DNA of 64,000 bases from Polytrichum commune (taxonomy: Eukaryota > Streptophyta > Polytrichopsida > Polytrichales > Polytrichaceae), in contig OX485808.1 of NCBI GenBank assembly GCA_950295325.1, positions 42,986,527-43,050,526 of the forward strand. Reading direction: 5' to 3'. Below the pieces are notes generated by a model. That model made no database searches, was not told where the DNA came from, and worked only from the letters and a program-made list of their open reading frames with translations. Positions within the stretch are counted from its first letter, which is position 1; every line of letters begins with the position of its first letter. Below are positions 1 to 64,000 of this stretch, piece by piece. The translations under genes and the position numbers were made by a program.

Positions 1-299
1 TCAATCTCCAAAAGATAGAATCTATAAATAAGTCTAAAAGGTGGTTTATGACCTTCTTCTAAAGGTACAGTATGGATCATCTCTCTCTGTGGTGGAAGTC
101 TTGCAAGTATGGGTTGAAATATATCTTCATATTCCTTCACCAAACACCCTACAAGGTTATTTTCCAACCTTGAATATGATTATTTATTGTGTACTTTTTT
201 CAAATGAATGAGTGAAGGTGTACAACCTTTCTTTACTGCTCTTTTGAATTACAAAGTTGATAACATGTTGTCTTGAGGCATGGATTTTTTTTTGCTTGT

Positions 300-660
300 T
301 ACTATACTTTGAATTGTAATTTTCTTATTGCCCTTATGCAATATATAAGCTTTAGAATCATAATCAATGTGGGCTCTATGCTTATTCAACCAATAATCTC
401 CCCAAATCAAATCAAGTCATCACTTAATTTGATAACCAAACAAGAGACTTGAACTTGGTATTGTTGAATTTTCACATGGACATTGACGGTCTTCATTTCA
501 ACTTCCAATTCATTTCCCAATACCACTTTACTATTATTTTCTTTCACATGCAAACCAATGTGTTTGACATATGATGAATTCAAATAAAAATAACTAGCAG
601 CAGTATCTACTAAAATATGCCCATCTATTTCAGAGACTTTCCCTGAAAATTACATACTTA
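300..660 (-). pseudogene. retrotransposon aspartic protease and protease-RT linker fragment
   Basis: The minus strand reads GHILVDTAASYFYLNSSYV, the usual start of a plant gypsy protease (normally ILVDSGATHNF), followed by the downstream DLIWGDYWLNKHRAHIDYD segment, which matches the typical D-ILGMDWL-H-A-ID block. The catalytic triplet reads DTA instead of DSG/DTG, so activity is doubtful even before the frame breaks. The RT amino-terminal LPPQRE motif follows about 250 bases on. Confidence 0.6.
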
Positions 661-1120
661 GACCATTAGTCGAAATAAAATTCAAGAGTCTAGGTTGAGT
701 TAAATCATAATACACTTGCCATAGGATTTTCTTTGTCAATCCAAAAGCATCTACATAAGTGTGTTTACATTCCTGTAATAATTGAAATCTTGACAATAAT
801 CTATTGTGACCTTGACCCTTTTTCTTTTCCACTAAAATGCAAGCACTAGTCTCAAAGGGTTTTTTTTGTGCTTTTACCTTTTACATAAGCACTTACTTAC
901 TTGGCTAGGTTTTCGGAATATGAATCAATAAGTAAACAATGATCGAAAACCTTGGAGTCTTCACGCAAAAGTGTATCTAGTGGGCTTTGGAGATAAGAAA
1001 ATTGGCTTACTTTATTCATACCAAAGTTCAAAGAATCAAGTACAAAGTCAAATGACTTGCCTATCTTAGCCTCTAGGATTTGAACAAGATAATTCAAAAA
1101 TTCTAATCTTGATCTCTTTT

Positions 1121-1501
1121 TTACCTCAAGAGATTGCCCACAATCTTTCTGCTAAGGATCCAAAAATCCTTTTCCGCTTTGTCAATAGTGGAATTAAACT
1201 TCTTAGGGCAAGTATTAGCCCTCTGGCCCTTTTCTTCACAAAAGTAGCATTTTCTTTCTTTCTTTAAGGTTGCGATTCTTTTGTAGTCAATCTCCCTACC
1301 ATTAGTGAAATTCATGGTAGAATTCTTTTGATTTTTGATTGCACCACCTACTCCTATAGAAGGAGTTGTTTTCTCATTGTTCTTAATAGATGCAATCCCA
1401 AACCCAGGCTTAATTTGTTGGAGATTAGAATCTACAAAACCGGCATAGGTAACTAGCCTCTGAAAATCCTCCCAAGGTTGGGTATCATTCAATGGGTCCA
1501 C
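1121..1501 (-). pseudogene. gag C-terminal part with CCHC-type zinc knuckle
   Basis: The segment contains CYFCEEKGQRANTCPKK, a C-X2-C-X4-x-X4-C zinc knuckle in which the expected His position is Arg (GQRANTC). It lies between the gag body and the protease, as expected for nucleocapsid. The surrounding frame is open for about 125 codons but is disconnected from its neighbours by stops. Confidence 0.6.
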
Positions 1502-1519
1502 CGCTATCTTTAATCTTAT

Positions 1520-2006
1520 TTATGGCTTTAATCCATCAATAAAATGGCAAATCTTATCACCAATACTCATGGGTAAAGTAACAACTTCTGCACATAAATT
1601 TTGAAACTCATTGGCATAACTTTCAACCGATGAGTGTTGAGTTAACTTACTAATTTTGCTATGGGTAACCTGCTCAAGGTTAACATTCTCATAGGCCTTT
1701 GTAAGCGCCTCTTTGAAATGCACCCACTCTTTATCTCTCTAAAATTTTAATAATGTTCTGCCAATTTTGCGTCACTCTAACCTCAAGGTAAGTTTATGCA
1801 ATATCCACCCAAAATTCAGGAGAGGTGTTACTAGCATGTAAATAGCTCTCCATCACACCCAACCAAGCATGCATGCGTACACGCCCTCCTACTTTGAATT
1901 TCTCCGGATCTGCAGGCTTACGCTTCATTGGCTCATTCACTATATTGGCTTCCAAAATCGCCAACTTCACCTCGTTGCACTTCTTGGCCTTTTTCAAATT
2001 TTCCAT
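1520..2006 (-). pseudogene. gag body (Retrotrans_gag-like), two broken frames
   Basis: Two frames, 2006-1794 and 1723-1520, read ESYLHASNTSPEFWVDIA and FKEALTKAYENVN...SVESYANEFQNLC. The pattern W...F...F-Y-xxF-xxL is that of plant gypsy gag (ARxWW, then Y...F..L). The frame changes between them. This is the amino-terminal end of the polyprotein, about 110 bases downstream of the primer-binding site. Confidence 0.55.
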
Positions 2007-2117
2007 CTCTAATATAAGATTTTGAATAGTAGTACTAATCTCTAAGTATTCTTCATCTTTGGGGTTATTGAAACATTCGTCTCAAAAGATGCCATCTTTG
2101 TTTTGAAACTAAAACTC

Positions 2118-2129
2118 GCTCTGATACCA
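2118..2129 (-). promoter_or_regulatory. primer-binding site, initiator-Met tRNA type
   Basis: The minus strand reads TGGTATCAGAGC, the standard plant PBS complementary to the 3' end of initiator-Met tRNA. It begins two bases after the LTR terminus ...TTACA. This fixes the orientation of the retrotransposon and the inner edge of its 5' LTR at 2132. Confidence 0.85.
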
Positions 2130-2131
2130 AA

Positions 2132-4003
2132 TGTAATAAAATTTTAATTATTTGTTGGAAGTTTTTTGGCATGAACCACTCAACCACGAGATAAGATAAA
2201 AAAAACCCTTACTCTTATGCAAGAGCTCTTTATATACCTCCCAACCATGTTGTGAGCCCTAAACCTTCACCCTTATGCGTCGTAGTCCGGGTGAAGGCCT
2301 ATGGCCTACATGACCTTAAGTGCCCCAACTTCACCGTTGGGCAATTGAAACAAAACCATTTTATTCATTTTTTGTGTTAGAGTAATGTGGTCACTAGCAT
2401 TCAGTAATGCTATCACCACTTACAAGTGTTGATAAACACAATGTTCACATTCTTCAAATGCTCTACATTAACCAACTTCACAACTCATTGCCCTAGTAGA
2501 ATCCCATTCTCAATTTCTAACTACCTACTGTCCCAATAAAGCACCACTCCCAACACTCGGGCTTCGGTGCACAATGTGAATGCCAAGGAAGCTCCTTGCT
2601 ACCCACCCACTGCTCCCTCCAGCTTGGCAGCCAAGTGGCATGTCTACAACCCTTCCTGGTTCATCCCCTCCTCGGCTGCGGCAACCGCTGCAGTGAAATC
2701 CTCCCCCTCGCAAGTTGGTGTGGTAGTGGTGCCACCTGCGCGTGCAACTCACATGTACCTCACACACATCCACGGCTGCTTGCTCGCTCCCAGATTATCG
2801 GCAGAAGTCCTTGAGTCCTCCGACCAGGTCGCGGTGCTGGAGAAAACATAGCATTACCTTGCCACCTTACTGAACTGAATGCATTCCCAGACAATGGTTC
2901 GAGCTCCTGAATCCCTCTCGGCGATAGTGAGGCCGTGTCCAATCCACCCTCCCGTCACAACAGCTGCAAGGGCGGTAGTGAAGTCGACTATGAAGCCAAA
3001 AGACATCTAGCTTCGAGCACCTGCCCTCGATAGAATCCGGTGAATTCACTTGGGCCCTTGGTTTGCTTTTGAGACTGCCCACGCTAGCTTTTTTGCCTTA
3101 TTGAAATTAATCCATGCAAGTCGGACCCGATTTTGGATTTAACTTCCACCCAATAGCCTGCACATCCTTTCTCTTGCTCGTTCCTGCCGCTTCCCAGAGC
3201 AGCGTAGCTCCTTCACCTCCCTCACGCCGATTTTCTCTCTGAAGTGTAGTAGCTTCAGTTCGTTCGGCCACCACTTGGCTCAGCTCGACCTCACCGCTAG
3301 CCGCAGCAATTTCTTCATTTCTTCCTTGCAGCCAGTGGCCAGAAGATCTCGTCTCTGCGCTAACAGTCATTCACGGGGCAGTTGCCGAACATACCTTCGG
3401 TTGTAGCTACCACTCGGAAGTTGTAATCTCACGTCGAAGTTGCGCCTCCCCGGTGCTTCTCAGCCTCAGACATCACTTCGCAGAGTTGAGTTCACCACAC
3501 CGCTTGGCCCCTCGCCACCCAATCGACTGAGAAGCCTTGGCAGCATAAATCTCCCGAAAAATCCCAATTTTTGGCAGGGCTCCGCCCTTCCTGCCTCAGC
3601 TCTCCATTGCTGTGTGCTGGGGGGAAGAATGAGAGAGCCCCCGAGAGCTTCCTCGGACCCCCTCCTGAGTCTCCTCAATTCTAGCCGCCTATCACTTAGT
3701 TGGCTCCACTACTTTCTCCCGGTGAGACTCCAAAATTAAAACCCAACGAGAACACTTGGACACTAGCACCCATGACTTAATTAGCACTTGATCCTTATGA
3801 GAACTTGACCCATAGGTGAATTCACTAAAGTCATTTGGCCTCTACCCCTAATGTCTTCTAACTTGACACTTTTAACTCACAAAATCTAAACTTTAACACA
3901 TCACTCTTTTTATCTTTTTAACAACTCAAACAAACACAAATCCTAAGGTTTTAATAATTTTAAAGATTAAGTTGACATGTGGGCACAATATTGGGCTCAC
4001 ACA
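2132..4003 (-). repeat. 5' LTR of the gypsy-like element (outer edge uncertain)
   Basis: The LTR starts (plus strand) with TGTAATAAAA directly beside the PBS. The outer end is proposed where the minus strand begins TGTGTGAGCCCAATATT near 4003, giving TG...CA ends and about 1.87 kb. No second LTR is in the window to confirm this. Many short open frames occur in the GC-richer 2.5-3.75 kb part on both strands; none resembles a protein I know. Confidence 0.35.
2229..2236 (-). promoter_or_regulatory. LTR TATA box
   Basis: TATATAAA on the minus strand (GGTATATAAAGAGCTC context), about 100 bases before the inner LTR edge. This is a plausible U3/R promoter for the retrotransposon. Confidence 0.4.
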
Positions 4004-5600
4004 TGCCCGGTTGTCTTAAGTTTAAGTAAAATAAAAGCATGTTCGTTATTAGCAAATATAATAAACCCTATGCTTTTTTTTACAGTCATTCTAGACTACT
4101 GTTATCTTAGTTCTAGTCAACATGTATCAATAATGGCCCATGTTACATTCATCTAGTTGGAGTTGGAAAGGTAGCAAAGGTAGTCCCAAGAGATGCATGC
4201 TCAACTCATTAGATATTTTGTGGCGATAAGTGCAAAGAGTGTAGGTGGTCTACGCACCACCCCCAAATGGCTCCCAAGTGCCCACCTTCGCCATGCCACC
4301 TCCTGCTAGCCACCAACACTACGCTCCCCTCCCTCCCCCCCCCCCCTTGGATGCAGACTCCACCTCATGTGCCAATCCAACCCTCAATCCTGATAGTGTA
4401 GTAGCCCGAGCCTCAAGGCTAAGAGTTAAGGATGCGCGTACATAACTCTACATGTCAATCTCCCCTTCCCTTATCTTGGGTCCATCCCTATAGTTCTTCC
4501 TCCATAAGATGACTCTACCAGTTTCATCATTGTCAAGAGGTGTAGATAGGTCGGCCATGACATTGTGAGACACATTGAACGTGTGGAGGAATTGTAGAAG
4601 AGCCTAACACCTGCCATAGAAGTTGACGAGGAGATGGAGGAAAACAAGAAGGTCCAGAGAATGACTTACATATGTGCGGGAACCAATAGGAGGAAGAGGA
4701 ACCTGATGGACAAGTGCACATCAACACCCAAGCATCTTAGGTGCCTTCCGTGGGGATCCAAGTGGATACGGAGACATTGGTTGAGGATACGGATGTGCAT
4801 CCCCAAGTTGCCCCAGACACCGACAAGGGGGGCATTGGTAGCGCATCGCCTCCACATGCTAAGGTAATCAACCTTGCTTGAGGCATGCATGCATGCCTAC
4901 CTCCCTCCCTCCCTACATGCAAACGCATGTCCATATGTTTTCATGGGTCATGTATTATTATATTGAGGTCATGTGCGGCCTTTGCAAACAATAAACCCAC
5001 AACCAAGGTGCACACTCACTTCCTCGTCCTTCTGTTTTCTAGAACACTATTTCTTGGAATTACGTCCAAAATATAAAAATTTCCTAACTTTCATTGTGCT
5101 TTCATTTTCTCAAAACCTGTTGGCCTCGGTCCAAGGTTACGGTCTTGCATCCCATACTAGCAACTATTGGTGATATGTTCTTTACTCGCAGTGACGATGT
5201 TAAGGACTTGCATTCTAAATGTCGTAATGTGTGGTGTTGTCTAAATCTTATAGGTATATCCTCCAACAATAGGTGCCCCCCCACAGTTTGAGCATTTTCT
5301 TGTTCTTTGCCAAAGTGTTAGACAATCCTACGCATATGTTACACCAAGTTGTGATACCTCCCATAGTGCGGTCTCCAATGGAAATATTTGAATGCCCTCG
5401 GATCAATGGGTCCAGTCCGCACCAAAATTTATAGCTGTAAAAAAAAGATTTTTAGGGTTGTCGAGGCACAACGAGCAAAATAAAAAGAGGCAGCCACAAA
5501 GGCTTCTAAAACTAAGTGAATTATTAAGCTCCCTAGTACTTATATAGATAATGTGGATTCAAATGCAAATTTGGGATCCAAATTATTCGTTAAAGACTAC
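4004..5600. other. no gene recognised
   Basis: AT-rich DNA with scattered short open frames of fewer than 80 codons on both strands. A C-run lies near 4330-4346 and a (CTCC)n patch near 4897-4912. I see no domain, splice pattern or repeat end that I can support. Confidence 0.5.
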
Positions 5601-5611
5601 GCTGTATATGG

Positions 5612-5699
<88 letters not shown>
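5612..5699. repeat. (TA)n followed by (GA)n microsatellite
   Basis: About 22 bases of TA repeats run into about 66 bases of GA repeats directly beside the left end of the 465-bp MITE at 5702. The second MITE copy (15237) is also preceded by a GA tract, so the tract travels with the repeat. Confidence 0.95.
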
Positions 5700-5701
<2 letters not shown>

Positions 5702-6770
5702 ATGGCAGTAACCCGGGTTACCGAATTTATAATGTGCATGAACGCAATTAGTTAATTTTCCAGAGATCGGGTAACTGAATTTAAAAAATGCGTGAACGCT
5801 ATTAAATAATAGTAATAAATTCCTAGAGGGTGCACAAAATAGGACCAACATTTGGTTTGCACTTTGCGAATAGTGCAGTCTCAACAACATGGATGTAGGG
5901 CTAGGTTCATCATTGCGTCTTTTGGGGTTTGTGTGTGTTTTTGCTCTTGTGTTTGCTGGCAATGTCGCAGTGGTCAAAGTTCGCCCTCTTCCAGTAAGGC
6001 GGAGTCTCAAAAACCAAAGTCTCAAAAACTATTGTCGTTTTGAGGGCGAATAGAGCTTGACGAGCCTAACAATCTGAGCCCTTTTTCTTTTGATTTGGGC
6101 CAATTTTGAGGTAGCTATCATATCTGCGCAAACCTGCATTACGGTGGTAATCCGGGTTACCACCATAGGTCTCATATATATATAGAATACATTTATGTTC
6201 CATTTTGGTTCTTCATATATTGTTTGTTTTGCATTATATACATTTGGATGCATGAAAACGGTTTTTAGGCTCAAGTTCTATGAATTATTTATTCATTTGG
6301 ATTTATATGTTTAAATAATACTTTCATTCTTATTGTATTGATATGTGTTTTCATCTCCACCAATGGAATGAACACACCCTAAGGACATAAAAGCATTGTT
6401 TGATTTTACAAATGGTTTTTTGACAGATAATGCTTCATTAGCACACCCAAAAAAATTTAAATTATTTTAAAATTTTAAATTTTAAAATTTAAAATTATTA
6501 AAAAAGTGTAAGAACATGCACTACATCATATGGTTCTCGTTGACAAAGGATTGGTGGGCAATTAATGAGTTGCCTTTATCCTCCCCTATTGTTACAACAC
6601 TAATGGTATGTAATGTATCTAAAATATTCAATTGTTGTTTTGATCGTTTAATGTGTTTTTGTTTGTTGCTTTATACTAAAAGAATTGTATCACTTGCAAA
6701 CACGATGTTTTCAAAACATGTTGTTCTTCCATGATGAGCCATATCTTGCATTCATTTCCAACAAAGCAGG
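5634..6770 (+). repeat. 1.1-kb duplicated segment, copy 1 (unoccupied E2 site)
   Basis: Nearly identical to 15187-16301 throughout, including an internal 465-bp MITE, an AT-rich stretch and the segment ending ACAAAGCAGG. In this copy the sequence continues past ACAAAGCAGGT into TGGTATTTTTGCAG. In the other copy element E2 begins at exactly that point, so this copy preserves the pre-insertion sequence. Confidence 0.85.
5702..6166. mobile_element. 465-bp MITE, copy 1
   Basis: The terminal inverted repeats are ATGGCAGTAACCCGGGTTAC at 5702 and the inverse of ATGGTGGTAACCCGGATTAC ending at 6166. Each terminus is itself a palindrome (GGTAACCCGGGTTACC). There is no coding capacity. An identical-length copy lies at 15237-15701. 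The superfamily is not clear from the ends. Confidence 0.65.
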
Positions 6771-6771
6771 T

Positions 6772-7240
6772 GGTATTTTTGCAGCCGAGGTGGAGTTACT
6801 AGCTATCTCCTTCAATTGCACTCCAACAAAGACGTAGCTAGTGCAAGGTAATGTCACATGGAGAGGTCCATGTGAGAAAGACCCTGACCCTCTTCAATTC
6901 CTAATCAAAGCATTGAGAAAGCCAAGAGATGTTGTCCTTGATGCTTACAGATCTACGGATAAGAGTAATTTTTGGGCCTATTATTTGTTGTTTTGAGTTT
7001 AAATTTCATAATCATTGCCCAATTGTTCATGCCATCAATGTCCATGTGTGTTGCAGGCACATCATTCCATACTTGGCAACATAGTGGTCGACACCTTGTT
7101 GCATTTGAAGAAAGACATTGTCATTTTCAATACTATATTGGCCCCTTTGCGTGATCCAACACCATCTCTTGTATATGGTGGCTTGCAATCCTTGATATAA
7201 CCACAAAAAGATGACAAAGAGTATGTCTGAAAAGTTCAAA
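6772..7240 (+). pseudogene. SAM-dependent (DNA methylase-like) methyltransferase fragment, broken
   Basis: Translation gives WRGPCEKDPDPLQFLIKALRK then PRDVVLDAYRSTDKS, resembling the GPW-KDP...KPGDVVLD-xAS-TG block of N-4/N-6 DNA-methylase-like proteins found with plant transposons. A likely intron (6979-7056) is followed by GTSFHTWQHSGRHLVAFEE and, after a one-base frame slip, KDIVIFNTILAPLRDP, which matches the usual GRHIVA-E-D--IF-AIL-PL continuation. Upstream and downstream exons (for example 7358-7620) are full of stops. The family call is from memory of the motif order and is tentative. It lies next to the 1.1-kb repeat, so it may be part of the same older transposon. Confidence 0.4.
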
Positions 7241-7639
7241 TGGAATCATGAATGAGTGTGTAAGTTTGTTGGTTTATAATGTTTAAGAGTGTTATTCATT
7301 GTTGTGAATCATTTTGTCCTTCCTACTTATGTCTAACCTTCTTGGATGTTTTGTGCAGGATAATGAAGGAAGCAATGACCCCCCCCCCCCTCACAAGTTT
7401 GTTCTCCATGTTTATGCCAAGTATGAGGCAGCATGAGATGGCAATTGTGATTATACCTTCAAGGCGAATTGGATTTCCACGTTATGATTTTCGTGTCTTG
7501 CCCTTCATTGATATGGAGGCGGAAGAACATAACAATCATGTAGGTAGTAGTGGGGACGATTCGAATATGAATTTGGGTACATTTAGAAGTTCATGGACAT
7601 GGCTTCTCCTATTTTGTGTGAGTATGAGCATTTAAAAAA

Positions 7640-8888
7640 AAATTAGTGTGGCAATTGTTTGATTTTTAATCAAATATCCACTACAAGTGGTGTGTGTTTT
7701 GTATGACACATTGTCTTAAATCTTTAAACTTGAATGTGTTTCACATTAGATATAATTGGAATGGATGTTGATGGAATTGATTGAAATTCGGTACTCAAGT
7801 AACTATGTCCAAGTTATTTAATCTGCAATGCCTCCTACGTTCAATCTTGAAAAAGTATGTGCTTACATATGTTTGAATGAATGGATGTTGAATGTACCAA
7901 CGATATTAGTTATGTTTTATATCCTGTTATGCCAAGTTTGTATTTGTTGACTTTAATAGATTATTTTGGCATTTATTGAGATTATACAAATTGTCTATCC
8001 CCTCACCCTTCTTATTAGTGAACCTTAAAATTGTTATTCTTGAGGCCAAAATACCATGGTTATAAGACACTTGTGGGCCTATTGCCAAATATTTGGCCTT
8101 CCTCACCGCTCACTACTCACCACTCATAAGATAGCACTCCCCCTTCCATGACCATGGAGTTCTAGTAGTGTTAGGAGGTGTATGCCTATACACAATGGTC
8201 TACAAGTTGACAAAAGTGTACACAAATGACACTTGACATTAAGTATGCTCAAGAACATCTTCCTCTTGATACTAAAATGTAAACACTTGACACTTGCCAT
8301 TGATATGCTAAATAATATCTTCCCCCTTACATACTAAAGCGCAAAACTATCACATCAAGTATCCCAGTGTGCTACACTAAATGTCCTAGTGTAAATAAAT
8401 TATCACAATAAAAAGTTACCTATGTTCACAAATAGTATCATATCGACAATTGACAAACATCACATTTTGATATCTAGGCATCTACATTTTTTGGTCTAAT
8501 TAATATGGATTACCATTCGGAGTTACGCATTGCTATAACATTTTACTGAGAGTATCATGTCTTAGCCAAATAACATAAGTAGTTAGTGTGCACACCGAAG
8601 AAGAACTTAGTTGGTAAAAAACAATGACTTCGGTACAACGTTATAGCAACACATAACTCCAAATGATAACCCACACTAAACTTTGCAAAATCGGGTACTT
8701 TGGGAAGAATGTGAGTTCTGATTAGATTATTCTCACGTCCTTCCTAGAAATATTGTATCTCCACGTATCGCAAAGCATCTTATCTGCAGGATTGTCCTGG
8801 CGACTGCTTTTTCTTAAACATATTTTGCAGTCTTTGCTATCACATTGTGAATTCTTCCAGTGGCAAGAATGGCATCTCGGGCCGCAGG
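7640..8888. other. no gene recognised
   Basis: AT-rich sequence without long open frames or recognisable ends. There is weak internal redundancy around 8240-8300 (two similar 'cacttgacattaagtatgctcaa'-like stretches). Nothing supportable as a gene. Confidence 0.5.
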
Positions 8889-9245
8889 TTATCTTAGAGA
8901 GAATGCCATGCCTGGAACTGAAAGATTCATGTGGGAGGATCTTCCATGTGAAGTGTACATAGACATACAGAAGAATTCATAGGAAATCATTGGCAAGGAA
9001 GTGCCCGAGATTCTTCCAATGAAGTCATCTTCGACGATCTTTGACAAATCGGAGCAGACTCGATCGACTGCTGGCATGCTGACAGAATGGATGATTACAG
9101 AATAGGTGTTCCCCAGCCGTATAGCAGCCATGACAACATGATGAGGAGTCTCGATATCACGAGAAGATTCGACACTTGCACAAGCCTCGAAACACGACCA
9201 TTTCATTATGCACAATAGCTCCAGAAAGCAACTAGGCTGGAGCAT
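8889..9245 (-). CDS. possible exon, unknown protein
   Basis: An open minus-strand frame of 118 codons, with a moderately compositionally normal stretch (HHVVMAAIRLGNTYSVIIHS). I do not recognise it. It lies downstream of the phytocyanin gene on the same strand with about 300 bases between. It could be an exon of a neighbouring gene or chance; no splice sites were assigned. Confidence 0.2.
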   Translation of the reverse strand: MLQPSCFLELLCIMKWSCFEACASVESSRDIETPHHVVMAAIRLGNTYSVIIHSVSMPAVDRVCSDLSKIVEDDFIGRISGTSLPMISYEFFCMSMYTSHGRSSHMNLSVPGMAFSLR

Positions 9246-9539
9246 TCACAAACAACCATGGTGATACAGTAATCCATTCGATGCACAAGGTGGTGTGGCC
9301 ATCGCTATGGTTATGCGTTTGAGGTCGTCTGCTGCCTCATGACGCAGATAACTGCTGGTACATTTCTATCACTTCAATCTCTTCCCAGTTACATTTCTTG
9401 ACGACACAATGCCAATGTAGCACATGATGATCGAGATTGCACGCGTGCCTTAGTCTGAACCTACCTCAGAAAATTGCACTTCTATGCCTGCAAAGCACCT
9501 CATCACCTCGTCGTAATCCAGTGAGCCTTCTGTGTGCAG

Positions 9540-10748
9540 TCATACCCATGCGCTCCTACCAACTACATAGCCGAATCCATTGCGAACCTCATTTTGAACT
9601 CCATTGTCAGCTCCATTACCTGGTCCATTGCCACCGCCATTTCGAACCCCATAGCCAGGTCCCTTGCGGACTCCATTGCCTGCTCCATTGCCAGCTCCAT
9701 TGCCTCCTTCATTGCCTCCTTCATTGCCTGCTCCATTGTGGTTAAAGACACAACAAGTGAACCTATTCTGATATTTATAAGTCAACCCCGCGCCACCAGC
9801 AGTGAGAGCTGCAACAACACCAGCTACAATGCCAGCAATTGATTTGGTGCTCAAGGGGGCCGATGAGGGTGGTGATGCTACCAGAGTACCAAATGGTGTT
9901 GTGGACCCCGGTTTTGTTGCTGGTGATGTCCCTGATGGTGTACTCGGTGATGTACCTGATGGTGTACTCGGTGATGTTCCTGATGGTGTACTCGGTGATG
10001 TACCAGTACTACCAGGTGGTGGTGGTGGAGTGCTGGAAGGATCACTCACAGTCGCCGCAAATTTCATACCCTCTGTGCAATGAAGGGTTAACATTGCTGA
10101 GAAGTAAAACGTCACCGGGTATGGAGACTGACTAGGAGAGGGACTCACTATCAGCGTCTGGTAAGCGGCACCGTACCACATGTTCAGCGGGTTCGAAAGG
10201 GTACAAGTTTGATAGTCGGACGCCGAAAGTTGGTAAACGTAGGCGGCTGGATCGAGAACTCTGTTAAACTCTGCCGCAACAAAAAAGAATCATCAAGAAC
10301 GTCATGTTATTAGTCTTGTTTGACAGTAGGGAGAAATAATGGCACGAGGAGATGTTGATGATAATGTAAAGGAGAAAGTGACATCAGTTTGTGTTTAGAC
10401 ATCATTTAAAAGTAGATAGGTTCTGCAACAACAAAAAGAATTGCCAACAATGTCGAGTTAGTAGGTAGTGCTGGTTGAAATCAGGAAGAAGGAATTGCAC
10501 GAAGAGAGGAGGATGTGATAGTTTGTGTTTCTGTGTAACTTACGGAGGCAGTCCCCCGGGTAGAATGTGATGCCAGCTGCCCAGGTGATGTAAAAATTTG
10601 GATCGGTATAATTTGGTATCCATAAATTACCAGGACCGCCCACTTCATATGTATTTAAGCAAGTTGCTGATGCTCCTATAATCGGTGCCAGTAGAATCGA
10701 GACCCTAAGAAGCAGATGGACCATGTCCGTGTGCTCCATTGGACTCAT
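9540..10748 (-). CDS. phytocyanin / early nodulin-like protein with Gly-Asn-rich tail
   Basis: Two exons: 10748-10544 and 10270-9540 (donor GTAAGT, acceptor CGGCAG, phase 1), giving about 311 residues. Order: hydrophobic signal peptide (MVHLLLRVSILLAPIIGASA), a plastocyanin-like domain (YEVGGPGNLWIPNYTDPNFYITWA, FYPGD, then DYQTC and LHCTEGMKFA), a Pro/Ser/Thr linker with GTSPSTPS repeats, a hydrophobic segment (SIAGIVAGVVAAL), and a Gly/Asn-rich carboxy tail. The two disulfide cysteines (YQTC, HCTEG) are kept. The first copper His is replaced (AAYVYQL where HNV is usual) and the copper Cys is Ala (YFSAM versus YFICG), so it is probably an early-nodulin-like protein that does not bind type 1 copper. 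Phytocyanins are secreted or membrane-anchored cell-surface proteins. Alternative starts are at 10772 and 10739. The family call is secure; the tail is unusual. Confidence 0.85.
9925..10005. repeat. 24-bp tandem repeat in the phytocyanin linker
   Basis: About three copies of a 24-bp unit (gatgtacctgatggtgtact plus cggt) encode the GTSPSTPS repeats on the minus strand. Just downstream (9600-9740) a shorter imperfect repeat of 'ccattgcc' type encodes the Gly-Asn-rich tail. Confidence 0.85.
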
Positions 10749-10799
10749 ACGATTCCAAGTGCTCTTGCTCATAGTAGTATGAAACAACACTCTGTACTG

Positions 10800-11360
10800 T
10801 GCCTTACTCCCACTGCATCGCTAGCGCCTGTGCAATCTGGAGATTCGCAACCTGATCGATTTAAAAGGATGACTTGAATCGAAGCTGGACGCACTCCACT
10901 GTCCGAGCATAACAATCCAATATCTCCTACAATATAATAACTCGGAGCATGGGAAGAGAATAAGACATCTGCGAGGAAAGTTATTCATGAGCATTCGCTA
11001 CCACACTCTGAGAGCAACTTCATGCCACAATGCGCATTAAATGTGCTCTGTAAAAGCTGTCCGAGTCAAATGGCATTCGCGATGGCCAGGCAAGGAATAC
11101 TGCAAACTTGTTGTCAAATCTCTCCCCGGCTCTTGTGTTCATACCGGATACTCTCAACACATCATGACACTTCTCTCACTACGGCCGCTTGCAAGCCCAT
11201 TGCAACCGACTGTCGGCCTTCAAAGCTCACAGTTCGGCAATAGATTCTGAAGAAAGACCCCTTATAGAGCTCCTGCCAATTGATGGCAATGGCGGCGAGT
11301 AATCTCTGGAGTGTGTACCAGATCATTACCCACTTTGCCCAATTGGTTTAGTGGCAGCAG
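10800..11360. other. upstream region of the phytocyanin gene, no gene recognised
   Basis: Contains the presumed minus-strand promoter of the phytocyanin gene. TATATTGTAGG-like sequence lies on the minus strand near 10940, but it is farther upstream than a normal TATA box unless the leader is long. Short frames of 60-75 codons near 11022-11250 look like chance. Confidence 0.4.
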
Positions 11361-11513
11361 ATCCCTAAGCTCTTAAAATGGATAGTCCTTGTGCGATCGT
11401 GGACTTGTATATGTCACCAGTGATAACAACCTTCAGCAAGGTCCTTCTCTTGCCAAGATGCAGATCATGAGCTCTTTCTGAGAACAGAATCCAGATGGTG
11501 AAATCACGGGACA

Positions 11514-11570
11514 AACATTTTGGGATATTAAACTCCGGGGAGTAGGACAATAATTTTGGGATGGAGGGAG
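11514..11570. mobile_element. Stowaway-type MITE terminus
   Basis: The minus strand reads TACTCCCTCCATCCCAAAAT, the classic TA + CTCCCTCCGTCCC end of Stowaway (Tc1/mariner-type) MITEs. I could not find the opposite end, so the element is truncated or its other end is diverged toward 11360. Confidence 0.5.
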
Positions 11571-12563
11571 TAACTAGTTGGACTTGGAAACACTAAGGGC
11601 ATGTCCTTCATGCTACCATTAGGACCGCCGGTCCTTTGGCACCCGTTCTTGCACAACACAAAATGTGGGACACCCATCCATGGGGGGTACCGGTCCTTGG
11701 GTGAGAAGGATGGGCACTTCTTGGGGTCATAGGCTGAGATAGGAAAAGCTGCAGTGAGCTTGCAGCCATTTTTTAGGGGCTGCTCATTGTTTACCGCGTT
11801 TGAGATACAAATGGCAATCTCTTGGTCAGATAAAGACGCCCAGCATTTCCACATTTCGGTGGTGATGGGGGCCAGGTGGTTTATATTCGGATGCATCCAC
11901 ATCCGATTTTCCAAACCACCAAGACGCAATTCCAGTTGGCGAGGTGGGAGCCATGGCACCGAGGGACCCAATCCTGATGCTTCCAGCTTGTCGAGATCTG
12001 CCGCAGCTTGGCTGGCGGCTATCTCGGCACAATACTGTATGATCGAGTCTTTTTCATCCTCCGGAATAGGTAGTCGAGTTAGTAGTGATCTTGGGCGCTG
12101 TGAAACAGCATCTCGTGTCGGAGTCCCTCCAATTACCAGGAGTGTACTTTTGCCCTGCTGTGTACCATTATCCTTTCCGTTTTTCACTTCCGGATTGGCC
12201 ATCAGTAGAGCATCATCAATGAGTTTGGTTTGTACAGCCATACGCTCAGAATCTTGATCGTCAGCAGCTAAAATATTGGGCAGGTCGTCAAACAACTCGT
12301 GGAGTTTACGCATCCCCTTTTCCTCGGAGTGTAAGCAAGCGTCTAGCAACATAGTCCAATATGTTAAATCCAGAACCTCAAGCAAAGTAGGTGCGTGTAA
12401 ACCTTCGACATTGGTATCCGCCATTGCTTCTGTATCCAGGCGTTGTACCGTGGCGTGAAAAGTTGCACTCGCAATCGAAGCCATTGTGGCCTGGATGCCT
12501 GGCGTAGGTGGTGTAAGTGGGTCTTTGTACCCCTTCTTCACCAAGTCTTCATGCCAACACGGG
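11528..12563 (-). CDS. hypothetical protein, about 340 codons, single exon visible
   Basis: The longest open frame outside the large elements. An in-frame TAA lies just upstream of 12590, so either a non-ATG exon start or an ATG at 12484 (MASIASATFHATV) is needed. The protein is hydrophilic with Asp/Glu-rich stretches (FDDLPNILAADDQDSER) and Pro/Trp-rich carboxy parts (PWLPPRQLELRLGGLENR). I recognise no domain. Its final 15 or so residues (YSLHPKIIVLLPGV) and the stop are contributed by the Stowaway-like MITE end, so the original carboxy terminus has been replaced. It could be an exon of a host gene or an old transposon ORF. Confidence 0.45.
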
Positions 12564-12599
12564 GGCTGCACATCACCATATATTTGCGTTTGTACATCA

Positions 12600-15182
12600 G
12601 TGTGTTAATCAAGAACTGAGGTACTGCAAGAGCGAAGAGAAGCTGAAACTTATTGTAGAAAACAGGGATGAGGGTAGCTGAACTATCACCGGTGTAAAAG
12701 AAATTATAGACATGAATACGCCAAAGCAATTATCAAGATACTTTAGATCCCTCTAAAGTAATGGGTATTGGATAAGAGAGCTGACTAATCTTGTCTGAAT
12801 TAGAGTCTTGTTACAATAGGTTATGTCACACCTAATGTAGAGTCATGTCTTGACTTGACAACATACATCCCTATATGAACAGGGTCTTGATAATTTTATG
12901 GTATTTCATTCTATACTTCTTCACTGTATATCTCCACATTGGATCCCTTACTCAACTAGTTAGTGGAACCATTTAGTTGAATCAGTATCAACTCCGTTCA
13001 GAAAGTTTAACCATGTTTTTCAATCTTATATGGTATGTCATACTGTCATTCCGAGTAAGTACAGCAGTAATGGTAGTCATTTATTCGACCATTTCCCAAT
13101 TCTGTTGTTTAAGGAATTTTTCCAATTGCGATTTAGTTCGGAGTTCTCCAGCCGCACTAAATATGATTATCACCGAAACGGCTCAGAACAGTAAATAGAG
13201 ACACCATACTGTTATCCTCCCCTCTTATAGAGATATTGGCTTTTTACTTGGTTACAGAAAGTACCCATAATAGTCCTGTTTAATCTTAGTAAAAAACGTC
13301 TTATATACATATATATATCTCTATGAACCACGCCCTTATTAGGTTTACTTGAGTCTGCACATGAAATTTGGTGACTCTGTGTTATAGGGATTACTTTTTT
13401 GTAATAGCAGGATTAGTTCAAATCATTTCCCATACGCCTGCTTAAGAAAACATCACAAGGACCTGTCCTAACCAATCTTTGTTTCTTGTGCAAGAAACGT
13501 AGCCCTATGACGCTGGGTCCAGGGACTCCACGAATTTTTTACATAGTTTTCAGTATAATTCTAAGTGTCCTCTCTCAGATGGTTACTTGAGACAGATAAG
13601 GGACTGGAACTTTTTCTATTATCTAAGTCTGTGCATACTCCTGAGTTTCTTTCATGTGGCCAATATGTTGCCACGGAATATCAGTTTTCCTGACTAGGTT
13701 CACCAATAGTGTCTCTATATACCCACCTTCTCAACAAGTATTAGAACCTCTTTGAGTATGAGAACTATTTTGGGAATGACTTCAATAATACATCCCTTAG
13801 TAGTATGAATTTGTGAACATCCCTCAGGGGTTCTTGAATCAAGAGATATGAGTACCGGAAAGCTTCGGAACTTCCGAACTCCCATGGTAAGTCCATAGAT
13901 CTTACTCACATGTATTCCTGTGTGAGTCCATAAGACAGTCTCTCGTTAAGTATATTTTTCTAACAACTCAGAGGGTCTACGCCATCTCTTGGATCTTTTT
14001 ATAAAGTCATATGCCAGTAAATCATCTCTCAGATACTCAATATAACTCAGAGCGTTCTGACTATTCCCGGGAACTGAATCCTTATTCAGGTTCACTGCTG
14101 GTTCATTCTCAATTGTTTAACCATCAGTACCCTTAAGACTTCTTTACCAGTTTCGCTGTATTATTTCTTTCATGTTATACTGGTATATCGCAGAGACCAC
14201 CAATGTTAGTTCATATGTAACTCACAGTGTATTCTATAGTGTAGTCAATTTTCGGTGCAAAGACATAACAGGGAAGTAAACTTGGAATTTCTCTGCCCAA
14301 TTATGAGTAATTATCAGATGTTCATACTTCCTGACTGTTTAATGTCAATAACAGTTTGCAGGTAACAATCAGCTATAGAGTATGTAAAATGTAATTATCA
14401 AGCAAGATAATACTCATAATCAATTTTCTGGGTTTCAAAGAGAAATTTCTAGAAAAATTGTGATGAGTGGACAATTTCTTCGCAAGATGCGTCGCACTTG
14501 TAGAAGAGGTCCTCACCTGTGCCCATGCTCCCCACAATTACCAAGAAGTAAGTTAGTAGAGCGTACAACAGGTGTCAACAGACCTCTTACTTGTCATCGA
14601 TGTCAACAAGGCACTATCACCTCCTTAGAAATAAGTAAAATATATAACATACTCTTTTAATAGCAATCAATCTTGAATCAAGAATTGGTAGCAGTTTAAG
14701 TAGCAAGCTGATAATCCCATGTAGTCCAATTCTCAAACAGGTGTAGTCAATGCTTTCACTGCTGTTTCCGAATTCACACCTTGAACTCTTCTTGAGATGG
14801 ACTAGTTTTGGTCATTCTGACTCTCTGGTGGGATTCTTTGAACACTGTAATTTCTGGTAAAATGGAACTAAACTTGGCCTATATCTGCAATTGTATCGCA
14901 CTCTGTTGAGCCTATTGTGCTTCACCAGTGCTGTAATAAACAGTCATTAATTCCTCAATCAACCCGTGGGAATCCCTCCGTCTATCGACCCTGTCTTGCA
15001 GAGGATGAACTGGGTAACACTCTCTGGCTCATCTGTTTTCAAGAACTATTACACAGTAAAGAGGCAAGACTTGTCAGAAGTGAATGCGAGTCTGCACTCC
15101 TGGTTTTATACTGATATTTTTATTTTTTGACGGGCAGCCCGTGAGGTTTATTGTGTGGAGCTCGTTAGTTCTGGAATTCAAG

Positions 15183-15186
<4 letters not shown>
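12600..15186. other. no gene recognised
   Basis: About 2.6 kb of AT-rich sequence, with no frame over 75 codons and no splice, tRNA or transposon ends that I can identify. It may be decayed retrotransposon DNA. Confidence 0.5.
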
Positions 15187-15241
<55 letters not shown>

Positions 15242-16301
15242 GGTAACCCGGGTTACCGAATTTATAATGTGCATGAACGCAATTAGTTAATTTTCCAGAG
15301 ATTGGGTAACTGAATTTAAAAAATGCGTGAACGCTATTAAATAATAGTAATAAATTCCTAGAGAGTGCACAAAATAGGACCAACATTTGGTTTGCACTTT
15401 GCGAATAGTGCAGTCTCAACAACATGGATGTAGGGCTAGGTTCATCATTGCGTCTTTTGGGGTTTGTGTGTGTTTTTGCTCTTGTGTTTGCTGGCAATGT
15501 CGCAGTGGTCAAAGTTCGCCCTCTTCCAGTAAGGCGGAGTCTCAAAAACCAAAGTCTCAAAAACTATTGTTGTTTTGAGGGCGAATAGAGCTTGACGAGC
15601 CTAACAATCTGAGCCTTTTTTCTTTTGATTTGGGCCAATTTTGAGGTAGCTATCATATTTGCGCAAACCTGCGTTACGGTGGTAATCCGGGTTACCACCA
15701 TAGGTCTCATATATATATATAGAATACATTTATGTTCCATTTTGGTTCTTCATATATTGTTTGTTTTGCATTGTATACATTTGGATGCATGAAAACGGTT
15801 TCTAGGCTCAGGTTCTATGAATTATTTATTCATTTGGATTTATATGTTTAAATAATACTTTCATTCTCATTGTATTGATATGTGTTTTCATCTCCACCAA
15901 TGGAATGAACACACCCTAAGGACATAAAAGCATTGTTTGATTTTACAAATGGTTTTTTGACGGATAATGCTTCATTAGCACACCCAAAAAAATTTAAATT
16001 AATTTAATAATTTAATAATTATATTTATTAAAAAAGTGTAAGAACATGCACTACATCATATGGTTCTCGTTGACAAAGGATTGGTGGGCAATTAATGAGT
16101 TGCCTTTATCCTCCCCTATTGTTACAACACTAATGGTATCTAATGTCTCTAAAATATTCAATTGTTGTTTTGATCGTTTAATGTGTTTTTGTTTGTTGCT
16201 TTATACTAAAAGAATTGTATCACTTGCAAACACGATGTTTTCAAAACATGTTGTTCTTCCATGATGAGCCATATCTTGAATTCATTTCCAACAAAGCAGG
16301 T
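15187..16301 (+). repeat. 1.1-kb duplicated segment, copy 2 (occupied by E2)
   Basis: Matches 5634-6770 and ends at ACAAAGCAGGT, where element E2 begins with AACACTATATTCGG. Includes a (GA)n tract (15187-15236), the second 465-bp MITE (15237-15701) and the AT-rich stretch. Sequence differences from copy 1 are few and concentrated in the AT-rich part near 15997-16030. Confidence 0.85.
15237..15701. mobile_element. 465-bp MITE, copy 2
   Basis: Same length and ends as the copy at 5702-6166. The left end GGTAACCCGGGTTACC is palindromic; the right end carries one mismatch (GGTAATCCGGGTTACC). Confidence 0.65.
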
Positions 16302-16690
16302 AACACTATATTCGGTATTTGGAGACTTTTTGTTGATTATGAGACTATATAAGGATGCACATTTCAAAAATGGACCAGTAATGACGACTAAAAATCCCAT
16401 ATGTATAATGGTATGCTACTATTATTATACATAAAGGCATGGAAGTGAACAAAAATGTGAGGCATACATGAAAATAGTTGCGTATGAAATGACAACTCGT
16501 TATGAATGGAAGGGAAGATGCGAAGAATGAATGGAAGTTGAATGAATTAATTGGGATAGAAATACAATTATAATGGAAATACCATCAATGTCTTGAGTAA
16601 CTTGGAATAGCATAGAAAGTAAGCACTTAAATATGTTCTACACCTAAGCCCATTTAGGGAGTCCGTCCCACTAGTACGCTTCTAGTCACA

Positions 16691-17660
16691 CTAGTCCGAC
16701 CCACTATTTTTTTTTGCGGCTAAGTCCTTTTTTTTGGCGGCCTCCATGGCTTTAAAAATCTCAGGCCCACGACTGTATCCTTGTGTGTTGCCTGGAAAGG
16801 AATATGTGTTGTTCTTGCATGTTTCAGGACGCGCTCCCGAATTGTACGAGGTGGTATTATAAGTAGAATACGAGGGCGTTTGCGAAAGGGAACGTCTTGC
16901 GCTTCTCCAGAGGGCCAGAGAACGATCGCACTTGGAAGATGCGGCCTTGAGGGCGTGCCTTGGCAATGACGAAGTCAAGGAGGGTTGGCCACCAAGCGAG
17001 CGGGGAGCCACCTGCCAAAAAACGCCATAGGAAGATAACAATAAGAACGGAGTGGGAAAAATGAGGAAGGGCGGTTTGGGATGGGCGCTCGTAAACCTCT
17101 TGGCATGCGCAGACAAAGAGGAAAGCAATGGTGAATATGGGTTTAGGGACAAAGAAGGGCACCTTGGATTTGGTGACATCGATCCCGGGGACGATGGGGG
17201 CGTCGAGGAGAGCATACGAATCCGGTTGAATTGCGGCACTGTTCAGTAATGTGGGGGAAGCATGGCAAGGAGGGCCAACGACCGGGGATGGGTTTGCAGG
17301 AGGAGGAACGGGGACGACGGGGGAGGGGTCGCACCGGGTTGCTTCCAGGTGGAGACGTCGGCTCGGCCCACGACGAGCGACGGCGTCGTCCCTCGAGGGC
17401 GACACATGCCCCAAACGAACGAGCATCCGCTTCTCCTTGGAGAGGGGGGAGGGCGACGGGGCGAATGCCCGGGGGACAACCCTGGGGGGCGGGCTGTTGA
17501 CAACACCGTCGTCGACGTCCCGGGAGTAGTCCACGGCCGAGGCTGCATCCACCGCCGAGAAGTGGTAGAGTGAGGGGATCACGGAATACGTCACGCCGCG
17601 GGAAGGGGAGCCTGGGGACGAGGGGGGACGGGAAAGGCCGTCGAGGACGGGGGCGTCACA
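16691..17660 (-). CDS. E2 gene D, unknown small protein, two exons
   Basis: Exon 1 runs from an undefined start near 17650 to 17163 (donor AAG|GTGCCC) and exon 2 is 17011-16691 (acceptor TTGGCAG), both phase 0. It aligns with E1 gene D: SLYHFSAVDAASAVD / SLFQFSAVDAAFAVD, then CDRSLALWRSARRSLSQTPSYST / CDRCLALRKSARHLVSQTHSYST, and QGYSRGPEIFKAMEAAKKK / QGYSRGAEIFRAMDAIKAK at the carboxy end. Conservation between diverged elements argues that it is a real protein. It is much more GC-rich than the E1 copy. No known domain is recognised. It lies about 110 bp after the gene A stop on the same strand and could be a separate gene or a downstream product of the same transcript. Confidence 0.5.
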
Positions 17661-17770
17661 TATGGGGGAAAACTATGGGGAACAACAACACAGACAACAA
17701 AGACATCCAAAAACGGATGAAGCGTTAGATATGTGAACCAAATGATAACACGCACATACATGAAGATATT

Positions 17771-18271
17771 TCAAATGAGTTTATTAAATTTCGCGAGCCT
17801 CATGATGCTCTTGTATACATTATCGCGGGGGCTTAGTCCCGCATTGCCGATGGGGTTGGACCTAACAAAAAAGGGGATGCTACCGGCGTGGAGCACAAGC
17901 CTTCTAAGGTACGGCGCTAGCGTATCGACCAAAAATGCGTCCTTCCTATCGCCGGTCCACGTGTCGGGAAAGATGACGTTGCCCGGGGGGTTCAAAACGC
18001 TCTTGGCGGGGCTGTCGTCGACCAGGAGGGTGTTCTCCGGAGTAGGCCACCACCCGTGGGGGGTCCCCTGAAGCCGGGGGACGCCGCGCCAAAGTCTGGA
18101 CCTGAGGACCTTGAGGAACTGTTGTCCTCTGCCTCGGCCGCCGAACTTGGGAACCGGTAGACCCTTTTCGTCGAGTAGTTCATCGCAGTCCTCTTGCCCG
18201 AGGACAAGGCAAGGGCTCGGGAGATCACGGAATAGGAAGTCGACGATGGGTTCCGTGCTCTCCATGACCAT
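17771..18271 (-). pseudogene. E2 gene A, last part: FCP1-like phosphatase domain, C-terminal half
   Basis: Continues the reading frame broken at 36537 by insertion of E1: ...HVIVWSSM at 36541 and VMESTEPIVDFLFRDLPSPC here. It holds the downstream HAD motif NTLLVDDSPAKSVLNPPGN and ends at ...FNKLI-stop, matching E1 ...LNKLI-stop. Removing E1 and one CCAT copy restores an uninterrupted frame (SSMVMES versus SSMLMDN in E1). Confidence 0.85.
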
Positions 18272-18299
18272 AAGGGTATATTCGTTAATTGGAGACTTT
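18268..18299 (+). repeat. E1 left terminal inverted repeat with CCAT target duplication
   Basis: CCAT at 18268-18271, then AAGGGTATATTCGTTAATTG continuing GAGACTTT. It is inverted at 36509-36540. The following TTGTTGATTTTGAGACTAT is shared with the left end of E2 and with one end of a 240-bp derivative at 44.1 kb. Confidence 0.9.
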
Positions 18300-18582
18300 T
18301 TGTTGATTTTGAGACTATTTAAGGACGTGGCTTTCACAATTGTAGGAAGGAAAACAATACAAAGATGCTATGTTCCCAATTTAGGATTCAGATATGAGAC
18401 TCAAATGCATGGAAATACACAGACGTAAATAAGAAAACGAGATATATGAAAACATTTGCATATACAAAATCGATATCATATTTATTGAGTAGGGTTGAAG
18501 TACAAAATACATGTGGAATATCCAATATTAAGCCAAAGTCCTAAAAATATAATCCCTCTACTAAATGTATGTTAATAATAGC

Positions 18583-19488
18583 CTATATGTTTGGATTGTG
18601 AATACGACTCGCTACTTGTATTTTTGCCTTAGCCTTTGCGGCCGTTTCTTTTTCTTTTGCTTTAATGGCATCCATTGCTCTAAAGATCTCGGCTCCGCGG
18701 CTGTAACCTTGTTTATTGACTGATCCCAAATATGTGCCATTTGCCCATATTTGCTGAACCGCTACCGATTTGTGGGTTGTAATATTGTGAGTGGAATAAG
18801 AATGCGTTTGGGAAACCAAATGTCTTGCACTCTTCCGTAGGGCCAAACAACGATCAGACTCGCAAGAAGTTGTCTTCAGTGTTCGCCTATCCAATGACGA
18901 AGTCGATGATGCCCGGCCCACATTCGTGTACATTGGGGTCTGAACAATGACCATAAATATATATAATGAAGTGGGTTAGTATAAGTGGTTACAAGTTACG
19001 GATGGAAGTCCGAAAAACCCAAGAAGTTGAAATGCACTAATACACGGAAATCATCAAGGAAAAACTTGAGAATGCCAATAGTTGGGCACCTTCGCCTTTG
19101 GGGCGCTGGTTAAAGCTTTTGGGACATCGATGGGTGTAGATACAAGCCCGAGAGGGACGTTCGCAAACGCTAGTACATCAATTTGGGGTTCATCCATGCA
19201 AAGGCGTCTGGTCGACCGTGGATTTCGGACGTGCCTCTCACCGCGGAGGGGAGATGGAGATGGAGATGGATCGTAATTGAGTTTTGCAACCTTTGCAGGA
19301 GGGCTATCCACGACTCCGTCTTCAAACCCGGAGTCTTTGGAGCAATCAACAGCAAAGGCAGCATCGACGGCCGAAAATTGGAATAGTGAAGGCATTGCAA
19401 CATCGCTCATACCAAGGGAAGGAGATGTGGGGCCTGACCGTGATGCAGACATGCCATTGACGACACTTTGGGGTGCTTGGTGAGGCAA
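18583..19488 (-). CDS. E1 gene D, unknown small protein, two exons
   Basis: Exons 19488-19090 and 18939-18583, phase 0 (donor AAG|GTGCCC as in E2, acceptor TTGTTCAG). The first exon is open from an acceptor-like TCTTAG; no clear ATG opens it, although internal ATGs (NGMSASRSG) are available. It is about 250 residues, Ser/Pro-rich in the first half (DPSPSPSPLRGERH), then a conserved SDRCLALRKSARHL block and a Lys/Ala-rich end. The degenerate palindrome TTACGGATGGAAGTCCGAAA lies in its intron (about 18994). It follows gene A by 93 bp. Function unknown; the evidence for reality is its conservation with E2. Confidence 0.5.
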
Positions 19489-19580
19489 CTAAGACACAAG
19501 AATACATTACAAAAATAAGGGGAGAAATGTTAGATATTTACATGGAGAGTCAAAGTACAAACCCAAAATTGTCAAAGTTT

Positions 19581-20348
19581 TCATATTAATTTATTGAGTC
19601 TAGCGTAGCCGTACAACATCCTAAATTCCTCATCTTGTGGTCCTAGAGGCCTATTGCCAATGGGGTTCGAGAGCACAAAATCCGGGACACTTCCGGGGTG
19701 ATAGGCAAGCCTCCTAATGTAGGGCCCTAGTTCACTCTCTAGAAAGTTGTCATTCCTATCGCTTTCCCAAGGATCCGGGAATATGCAATTGCCTGGGGGA
19801 TTGAGAATACTCTTTGCCGGGCTGTCGTCAATGAGGAGTGTGTTATCCGGGGTGGGCCAACAACCGTGGGGAACCCCCTCCAACATAGGGACGCCCACCC
19901 AGAGGTTCTTCCTCAAGACCTTTAAGAATTGAGGCCCACGACCTCCTCCAAGCTTGGGTACAATATTGCCACTACGGTCATAGAGGTCATCGCAGTGTTC
20001 TTGACCGAGAAGCAAGCATGGCATTGCGAGTTCTCGGAAAAGGAAACCGACGATGGCCTTCGTGTTGTCCATGAGCATAGAGCTCCAGATGATGACATGT
20101 GCGAAGCCAAGGACCTCACGAAGGAAGCTCCTCAAGCCGGGGCGGGCACGTACAACCTTCTTATTTATGAGAGTATCGAACTGTCCGCCGTAATCCATGT
20201 CTTGTGGACTACGGAAGGGCCCCTTGGACGCACTATTCGAGATATGTTTGGAATAACAAAGCACCCCATTGAGGTCAAATATTATGAACGGCTTCATCAT
20301 GGGCACGCTTGGTTTTCCCGCGGGGTTGCGACATATCTCCGACGGACC
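19581..20348 (-). other. E1 gene A exon 4: FCP1/NIF-like HAD domain
   Basis: GPSEICRNP opens the exon after the acceptor and is shared with E2 (DPPEIGRNP), showing that translation enters from the upstream exon and not from the internal ATG at 20306. The domain carries motif I DLNGVL, RARPGLRSFLREV (typical of the SCP/FCP fold, R-RPG-F), motif II VIIWSS and motif IV IDDSPAKS. The host counterpart would be a plant FCP1-homology protein, so this looks like an old capture. Confidence 0.85.
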
Positions 20349-23300
20349 CTGTGATGGAACATTCTATCTAGGTAAATGGTACTACTCAAGAAAACCAATT
20401 GACAAGCATGGATGAACTCAACAAAGAAGTATAAGGCCAAAAATAATCCGAACCATCCAGTTGAAAAATTGGTATTAATGTAATTGGTGATACACATTTG
20501 GTGAATAATATACATTGTCGCAAAAAATATCTGTTGAAGTTAATGGAATCTATGCTAACAAAATTGTATCCACCCGCCGGGCGAAGTCGAGGATTGAACT
20601 CGATAATATACACACGCCACGAAGGAGGCAGACAAGGAAGTTTCGGACGCGCGTCCGTAACGTGGGAGGCATGCTCAAAGGTTGATTACCTCTTCAGGGG
20701 CGAGGTCCGCGCCAGCAGTGCCTCCCTCACCTGGCCCCGTCATGGGCACAGGATCTGGACGCGCGCCCGCAAAATTGTCCAGATCTTCGACCACCAACAA
20801 GGTGTCTCCAGCCGCTTGCGACCCTTGAGTATCCACGTAAGGCTGATCCTCATCTGTGGAGTCTTGGCTGCCCCGCATATGTACATCTTCATCGCCGATG
20901 GGGGCGTTGCCTTCATTGACATCCGTCTCGGCGGCACCCGCCATGTCACGTGCCGGTATCTCCTCCACTCCTGTAGGATGAGAGGAGGGCTCCTCTAGAG
21001 TGGCGACAACAAGGGGAGAGGGCGGGACAATCAACGTGGGAGGTGGATAAGCATGCTCGGGTATATAAACTGCATGGCTACTAGATGGAGGCCGCATGAG
21101 AGTCGTGGGCATGGACATGCCGGCCTCGGGAGCTGCATATACAACTTGGGGCCTTGCCTGCAAGCTCTGCATCAAGCTCATGAATTGTTGGCTCTGGGCC
21201 AAGAACTGCTGATTTTGAGCCATGAGATCAGCGTGCCTTCGAGCAGACTCCAACCTAGCTTGCTCCATCTCAGCTTGGATGGCGGCCATCTTTTTGGCGT
21301 GCTCCTCGTTAGCTTCTTGAAGCCGTTGGTCAAGCTCTTCCTTCATTCGCCTCTCCATCTTCTCGTCCAATTCGGACACTGACATCGGCTCTTTCTTCAC
21401 CTTGCCAGGTTCCGTAGGCAAGGCAGAGATGGCATTGTGAATCCTAATCTCATCCTCGTCTTCATCGGAGAGCTCCAAGACCGCGCCTTCAGGGTATTCG
21501 TTGTATGGCGTCTTGTTCCTCTTTCGTCGACTCTCACGATATAGAGAGATATCAGGCCTCAATATCAACTCTAGCACATCCCTCCCCTCCATAGGGGGTA
21601 GATCTGAATGTTGAGATCCCCCTCCAGATGAAGCGGTGCATCCGCCTTCTGCCGCAAGGTCCACATCCTTCTCGGCCATAACACCTGGAGCACGAGATGG
21701 ACCCGCAGTTGAGGGAAATCCAACTCGAGAGGTGGGAGTCCCAAAAGGTGAGAGAACAGGGGTATGAGGGACCCTTATCGGAGTGAAGTTCACGCGTGCC
21801 TCCTGCGCATCCGTGTCGTCTGTTCCTAGCAGGAAAGCACTTGGATTAATTGGGTCGCGAACAAGGCCGTGTAAAAGCTCCTGTGTGGAGGGCTGCGCTC
21901 TTGGGGAACTGGGATCCTGGTCCTCTTCAGGGTCTGTCTCCATTCCGGGCATTGCCTCTTCTCTAGAAGAGAGAGGCACAACAGGATGGGATGTAAGGAC
22001 GTCCATGATGTCCTGGATATCCATTTTGGAGGCCATTACCCTATGAGTATGGGCGTCATCGTAGTCGGAATCCTGCACAAAAGAATTCACCTGCAAGCCA
22101 AGCATCTAGACCATAACAAGAAAATTAGATAAGAACAATTGTGGTGATTGTATATAAATGAGGCTAGATGTCAACACATTATACGGACGCGCGTTCGTAA
22201 AACCACCACTCAAAAGTTGGACAATTTTACAGACGCACGGTCGTAAAATTCACATGCACCTAGTACTGTAAAATAACTATGCAAAAGATAGGTGGGTTGA
22301 AAGACAAACAAATACTCACCAATGCTGCATACATAAACTTCGTGCCTCCGAAGACGTTGTAAACTGTCTCACTCATGACAGTTAAAGCCTTCAAGACCCC
22401 TATATAAAAGTCCATCCGGAGCTCGAACGCCGGATAGATTGCATGCATTGTCTCCTCAACAAGCTCCTTGGGATGTGGTGGCGGCAACGAATAGACTTTC
22501 CTGAACACCTTGTGTGGTTTAATGGGCAATCGTCCAGTTGGGGAAGACTTGCGTGTTAAGAAATAAAGCTGCACAGCTCCCACTTGCTTCACCCCCCTTG
22601 CCTCTTGAATGACAGTGATCCCTTCTGTCTTCGCTGGGATGTAGGTGTTGTGGTACATATCGTATTCGAGGTCCATCGTTGATGTGTACAGATGGACAAT
22701 GGATGTGGACCTCTCTTGCTCTACAATCCATAACCACACATGAGGCTCGAAGAGGGCAGGCGAGCGATAGCTCTTGAAGGCTTTTAAGAAGGGCTCGTAG
22801 AAGGGTGCTCCCGCAACGTCTTGCTTCCAAGCTCCGGGAATTGCACGAAAATAAAAAATGACGAAAGGGCAACCCCTGGGGTCATCTCTCACAGAGGCTC
22901 TTGAAGCATGGGTGTCCCATGTGCCGAACTTCATGCCCTTTCTGACCGTGCAGAGTCTTGCAAACCCTCCAAATTTCGCGTTCTTTTTCCTATCGAGAAA
23001 GTGAACGTACAACCCTGCCTCCCTCTCGTCGATGGATCCCTTATTTTCGTTCCTTCTGGATCGTTGGGCAAGGAAGGATGATGCCCCTCTTATCAAAGCT
23101 CGCATTGAGACGCCATTGATGTGGTATTCACCCTTCAGCTTCCTCCAATTCTCCCACACGATCTCACCATCACTATTAATGAAGTTGTGGGTGGGTAGCA
23201 ATTTGCTAATCTCCCTTACAGCCATGGTCTTCTTCTTTCGGTAATCGCACCATTCCTTAATGTGGTACGTTGATGGCTTCATGTGCTTCGGCCGCTTCAG

Positions 23301-25052
23301 AAAGATTTTGGGATAGGGCAGAGTTCTTCTAGGAGTTTCTAGAAGAATGTGTTGTGCTGCCCTGTACAGCTCCGAGTCCATCAATCCTTGGAAGGGACGA
23401 AAGAACTCTCGCAGGATTGGTGGTACCTTAATATTTGAATCGCTCTTGTGCGTATTCTCCGTATCTGGATTCACAAGGTCCCCGTTGTTGTGGGCATCGA
23501 AGAGTCGCAACCATATTGCCCATGTCTCCTCTGTTGCAGTGATGAGCTTGAGTTCACCCTTTAATTCATGCACTGTCTTCATGCCGCTTGTCTTCATGTC
23601 TATACTCGAGAACTTTGTCAAGATGACATTGCTGAATGTCTGCAAGAGGCATGAATTGCAAGAAATCAGTACATCGAAATTAGCAGACATTAAATTCAAA
23701 GAATTGAAGCAGTGGGAGGAGAAGGGCCAGGTTTACGGACGTGCGTCCGTAAATATATATGAGTGACATACCTGCCATTTGGGGTTCTTGACAACTGCAT
23801 TGTCTCTTTCTTTTGGGGGACATTCGTGCTCCACCCACAAGGTCCTCCCAGCCACGATGTTAGCTGCCCATGAAGCCTCGAACTGCCTCACTTTATTCCC
23901 TTGGTTCATGAAGGTTGATATTGCTATGAGCTGGTTCGAGTCCTTGGAATGCACGACGAATGTCTTCCAATATCGGATTGTCTCCTTTAATGGGTTTTTC
24001 CACTCGTCGTCTTCAAGGAGAGCCTTTGCAGCCATTACACTATGTTGGCCGTCGACAATGTAGAACTCTCCATTCTTGAGAATCGGCCAATTTTTTTCGT
24101 TCACTTCAACGATAGGATCCTTAGGTGTGACGCAAATTGTCTGCCTGTCAAATTTGGGGTTGTTCATTTGCCACCATACCCCGCTCTCTTCTTTCGCTCT
24201 GGTATTCATACTTTTGGTGCCCTTGTGGCATTTGTAGATGTCTGCGTCGAAAGTGAAATACCTGCCAAGCGGCCAGCAACCCTTTGTCTTCTCATCGAAC
24301 TCTTGGAATATCTTTGTGGAGAGTTCGGCGTCAGGACATTGACATTTTTTAAGGAGAGGAGCGACAGTGAGTGTTGAGCTGACATCTGGGCCCTCTGTTA
24401 GCCCTAATGACTCCATCTGCGAGTGAGAGTGTTTACTCGTCTGTCTGCTCCCTCTTGATGCACCACTCTGCGAGGGCCTTGAGGATTCCGGCACAGGTTT
24501 AGGGACACGCTTGGGCCGTTCAGGAACGACTTGTTTCTTTTTCTCCTTCCCATTTTTGGCCTCTAGCAAGGCCCCATTCACTCTTGTAACATTGTTCAAG
24601 AGTCGTCCAAGCCGCTTACCCATCCAAGGTGTATTGCATGCATAGTCTTGGAACTCCGTCTGGAGATTGAAGCAAGCCGCATCGGGACTACCATTTTCAC
24701 ACTCATTTTTGTTAAAGGGATGGTAAGATTCGTGCAAAATGAATGTGACTCGATCTTCTTTCTTCTCAAGGTCAATTACTACATAATCCCCTTGGGCCAC
24801 TGCACACTCTACTGTCCACGATTTAAGTTTTAGCCACTTCTCCACATCATCTATGTCCGTCTTAATTTGGTAGGCAAATCTAAGCACAAATATCTATTTT
24901 TCGTCTTTCTCTACCAGTACTGTCCAATTATCTACAATGTCATCTTGTGGCTTGTAGTGGTCGTTGGGGCTGATGTCTTTGATAGCTTCTGGCAGCGGAG
25001 GAATGAGAGCCTCTGCGAACATCTCAATTGCGGGTCTCTTTTTAGATGCCAT
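19581..25052 (-). CDS. E1 gene A: DGQH/ParB-like domain fused to FCP1-type HAD phosphatase (one nonsense codon)
   Basis: Four coding exons, 25052-23772, 23639-22320, 22105-20690 and 20348-19581, all phase 0, about 1,594 residues. Each starts after a TTGCAG/CTAG/CACAG acceptor and ends at GTATGT, GTGAGT or GTAATC; the same structure holds in E2. Exon 1 has EFYIVDGQHSVMAAKALL, a RYWKTFVV strand and ISTFMNQGNKV, the layout of DGQHR/ParB-Srx proteins. Exon 2 is a large conserved block of unknown fold (FGGTKFMYAAL at its end). Exon 3 is acidic/Pro-rich with a coiled coil (EEHAKKMAAIQAEMEQARLE). Exon 4 is an FCP1/NIF domain with FDLNGVLC, VIIWSS and NTLLIDDSPAKS. The second motif-I Asp is Asn, as in some plant family members, so phosphatase activity is uncertain. 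A TAG at 24894-24896, about codon 53, breaks exon 1 where E2 has Gly. Probable role: DNA-binding or regulatory protein of the element. Confidence 0.8.
20638..23754. repeat. palindromic motifs in the three introns of E1 gene A
   Basis: Half-site TTTACGGACG with inverted CGTCCGTAAA, spacer CG. Copies at 20641-20660 (intron 3), 22181-22200 and 22226-22248 (intron 2, second one degenerate), 23732-23753 (intron 1). A further degenerate copy lies in exon 3 coding sequence near 20757-20777. Confidence 0.85.
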
Positions 25053-25104
25053 CTGCAAAAATAAGATAGACAACAAGTTAGTATTGTGGTCAATGGATAA
25101 AGAT

Positions 25105-25975
25105 CCTAATATACGAACGCGCGTTCGTAAAGATTGCGTATTCTGTCATCTAGGTATTGTATATTCAAATGAAAACATCCAGTTGTAGTGAATACGCATA
25201 GCGCGTACACTATATACTCAAATATATGAAGAGGTTATGGACGCGCGTCCGTAACTCCTGCACATATAAGATAGAAAAGAATTTGCTTACTTATATATGC
25301 ATAGGTTACGGACGCGCGTCTGTAAACTTTCTAAAATATTTTATATTTGTATATAATATCTCTAGAAGTTACGGACGCGCGTTTGTAACCTCTACACATA
25401 TATGATAGAAAGGTATTTGGTATAATAGAAAGGGATGTAGTTTCTTAGAAAGGGATCTGCTTTCTTAGAAAATAATTTGCTTTCTTATATTTGTTTTCCC
25501 TAGTTTACGGACGCGCGTTCGTAAACTTTTTAATATATTAAGGTGTGAATTTTCATTTCTAGAAGTTACGGACGCGCGTCCGTAACCTCTTCACATATAT
25601 TATATGATGGATTCTCATATTGTTTTGCCTAGTTTACGGACGCGCGTCCGTAAACTTTGCAAATATTTTATGCTGGAGAAGATCGTAAACTTTTTAATAT
25701 ATTAAGAGGTGAATTTTCATTTCTAGAAGTTATGGACGCGCGTCCGTAACCTCTTCATATATATTATATGATGGATTCTCATATTGTTTTGCCTAGTTTA
25801 CGGACGCGCGTCCGTAAACTTTGCAAATATTTTATGCTGGAGAAGATCATCCTACTTAAATCTCTGGAAGTTACGAACGCGCGTCCGTAACCTCTGCACA
25901 TATTGTGTGAGTGTCTTGTTTCTCACTCGCACAAATGTCCCTAAAATTTACGGACGCGCGTCCGTAAACTTTAAG
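25105..25975. repeat. E1 palindrome array upstream of gene A
   Basis: Eleven copies of the E1 palindrome, near 25111, 25234, 25303, 25369, 25504, 25565, 25634, 25729, 25798, 25870 and 25948. Two flank types alternate: GTTTACGGACG... and AGTTACGGACG.... A 165-bp block (25550-25670) is repeated at 25715-25835. The array lies just upstream of the gene A start, in or near a 5' intron: an acceptor TTTTTGCAG directly precedes the ATG. Confidence 0.95.
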
Positions 25976-28900
25976 GAATTTCTTATTATTCTAAATTTAA
26001 ATATTTGGGGAGATTCCGTATTTTGCGGAGGCTTACCTTGTCTTCCAATATGGTTTTGATCAGCAAATGCGAGTGCAATATACTCTGCACTGCAATACCA
26101 GACTCTGCAATCAAAAGTACCAAAGGAATTCAAAAAGTATTGAAATTGGAATCTCACTTGCTCTCAGTGTTGTTGCAGCTCATATGTTTTCAAGCAAACC
26201 TTAAGCCCTAAACCACAACAACGCAATCATACAAAATGAAATTGCAATGTTATAGAAATTCTTACCTTTGTAGAATGTTTGCTCCTAAACCACAACTCTT
26301 CCTCGTGCTGCAGGTAGGACCAACTGCAAATTTACAATATAATTCAGGTTACAAACCTCTAGTAATTCTATGTACACATGCATGATTCAATGCAACTGTT
26401 GTTGCATACTCTTTCAATGCTCTCTAAGGAAATCATCTATGGAAGAACAACATTTAGAAGTACTGCAATACAGTCTACAACAAGTTGCTCATAAATCAGA
26501 TTGAAACATTTTGATATGTATGCAAAAAAAACAATGAACTACAAATTGAAGCTACTCATTTTGAATTGTCAAAAACACATGCTTCAAGATGAAAGGGGGG
26601 GAAAACTACTCCAACCCTAAAACCTTGCAACAACTGAAAGTACTCCTAGAGCATCCTAATGGGCAGCAGCATGCAAGAAACTTACTCACGCTCTGAGGCG
26701 CCTCCGCAATTGACCAGCAAGAATGGGTTTTGCAACAAGAATGAGAAGAGCAGCAAGAATGGGAGCAGCAATAATGGGAAGGAAGAGCATCAAGAGAAGG
26801 AAGAGAAGTAAGAGAAGGAAGAGAAGGAAGAGAAGAGTAGCAAGAGCATGAAGAGCAGTAAGAGAAGTAGGAGGTAAGAGAACTAAGTCTGTGAGGTAAG
26901 AGAACTAATAGAACTAAGTGTGTGAGGCAAGAGAACTAAGAGAACTAAGTGTGTGAGGTAAGAGAACTAAGAGAAGAACAGCAAGAGCATCAAGAGCAAC
27001 AACAACACGAAGAGCAACAACAACAACAGCAAGAGAAGAACAACAAGACCACGAAACAAAAACGCGAAGAGGAGGGCGAAGAGGAGCTGGTGCACTTTGA
27101 AACCCTAAAACAAAAGAGGGCCTCCCCTAAACCCGTCCCCAAATGTCACATCAACCCCGCGCCCAAACGCCACCTTAAACCCTTACGTGGCATAACCCTA
27201 CTGGTACAACAAGTGGTATAGACTCTCATCTTTCTCAATAAACTAGTCTATTTGTGTGATTTATACTTAGTTCATTGATGTTATTATCATATGTCATAAT
27301 TATTGAATAGTGCCAAGTGCTGATACTTAAGAGAATTGTGCCAAGTGTTGGATGAACAAGGCTTCCTAAATCTTTTGGTGGCACTAATTCATAGCGGTAT
27401 AGTATCACCTTCACTAATTTCCCACCCTCACTTTTAGGCCACCCTCACTAATTGGGATATTTCGTGTATTTTTGAAATGATCTTCAAGTATGACATAATG
27501 TCATGATTGGAATCTCCACTAACTATATCATTGAAAGACATGTCAATGGTTGAGCAACAAATACACCTTCAATCCTAGAGTCTTATATGTAGATTACTAA
27601 ATACAAGGGTACGCTTCATGAAAACATCATTTTTATTCATAGCATGTAACTCAATTAATGATTGCACCAAACAAACAATGACAAGAGCATACTAACTTGG
27701 CCACAATCCAAAGAGAAAAACTCAAGGTAGTCCATGACCGCTGCAAGAGCCTCTAGTTTGTAACACCTAAATCCCAAATGCAAACCTTAAAAAAAGTGGA
27801 CAAGACAATCATTGAGGACTTTGATCATATGACAACAATGGATGAAATTATAAATTGCACGAAACTAACAAGCTAATTGACCCTTTTTTTCTCTAAAGCT
27901 TAGGGATGTACACACTAGAGAAAAATAATACCTCTCCATTATGTATACTATGTGCACCAAGGCCTCAAATAACACCCCTTCTTACACGCACGTCAGTTCA
28001 TACGTGGTATGAATAGTCTATCTCCCAGTGCAAGTTCCCAAGATATATGATGTTTGCATGCAACTAATTAGAAATGTTTACTAGTCGCCAAATTTTTAAA
28101 AAAAAAATTGGTCACTTGATTGTTGGAATCCTTTTGTAATAACTTGCTTCAAATAAAAAATAAAACCCCAACCCACGGAACTTTTTTTTAATCTAATTTA
28201 TGATTATTTTTGCACGATGCTCCAACTGCTGAACGTCTTGACACAAAATTCATTTTTGTAAGAAAACCTTGCCCAATACACTTGCACTGCCCATATCCGT
28301 GTGTTAGAGTCCTATAAAACTTATGTGTGTGCACTCTAACATGAGCATGCTCATGTCAAAGTGCTCATGAAATAACCACCTCCGTTTTCTATACTAAAAC
28401 ATGAGTTGATGCCCAAAATTTTTTGGTCAAATCCTACTTGACAATCTAATGAGTTGGCTCATTTGTCTCAAATATAAAATGAAGTGATTTGTCAACAATT
28501 GGTATTAGTGCCCTTTCTTGCCATTAATCATCATGACCTTGCTTTGGGTTCCATTGGCCGTGCTTGTATTTTTGGCAAAGAATTGAAGCTCTTAATGTGT
28601 CTCAAAAAGACAAAAGAAAGAAAAGAAATTGTCATAATTCCAACATACTTACTTGCTCACAGTGAAGCTAGAAGAGGGCAAAGGTCTAGAAGTTTTAGAG
28701 TACTACACTAAATCTGATATTTAGTATGATTCACCAATTCTAATTGTCTTGCTCAATACTAATTGTAAACTGTAGTATAGTGTCATGAATGCTAGCCCAA
28801 CATTATTTAACATTCCTTGTAAAAGAACTTGGGGGATTATAGATTTACAGTGTTGCAATTATTACCAAGTATCACTGACCAAGTCATTTTTCATCCAAAA

Positions 28901-31140
28901 TTCAATCATCCATGACAATATTTTATCACAAGTTATTGACAAGAGACGGTATGGTTTTGGCCAATGGATGAACTCATCCATCATCCATGACAATATTTGT
29001 AAAGTTATTCATAAGACATGTCATCCGTGAAGTTGCCATAGTGATATTGAATATTGTATGACACTAAATATCATATTTAGTGTACCCATGTTGTGACTAG
29101 TATTTGTTTCAGCTTAATTAGCAAGCATGGTTATTTTCCACTTAACACTACTAAACCCTTGTATTTCCAACATTAGGCTTATATCGTCCTCTCTTACATG
29201 ATCTATAGACTATAGTATATGGACATCCACGGTAAATTTCAGGTCAACAAAATAATAAATTTCTTTCTCTGGATACAGTACATCTACAAAATTACAATAA
29301 CCATTCACTACAATAGTTTCCAAAACTACTCTAAATATTGTGTATAGTGTCATAGGGGCATTCTAGGTTAATGTGGTAACTTTTCTAAGTGGACTTCAAG
29401 TTAGGAATAAGTTTACAAATACTGTCATCCCAACTTACTTTTAGTTCATCCACTTTTGGTGTTATCTGCATCCCAACATTTCTGTAATGAAATATTGTCA
29501 TGAATGATTCAAATTGGATAAAAATTTGCTTAGTTTTAGTGATAGTAATCATAACATTGTGAATATGTAATCCCCCAAAAATTTACAGAGAATGACAAAT
29601 AATGTTAGGTTCACATTTAGTCTTGGTGACAATCTGGAATGTCATGTGCCAACTCATGCCATGTGAAATAATCATGTTAGGTTTATATACTACTGTGAAA
29701 TTTAGTGTAGTTCCCTAAAGTATGTTGGAAGAACTAAGGGAGTACCTGGTGCTAGTGGTACCCATATATGTTTGCATTGTTGGTTTTGTAAGTCAGCAAA
29801 TTGGGAGAGATGGATTGAGAAACGTTGTTTCATTTCCATGCATATTTGTAGGGATCATTAGATTGTCAAGTGAATGACAATTCATTATCATCGTCAAGAA
29901 TAGAAACTCAACATAGAAGCTTGTGTGGGGCGCAAGCACCGTGAAGTGGCCATGTCTTGATCTTTGCACATGTTTAAGTGAAAGTTATTCAGAAGCAAGG
30001 TGAAGAGGATTAATGAACGTCTTATAAACTCAGTGTTTAATTAGAAAATTTGACAATCATGCTTGTTGTATGTCATAAGTTCCATGACCGTATGAATGTA
30101 AAAAATTAGAAGTACGACCAGTTACTAGATGGAAATAACATGATTTAAGAATGTGATGTCGTGACCTTCATTCACCACAATCTAGCCAAAAAATTTCATC
30201 TATCTCAATATCTTCAAAAGTAAAACTAAAAGTAGAAAATAGAAAACAAAACTTAATGTAGCTAGATGTTAACTTTCTTCTTTTTGTCTTAGTGGCCTTG
30301 TATGTTTTGACAATGAAATGAATTTATTCCATTGGTCTCTTTGATACAAATTAAAGCAAACTCTAACAAGATAGAAGAGATGCTATGAATATTGCAACAG
30401 TTGACCTTTGATTTCATAGACATGTAATGGAGCTCTTGCTGACATAAGGATTTGCTTACTGCACAGTCTTTCTTCACTCCAAATTAAGCCTTTAATTACA
30501 TGAAGAAGGCTAGTATTAGTTTTTTTGAAATAAATGTTGATGTATTGAAGGGGGCCCTAAGGTTAAGAGAGGTAATTGACAATATTGATTTTAATGCAAC
30601 CCATAGTATCTATGACAATAGATGTGTTACTTTCATGGCCTCTAGGCGCTCAAAATTTGTGTACGTATTAATACAATAATATATAGGTGTGTAAAGGTGG
30701 GTAAATTAAACGGGTTGGATGGTAGGGTGGTGGCCAATGTAATTACGATATTAAATGCAAGATGAGAGGAGATAACATGATATTGGAGTGAATATCATTA
30801 CATCGTATGCAAAACAATAAAATAGATGCTAGTTTAATTTTGAATGACATGTATTTTTATTCTCCATGTACTATTGTTGTTGTTGTGGTTAATGTTTTAC
30901 ACGATACTATAATTTTCTGTCTACTAATTCTACAATGAACTTTCAATATTAGGTACTTCAATATTAAAACCCCCCCTCAACAATGTTCAATGTTCATATC
31001 TTATTAGCCAATTTTCTTTGTTGTCCACCATAAATATGTAGATGCCTTTTGCTTTGTCATTATGTGGACTCATGGTCTAAGCATGTTGTCTACTATGAAT
31101 ACACATTCCATTGTAAGGCTGGCACACGGAATGTAGTAAT
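25976..31140. other. non-coding middle of E1
   Basis: Lies between the divergent 5' regions of genes A and B. 26690-27080 is low-complexity purine-rich repeat (aagagcaagagaa, caacaacaac). The rest is AT-rich with no frame over 90 codons that looks like protein. It probably holds the gene A promoter (about 26.2-26.7 kb) and older insertions. E2 has a shorter, unrelated-looking middle. Confidence 0.5.
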
Positions 31141-31490
31141 GTTAGGTTTTTATTTATAGGACGTAGTTGGTGGCTAGTATCCTATGTTGGAAAACGGATC
31201 CAAGGGAAAACGATGAGTACTTAAGGGGACATCCCCCCACCAAGGGACTCTTTTTGCATCTCAGATGTGGGTTGCGCTGCTTGGACCCTTGTAGCGTGCT
31301 GGATGTTTATTTTGTGCAGGTACAGATCCTATTGCAATGGATCTTTTATACCCCAAACACTAAATTCCAAGCTCTAAACCCATTAGTGGAGCCAATTTTT
31401 ATGTGGATTGCACTTAGTATGATTGATTTTTTTGTTTATGGCAGGTATCGTTCCTGGTGCAAGGTTCCTATTATGTCGCCGCAAATCGCG
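31140..31490 (+). promoter_or_regulatory. E1 gene B promoter / 5' exon block
   Basis: Shares short conserved blocks with E2 45165-45410: ATCCAAGGG, GAGTACTTAA, a C-run, CTCTTTTTTGC, and CGCCGCAAAT just before the first palindrome. A TTTATTTATAGG element lies at 31149-31160. Conservation among mostly diverged non-coding DNA suggests promoter and leader of gene B. Confidence 0.45.
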
Positions 31491-32640
31491 GAGGTTTACG
31501 GACGCGCGTCCGTAAACCTTTAACATGTTGGTTAATTGGATATCTATTGCTTTGATAATTGTACTTGAGGTATTACTCACGTACACTGAGGTTTATGGAC
31601 GCGCGTCCGTAAACCTTAAACCTGTTGGTTAATTTGATATCTATTGCTTTGACAATTGTACTTGAGGTATTACTCATGTACACTGAGGTTTACGGACGCG
31701 CGTCTGTAAACCTTAAACCTGTTGGTTAATTAGATATCTATTGCTTTGAGAATTGTACTTGAGGTATTACTCATGTACAATGAGGTTTACGGACGCGCGT
31801 CCGTAAATCTTAAACTTGTTGGTTAATTGGATATCTATAGTTTTGAGAATTGTACTTGAGGTATTACTCATGTACAATGAGGTTTACGGACGCGCGTCCG
31901 TAAGCCTACGTACCTTATGGAACCATAGTTCGGCATTGCACCTGAACTGACATCATGACCACTTGCTATGTGAGTCTGCCAACGAGACTGTATTGTCCTG
32001 AAAATTTACGGACGCGCGTCCATAAACCTTAAACCTCCGGGCGCATTGATCCTTTCTTTCCTTGATCGTTTACGGGTTTAGTGGTAATAATGAGGTCCAG
32101 AGAGGTTTACGGACGCGCGTCCGTAAACCTGCAAACCTCTTGTGTCATAATTTCGACCATGTGCCATGTAGAATATTACATTGAGACTGTACGGTCAATG
32201 GAGGTATAAGATCCCTAAACCCTAAACTTACATCACCCTATGTGTCATAGTATAATATTTTGACATTGATAAAACACAGTAGGAAGCGCGTATGTTAACC
32301 TCTTCAAATTCATAGTCGTCAGGCCTGGATATACGTGTCCATGGCACATGGACATCTTGGTTTCCTAAACCTCTGTGTGTCTTGGACACCACTGACTTTT
32401 GACATTGGGATGTTTGCGGACGCGCGTTCGTATACCTATTTTGTATAGTTTGCGAAACCATTTGCGCATGATACTGACCTCTTTGAGCACGAAGACTTTT
32501 ACGGGTGCGCGTCCATAAACATGTCATGTTTTTGTTGTCTGGACCTTTCCGCCGACTATGAACAAATAATGGAATTTGTATGCGCTTGTGCTTGTACTAA
32601 TAATGTTGTTACATGGAGGTATACGAACGCGCGTTCGTAT
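31491..32640. repeat. E1 palindrome array upstream of gene B, with 97-bp tandem repeats
   Basis: Palindromes begin at 31495, 31592, 31689, 31786 and 31883, exactly 97 bp apart, each followed by the same CTTAAACCTGTTGGTTAATT-type spacer. More dispersed copies are near 32006, 32107, 32414, 32498 and 32618. The array ends about 140 bp before the gene B start and probably lies in its 5' intron. Confidence 0.95.
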
Positions 32641-32782
32641 ACCAATGTGTCTTTGTTTCCAGGCCATGAAATCCACTATTGTTCACATTGTGTTTTATTG
32701 ACAATAAGCATTAGGACTATCCATGACATTTATTGAATGGGATATTTTGACATACTCTTCATTTGGATCACTTGTAGTGGCC

Positions 32783-35700
32783 ATGGATTCCAACGTCGGT
32801 AATAGTGCATTTGAGTTCTCTTCGGAATCGTCAAGCTATGGTAGCGAATTTGAAGGTGTCATGGAACGGGAAACTACAATTGATGTCGCAAATGCAGAGG
32901 ATGATTTCATACCACTATGTGAGGGTTATTCGCGGGAACAGTGGATTGATCTTGATGTTGTCCTAGTCAATGGATGTGGCATCCCCGTGGCCGATGGTGT
33001 TTGTCGGAACTCGAATCCTACGGATTGTATTGATGCAAATCCCCTTGGGGAGGAAGATGTTGGGGTGTGCATTTTGAACTCCTTGAATCCTTTGGAAGTA
33101 CCTCCTGGTTGGAGATTCTCTCTTCGTCGATGGCCGTTGCGAAGTGTTCTTCACGATGGTGTCAGCTTGTGGAATCATACATGTCGTTTTGAGGAAATAC
33201 AAAAGGATTTGTTCGCCACAATGCGTCCGAGACAAGGTCGGCGTAAATATGATTCCGTTCGCGTGCCCTATGAACCCACGCAACGTCGTCGAGATCTAAC
33301 ATTGGGAGACACATTTATTAGGTCCGTAGCAACAAAGGATTGTTGTGCAAAGAGGTGTTGCCAACTATTTCCCCGTGACAAAATCAAATCTTTGAGACAA
33401 GAGATGTGGCTTGCGGACTTTCGTATGCGATCTGCAAAGAAACTTGAAATCCATCGCAACATTCACTTTGATGCCGAAGGTCGTAAGGTTGTGACCTTGG
33501 AAAATATAGAGGTATGTTGCACGGCATGGTACATTATACATGCAGTTTCAAAGGCAGATTTTTATAGGTTCCGGAACTACTCCCTGCAAGGACGGCGTTC
33601 TCGGTTCCATGGCAACTCTGGTACAAAGAAGTCCAGGGAGGCAACATTCCAAGCGGCTGCAACACTATCAACCATCATTATGCCATTAGCGGATGCGATG
33701 CCACACAAGACACGGACTCTGCCGTCGGGGGAAAAGGTTGTCCAGATAGTTTTGCCTACAGGGACAAAATGGAATAACATACTTATGGATGTTAATGAGG
33801 TTGGCGAAAAGGCTGGATGGGGGCCGATTTCGTTATCAAAATTGAGTGTGATCAAGAATCAACAATTTGCAGAGTACATTACGAAGAGGCCTGGGGATAA
33901 GTTTGCTAGGTGTTCTGCTTGTGAGAAATATAAGGGCCTTCGAGATGCACATCCAATAGGGACTGAGTCGCACAATAGACATCAACGGAAATACATTGAG
34001 CATGTAAACAACCAGGAGGCACACCGTCAAGACTACTACAAGAATCGCGCATTATCGATAATGAGGCCAAATGAGGTTTTGACAATCATTCATGACAAAA
34101 TGGACCATGCGAAGACTGCGTGTCCTTGTTATGCACAGAAAATAAAGGCTACAGATGGATATTTCAAGCTCCCAATATCTGTCACAGGTTCGTTGGTTTT
34201 CACATTTTTTTTGCGCACTCACATACTCATCGTTAAGAGTTACGGATGTACGTCCGTAAATGTTTGTTCATTTTCTTGGCCTGCTTGCGAAGAAATTGAA
34301 TTTCCTTATCATATATGATATTGGAATGTACTTCTCATTTGTATGTCTTAATTCAGGTATGATTGCACATGGCCATGTGGACGTCAAGTATGCACATTAT
34401 GGCTTGGATTTCTATCCAGGCAACGCCAATCATACCGTAGGGTCTTTTGCAAAACTTCTACGAGATCTTGAGAGTCCGCCAACATCATCCTCCCGCGCTC
34501 TTTTTGTTGGATGTGGAACAACACCGATTTATGAGGCTGTGCTAGAGGGGAAAGAAGTTTGTCTATCGTCACTGCAAGAACCGCCTGAACAAACCGTTCT
34601 TGCTAAACCTTTGCCTCCAACTCTACATGTGCAACTGGACAATTGTGCTAAAGACAACAAATGTCGATACGTGTTTTGTTTTTGGTCATTGCTCGTAGCC
34701 AAGGGCATTTTCAAAGAAGTGTTTGTGTCTTTTTTGATGGTTGGCCACACGCATGATGACATTGACGCTTCATTTGGACGTTGGAGTATGAAGTTGCACG
34801 AGGAGGATTTTCCGACGATTCCTCTTCTCATGAAATCATACATGGATTTGGATAATGTGCCAGTCATCCCGCATTTGATTGAAGAAGTGCCCGATTTCAA
34901 AGCGTTTATCGAACCATTCATTCTTAAGGGAGGTGACCGCTTAGTGGGCCATACCAAGGCTCAACAATTCCGATTCTATATGCGTGATGATGGTCTGCCG
35001 ACCATGCAATTCAAAGTTTTGTGCACTTCCCCGGATTGGGGTCCAGAGGAAGGGATACTCGTCTGGCGCCAAAACGAAGAGGGCAAATGTATGCTACCTG
35101 ATGGGGAGCCGAAGCCTTGCAAACCCAACCCCATGAGGAATGGACCAGAAATCATCAAAGGTATATCCGGATTCATCCAATATTGGAAAGAATTGTACGA
35201 GGAAGACATCACAAGGCGAGTTCGGGATACCCACGAACCATTGATTACGTACTGGGATCGCATTCGCTCAGCATTGCTAGCACCCGATGTCGAAACACAT
35301 TCATGTTTGACACAAGGTTTTTGGCCACAAAGCCGAGTGACAATCGTGGAATCTGAGGCCATGTTCTTCGACAATGGGGACATCCGTGAAGAGTTCGTAG
35401 TGGACGACCATTATGTTGGCCCAGCTCGTAATCGTCCGGCTCCATCATTTCGTGTGGCTGTTGATTGCTACGAAGGGTATATGATCCTCGTACGTCCTGG
35501 AGATGAGGAGCACCCTAAACCGATTTGGTTGGTAAAAACATTGTCATCACCAAATTTTGTTCCAACTAGCCCAAATTTTCATCAAATTGAGGTGGAATAT
35601 TGCCGTCCCAGCACCAAAGATCAAAATGTGCTCCGCACATATTTAGGGTGGGACACCAAAAAAGGTTTCAAATGGACAATGGACTCAGCATACGAACCAA

Positions 35701-35879
35701 TATGGATAAACACAGATACCATACTTTGTGCTTGGAAACCACGCAAAGGTTCCAAATCAGAGACAATGACCATCCCCCAAAAACATATAGATTTTGCCAA
35801 AGACAATTTGGCACGTATTGCTGCTGCAGAAAACGATGTCGAGAATGGAAATGAAGCTGAAGATGAAGAGGGAGAATGA
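32783..35879 (+). CDS. E1 gene B: DUF7869-type protein, candidate transposase, intact
   Basis: Two exons, 32783-34187 and 34357-35879 (phase 1, ACA G|GT ATG), 975 residues, no internal stop. The ATG at 32783 follows an acceptor-like CTTGTAG and is matched by the E2 start. Features: DCCAKRCCQLFP at about 185; CCTAWYIIHAVSKADFYRFR followed by GRRSRFHGNSGTKK; CSACEKYKGL with following His residues at about 377; then an RNase-H-like part with HDKMDHAKTA (about 437), LDNCAKDNKCRY (about 562) and VGHTHDDIDASFGRW (about 600). These match the order of motifs in DUF7869 proteins, whose Asp residues fit a DDE-type active site. The carboxy end is acidic (NEAEDEEGE). It is the best transposase candidate of the family, and no other ORF in E1 fits that role. 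The catalytic assignment is inference. Confidence 0.85.
34237..34260. repeat. palindrome in the E1 gene B intron
   Basis: Degenerate copy GTTACGGATG TA CGTCCGTAAA within the 169-bp intron (34188-34356). It keeps the symmetric GGA/TCC pair of E1. Confidence 0.8.
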
Positions 35880-36508
35880 TATTGACGTAGGGTTGGACCA
35901 CAACTATTTGAAATGTGTCTTGGTTTTTCATGAAATATATGACATTGGGGTCGAATACTATATTAGACACATTTTATAGCAATTTTATAGATTACAATTA
36001 TATATCATGATTGTATTGATTTACGGATGTGGAATCCAACTTCACATGCGCTATCAAATGTTTTTTATATGTTTGTGTTTACGGATGTGGAGTCCAAACT
36101 ATATAATTATATTGCAGATGCTAATTTGCATTTTCTTATACACACTGTCAAATTATTTTAATATTGTTGCGTTTGGGATGTGCCGTTCAATTCACCCACA
36201 ATTGGCTAAGATGTTATGTTTGGGATACGCATCCAAGAGTCCCTAGATATAAAATCAGATGGCTATTTATAGATTCGTTAATTTTGTTCAATAAAAAATA
36301 AAAAATACAAAATAATTGTGAATTTGTGACATTGGAATATTGTGTTGGCGTAGTTTTGATTATACCCCAAACAATTACTATATTTAGAAACATATATATT
36401 CATCACATATGGATCTTTCGAACATTATGTTGCCATTGTTCCCCGTGTTCCCTACGTTCCCAATATTCACATCCGAAACTACGGGTCCAATTTATTTTGA
36501 GACTTTCC
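35880..36508 (+). other. 3' flank of E1 gene B
   Basis: AT-rich; no coding. It contains several GGATGTGGA(A/G)TCC stretches following TTTACG (36021, 36078), possibly decayed palindromes. It ends in the right TIR. Confidence 0.4.
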
Positions 36509-36540
36509 AAAGTCTCCAATTAACGAATATAGTGTTCCAT
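36493..36540 (-). repeat. E1 right terminal inverted repeat with CCAT target duplication
   Basis: On the minus strand, AACAC followed by TATATTCGTTAATTGGAGAC and TTT, then a perfect small inverted repeat GAGACTTT-CC-AAAGTCTC immediately inside. CCAT at 36537-36540 repeats 18268-18271. Confidence 0.9.
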
Positions 36541-36904
36541 GGAGCTCCACACAATGACGTGGGCGAACTCGACCACCTCGCGAAGGAAGTCGCGCAAGCC
36601 GGGACGGGCGCGGACAACCTTGCGGTTTATTAGGGTGTCGAGCTCACCGTCATAGTCCCTTTCGTCGGGGTGACGGAAGGGACGCGTGGGGACCCTCGGG
36701 ATGTGTTCGGTGTGACACAACACCCCGTTGAGGTCAAACACGATGAACGGCTTGTTTCGGGTCTGAGGTCCACTGGTGGAGGGGTTGCGACCTATCTCCG
36801 GGGGGTCCTGTGATTAACAATTCGACTAGTTTAATGCTATGATCCAATAAAGAATTTAGCAAACATGAAGATGCAGTATGGAAAAAGACGAAGGGCGAGA
36901 ACAA

Positions 36905-37370
36905 GGGTACATTTGCGAACGATCGTTCGTGAAAGGCCAGCAGTGACCATGCGCACCATTCACGAACGTTCATTTGTGAATGAACCCTATAGTGCATTTA
37001 CGAACGGGCGTTCGTGAAGGAGATGGTCGCAAGGTGGCATCCTTTTACGAGCGTCCGTTCGTGAACGAGGCAGAATTGCACAACAGATTTGAACCCGCAT
37101 GAACATACACAAAACAACCAATGCGAGACGACGCGATTCGATGCAAAAAAATGTTTCATTTATATGAATTCCGTGAAAATTTACAGTTTGTCTCAGATGA
37201 TAATCTATCGTACAGGTTCCTAGGGCAACATGATGCCGTGTCCTACAAAACTGGTCAACCTAAGGAAGCACGCAAAAATGGGCTATCGGAGGTCTCGGAT
37301 GCCGATGTATATAATGCGCCAAAAACACAACGCATGTGGTTAGAGATGTTACGAACGCGCGTTCGTAAAT
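36905..37370. repeat. palindromic motifs in intron 3 of E2 gene A
   Basis: E2-type half-site TTTACGAACG with inverted CGTTCGTAAA. Copies near 36912 (spacer AT), 36959, 36997 (GG), 37043 and 37348 (CG). All lie in the 591-bp intron before the FCP1 exon. Confidence 0.9.
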
Positions 37371-37454
37371 GCATGCGGTAGTCTCAAAGATGAGTTACCT
37401 CGTCATCGGAGGGAGGGGCAGCGGCGCTGGATTGAGCGGCAGCTCCCTCCTCAA

Positions 37455-37870
37455 CGATTAACGAACGCGCGTTCGTCACATCCGCCGCCGCAGGTGCCTC
37501 AGTCTCCATTAGGTCGTCAGCACGCTCCGCCTGAGACGCCTGGGTCTGCTGTATGTCGTCCTCCTCGCCACCCAGGTCGAGAGTCTCCATGTGCACGTCC
37601 CCAATGTATGCGGGGGGATGTCGGTCTTCCGCGGGGCTGTCCTCGACGTCTATCCTCTGGACGCATGCGGTGTCACTCGGGCTCCCCTGCGTGTCCTCCA
37701 CAATGACCAAGTCAGTGTGTCGCGCAGTATCATCGCCCCTTGTCCTATCTAGTAAACTGGGGACGACGGTGAAAGGTGTCGTGTCCGTCTGTGAAGGTAG
37801 TCCTACCCTTGGTGGGGGTGGGGTGAGGACTGTTGGACCTGAAGATTCACGAACGTGCGTTCGTAAATCC
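37455..37870. repeat. palindromic motifs inside E2 gene A coding exon 3
   Basis: Copies at 37458-37477 and 37845-37866 lie within an open, homologous exon and are translated (VTNARSL and DLRTHVRES). The first corresponds in position to the degenerate copy in E1 exon 3 (FAGARPD). Confidence 0.85.
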
Positions 37871-38869
37871 TCGTCCTCACGGATAGCCGCCGAGACTGCG
37901 TCGTGTATGTTGGCGGTGTCCGTGGGCATTGTAGGGGGTGGAGGAGTCCCCACCGGCGTTGGGTGGGGCGCTGGCTGGTAGGAATGTCCTCTCGGGAAAG
38001 GACCGTGCGTGGGGTATCCCGCAGGGAATGGGAATGCTGCCTGAGGGGCCACTGCAAAGTTTTGCAGCCTGGTCAGCATCGCCAGTATGGCGTCCGCCTT
38101 CTCGTTGGAGGACTTCAGCTCCTCCTCAATTTTTCTCATTTTCCGGGCATTCTCCTCTGCAGCCGCAGCCATGTCTTCCTTCATCTTCTGCTCGAGCTTT
38201 GCGTTAAGCTCGGCGACGGAAAGGGCCTCCTCCTTGATCCTCTTGTTCTTGTCGAACTCCACCCCAAGCTCGACCATAATGTCAATGTCCCCCTCGTCCT
38301 CGTCGGAGACCTCGATGATCGCCCCCTCGGGCAACTCCACGTACGGGGTCTTCTTCATCCTCCGTCGCGTGTTGCGGAACAGGTCCAACGTGGGACGGGA
38401 ACGTTGGTCGAGGACATCGAGGGTCTCCATTTTCGGGACCGCCAGCCTTTGCTTGGGGGACACTGACGTCGAACAACCTCCTGGCGTGCCGAAGGGCTCC
38501 GCGCCTGAGGTAAGCGCAGGGAGGACATCCTGGGTGGCACCCACCGAGGATCCAGTATATCTAGCCGGGGTCCCTTGGTATTCTGAAGGCTCCCCCGATG
38601 GGGCCAACAACCGGAGAGGAGGGACATCCAAAGCCTGGAGGATGGCATCGACGTTGACGGAGGGGCCAGGCTCGTCGTCGTCTGTTTCCATGGGCGGCAT
38701 GCCTTCGTCGGCCGGCATGTTGAAGTCCGTTCTGGGCACGGACATGTCAGCTAGGTCCATCGTCGACGCTTTTGTCCTGTGGAACTTGTAATCCTCCTCG
38801 TCGACGGCGTCAATATATGTGTTCACGCACAGCCCCAGCATCTGAGATAAGAAGGCAAAGATTCAGTCA

Positions 38870-40475
38870 TATACGAACGCACGTTCGTAAACATGAAGGC
38901 TTTGAGCGAGGAAATAATAACAAAATAATTCACAAAACAATCATAAGTATCGGCTGCCCATGATAAATTGTTTGGAGCATGCAGTGTTTACGAACGAGCG
39001 TTCGTAAAAAATGGTGTGAGATGGCTTACCATGGCCGCGTAAATAAATTTGCTGCCTCCAAATACGTTGTAGACATTCTCGCTAGTCATTGCCAAACCCT
39101 GCAATATGGAGACGTAGAACTCCATCCTCAGCTCCAGCGCCGGGAAGACAGTGTACAGAGTCTCCTGGAAAAGATCCTTTGGAGGTGGGTGAGGGATGCT
39201 GTATATCTTCTTGAATGTGTTGATCGCCTTTATGGGTGCTCGCCCATTCCTAAGCGCATTGTACGTCAAGAAGATGAGGCTCACCGCTCCCACCTGCTTG
39301 TTGCCTCTGGCCTCGTTTACGGCAACAATCCCCTCCGTCTTCGCTGGCACGTATGTGCTGTGGAAGATGTTGTACTCGAACTTGATCTTGTTCTCATACA
39401 AATCGATGACGACGGATTGCTTCTCCTGCTCCACAATCCACAGCCATACGTGCGGCTCCCTCATGGTCGGAGATTTGTGCTCCATGAATTTCGCCATGAA
39501 AGGGTTGTAAAAAGGCTCCCCCTTCGCGCCCTGTCGCGAGGCACCGGGGATCCCTCTGAAGTCGATGACCGCGAAGGGACAACCCCTTCGATCCTCCCTG
39601 ACCTCGGACCTGCTGAAGGTGCCATCCCACTTGGAAAACGTGGTCCTCTCCAGCCCCGTGGTCACCACACAAAATCTTGCCACGCCCTCGAAGGTGGCGT
39701 TCCTCTTCCTCTCCAAGAAGGAGATGTACCGTTGAAGCTCTTCAGGTTCCGTTTCTGTTTTTTTTGCTCTTTTGTTTCCCTTGAGCTTCAGGACGGCGAC
39801 GTGCTCCTTCACCAGGCTGCGCATTGAGGCACCGTTGATATTGTACAGCGCCTTGAACTCCTTCCATTTTGCCCAGTTGATATCCTCGTCGGCCTGAAAA
39901 AGGTGCATCTCAGGCAATAGGCCGTTAATCTCCCGCATCGCAGCGGTCTTCAGCTTCCTGTGGTCGCACCACTCTTTGATCGAGTACGTGCCGGGTTTAT
40001 GCTTTGGTCTCTTCAAAAATATCTTGGGATAAGGGATGGTCCTTCCGACGGTGTTCCCAAGAACGTGAACCGCACAACGCTGCAAGTCTGATTCAGTCAG
40101 TCCTTGCAGGGCCCTAAAAAATTCCCGCAGTAGAGGCGGGGCCTCTCCGCTCTTCTCTTGAGCATACTTCTCTTTTGTGTCTGGGTTCACCAGATCGTCC
40201 GAGCTGTGAGCGTCGAAGAACTGGGTCTACAACTCCCAGGTGTCTCTGTTGCAGCAAATCAGACGGAGCTCACCTTTGAGCTCCAGAACTGATTTGGTGC
40301 TCGTGGACTTCATGTCGATGGAGGAGAATTTGTCCACCATCGCATCACAGAACGCCTGCAACATACATACGAGGACGTCAGTGTTCAATACTAAATATGA
40401 ACGCACGTTCGTAAGTTGGAAAATTTAGAAATTGTTTAATGCAACATATGCTTTACGAACGCTCGTTCGTGAACT
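38870..40475. repeat. palindromic motifs in introns 1 and 2 of E2 gene A
   Basis: Intron 2 (38842-39029): copies at 38872 and 38987 (spacers CA and AG). Intron 1 (40356-40478): copies at 40397 and 40452 (CA and CT). The last one ends only a few bases from the 5' splice site GTGAGT. Confidence 0.9.
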
Positions 40476-41803
40476 CACCTTCCACTGTGGAGATTGCGTC
40501 TTGGCGTTCTCCCTCTCTTTTGGCGGGCATCCGTGCGCTACCCACACGTCTCTGGCCGCCACTATATTCGCCGCCCAGGAGGCCTCAAATGCCTTGATCT
40601 TGTTTCCGGAATTCAAAAATGTAGATATTTTGCGGAGCTTGTCCCAGTCGTCAGACCAAACCAAAAACGCCTTCCAGTAGCGCAGGTCCGCCTTGAGCTC
40701 GTGCTGGAAGTTATCATCCTTTAGGATGATCTGTGACGCCTCTAGACTGTGTTGTCCATCGATTATCCAGAACTCTCCATTCTGGATTTTTGGCCAATCC
40801 TTCTCTGTGGGGCGTGACAAAAAACCCTTGGGCATCACGCAGACGGTCTGCCTATCCCACTTGACATTGTTCATGAGGTTATTAATCTGCCACTTCACCC
40901 CTCCGCTTTCACGAGACCTCACCACCCACTTGTTAGGGGATTTCTCGCACTTGAAACAATCCACGTTGAAAGTGAAGTGGCGTCCCGTAGGCCAGCAATC
41001 CTTGGAGTAGTTGTTGAAGTCTCGAATGATTTTTGTCGCTTTGGCAGCGTCTGGGTTTTCTCCCTTCTTCAAAGGGGTTGGCATCACTGGCGGAGAACTA
41101 ACCTCAGCGCCTTCCGTCAATCCGGACTTCTCCATCTCGTCCCTCGACCTCTTGGATGGAGTGGATTGTCTGCTGGGCCCTTCTGTCAACCTGCTCCCCG
41201 AATGCACAGGCCGCGGAGCACTTCTCGATCCTCCTGCCCCCGAAGCAGCTGGTTTTTTCGGACTTTTCTTTTTTTTATTTGCCTCCGCGGCAACACTGTT
41301 GTACTTCGAAACATTCAAGGTCAGGGCAGTCAACTTCCTCGCCGTCCAGTGTTGACTCAGGGCATATTTGGTGAAGAGAGCATCCAGGTTGAAATGTTTC
41401 GCATCGGATGCGACATTATTGCATGCATAAGCATAAGAGAATGGGTGCAATAGGTAGTTTAAGAGGAGGTTCACATGGTCTTTTTTATTTTTCATATCCA
41501 GAATAACAAAGTCTCCTTGTGCCTCTACGGACTCTATCTCCCAATTCTTTGTCTGCACCCATTGGTCTGGTTGGTCAGCCCTTGTCTGCAGCTCATAAGT
41601 GAATCGCAATGCAAACAACCCTTCCTCGGTCTTCGTGGGGATGGCCGTCCACTCAGCCATGACTTCTTCTTTTGGGACATAGTTGTCGTTCCCATTGGTA
41701 TCCGAGACTCCCTCTGGAAGGCGCTCCACTGGCACTGCGAACAAGTCAATGGCGTTTCTGCTAGCTTTAGCCATCTGCATCACACAAGAGCAAATCAGAA
41801 TTG

Positions 41804-42295
41804 CTTTTACGAACGTTCGTTCGTAAACAACACCGTGCCATGCATACTATTTTCATAGTGTGATTTTTGGAAATACGAAGTTTTGAATGTTTTATGCATT
41901 TCAGGGTGGTTTCTAATGCATTCACATTGGTTCACATCTTTCACGAACGCGCGTTCGTAATATGAGATACCTGTTTATTAGTATTTTGTACATAACTATA
42001 CGAACGCGCGTTCGTAAAGTCATGCGATATTGTGGAACCTACTGAGTTAAATTTAGTGTTGTGATTGGATTTAAATACTTATATGAATTACAGCATGGAT
42101 ATATCCCTCCATTTTGGATTTAGGGTTTCGAACGCACGTTCGTAAACGTAGTCCTTGGGTTCCAAAGAATCTTTACGAACGCGCGTTCGTAAAATGGTAT
42201 ATATTTTGCGCGGCACATGCATTTACGAACGCGCGTTCATAAATGGTTGTATATTGTGCGCGGTAGAGGTATTTACGAACGCTCGTTCGTAAATG
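41804..42295. repeat. E2 palindrome array upstream of gene A
   Basis: Seven copies of the E2 type, near 41806 (spacer TT), 41941, 41998, 42129 (CA), 42172, 42221 and 42271 (CT). It begins about 30 bp upstream of the gene A ATG, the same relative place as the E1 array. Confidence 0.95.
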
Positions 42296-43420
42296 AGCCT
42301 GTTGTTTGTTTTTATATATATAATTAATAATAACAATATAGTGTCCGTACATATACGAATTCGTATACATACGTATGGCAAGGTCTTGCTTGCTGTGTCT
42401 CAGCAAAGCTTGCACTTGTGCCTGCAAGTGTTCGTCAGAAAGGTGAGATTGAAGAAAAACAATACAATCAAAACATATAGACTTGGAATGTGACAGAGAA
42501 TTCAGAATGAGGATCCGAACTTGACTTCCAAAACACATGCCATTCAATAATGAACAAATATAGACTGTGAAGGATTTGAGAATGGAAGGAATATTGTGCT
42601 TACTCTGAAATTTTACACACCCAAAAGCTGCTTGCTCCCTTGTTGAAAACCCCAAGAAACCCCACAAAAGCAAGGTGATTTGAAAGTCAAATGCACCACT
42701 GCACCACTGAAATTGCCTTCACACTAGTTGTTGCATGCTATGTACAAACCCTAACTAAGACTCTGATGTATATGCAACTTCAAATGCAATATCTCTCAAG
42801 CTGCTACTCTAAAACTTGCAATTATCAAGCTTATAGCTTGAGTATCCTAATCTTAAGCTTCCAACTCTCAAGCTTTAAACTCTACAAACTTTAAACTCTC
42901 CAACTTTCAACTCTTCTAACTCGAGTTCTCTATTCTTAAGCTGCAACTCTCAAGGGACTGTCAATAACTCTCAACACTTGCGCCTACAAAAGAAGTGCAC
43001 CACACAAAACTAAAAAACGCAAGAGCTTCGTCTCTAAACTCTAAACCAACGCGGCGCTCCTCCTCTCTCTGCTCCAAATGAGAATGAGGAAGGAGAGGAG
43101 GGGGCGCGGGGAGGTAGCCCGCGCCTCTAGGGTTTTCCCTCGGGCTGCCACATGGCCGCTTCCCATTGGGGAGGGAAGGGATGGGTCGGGCTAGGAAGAT
43201 GAGGGGATGGGATGGGGAGATAGCATGGGGTGTGGGATGGGTGGATGGGGGGAATGGGTTGGAATTCATTGGGGTTTAGTAATTCAATGTAATCAAAGCA
43301 CATAAATATATTCAATGTGACTTAATAAAGTGATTTGCATGGGGGGCACTAACCGATTTGACATAAATATATGTCATCACAATAAGAAATGCAACTATAT
43401 ATTACACCATTTGCACTTAG

Positions 43421-43455
43421 TTTGAGACTTTCCCAACTCTCTAATTAACGAAAAT
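43421..43455 (+). repeat. relic of an E-family right terminus
   Basis: TTTGAGACTTTCCCAACTCT then CTAATTAACGAAAATA resembles the E1 right end (TTTGAGACTTTCCAAAGTCT then CCAATTAACGAATATA) in the same orientation. No matching left end is nearby. Confidence 0.5.
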
Positions 43456-43923
43456 AATCTAAGTTGGATGTATAAGCAATAAAGGCATGTTAATTTCAAG
43501 CTTTTTAATATGTATATACCTCCATCACATAAACATAAGGAGTCCAATACAAAACATGCATTTTAAATGCTACATCCCCTTCATCTACTTTGGATACATT
43601 GTAAACATCTTCTAGATAGGGAGTATGAATTCAATTTCCACATTGCACATCATGTACTAGGGATTCGATGAAAACCCTACCCCCAACGATGTGTATTAAT
43701 ATGGTGTTTTCAAATATATAGTGTTTTCATAATTGAAATATCTTTCAAGTTTTTAAATGGTTCCTCAAATAATTTAATATAAGATCCATAAAGGTCCCGA
43801 TTTAAGATTGGTGGGAACGGTTTAGGATTTTCTTACAAGAGGTGCAGGAAAATTCAATTTCAAATACTAGGCTTTCAATTCAGTTTATTATGTGTGAACT
43901 TGAACTACTGCATTAAATTTATT

Positions 43924-44165
43924 ATTATATTTGTTAATCAGAGACTTTGGAAAGTCTCAAAATAAATGCAAATGATTTAATATGTGGTTCAAATTCTTAT
44001 TCGGATGAGATGTATTTGTGCCAAATTGGTTAGTGTTGCCCATGCAAATCGCTTTATTGTGTCACATTGAATGTATTCTTGTGTTTTACTTGTTCTTTAT
44101 TTGAATACCATGTTCTGAAATAGTATCCAAAATCATGAAAATGTCCCCAATTACCGAATATGGTG
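43924..44165 (-). mobile_element. about 240-bp deletion derivative (MITE) of the E family
   Basis: One end (TATATTTGTTAATCAGAGAC then TTTGGAAAGTCTC) matches the E1 right terminus, including its small hairpin. The other end, read on the minus strand (ATATTCGGTAATTGGGGAC, then TTTTCATGATTTTGGATACTAT in part), matches the E1/E2 left terminus. Both ends without genes in 240 bp indicate an internally deleted non-autonomous copy. Confidence 0.65.
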
Positions 44166-44336
44166 ATATTTCACCCAATGGTCGTTGAAAGTTTGGCTCG
44201 CATCAAATGTAAGCTACAAATAAATTAAGTTAGTGCAATATGGATTTATGAGTAGTGAATATAGTTTGTATGTAAACCCTGTTATATGAACTACTAGACA
44301 TGCACATCCCTCACAAACCCTAAACCCATACCCATA

Positions 44337-44355
44337 CCCTAAACCCTAAACCCCT
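44337..44355 (-). repeat. interstitial telomere-type repeat
   Basis: CCCTAAACCCTAAACCCC, just over two plant telomere units, preceded by degenerate copies (acccataccca). Confidence 0.8.
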
Positions 44356-44689
44356 AGTTTTTTTTACCATCCGCACTATATGGGGGAATGTTGTGATCCA
44401 ACCTAATAGTGTTGAGTGCATTTTAATTATACAATGCATAAGTGGGACTCCATATAGGTATGGTTTCAATTCATATCATTACACTATCTTATGCACCATT
44501 CCAAATTAATTCAACATTTCCACACAATGTTGAATCAATTCACTATTTGCAAACCTGGAGTTGCATTTGAATTAAGATATAAAGTATATCTAGGCATGGT
44601 TTGAATTCATCTCCTTAATCTACCTTAGTAGCTTGCATGAATTCACCAGACTTTTTATTGGTGTTCATGCACTTGGTGAGTATTTGCCG

Positions 44690-45015
44690 CAATAATGTAC
44701 ATAAATGTAATGTACATAAATGTAATGTATATATATGTAAAGTATAGATATATGTAAGAAACAAATATATAGATATATAGATATATAGATATATATTCAC
44801 ATATATAGAGATATATAGATATAGATATATATTCACATATATATAGGTATATAGATATATATTCACACATATATATAGGTATATAGATATATATTCACAT
44901 ATATATATAGGTATATAGATATATATTCACATATATATTCACATATATATATAGATAATTAGATATATATTTACATATATACAAATATATATATATGTAA
45001 ATATATACATCGATA
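44690..45015. repeat. cryptic AT-rich tandem repeat
   Basis: Repeated ATATATAGGTATATAGATATATATTCACAT units of about 38-44 bp, grading into plain (AT)n-like sequence. Open frames across it are compositional artefacts. Confidence 0.85.
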
Positions 45016-45164
45016 TGTATATAGGAATATACATTTTATTTTTTGGTTCGGGAAACCTTGGTAACACCTAAGGTGTGGAACGGATGAACATATTATCAAT
45101 GCGTGCATGCCATACATATTCAATACAGAAAATTATTTATGTCCCGCATGAATAGAATGGCATA

Positions 45165-45405
45165 TTGTTAGGTTAAAGTAGGCGGCGGGAATCCGCTTTT
45201 CAAAGAGAATCCAAGGGATTTTGAACCACGGTAGAGGAGTACTTAAAGCTCTCCCCCCCATTGCAGAGCTCTTTTTTGCGGGAGACACCAAGTGTGCGCT
45301 CCAGACACCCGACGGAGGGCGCTCGAGCCAGTTTCCTGTGCGTGAACCGTACACTCATAGGTGGCAGACAACCTTATCCCGTAAATACCGCCGCAAATAC
45401 CGGGG
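45165..45405 (+). promoter_or_regulatory. E2 gene B promoter / 5' exon block
   Basis: Counterpart of E1 31140-31490: ATCCAAGGG, GAGTACTTAA, a C-run, CTCTTTTTTGC and CGCCGCAAAT appear in the same order and end at the first palindrome of the array. Confidence 0.45.
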
Positions 45406-46560
45406 ATTTACGAACACGCGTTCGTAAACCTGCAGTGCGCGCATGTGTTTGTGGATGAGATATATCGAGGTTGGTTGGATGTTTACGAACGTGCGTTCGT
45501 AAATACCGCCTTGGCATATATGTACATCCATTAATGTATAGACCCATATACGATTATGCATAGGCACAGACAATATGAAAGTCATATACGAACGAGCGTT
45601 CGTAAATGTACATTTTGGGCATCCGCCGAACATTGGGAATGTGCAAGAGTTTACGAACGCGCGTTCGTAAACCTGCGTAAACCTGCAGTGCGTGCATGTG
45701 TTTGTGGATGAGATATATCGAGGTTGGTTGGATGTTTACGAACGTGCGTTCGTAAATACCGCCTTGGCATATATTTTACATTCATAAATGTATAGACCCA
45801 GATACGATTATGCATAGGCACAGACAATATGAAAGTCATATACAAACGAGCATTCGTAAGTGTACATTTTGGGCATCTGCCGAACATTGGGAATGTGAAA
45901 GAGTTTACGAACGCGCGTTCGTAAATATTGAATGCGCGTAAACGGAGTATGGTACATACTGAAATAACATTAGAGTTTACGAACGTGCGTTCGTAAGTGA
46001 CACCGCTTATTTTCAGAATCCATATACTCATGCATATAAGGGGTATGAAGATGTACATACAATACGATAGTAATTTGCAAACAGAAGGTCAAAAATATCA
46101 ATGATTTCAGCAGATATACATAAGATGAGCGAGAGTTTACGAACGTGCGTTCGTGATTTGCACCTGGGAGTATGTCGATGCATACAGCACGCCTCCCTGG
46201 GCACGCACACAAATATATATGTATTTACAACAAAATATGAGACATAAATACGAACGTGCGTTCGAATTCATTCAGGGAATGTATCTAGACATTGACTGCG
46301 GGATGTGGGAAAATGCTCCATTTGCTCCACATACACATAGTATGGGCGAGGGATGTGTATTTGGGGCACATGGAATAATACATTCATATGCGTCAATGAC
46401 TCTCGGAAGTTTTGTGTACGCATATAACAGGCATCCCTGCACAATTGAAACGGTCCATGTTTTAGTTGACATACAGAATGACGGGGAACATTCGAACGCC
46501 CGTTCGTATATATGCCCAACTCAAACAGAAGCGTGTCTGCATGCAGACGATCGTTCTGTT
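45406..46560. repeat. E2 palindrome array upstream of gene B
   Basis: Copies near 45407, 45482, 45586, 45650, 45734, 45839 (degenerate), 45904, 45975, 46137, 46247 and 46490, with spacers CG, TG, AG, CC and others. A 252-bp block carrying three of them is tandemly duplicated (45430-45680 versus 45682-45930). It ends about 100 bp before the gene B exon. Confidence 0.95.
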
Positions 46561-46657
46561 ATTCCCACTGTGACTTAGGTTTACTAAAATCTTGTCGTAT
46601 TTGTGATTGACTTAGATATGTTGTAATTCCATGTTCGCGTCATTAGGTGGGTTTGCG

Positions 46658-49600
46658 ATGGATATGGGAGATAGTGCATTTGAGTTGTCGACGAATGCAT
46701 CATCGTCGGATACGGAATGTCGCCTCTCTTCGCCTTCGGAGGATTATATTCGAGGGGCTAACGTCCTGGGTGTGTCTGGGGATACATCCTCCCATGAATC
46801 TTTGGAAGGGCAAGAACATTCCCAACATTATGGGGATGATAACGACCACATTCCATTGTGTGCCGGTTTCGGGAGGGAGCAGTGGGTGGGCCTTGATGTT
46901 GTTCTTCTGAACGAGCATGGTGTCCCTGTGGCAAATGGCATTTGTAGAAACTCCGATCCCCTTGAATGTATTGATGCCAACCCCCTTGGATTGGATGATG
47001 TTGGCGTTTGCATCTTGAATTCTTTACTTCCGTTGGAAGTCCCGTTGACTTGGAGATTTTCCTTGCGGCGATGGCCCCTGCGTCGAGTTCTCCATGAAGA
47101 AGTAAGCTTGTGGGATCATGGGCGACGGCACAAGCAAACGCAGTCAGCTTTGTTGGCCGCAAGACGTCCTCGCAAAGGTCTGCGCAAATACGATTCTAGT
47201 CGCGTGTCTAGCATACAAAAATAACGTAGACGGGATTCCATACTTGGAGAGGACTCTATCCGTCAAGTATCCACAAAGGACTGTTGTGCGAAGAAATGTT
47301 GTCAATTCTTTCCGCGTGAAAAAATTAGGTCCCTTCGGCAAGAGATGTGGCTTGCGGATTTTTGTATGAGGTCGGCAAAAAAACTCGAGGTCCACAGAAA
47401 TTTGCACGTTGACAGCCATGGCAATAAGGTGGTTACCCTTGAGAATGTGGAAGTGTGTTGCACAGCATGGTATTCCATCCATGCAGTCTCCAAGGCTGAT
47501 TTTTATAGGTTTAGGAAGTATTCTTTGTTGGGACGCCGTTCTCGATTTCATGGCAACTCGGGCACCAAGAAACCTAGAGAGGCTACACTCCAAGCCTCCG
47601 CGACACTCTCCACCATCATAGTCCCGTTGGCCGATGCAATACCCCACAAGACGAGGACATTGTCCTCCGGGGAGAAAGTTGTCCAAATGGTGTTGCCCAC
47701 GGGCACAAAATGGAAGAACATCTTAACGGACATAAACGAAGTGGGTCGCAAAGCTAGGTGTGGGCCCATTTCTTTGTCCAAGTTGAGTGTAATTAAAAAC
47801 CAACAGTTTGCGGAGTACATTTTGAAGAGACCCGGGGACAAGTTTGTCAGGTGTACGACGTGTGAAAAGTACAAAGGTCTTTGAGACGCCCATCCTATAG
47901 GCACCGAGTCCCATACAAGACACCAAAGAAAATACATTGAGCATGTCAACAACCAGGAGGCACACCGTCAAGATTACTACAAGAATCGTGCACTATCCAT
48001 AATGAGGCCTGCGGAGGTCCTGACTGTCATCCATGATAAAATGGACCATGCCAAAACCGCATGCCCTTGTTATGCACGCAAAATTAAAGCCACGGATGGT
48101 CTCTTCAAGTTGCCCGTAGCTGTCACAGGTTCGTATGGAATCACAAATGTGTTTGAAAGGATTTCCAATGTTTTTGGGTTTGTTTGCCATATGTCAAACT
48201 TCATCCGTCTGTTTAGTGGTTATACCATATTTTTGTTGTTCATCCATCGTTTTTTTTTCTCAGGTATGATCGCCCACGGCCATGAGGACGTTAAATATGC
48301 CCATTATGGTTTGGATTTTTACCCTGGCGATGCCAACCACACGGTTGGTTCATTTGCAAAACTCTTGCGTGATCTTGAGAAGCTGCCGATTCACTCTTCC
48401 CGTGCGCTTTTTGATGGTTGTGGAACGACACCCCTTTACGAGGCAGTGCTTCAGGGGAAGGAGGTTTGTATGTCGGCATTGCCGGAACCACGTGGAGAAC
48501 CCATTTGTGCAAAACCATTGCCTCCAACTCTCCATGTTCACGGGGAGGTCACTCAATAGGATTTTTGTATACCACGTGCGGCGGAGGGGTATTTGTTTAG
48601 GGGCTATTTACCTCCAAGGCACGAATTAAAAGCTCCCTATAATTACATAATATTCTAAAATGGCCTATTTTTTTGTACCCTACCATTACTTATAATGCCC
48701 ATGTCATTGAAATTTTTTGTAGACTATATTCCTTTTAATTAAAAAAAATGAATTTAAAAATGTATGCAATGCAAAAGTGATGGGAAAAGCATGGCAACAA
48801 AAAAATATAAAAATTACGTACCATTGCAAAAACCAAGTACAAAAACTTAAAGTGAAAAACTTAAAGTGGATCGTTTCAGACCTGCTCTTCAAGGTTTCCG
48901 CATCAGATCACGCAGCCTGGCTAAAAAACTCTACACAAGATTGGAGAAGAGGATGACGACAAGCAATCCTAAACCCTAAACACAACAGTGAGGCTCAAAT
49001 GTTGTGCACAAACAGGCGCCCTACAATCGGGTTGAAGAGTTTCAAAAGAGAAGGGGAAAAAAACCACCAAGAGAAGTCTGGCATAGAGTTAGGCTTCCAA
49101 TTTCATCCATTTTTGGGTGAATGATGAGTAATATTTCATCCATCCCTCGTGAGGCATGTGTACAAAATTGATTCTACTAAACATACATCCTAAGATTTTT
49201 ATTTTCAGCCCCTATATTATTTTTACTAAAAGGGAATGGCCCATATTTTATACCTATCTATTTTACTTGTAATGGGCTTATGTACTTTTAATGGACCCTT
49301 CATTATTTGGATTTTTTTTATAATTTTTATGTCAAATGATTTTAATCCTCCCTATATTATGCCGCACGTCGTTTTTAAAATGCACTAAGTGACCTCCCCG
49401 TGTCCATGTTCAACTTGATAATTGTGTTAAAGACAACAAATGTCGATATGTGTTTTGTTTTTGGTCATTGCTTGTGGCAAAAGGTATATTCAAAGAGGTG
49501 TTTGTGTCTTTCTTGATGGTGGGGCACACACACGATGACATTGATGCGTCATTTGGACGTTGGAGCATGAAGTTGCATGAAGAGGATTTTCCCACCATAC

Positions 49601-49937
49601 CGCTTCTTATGAAATCATACATGGATTTGGACAATGTGCCCGTAATCCCGCACATGATTGAGGAAGTACCAAATTTCAAGGCCTTCATCAAGCCATACAT
49701 GCTGAAGGGAGAGGACCGTTTGGTGGGACACACGAAAGCACAACAATTCCGCTTCTATATGAGGGATGATGGTGTCCCTGCTATGCAGTTTAAGCTTTTG
49801 TGCACATCTCCTAATTGGTGTCTGGAGGATGGGATACTCGTGTGGCGTTAGAACAAGGATGGAAAATGTTTGCTCCCGGATGGGGATCCAAAGCCTTGTA
49901 AACCCGATCCCATGAAGAATGGGCCGGAAATCATCAA
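46658..49937 (+). pseudogene. E2 gene B: DUF7869-type protein, disrupted and truncated
   Basis: Collinear with E1 gene B: ATG at 46658 after a CATTAG acceptor, exon 1 to 48128, intron 48129-48263, exon 2 from 48264 (GMIAHGHEDVKYAHYG). It keeps DCCAKKCCQFFP, HDKMDHAKTA and GHTHDDIDASFGRW. Lesions: TAA at 47222-47224, TGA at 47882-47884 and TAG near 49848-49850, all explained by single C-to-T changes relative to E1 codons (CAA, CGA, CAA/CAG). An 864-bp MITE is inserted at 48539, and the last roughly 250 codons are missing at 49937. Non-functional. Confidence 0.9.
48531..49410. mobile_element. 864-bp hAT-like MITE inserted in E2 gene B
   Basis: The element 48539-49402 has perfect 15-bp terminal inverted repeats (CACGGGGAGGTCACT) and is flanked by an exact 8-bp duplication TCCATGTT (48531-48538 and 49403-49410). 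An 8-bp duplication and CA-start ends fit the hAT superfamily. No coding capacity. Removing it rejoins HVQLDN of gene B. Confidence 0.9.
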
Positions 49938-51294
49938 AATGGCCTTATTAACTAAAATGAGCCAATTGGTCCGCTCAATTTAATGTAGGGAACGTGTTGG
50001 GAACGTAATGATTACATGCTAGTACGAGAGAATACCCGTTGAGGGTTCTTAAAATACAACTCAACGATCCCAAATGAGCCCCACACATGTTTATAAAGCC
50101 ATGCAAATAATGAAGTATAATATGGAAGATCTCATCAATTGTGAGTCACGAAGGATTGTGCTTACACTCCACGGGTGAATCCTCGTGGGTTGTTTGGGAC
50201 CACCATGCACATTGGATGACTCCCATACATAGAGAACATATTTCCAAAATATTACAATGCACATGAAAGTTCACATCTGTGATGCCAAAAAAAAGTGGTC
50301 ATGTAAACATCCCTAGGCAAATGTCAATGTCTAGGGCTCCCTAATTCATCCACACATTTATCAAAAATGAGCATCAAACATGATGATCAATGTCCACCGA
50401 GGGCGCCCACCACGGGAGTTCACCCGCGGATACAAGAATTGATGAATGCATATCCAATCTACATGAATTCTGTTGATACCACATCCTCAAATTGATCTCC
50501 ACTAGTCATATGCTCACCTCTTGTGCATCGATCTAAATTATCCTTGGCAAAAAGAATTTGCCTCGCTAGGATGACCACATTGTCATCGGACGCATTCTTT
50601 TGTCTTGCCCATGATGCCACAACACAATCTAGAGATTGACGTGTTGGAGCATATTCCTTGAGCCTCGTCCATCTGAAATGTTTTGCCGTGTCCCATTCCT
50701 CATAACGTTCATCCAAGGTCTTCTTGTTCCTGGTCCCAAGGACCGGCACATAGTACACAATCTCAATGCATGGAACGAGCATGAGGACCGACATGTGCCA
50801 AATTAGGCTCGGAAATCACTCGTCCCATCCAGACTGGATTAGCACAATCCTCACTAGGACGTAGTAAGACATAATGGCCGACCCTGATATGTGCACCAGG
50901 TCGAAAGGTCTCTGCGGGTCGAACACTAGCTGGTCCGACATAAGCATAGTCCGTGATGTTTTCCTCAAATAGATGCTCATTGTCCACATGTAGGGCAGCT
51001 GCAATGGAGAACCGTGTAGAAGGCCAAAAGGGCTCGCTAAGTTCAGATGGAGATGGAGATAAAGGATGATCCATAGCCGCAAGCACATTCTCCCAATATA
51101 AAATTGTTGGTGCAATGGACTGCATATATTGACCGGAAGTATCTTGATCTGCCGTATCCTTCCAATACTTAATAAAACCTTTCAGTCCAAGCTTTATGTT
51201 CATAGAATCTTTCATTTCCCTTTTTGGAACAGGACGGGGACAACCTACAAAAACATACATACATAGAGCTTAGAGCGAAACCATGAACTAACGG

Positions 51295-51316
51295 CCCACG
51301 GGCGATCACCCGTGGG
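51295..51316. repeat. palindrome in the E3-specific intron of gene B
   Basis: CCCACGGGCG, spacer AT, CACCCGTGGG, within the 140-bp intron 51245-51384. Further degenerate copies lie in the 3' flank near 50163 and 50397. Confidence 0.85.
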
Positions 51317-53818
51317 CCACATGCATCACACCTTGTATTTTGTAGTGTACTTCCAAGAAAACATTGTTAATGAAGCCCACTAACTTGGTGGGAACATGGT
51401 TTTCTTTGTGACAGGGTCCACATTCCATAGAGCAATTCCACCTTCTGGCGCCCAACTTGCATCTGTACAAAACACTTTGTATTGCATCAATGGCACTCCT
51501 TCAGGGTCTACATAAAAACGGAATTGGTGTGCCTTGGAGTGCCCTATAAGTCGGTCTTGACCAAACTCATGGTAGTATCCCTTCACCCATTCCTTGAAAT
51601 CAGCAACCTCATGAATCAAGTATGGGACAATAGTGGGATCCCCAGCTTTCATGAACGATGCCATGAGGTCTGGGAGTGTATGGCAATCCTCAATCTTCAA
51701 CCTTTGTCCAAACCGGCCGAACATTGCATCCACATCCTCATGCGTATGTCCAACAATAAGGAAAGACACCCGGACTTCACGAAAGATTCCCTTTGCGGTC
51801 AATGCAGACCAAAACAACATGTTGTATTTTGATTTGTTATCCTTCGCACAATTGTCCATCTGAATAAGCAAGAGGGGTGGCAACCCCGTAGGTGGAATAA
51901 TTTCGAGCGATGGCAAAGGAAGTGCTCCTGAACACTTCTCTACGCCAACCACCAGTGCGTCGTGCAAAGGGTCGCCTATGGTGGAAATCGGAATGTGGCG
52001 ACTGGAGCAGACCGGCGGGACCTCAAGTTGACAAAGCAACTTCATAATGGATGTGATAGTGAAGTTCGCATCCGATGGGTACATATCAAGAACATAATGC
52101 GCATAATTCACATCAGAGTGACCATGCGCAATCATTCCCGCAATGGAGATCGGGAAACGCTCATATTTGTCAACACGTTTGTTTTTGTGCGCAAAAACAG
52201 GAAGCGCCGTTTTCCCATAATCCATTTTGTCATGTATGATACAAAGGACCTCTTTCGGAGAGTACTTTGACAAGATCCTATCTTTGTAGTAACTGTTTCT
52301 ATGAGCCTCTTGCAATGCCAAATGCCGATGGCTAGCCTTCGAGATGGCCAAGTACCCGGTAGTGTTCTTTGTGTGTATTCGCAACAAATCCTTGAAAGAA
52401 GCGCAAGTTCCACAACGCGAGAAGTTGTCCCCAGGGCTCTTAACAACATATTGCTTGAAATGTTGTCAATGTAAGCGGCTAAAACTTGACATTGAGACAG
52501 GCTCGTACCCGAGGTCTTTGTCCAAGTTGTTCACTTCGTCCAGTAGGTTGGACCAAGTTGTTCCCACAGGGAGCATCTCCGTACCTATCTTTTCACCATT
52601 TGGAAGAGTCCGAGTCATATGGGGCATGGAATCCGCTCTACCCTCAATCAACACGCCAAGAGTCGCTTGTGCCTGCACTGTATTCGCCCTCGGCTTTCTG
52701 GTTCCTGTATTACCATGATCTCGAGATCTAACCCCCATCTGGCTGTTGGCCTTATTCCTATTAAATTGTGCCCTTGATATCATGTAGATGTTCCTCCATG
52801 CACAAGTGCAAATTGTTCTTCCTTCCACTACAACCGTTTCCCTACCCGTGTGCTCTTCCTTCTGGATCGTTTGGAACACTGCAAGGGCAATGAGCTTCCG
52901 AGCATTGAAAGGCAAGGCAAAGTAGTGTTCCCGAATACTAACCAACAAAGGCCTTGGAAATACCTGGCAACAATGCTCCTTGCAGCAATCCACCGTGGAT
53001 AACATCCGTGCTCCTTCCTCAGTGGCCCCCAAAGTTTTCTTTCCAGGTGCCCGAGGTGCACATATCCTCAAAGTGTTGTATCGGCGTTTTCCAAGAAAAC
53101 GCCGCCGACTCTCATCTTCACGGGTCACGTTATGATGGACCAACAATATCTCCGCCAATGTGTGTCCTTCAAATTTTGTAAGTGAGAGCGGCCAGCGGTG
53201 CAGAGTATTCTCCCAATCCATCAAAATCACATGTCCAGTTGGGTTCAAGATAATTACTCCAACATATTCATCGCCAAGGATGCTATTGTCAACACAATCT
53301 AGCGGATTGGTGTTGCATATTAACCCATCACACAAGGCATGATCCTGATCATCGAAGAGGACAACCGCCTTACCCTTCAAATCCTTCCTCGACAATCCAA
53401 CACAATGCGGAATCTGAATGTAAACATTAAAGTATATCAGTCCAGAATGTCACTCTAGTCAGAACACATATCATCACGTAGTCCTTTAATAGTCAGACCT
53501 CCCATACTCATAGCTCAAACATTAATGAACGCCACATTGACTTCGAATTGCAAGGTCACATTCACTATGCGCACTAAGTTCCAATGTCAATGATATCATC
53601 GCAACCAACATTGTAATACATGTGTCAACTCCCACTGCATAGTCATATGTCCAAGATTGAAATGGACAACATCCCAACAACTAGTTCTTAGTCCTACAGA
53701 AATAGGCATGTAAGCATAATTATAATTCCCGTGAAGAAACAAGCCATGCATATGGAATAACTTATTTGTACAGATAAGCACCTAGCATTAAGCATAATAA
53801 AAAGACAACCCCGGAGCC

Positions 53819-54415
53819 ATCCACGGGCGAACGCCCGTGGGAGCTCCCAAGTGGTGGGCGGCGCCACCCACGGGTGAACGCCCGTGGGATCTCCCAAGTG
53901 GTGGGCGGCGCCACCCACGGGTGAACGCCCGTGGGATCTCCCAAGTGGTGGGCGGCACCACCCACGGGCGAACGCCCGTGGGATCTCCCAAGTGGTGGGC
54001 GTCTCCACCCACGGGCGAACGCCCGTGGGAGCTCCCAAGTGGTGGGCGGCGCCACCCACGGGCGAACGCCCGTGGGATCTCCCAAGTGGTGGGCGTCTCC
54101 ACCCACGGGCGAACGCCCGTGGGATCTCCCAAGTGGTGGGCGTCTCCACCCACGGGCGAACGCCCGTGGGATCTCCCAAGTGGTGGGCGGCGCCACCCAC
54201 GGGCGAACGCCCGTGGGATCTCCCAAGTGGTGGGCGTCTCCACCCACGGGCGAACGCCCGTGGGTTCTCCCAAGTGGTGGGTGGCACCACCCACGGGCGC
54301 ACGCGTGAGATGCATCTACTTCGGTTGTAATTTTGTGGCCCCCACGGGTGCACCCGTGAGATGCAACTACTATTGTGTCCAGTGCATTCTCACGGATCCA
54401 CGGGTGCACCCGTGG
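53819..54415. repeat. E3 palindrome array: 47-bp minisatellite in intron 1 of gene B
   Basis: Ten complete 47-bp units start at 53821 and repeat exactly to 54244, with a partial unit at 54291. Each holds CCACGGGCG-AA-CGCCCGTGG followed by GATCTCCCAAGTGGTGGGCG. Two spacer-less copies (CCACGGGTGCACCCGTG) follow near 54342 and 54395. Because 47 is not a multiple of three and the unit lacks stops, all frames stay open across it; these frames are not genes. Confidence 0.95.
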
Positions 54416-54552
54416 GGGTCCCCATGAGCTCACTAGCGTGCTAAAGTGAATTATTGACACTAACCTCTGCATCCACGCTCTCCATGGTGAGTTCCTCAAA
54501 AGTAAAGGCAATGGCCTATATGAGAAGAAACAAATGAGCTTCCACATGGTTG

Positions 54553-54561
54553 CCTTATATA
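54553..54561 (-). promoter_or_regulatory. TATA box of E3 gene B
   Basis: TATATAAGG on the minus strand about 70 bases upstream of the proposed ATG at 54485. Confidence 0.4.
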
Positions 54562-54562
54562 C

Positions 54563-55530
54563 AAGGTGAGCATTCCCTCCAATTTCAAAGGTACATAATA
54601 GGCATTCCCTCCAATTCCTAACACCACAAGGTCATCACGTACTAACCCTCTACCATATATAGTAATCATGAGCGATGGTAGTGGAGGTCTATGTCATATG
54701 TCCATGAAGTACGATTAGATTAGGAGGGCAAGACGATTCTTCGTTGGTACTAATTGGCTAAAGGTTTTCACCACCACCACAAATGATGGATCCTCGTGCA
54801 TGTAAACTAATATGATCTTTATAATTTTCCCATTCATAGCCTATAGTCAAGTTAAATCGTATTGATACTCTATTAAGCTTAGAAACCCACTAAGGCACGT
54901 CTCCTATGGCAAAACAAAGACATGTTTAATTCCAACATATCATTGATCTTATGGCCGCCTTCATTTGATGTTCAACTTCACATCTATAGTGACACATGAT
55001 GTTATAGGTGACAAAAATGAAAGTCAATTGACCAAGTGTACCTTTATTTATTTTTTAAACATTTGGGCATTTGCATTTTGCAACACACACACTATGACAC
55101 ACAATTATCGAACCTAGGTAATGCGACGATTCTTGTGCACATTCCTAAGGTCATATGGGCAAATTCGAGCGATGGACGTGCTTACGTGGGTTGCTTGTTT
55201 TAATCTTTACACCTCTAAGGTATTCTAAGTGTGTGAATTCCATACAAGAGGCCTCCATACATATATCTATATATATATGAACAGTAGTTTGGTCTTGATA
55301 GGGGGCATGTCCTATATACACCCCACATGAACATGCCACGTGGGTTATTTATGAAATGAATCATACATCCAATATATTATGAAGGTGAGCATCTTGGGCA
55401 CCAACCACCAAACAAACCCAATGTTATAGTGGATAGTATTAAGCTTTGGCATCTCTTCATTTTTGCCCCCTATATCTAACATTTGGGCATGGCATTTTGC
55501 AACACACACATTATGACACATGGTCTGAGC
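54563..55530 (-). repeat. inverted copy of the 54.6-63 kb repeat blocks
   Basis: 54570-55040 is the reverse complement of blocks seen at 56840-57130, 59850-60240 and 61850-62050 (for example GTACACTTGGTCAATTGACT at 61862 against its complement near 55035). 55050-55530 is an inverted copy of the roughly 430-bp unit found directly repeated at 57.3-58.6 kb. Confidence 0.8.
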
Positions 55531-56500
55531 CTACTAACCTTACCATATATATAGTATGAGCCAACTAACCTTACCATATATGAAAAACCAATCATAGTTG
55601 AATGCAGAATACTTTTCTTGTTCACTTGTTATGACTAAGCCAAACACAATAGTTGCCATTCTTCTTTATGCCAATAATGTTGTCTTGCTTTCTAAACACA
55701 TTGGCATGCCCTCAAATAATCCTTAATAAGGCCACATGAATTTTGAATCTGATTGATCATGAGGTGGCATTAATGAATGTCTTGGTTAAATGGGAAAACC
55801 AAAGAATTTGACAGTGGAAGCATAAACCTTGACATCATGTTACTAAATTTAGATCATCGAGTACTATGCCAAATTGGGGCCAAATCGTATGAACAAATGG
55901 AAGAGGAGCACGTGCTGGATGTTTCTTAAAAAAAACATCTTTTTTCACTAGGGTCTATCATTTGGAAGATAGTGAGAGAAACTTGGTAGAGCAATAGTGA
56001 ATTAACCATCACTGTTTCTCTTGGGCTGGAAGGTCTACTTTCATGCTCATTTCTTCTATTCGTTTGGAGAAGGGCATTTCTATGCATGTTGTGAGAGAAT
56101 TTATGTTATGGGGCATTTGTTTGCATGCCCACATCCAAGTGATGATGTTGTGTTGGTACTAGCAAGTGACACATTTATTGGACTCACATTCATAGATGAG
56201 GTATACATAATGTGTGGGTTAGTGTAGGATTGAAGAATGTGTGTTTTAGTTAAGCAAAAAAAATCATTTTTCTAACAAATCTAGGGTGCTAAACTCTGTG
56301 AACTATGTAGAGCTCAAGAAACTGGACAATGGAGCGACCCGGGAGCGATTTGAGAGTCAAAAGAGGCAAGCAGAGTGATGAGGGAGCATTCGAGTGGGAG
56401 AGATACGGAGGCCGAGGTCTGACCCCCCCCCCCCAATTGGGAACGCAACCTCGGGGTGAGCTAGTAAGCCTCCTAAACTTTAAAGGAAAAATCACGACTG
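55531..56500. other. no gene recognised
   Basis: AT-rich spacer between inverted and direct repeat blocks. A C-run lies at 56423-56434. Short frames (68-110 codons) on both strands do not resemble proteins. Confidence 0.4.
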
Positions 56501-58199
56501 CAAATGGATGTGGAAACCAAACATTTATCATGGTATAGATTGGGTATGTTTGGTGTGTGATGTTTGATATGCTCACTTTCAAAATATATTGGATGTATGA
56601 TTCATTTGATAAATAACTCACGCTGGCATGTCCATGAATGGGTGTATATAGGACATGCCTCCTATCAATAAGATACTAATGTTTATATATATATACATAT
56701 ATAAACAACTATTAATGCTACACTGTTAGATGTGGGCGGCTAATAAGGTGGCCACTTTATCATATATGACATGAAATTAAAATTTATTGTTCTTGCCAGT
56801 CAAAAAACAACAACCACTCTAAGCTTGACGGTCAACTTGATTGCAAAAGTAGTCCCTATAAAGGGATAGTTATAAAGATCATATTATTTTACTTCCACGA
56901 TGAGCAATCATTAGTCGTGGTGGTGAAAAGCTTGAGCCAAATTTGTACCAAGAATGAATCTTCTTGCCCTAGTAATCTATTCGTACTTCGTGGACATATG
57001 ACATAGAACTTCACTACCATCGCTCATGGTTACTATGTATTGTAGAGAGTTAGTACGTGATGACCTTATGGTGCTAGGAATTGAAGGGAATGCCTATTAT
57101 ATACCTTTGATCATATATGGACACATATATTGGTGCAAATAATATACGCCATTAGTATTGACATCCCTACCTTCTACACTAGGAAGTGTCCGTCTCAAAA
57201 CGATTTAGGGTTTAGGGTTTAGGGTTTACGGATACCCTCCCCAGACACAAAGTTTGTAGTTCGTCCGTTGCAAGTCCATCAATAAGAATGGGCATGTTTG
57301 GTGTTTGATGTTTGATATGCCCGCGTGCCATATTCATGTGGGGTATATATATAGGACATGCCCCCTATCAAGACCAAACTACTGTTCATATATATATATA
57401 TATATAGATATATATATATATATACAGGACTGTTCTATGGAATTCACACACTTAGATTACCTCCGGGGAGTAATGATTAAAACAAGCAACCCACGTAACC
57501 ATGTCCATCACTCGAATTTGCCCATATGACCTTAGCAATGCGCACAATAATGTGTGTGTTGCAGAATGACATGCCCAAATGTTAGATATAGTGGGCACAA
57601 ATGAAGAGATGCCAAAGCTTAATACTATCCACTATAAGATTCGGTATGTTTGTTGGTTGGTGCCCAAGATGCTCACCTTCATAATATATTGGATGTATGA
57701 TTAATTTCATAAATAACCCACGTGGCATGTTCATGTGGGGTGTATATAGGACATGCCCCTTATCAAGACCAAGCTACTGTTTACATATATATATATGTGT
57801 ATGTATGGAGGACTCTTCTATGGAATTCACACACTTAGAATACCTTAGAGGTGTAAAAATTGAAACAAGCAACCCACGTAAGCACGTCCATCGATCGAAT
57901 TTGCCCATATGACCTTAGGAATGTGCACAAGAATCGTCGCATTACCTAGGTTCGATAATTGTGTGTCATAGTGTGTGTGTTGCAAAATGCAAATGCCCAA
58001 ATGTTAGATATAGGGGGCAAAAATGAAGAGATGCCAAAGCTTAATACTATCCACTATAAGATTCGGTATGTTTGTTGGTTGGTGCCCAAGATGCTCACCT
58101 TCGTAATATATTGGATGTATGATTAATTTCATAAATAACCCACGTGGCATGTTCATGTGGGGTGTATATAGGACATGCCCCTTATCAAGACCAAACTAC

Positions 58200-58232
<33 letters not shown>

Positions 58233-58660
58233 ATGTATGTATGGAGGACTCTTCTATGGAATTCACACACTTAGAATACCTTAGAGGTGTAAAAATTGAA
58301 ACAAGCAACCCACGTAAGCACGTCCATCGATCGAATTTGCCCATATGACCTTAGGAATGTGCACAAGAATCGTCGCATTACCTAGGTTCGATAATTGTGT
58401 GTCATAATGTGTGTGTTGCAAAATACCATGCCCAAATGTTAGATATAGGGGGCAAAAATGAATAGATGCCAAAGCTTAATACTATCCACTATAAGATTCG
58501 GTATGTTTGGTGTTTGGTGCCCAAGATGCTCATCATCATAATATATTGGATGTATGATTCATTTTATAAATAACCCACGTGGCATGTTTATGTGGGGTGT
58601 ATATAGGACATGGCCCCTATCAAGGCCAATTGTCAAGTTTGGCCCACGTAGGAAATAAAT
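56500..58660 (+). repeat. roughly 430-bp repeat unit, direct copies
   Basis: Landmark CCACGTGGCATGTTCATGTG followed by GGTATATAGGACATGCCCC recurs near 56620 (diverged), 57316, 57718, 58139 and 58576; the last three are spaced 421 and 437 bp. Each unit also carries a TA microsatellite, GGAATTCACACACTTAGAAT, and GTGTGTGTTGCAAAATGCC. Short frames such as CGVYIGHAPYQDQ recur because the unit recurs. Confidence 0.85.
57204..57227 (+). repeat. interstitial telomere-type repeat
   Basis: Three TTTAGGG units plus TTTA. The same tract with its flanks (aaaacga before, cggata after) recurs at 60308-60338, so it is part of the dispersed repeat block and not a chromosome end. Confidence 0.85.
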
Positions 58661-58975
58661 GTCTCCTTGGATGCTCAAGAATGAAGAGGGGAAAACCCAT
58701 ACACATTGGACAAAACACTACTCTTTGGTATTATTTAAGACATGCTCTCCTCTTAATCATCCTCATCAATATCTCTCAGACTTCTTATATTTGATCTTCA
58801 ATCATGGATAATCGAAGAAGAGAGATTTTGTGCTCTCTTATGATCTTTATGGGTTTGAAGTATTTTATCGTTTCAACTATGGCGATAAAAAAAACCATCA
58901 TGTATCACCATAATGCTCCAATTATGATGATGGCATACTTTTTGTTTGGGAGCAAGTAGAGGGTGGTGTGGTAAT
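58618..58975 (+). repeat. 350-bp repeat, copy 1
   Basis: From CCAATTGTCAAGTTTGGCCC to GGGAGCAAGTAGAGGGTGGT, almost identical to 60899-61243. No coding sequence. The two copies sit in different contexts, which supports segmental reshuffling of the cluster. Confidence 0.85.
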
Positions 58976-59234
58976 TTGACCGGCCAAGTGGATATGTGTC
59001 ACAATTTCTTCTTGGATCATATAATGCAAAAATGTTCAAAGATCGTGTAGTAGGGGGTGAGTAAGCCTACTTTTATTTATTTATGTTGTTTGTTTGGACC
59101 CATGTTCAGCAAGAAAGATACAAAATTAAGACTTTGTATTCCAATAGTGTGTAGAATTTCTTTGACATTGCATCGATTGGCAACCGGTGATACTTTGCAT
59201 ACACTTGCCGATTTGTATGGTATTTTTTATTGAA

Positions 59235-59312
59235 TTGGGCTTCTCCGGAGGAGGAGTTTCTTGTCCAGACTCTTGAGGCCGGACAAGAAACTCTTCCTCC
59301 GGAGAAGCCCAA
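59235..59312. repeat. 32-bp-arm inverted repeat (hairpin)
   Basis: Arms 59235-59266 and 59281-59312 (TTGGGCTTCTCCGGAGGAGG...) match at 31 of 32 positions around a 14-nt loop. Confidence 0.9.
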
Positions 59313-59503
59313 CTCCAAAAAGTGCCGCCATGTAGGCGGCCATGTCATTTTATCATCCATGAGAAAAGTTCACCACCATTGTTTTCTTCACCTAGTGTAA
59401 ACACTCACCGGTGAAGAGTTGCAATTTCGACCAATCACAATTCAGAAACGCCCTTTTTTTCATGACCGGTGGACTTCTCCACCGTAGTGTAAACCGGCCC
59501 TTA
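59235..59503. mobile_element. Harbinger/Tourist-like MITE, right-end fragment with internal hairpin
   Basis: Ends GTAGTGTAAACCGGCCC at 59500 followed by TTA and then the interrupted repeat unit (GAATACCTTAGAGG). The terminus is the inverse of the left end at 60544. A GGGCCGGTTT start with a TTA duplication fits PIF/Harbinger. The piece begins at or before a strong hairpin at 59235-59312. Confidence 0.5.
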
Positions 59504-59649
59504 GAATACCTTAGAGGTGTAAAGATTAAAACAAACAATCCACGGAAGCACGTCCATCGATCGAATTTGCCCATATGACCTTAGGAATGTGCACAAGAAT
59601 CGTCGCGTTACCTACTAGGTTCGATAATTGTGTGTCATAATGTGTGTGT

Positions 59650-59849
59650 NNNNNNNNNNNNNNNNNNNNNNNNNNNNNNNNNNNNNNNNNNNNNNNNNNN
59701 NNNNNNNNNNNNNNNNNNNNNNNNNNNNNNNNNNNNNNNNNNNNNNNNNNNNNNNNNNNNNNNNNNNNNNNNNNNNNNNNNNNNNNNNNNNNNNNNNNNN
59801 NNNNNNNNNNNNNNNNNNNNNNNNNNNNNNNNNNNNNNNNNNNNNNNNN
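59650..59849. other. assembly gap, 200 N
   Basis: Exactly 200 undetermined bases between two copies of the local repeat. Sequence order across it may not be reliable. Confidence 0.99.
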
Positions 59850-60541
59850 AAGATCAATGATACGTTGGAATTAAACATGTCTTTGTTTTGCCATAGGAGA
59901 CGTGCCTAAGTGGGTTTCTAAGCTTAATAGAGTATCAATACGAACTAATTTGACTATAGGCCATGAACGGGAAAATTATAAAGATCATATTAGTTTACTT
60001 CCACAATGAGCAATCATTAGTAGTGGTGGTGAAAAGCTTGAGCCAAATTTGTACCAAGAATGAATCTTCTTACCCTAGTAATCTATTCGTACTTCATGGA
60101 CATAGGATATAGAACTCCACTAGCATCGCTCATGGTTACTATATATTGTAGAGAGTTAGTACGTGATGATCTTATGGTGTAAGGAATTGGAGGGAATGCC
60201 TATTCTATACCTTTGATCATATGGACACATATATTGGTGCAAATAAAATACTACATTAGTATTGACATCCCAACCTTCTACACTAGGAAGTGCCCGTTTC
60301 AAAACGATTTAGGGTTTAGGGTTTAGGGTTTGGGTTTACGGATAACCTCCCCAGACACAAAGTTTGTAGTTCGTCCATTGTAGGTCCATCAATAAGATTG
60401 GGTATGTTTGATGTTTGATGTTTGATATGCCCACGTGTCATGTTCATGTGGGGTATATATAGGACATGCCCCGTATCAAGACCAAGCTACTGTTCATATA
60501 TATATATGTATGGAGGACTCCTCTATGGGATTCAGACACTT
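59850..60541 (+). repeat. dispersed repeat block and unit
   Basis: Repeats the 56840-57420 order: shared GAGACGTGCC-TAAGTGGG stretch, the GAGCAATCATTAGT block, telomere-type tract at 60308, then the 430-bp unit beginning near 60395. Confidence 0.75.
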
Positions 60542-60780
60542 AGGGCCGGTTTACACTACAGTGGAGAAGGCCTCCGGTCGGTCAAGAATGCTTGGCCAAG
60601 ACATGGTTATATGAGGCAAATGGTGGATGTGCCGGAGAAGAATTAAAGACAATAAAATATTTCTTAAGGAGTCTTGACCGGTTGAAGTCTAAACACCTAG
60701 AGGAGAAGTTTAGCGGAGAAGTCCACCAGAGAAGGTCACCGGTGAAGAGAAGTTCACCTAATGGTGAAGATTTTTTGTGA
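60542..60780. mobile_element. Harbinger/Tourist-like MITE, left-end fragment
   Basis: GGGCCGGTTTACACTACAGT starts at 60544 directly after ACACTTA, the point where the repeat unit normally continues with GAATACC. With the right-end fragment at 59503 this gives TTA on both sides. The expected right end is missing here. Confidence 0.5.
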
Positions 60781-60898
60781 TAAAAAACCATAATTCTCTA
60801 CATTCACATTGTATCAAAAGATTTGAAGAATAATTGTGTTCATAAGAATTGTGTAATATAATGTTCAATTTTATTCAAAAGATAATGAAAATTGCCAA

Positions 60899-61243
60899 AT
60901 TGCCAATTGTCAAGTTTGGCCCATGTAGGAAATGAATGTCTCCTTGGATGCTCAAGAATGAAGAGGGGAAAACCCATACACATTGGACAAAACACTACTC
61001 TTTGGTATTATTTAAGACATGCTCTCCTCTTAATCATCCTCATCAATATCTCTCTTCTTATATTTGATCTTCAATCATGGATAATCGAAGAAGAGAGATT
61101 TTGTGCTCTCTTATGATCTTTATGGTTTTGAAGTATTTTATCGTTTCAACTATGGCGATAAAAAAAACCATCATGTATCACCATAATGCTCCAATTATGA
61201 TGATGGCATACTTTTTGTTTGGGAGCAAGTAGAGGGTGGTGTG
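60899..61243 (+). repeat. 350-bp repeat, copy 2
   Basis: Nearly identical to 58618-58975. Confidence 0.85.
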
Positions 61244-61249
61244 GAAATT

Positions 61250-62935
61250 TGAATACCTTAGAGGTGTAAAGATTAAAACAAACAACCCACGGAAGCACGT
61301 CCATCGATCGAATTTGCCCATATGACCTTAGGAATGTGCACAAGAATCGTCGCGTTACCTAGGTTCGATAATTGTGTGTCATAATGTGTGTGTTGCAAAA
61401 TGCCATGCCCAATTGTTAGATATAGGGGGCAAAAATGAAGAGATGCCAAAGCTTAATACTATCCACTATAAGATTGGGTATGTTTGTTGGTTGGTGCCCA
61501 AGATGCTCACATTCATAATATATTGGATGTATGATTCATTTCATAAATAACCCACGTGGCATGTTCAAGTGGGTTGTATATAGGACATGCCCCCTATCAA
61601 GACCAAGCTACTAATCATATATATATATATGTATGTATGGAGGACTCCTCTATGGATTTCACACACTGAGAATACCTTAGAGGTGTAATGATTAAAACAA
61701 GCAACCCACATAAGCATGTCCATTGCTCAAATTTGCTCATATGACCTTAGGAATGTGCACAAGAATCGTCGCGTTACCTAGGTCCGATAATTGTGTGTCA
61801 TAATGTGTGTGTTGCAAAATGCCATGCCCAAATGTTAGATATAAAAATAAAGGTACACTTGGTCAATTGACTTTCATTTTTGTCACCTATATCATCATGT
61901 GTAAATATAGATGTGAAGTTGAACATCAAATGAAGGCGTCCATAAGATCAATGATATGTTGGAATTAAACATGTCTTTGTTTTGCCATAGGAGACGTGCC
62001 TTAGTGGGTTTCTAAGCTTAATAGAGTATCAATACAAATCAACTTGACTGGTATTGAGTGGTAATGACAGGTATACGAAGTAACAAGTATCGATTGGAGT
62101 CAACCCCTTCACACGAGCTCCCAACACAACAAAAACATGACCACTTCCACAGTTTGACATAATTTTACGTTTTCTAATCATCTACAAATTGCATAGCTCA
62201 TGTGTCGATGTGTAGATATCCATGTTGGCTTGATGTTTACAGTTAGTTTGATTATGGATGAATGAATTAGGTGGAGTTAGTGTAGGGAAAAAAACATCCA
62301 TCAACCAAAAATGGATTGATTGCGAAGTTAGGGATTCACTACAAACCTCTAAGAAACAAATTTTGACTAAACCTTCCTTATTAGTTGGGATTTAGGTCAA
62401 AGAGCATGACACGTCCATCGCTCGAATTTGCCCATATGACCTTAGGAATGTGCATAAGAATTGTCGCGTTACCTAGGTTCGATAATTGTGTGTCATAATG
62501 TGTGTGTTGGAAAATGCCATGCCCAAATGTTAGATATAGTGGGCAAAAATGAACCCATGCCAAAGCTTAATATTATCCACTATAACATTGGGTATGTTTG
62601 GTGGTTGGTGCCCAAGATGCTCACCTTCATAATATATTGGATGTATGATTCATTTCATAAATAACCCACGTGGCATGTTCATGTGGGGTGTATATAGGAC
62701 ATGCCCCCTATCAAGACCAAGCTACTGTTCATATATATATATATATATATATATGTATGGAGGACTCCTGTATGGAATTCACACACTTAGAATACCTTAG
62801 AGGTGTAATGATTAAAACAAGCAACCCACATAAGCACGTCCATCGCTCGAATTTGCCCATATGACCTTAGGAATGTGCACAAGAATCGTCGCGTTACCTA
62901 GGTTCGATAATTGTGTGTTATGAAGATATTTGTGA
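61250..62935 (+). repeat. further copies of the roughly 430-bp unit
   Basis: Units recur at 61250-61850 and 62405-62930 with the same landmarks (GTGTATATAGGACATGCCCC, GATCGAATTTGCCCATATGA, GAATCGTCGCGTTACCTAGG). The 61850-62050 block is shared in inverse orientation with 54840-55040. Confidence 0.8.
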
Positions 62936-64000
62936 GATAGATCCTAAACTAAGTAGTTGAATTAAGCCAACACCTATGTTACTTTTCTGCAATAAAACAC
63001 TATCTATATTTATAATTGAAGTATTTGAAAGGATCATTGATGTTAGTGCACCAAATTTTTTGGAGTAATATACATATTTTTAAGCTCTAGTTGAGTCCTA
63101 TTTTGGAGAAAATTCAACAATTATGGAATTAGATTCTACAAACTTTAGATTCTGCTTTTATGGATGTAATTCATGTAGTTTACACAATTATTAATATAAT
63201 AACATGACCAACCTTATAAGTAGCCGTAATATGATTCATTGTTATTGTTGTAAAGTATTCAAGTAGGATACCTGTGGCTACATGCCCCTCTAAATTGACA
63301 AGGTCCAATGTTTGTTCACTTTAGTATGGTTCGCATATGTTGATTAAAAACCACGAGTCCGTGTCTAGTCCAAATAAGCCTTAATTGAGTATACACCAAT
63401 CATGCTAAATTTAAACCCCATGAGTTGCGTGTGAGATGGGTTTTTTGTAGGGGAGATGGAATGGGGTGAAACCCACTAACCTAACTCCCCACTATTGCAA
63501 TAGTAAGAGGTAGTTAGAATAATCATTATCACATCTTTCCACATTATGGTGAAGTCATTCATGAGGTGCGAAGAAGTTATGCTATAGTTCACTTGACAAG
63601 CTTAAGGCTTAAAAGGAAACGGCTATAGCTTACATGTCAACCTCACCTTGGAGATTCCAACCCATAGCTTTAATAGTGTCAATGCACTCTACCTTGGCAC
63701 CACTCTTGCAATTTGGAGTCAACGGAGCACCTATCCATAGCTTTTTGATATGTAAGGGTGAACAACTTGGATGTTGACCAAGTATCTTTATTTGTAAGTG
63801 TGTACATAAACGTTCCGAATTTCATATCATTCCATTGCAGTATGTTTTGAACTTAGAATGTTATCTATATTCTGAACACGAGGTCCAATCCCATCCCTTT
63901 CCACAGCCCTTTCCTCTCGTGATTTTTCCTTACGTAGACCCCTAGACACTTAAATTGAGATACTTCAATTAATATCATTGTTGTGCTCATTATGAGTGTG
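62936..64000. other. no gene recognised
   Basis: AT-rich sequence after the last repeat unit; no long frames, domain or transposon ends. Confidence 0.5.

Follow-up and report, generated by a model that had tools for sequence, protein, structure and literature searches.

Nested transposons and their genes

The window (the whole 64-kb stretch of DNA that was analysed) contains three DNA transposons, E1, E2 and E3. They are nested and not arranged side by side, E1 lying within E2 and E3 within E2 gene D. Their parts and genes are as follows, with the strand given where a feature has one.

18272..36536, element E1, 18,265 bp, inserted in E2
16302..18271, element E2, left portion, with the left end AACACTATATTCGG and a piece of the HAD-like gene of E2
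36537..49938, element E2, main part, stopping at the E3 insertion in E2 gene D
49939..64000, element E3, D-side part, starting at about 49939 and continuing beyond the window end
18583..20306, strand -, E1 HAD-phosphatase-like gene (dullard-like domain), exons approximate; TIGR02251 E 1.8e-7, under the curated cut-off
20675..25058, strand -, E1 gene C-B-A (prediction), exon C 23772-about 25058 (the start is not certain, and a single in-frame stop lies close to the 5' end), B 22320-23639, A 20675-22105
32723..35879, strand +, E1 gene D, DUF7869 protein and putative transposase, exons about 32723-34196 and 34353-35879 (tblastn limits); Pfam PF25273 E 1.5e-39
37384..41783, strand -, E2 gene C-B-A (prediction), exon C 40479-41783, B 39030-40355 (with a single in-frame stop in the window copy), A 37384-38841
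46631..49938, strand +, E2 gene D, DUF7869-type, disrupted both by E3 and by an insert at 48541-49402 (about 860 bp)
50483..53434, strand -, E3 gene D, DUF7869; Pfam PF25273 E 1.4e-46, with support from tblastn
G000:C6:43052999-43054249, E3 exon C, 2.5 kb past the window end

The ends of E1 are AAGGGTATATTCG and, as reverse complement, AACACTATATTCG, and the element is flanked by the 4-bp target duplication CCAT (18268-18271 and 36537-36540); its empty site is seen in two uninterrupted E2 copies (L065 and L067). Target duplications are 4 bp in two of two cases (CCAT, AAAT). The HAD-like gene has a second copy in E2 that is 61.5% identical to that of E1 over 169 aa.

The long frames A, B and C are joined by GT-AG introns with the frame kept, and their reading as separate genes was rejected in favour of exons of one spliced gene. 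This gene runs opposite to D, so that the two are divergently transcribed, and it is far more divergent in sequence: E1 and E2 share 90% identity in D (133 aa, DUF7869 stretch) versus 44-47% in C, E3 and E4 share 94% in D (DUF7869 stretch) versus 70-74% in C, and E1 and E3 share about 50% in D versus 22% in C. Exon C is under purifying selection, with dN/dS of 0.03-0.06 between E2 subfamilies and 0.20-0.23 between recent copies. The PF25273 scores of D are 136 bits in E1 and 159 bits in E3 against a cut-off of 26.

Searches of C, B and A against Pfam, NCBIfam and PHROG profiles returned no significant DNA-binding domain, the weak matches including YEATS in C (E 0.02) and a helix-turn-helix (HTH) PHROG in B (E 0.13). 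No convincing match to C or B came out of PDB sequence searches, the best of them (E 0.087) being attributed to chance, and we found no relatives of C, D or B in viral contigs and none of E1 C in phages. AlphaFold models, built from two sequences for C (pLDDT 30.6) and three for D (pLDDT 32.1), were of too low confidence to be of use. The last exon of C-B-A has a coiled-coil-like stretch, judged by eye. Exon B carries an FGG motif that, by eye, resembles a class-beta DNA methyltransferase; this reading gained no support from Pfam, in which neither the spliced protein of E1 nor the E3-type frame matched a methyltransferase profile.

C also carries the motif DGQHS in E1 and E2 and VNGQYT in E3, and in E1 a very weak ParB match falls at DGQHS (phrog_1033, E 0.06). 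A comparison by hhalign, of little power, of C (five sequences against one) with the ParB-like Escherichia coli protein YbdM, controlled with two unrelated E. coli proteins, aligned away from DGQHS at 0.8% probability. Pfam and NCBIfam gave no ParB/DGQHR domain match in C, and the open-access papers searched yielded no report of ParB with a eukaryotic transposon.

Palindromes in the window

Exact matches to ACGNNCGNNCGNNCGT number 42 in the window, where 0.02 are expected from 100 shuffles, and they are confined to 22,183-54,261, all within the three nested transposons. The sites are 22-bp palindromes with a 10-2-10 layout, and are distributed as follows.

20640..20661, E1 palindrome directly 3' of C-B-A
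22180..22247, E1 B/A intron, two palindromes
23732..23753, E1 C/B intron, one palindrome
25110..25968, E1 array upstream of C-B-A, TTTACGGACG-CG-CGTCCGTAAA and variants; 164-bp tandem period in part
31495..32641, E1 array upstream of D; 97-bp tandem period in part
34239..34260, E1 palindrome between the D exons
36912..37369, E2 palindromes 3' of C-B-A, five
38870..39008, E2 B/A intron, two palindromes
40394..40473, E2 C/B intron, two palindromes, conserved across three E2 subfamilies
41806..42293, E2 array upstream of C-B-A, TTTACGAACG-NN-CGTTCGTAAA
45407..46157, E2 array upstream of D; 254-bp tandem period in part
53820..54311, E3 array upstream of D, CCCACGGGCG-AA-CGCCCGTGGG; 47-bp tandem period

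Copies therefore stand upstream of both C-B-A and D, in introns and at 3' ends. By a looser count there are 27 palindromes in E1, 29 in E2 and 13 in E3, of which only 1, 2 and 0, respectively, lie inside exons. In an E3-type copy, five of six sites fall within the long open reading frame that covers B and A.

The arms that the earlier note gave for E1, E2 and E3 are indeed the prevailing ones in each element, and a search with one arm found a partner 2 bases off with at least 8 of its 10 positions in agreement in 41 of 50 cases in E1, 47 of 49 in E2 and 22 of 25 in E3. Within E1 the motif type is not uniform: 8 of its 38 arms have A instead of G at position 7, and its sites at 25,110 and 32,620 are E2-like. 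The spacer of E2 varies as described (9 kinds among 24 sites), and is almost constant in E1 (CG in 18 of 19) and E3 (AA in 10 of 11), in both of which most sites lie within tandem arrays. The estimate of dozens of copies per element is high for E3, which has 11 good sites in the window. The proposed common skeleton NNNACGNNCG holds for E1, E2 and E3 in the window; as a general rule we reject it because the arms of E4 and E6 depart from it: related families keep the 10-2-10 layout, and their arms are CCCACGGGTG or CTTCCTCTCG.

Arm symmetry and association with exon C across the genome

The symmetry of the arm differences was borne out genome-wide. Among 4,099 sites the arms read G..C in 1,147 and A..T in 2,909 (the latter obtained by subtraction from the total), and just 43 are mixed; among 853 E3/E4 sites, 177 read CG..CG, 644 read TG..CA and 32 are mixed. 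Reversed-pattern controls gave 0 for both counts. The palindrome copies are kin, having been amplified from one another, and the site counts are therefore not independent events. In the C/B intron of three E2 subfamilies two palindromes have been kept: 39 of 44 palindrome columns are conserved, versus 21 of 62 other columns (Fisher P 1e-8).

Among the matches listed, motif type also follows the clade of the neighbouring exon C: the E1 motif adjoins five of five E1 C exons and none of four E2, five E4-like or two E6-like ones, and the E1/E2 pattern adjoins two of two E2 C exons. The E3 motif, among the matches listed, lies beside two of two E3 and 2 of 23 E4-like C exons and beside none of 16 E1, 14 E2 or 9 E6-like; the E4 motif beside five of eight E4-like and none of 13 E1, 9 E2 or 6 E6-like; and the E6 motif beside five of nine E6-like and none of 16 E1, 14 E2 or 15 E4-like. 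Exact E4 sites adjoin both D and C at C1:33.99-34.02 Mb and C1:48.45-48.47 Mb. None of the tested motifs was found beside four of nine E6-like and one of eight E4-like C exons among the matches listed, and some sites have no listed C match close by, for example E6 sites at C1:32.60 Mb and E1 sites at C1:25.98 Mb. In one branch of the E3/E4 clade, motif type is at odds with plain percent identity: E3 arms accompany the C exon at C1:33085545, which matches E3 at 71%, and E4 C exons at 70-74% adjoin altered arms.

The earlier note had named, as a result that would count against it, a motif type that fails to track element identity in other copies, and the matches listed contain no such refutation. 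The part of its inference in which palindrome type and an element-encoded protein diverge together finds good support at the level of sequence in the symmetric arms, the association of each type with its own C clade among the matches listed, and the two conserved intron copies.

A possible self-recognition protein

Because the palindromic words vary between families together with an element gene, each family may encode a recogniser of its own DNA. We propose that the divergent C-B-A protein would recognise the palindrome of its own element as a symmetric dimer. Since arrays lie before both genes, and introns and 3' ends hold further copies, such a protein would coat the non-coding DNA of the element, and its most likely job would be like that of VANC, to activate its own family alone or shield it from silencing. 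We consider this proposal as a whole probable. That the C-B-A product binds the palindromes is its firmest part and would seem likely; an anti-silencing role is offered tentatively, as something slightly easier to doubt than to accept. Site binding, dimerisation, the identity of the binder, and activation or anti-silencing are all steps that we infer from sequence patterns. The selection seen on C is purifying, whereas an arms race might be expected to show as positive selection; this counts against the proposal, as do the in-frame stops in the window copies of C-B-A.

The best of the alternatives, though an unlikely one, is that the palindromes are binding sites of D, internal sites that aid assembly of the transposition complex. 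D, like C-B-A, does have an array upstream, and a change of specificity might need few D residues; however, D is nearly unchanged where the motifs differ (90% between E1 and E2, 94% between E3 and E4 in the DUF7869 stretch), the ends of E1 are some 4 to 7 kb away from its arrays, and introns hold copies too.

Recognition by the C-B-A product is likewise to be weighed against host factors, either a transcription factor or a methyl-CpG reader, with the families differing through drift and tandem amplification. Tandem arrays could homogenise sites, the sites are CpG-rich, and E4 has TG/CA where E3 has CG, the change that deamination would produce. Yet drift is unlikely to alter the two arms of a site in step, and to do so alike in introns and in two arrays far apart, mixed arms are rare (43 of 4,099 and 32 of 853), and motif type tracks the C clade among the matches listed, all of which makes a host reader rather improbable. 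Least probable of all are RNA or DNA hairpins (transcript structure, a small-RNA source or a cruciform) whose arms covary to preserve pairing: the copies are near-perfect inverted repeats and several are intronic, but most copies in an element share one sequence where pure structure would permit any compensated pair, the spacer is just 2 bases, and the same word is retained in the intron of diverged subfamilies.

VANC proteins such as VANC21 and VANC6, the anti-silencing proteins of the Arabidopsis VANDAL transposons, carry DUF1985 and DUF287, and VANDALs are Mutator-like. Pfam gave no match to either domain in C, B and A of E1 and E2 or in the E3-type frames. VANC targets are reported to share a short motif that recurs, often in tandem, through non-coding DNA (introns, intergenic stretches and the termini), and related VANDAL families differ in motif, with the motif-linked protein varying more than the transposase (PMC5735166, PMC10398659). 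Here too, family-specific motifs are repeated in non-coding DNA and vary with a partner protein, the E3-type copy being an exception. The two differ in that the repeats here are 22-bp palindromes whereas VANC motifs are of 8-9 bp and arrayed in one orientation, and in that D matches DUF7869 only, with no Mutator-like transposase and with a 4-bp target duplication (two of two). The system resembles VANC/VANDAL, but with unrelated proteins in an unrelated transposon. Our searches of open-access papers found neither subterminal palindromes of this kind nor, among the matches listed, a comparable case of co-evolution.

The genome holds at least five CpG-containing palindrome types (TTTACGGACG, TTTACGAACG, CCCACGGGCG, CCCACGGGTG and CTTCCTCTCG). 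It is possible, although we lean somewhat against it, that they belong to another family of VANC-type systems, one that would have evolved independently in a transposon group unrelated to Mutator, its lineages having re-coded the 10-2-10 palindrome along with their own dimeric recogniser, perhaps of a previously unknown DNA-binding class, to give at least five matched types. If so, sequence-specific self-recognition by transposons arose more than once, beyond the Arabidopsis VANDALs, and one genome would offer a natural series of proteins matched to their sites, with E3/E4 as a close case and E6 as a very distant one, that would let the specificity-setting residues be mapped directly and would be a source of DNA-binding proteins that each have a different 22-bp site.

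En/Spm (CACTA) transposons also encode a second protein, TnpA, for which they carry many subterminal sites, and CACTA elements have a 3-bp target duplication and a terminal CACTA. Membership in that group was rejected because the duplications here are 4 bp (two of two) and the CACTA starts two bases in from the terminus; profile searches gave no match to a CACTA transposase. Sola is likewise a plant DNA transposon group, and the target duplication of Sola1 is 4 bp. Sola1 of Physcomitrella appears in the table of a review (PMC9033089). DUF7869 was not found in the open-access papers searched; D is likely the transposase of a group with 4-bp target duplications, and the genome holds at least 150 DUF7869 stretches.

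Nested transposons and their genes

The genome around the window has four LFY-domain matches; as LFY is not known outside streptophytes, these suggest a streptophyte, conceivably a moss. The window comprises three DNA transposons (E1, E2 and E3) nested one in another:

18272-36536: E1, inserted in E2, with CCAT duplicated at its ends
about 49939 to past the window end: E3, inside gene D of E2, where copy L068 continues
18583-20306 in E1 and 16691-18271 in E2: HAD-phosphatase-like (dullard-like) gene, beyond gene C-B-A

E1 is placed within E2 because two other E2 copies (L065 and L067) run unbroken across its insertion site and because of the CCAT duplication. Together with the AAAT found at both flanks of an E2-type copy (L067/L068), this indicates a target duplication of 4 bp in both cases seen. 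The elements end in AACACTATATTCG or a near variant. Gene D of E2 is also interrupted, at 48541-49402, by ∼860 bp that resemble a small Mutator-type nonautonomous element: this insert ends in GGGGAGGTCA/TGACCTCCCC and is flanked by a 10-bp repeat, TCCATGTTCA. An inverted repeat in the middle of E2 (43295-44087; 164 bp, 81%) is perhaps a nested nonautonomous relative; it includes, at 43926, a stretch with 93% similarity to E1's right terminal repeat.

Gene D, a putative transposase, matched DUF7869 in a domain search (E 1.5e-39 in E1, 1.4e-46 in E3), a domain found in at least 150 stretches across the genome. Opposite D lies a divergent gene divided by long reading frames into A, B, and C; since GT-AG introns at the junctions preserve the frame, we read these parts as exons of one predicted gene. 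In the window, exon B of E2 (40130-40560) has one in-frame stop, and E1 has another close to the start of exon C. Domain and profile searches returned no significant family match for C, B, or A, the weak matches of E2 A to HAUS-augmin3 (coiled-coil type, E 0.006) and of E1 C to YEATS (E 0.02) each falling under its cut-off. E3-type C, which in E3 itself lies 2.5 kb beyond the window end, is distantly homologous to E2 C (21% identity across 402 residues, E 3.6e-12); unlike C, D is nearly unchanged among families with different sites. The HAD-phosphatase-like gene, 61.5% identical over 169 aa between E1 and E2, is a possible cargo gene.

Number, placement and symmetry of the palindromes

Exact matches to the skeleton, the arm pattern common to the three elements, number 42 in the window against 0.02 expected, all within 22,183-54,261 and none elsewhere in the window. 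A looser count, tolerating 5 or fewer mismatches among 20 positions, gives 27 palindromes for E1, 29 for the stretch 36537-50400, which is mostly E2, and 13 for the E3 stretch 50401-54600. Gene C-B-A and gene D are each preceded by an array, and additional sites, single or paired, occupy introns and the 3′ end. By the looser count only 1/27, 2/29 and 0/13, respectively, fall in exons, which occupy 48, 45, and 67% of those stretches (exon limits partly approximate); the sole E1 case is a weak site within the approximate HAD stretch. Exon avoidance is not general, however: in L073, an E3-type copy outside the window, five of six sites, one of them probably intronic, lie in the long open frame spanning B and A. 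Three palindromes in the A part of this frame (L073:1554-1737) encode a repeated peptide, PHGRSPV.

The proposal of the earlier note that both arms change together was borne out. When sites in the window were found by one arm and the partner then read, at least 8 of the partner's 10 positions agreed in 41/50 (E1), 47/49 (E2), and 22/25 (E3). Across the genome (408 Mb in 64 contigs, seven of them large), 4,099 sites fit TTTACGRACG-NN-CGTYCGTAAA, with G..C arms (E1 type) in 1,147, mixed arms in 43, and A..T arms (E2 type) in the remaining 2,909; many copies descend from one amplification, so these counts are not independent events. The E3 and E4 arm types number 177 and 644, with 32 mixed, and reversed-pattern controls gave 0 genome-wide in each case.

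In E4, a related family elsewhere in the genome, one arm has T where E3 has C, and the other has A where E3 has G. This change was seen in the D-side array of two elements (L074 and L075), and E4 sites adjoin both D and C at C1:33.99-34.02 and 48.45-48.47 Mb. Upstream of a C exon of the further family E6, L076 carries CTTCCTCTCG-GT-CGAGAGGAAG, an arm pair with 157 exact copies in the genome and spacers that vary among the copies listed. A separate DUF7869 group (L035-L042; 30-38% to E1-E3) lacks these palindromes to a distance of 1.5 kb from the domain, which is weak evidence because L044 and L053 also lack sites there yet have arrays further upstream.

Motif type and C-exon clade

The C exons among the matches listed group as an E1 clade with 75-100% identity to E1, an E2 clade (81-100%), an E3/E4 clade that spans 59-83% identity to E3 when partial matches are counted, and a distant E6 group at 23-28% to E3. 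Three E1-clade genes at 76-81% identity have mainly kept E1 sites. The skeleton is matched one or more times in each of the 30 E2-clade loci examined; sites viewed there (up to six per locus) are E2-type except for a few one-base variants.

The earlier note also implied that motif type tracks element identity, and among the matches listed this held, although type does not simply follow percent identity. We cross-tabulated sites in a span reaching from 3.5 kb ahead of the start of each C match to 4.5 kb past it, within the part of the genome each listing covers, and among the matches listed no motif stood beside a foreign C clade. Within the E3/E4 clade, E3 sites lie beside 2/23 genes and E4 sites beside 5/8 among those listed; among the eight genes that the two listings share, no gene carries both motifs and one carries neither. 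Three observations count against simple tracking: the C exon at C1:33085545 has E3 sites but does not exceed E4 in similarity to E3; 4/9 E6-like genes listed are without an exact E6 site; and palindromes also occur with no C gene nearby among the matches listed.

A candidate self-recognition factor

Such a pattern calls for a factor acting in trans that would recognize the two arms, the two arrays and the introns alike, and would differ among families sharing one nucleus; the best candidate is the element's own divergent gene C-B-A. The closest precedent for such self-recognition is VANC of the Arabidopsis VANDALs, for which binding and methylation loss have been demonstrated (PMC5735166; PMC10398659). 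Domain searches found neither VANC domains nor a Mutator transposase in these elements, so they are not counted as members of the VANDAL/VANC system. By analogy, we infer a role similar to that of VANC for the predicted gene.

Across three E2 subfamilies, the C/B intron has 39/44 identical columns within palindromes versus 21/62 elsewhere (Fisher P 1e-8), based on the 7 of 10 chosen loci that yielded the intron by the pattern used. Two of the other three (L021 and L022) have several stops in their C exons, and sites with one or two changes. For the C exon, dN/dS is 0.03-0.06 between E2 subfamilies, where dS is saturated, and 0.20-0.23 between recent copies. The palindromes and the C-exon protein are therefore both maintained by selection.
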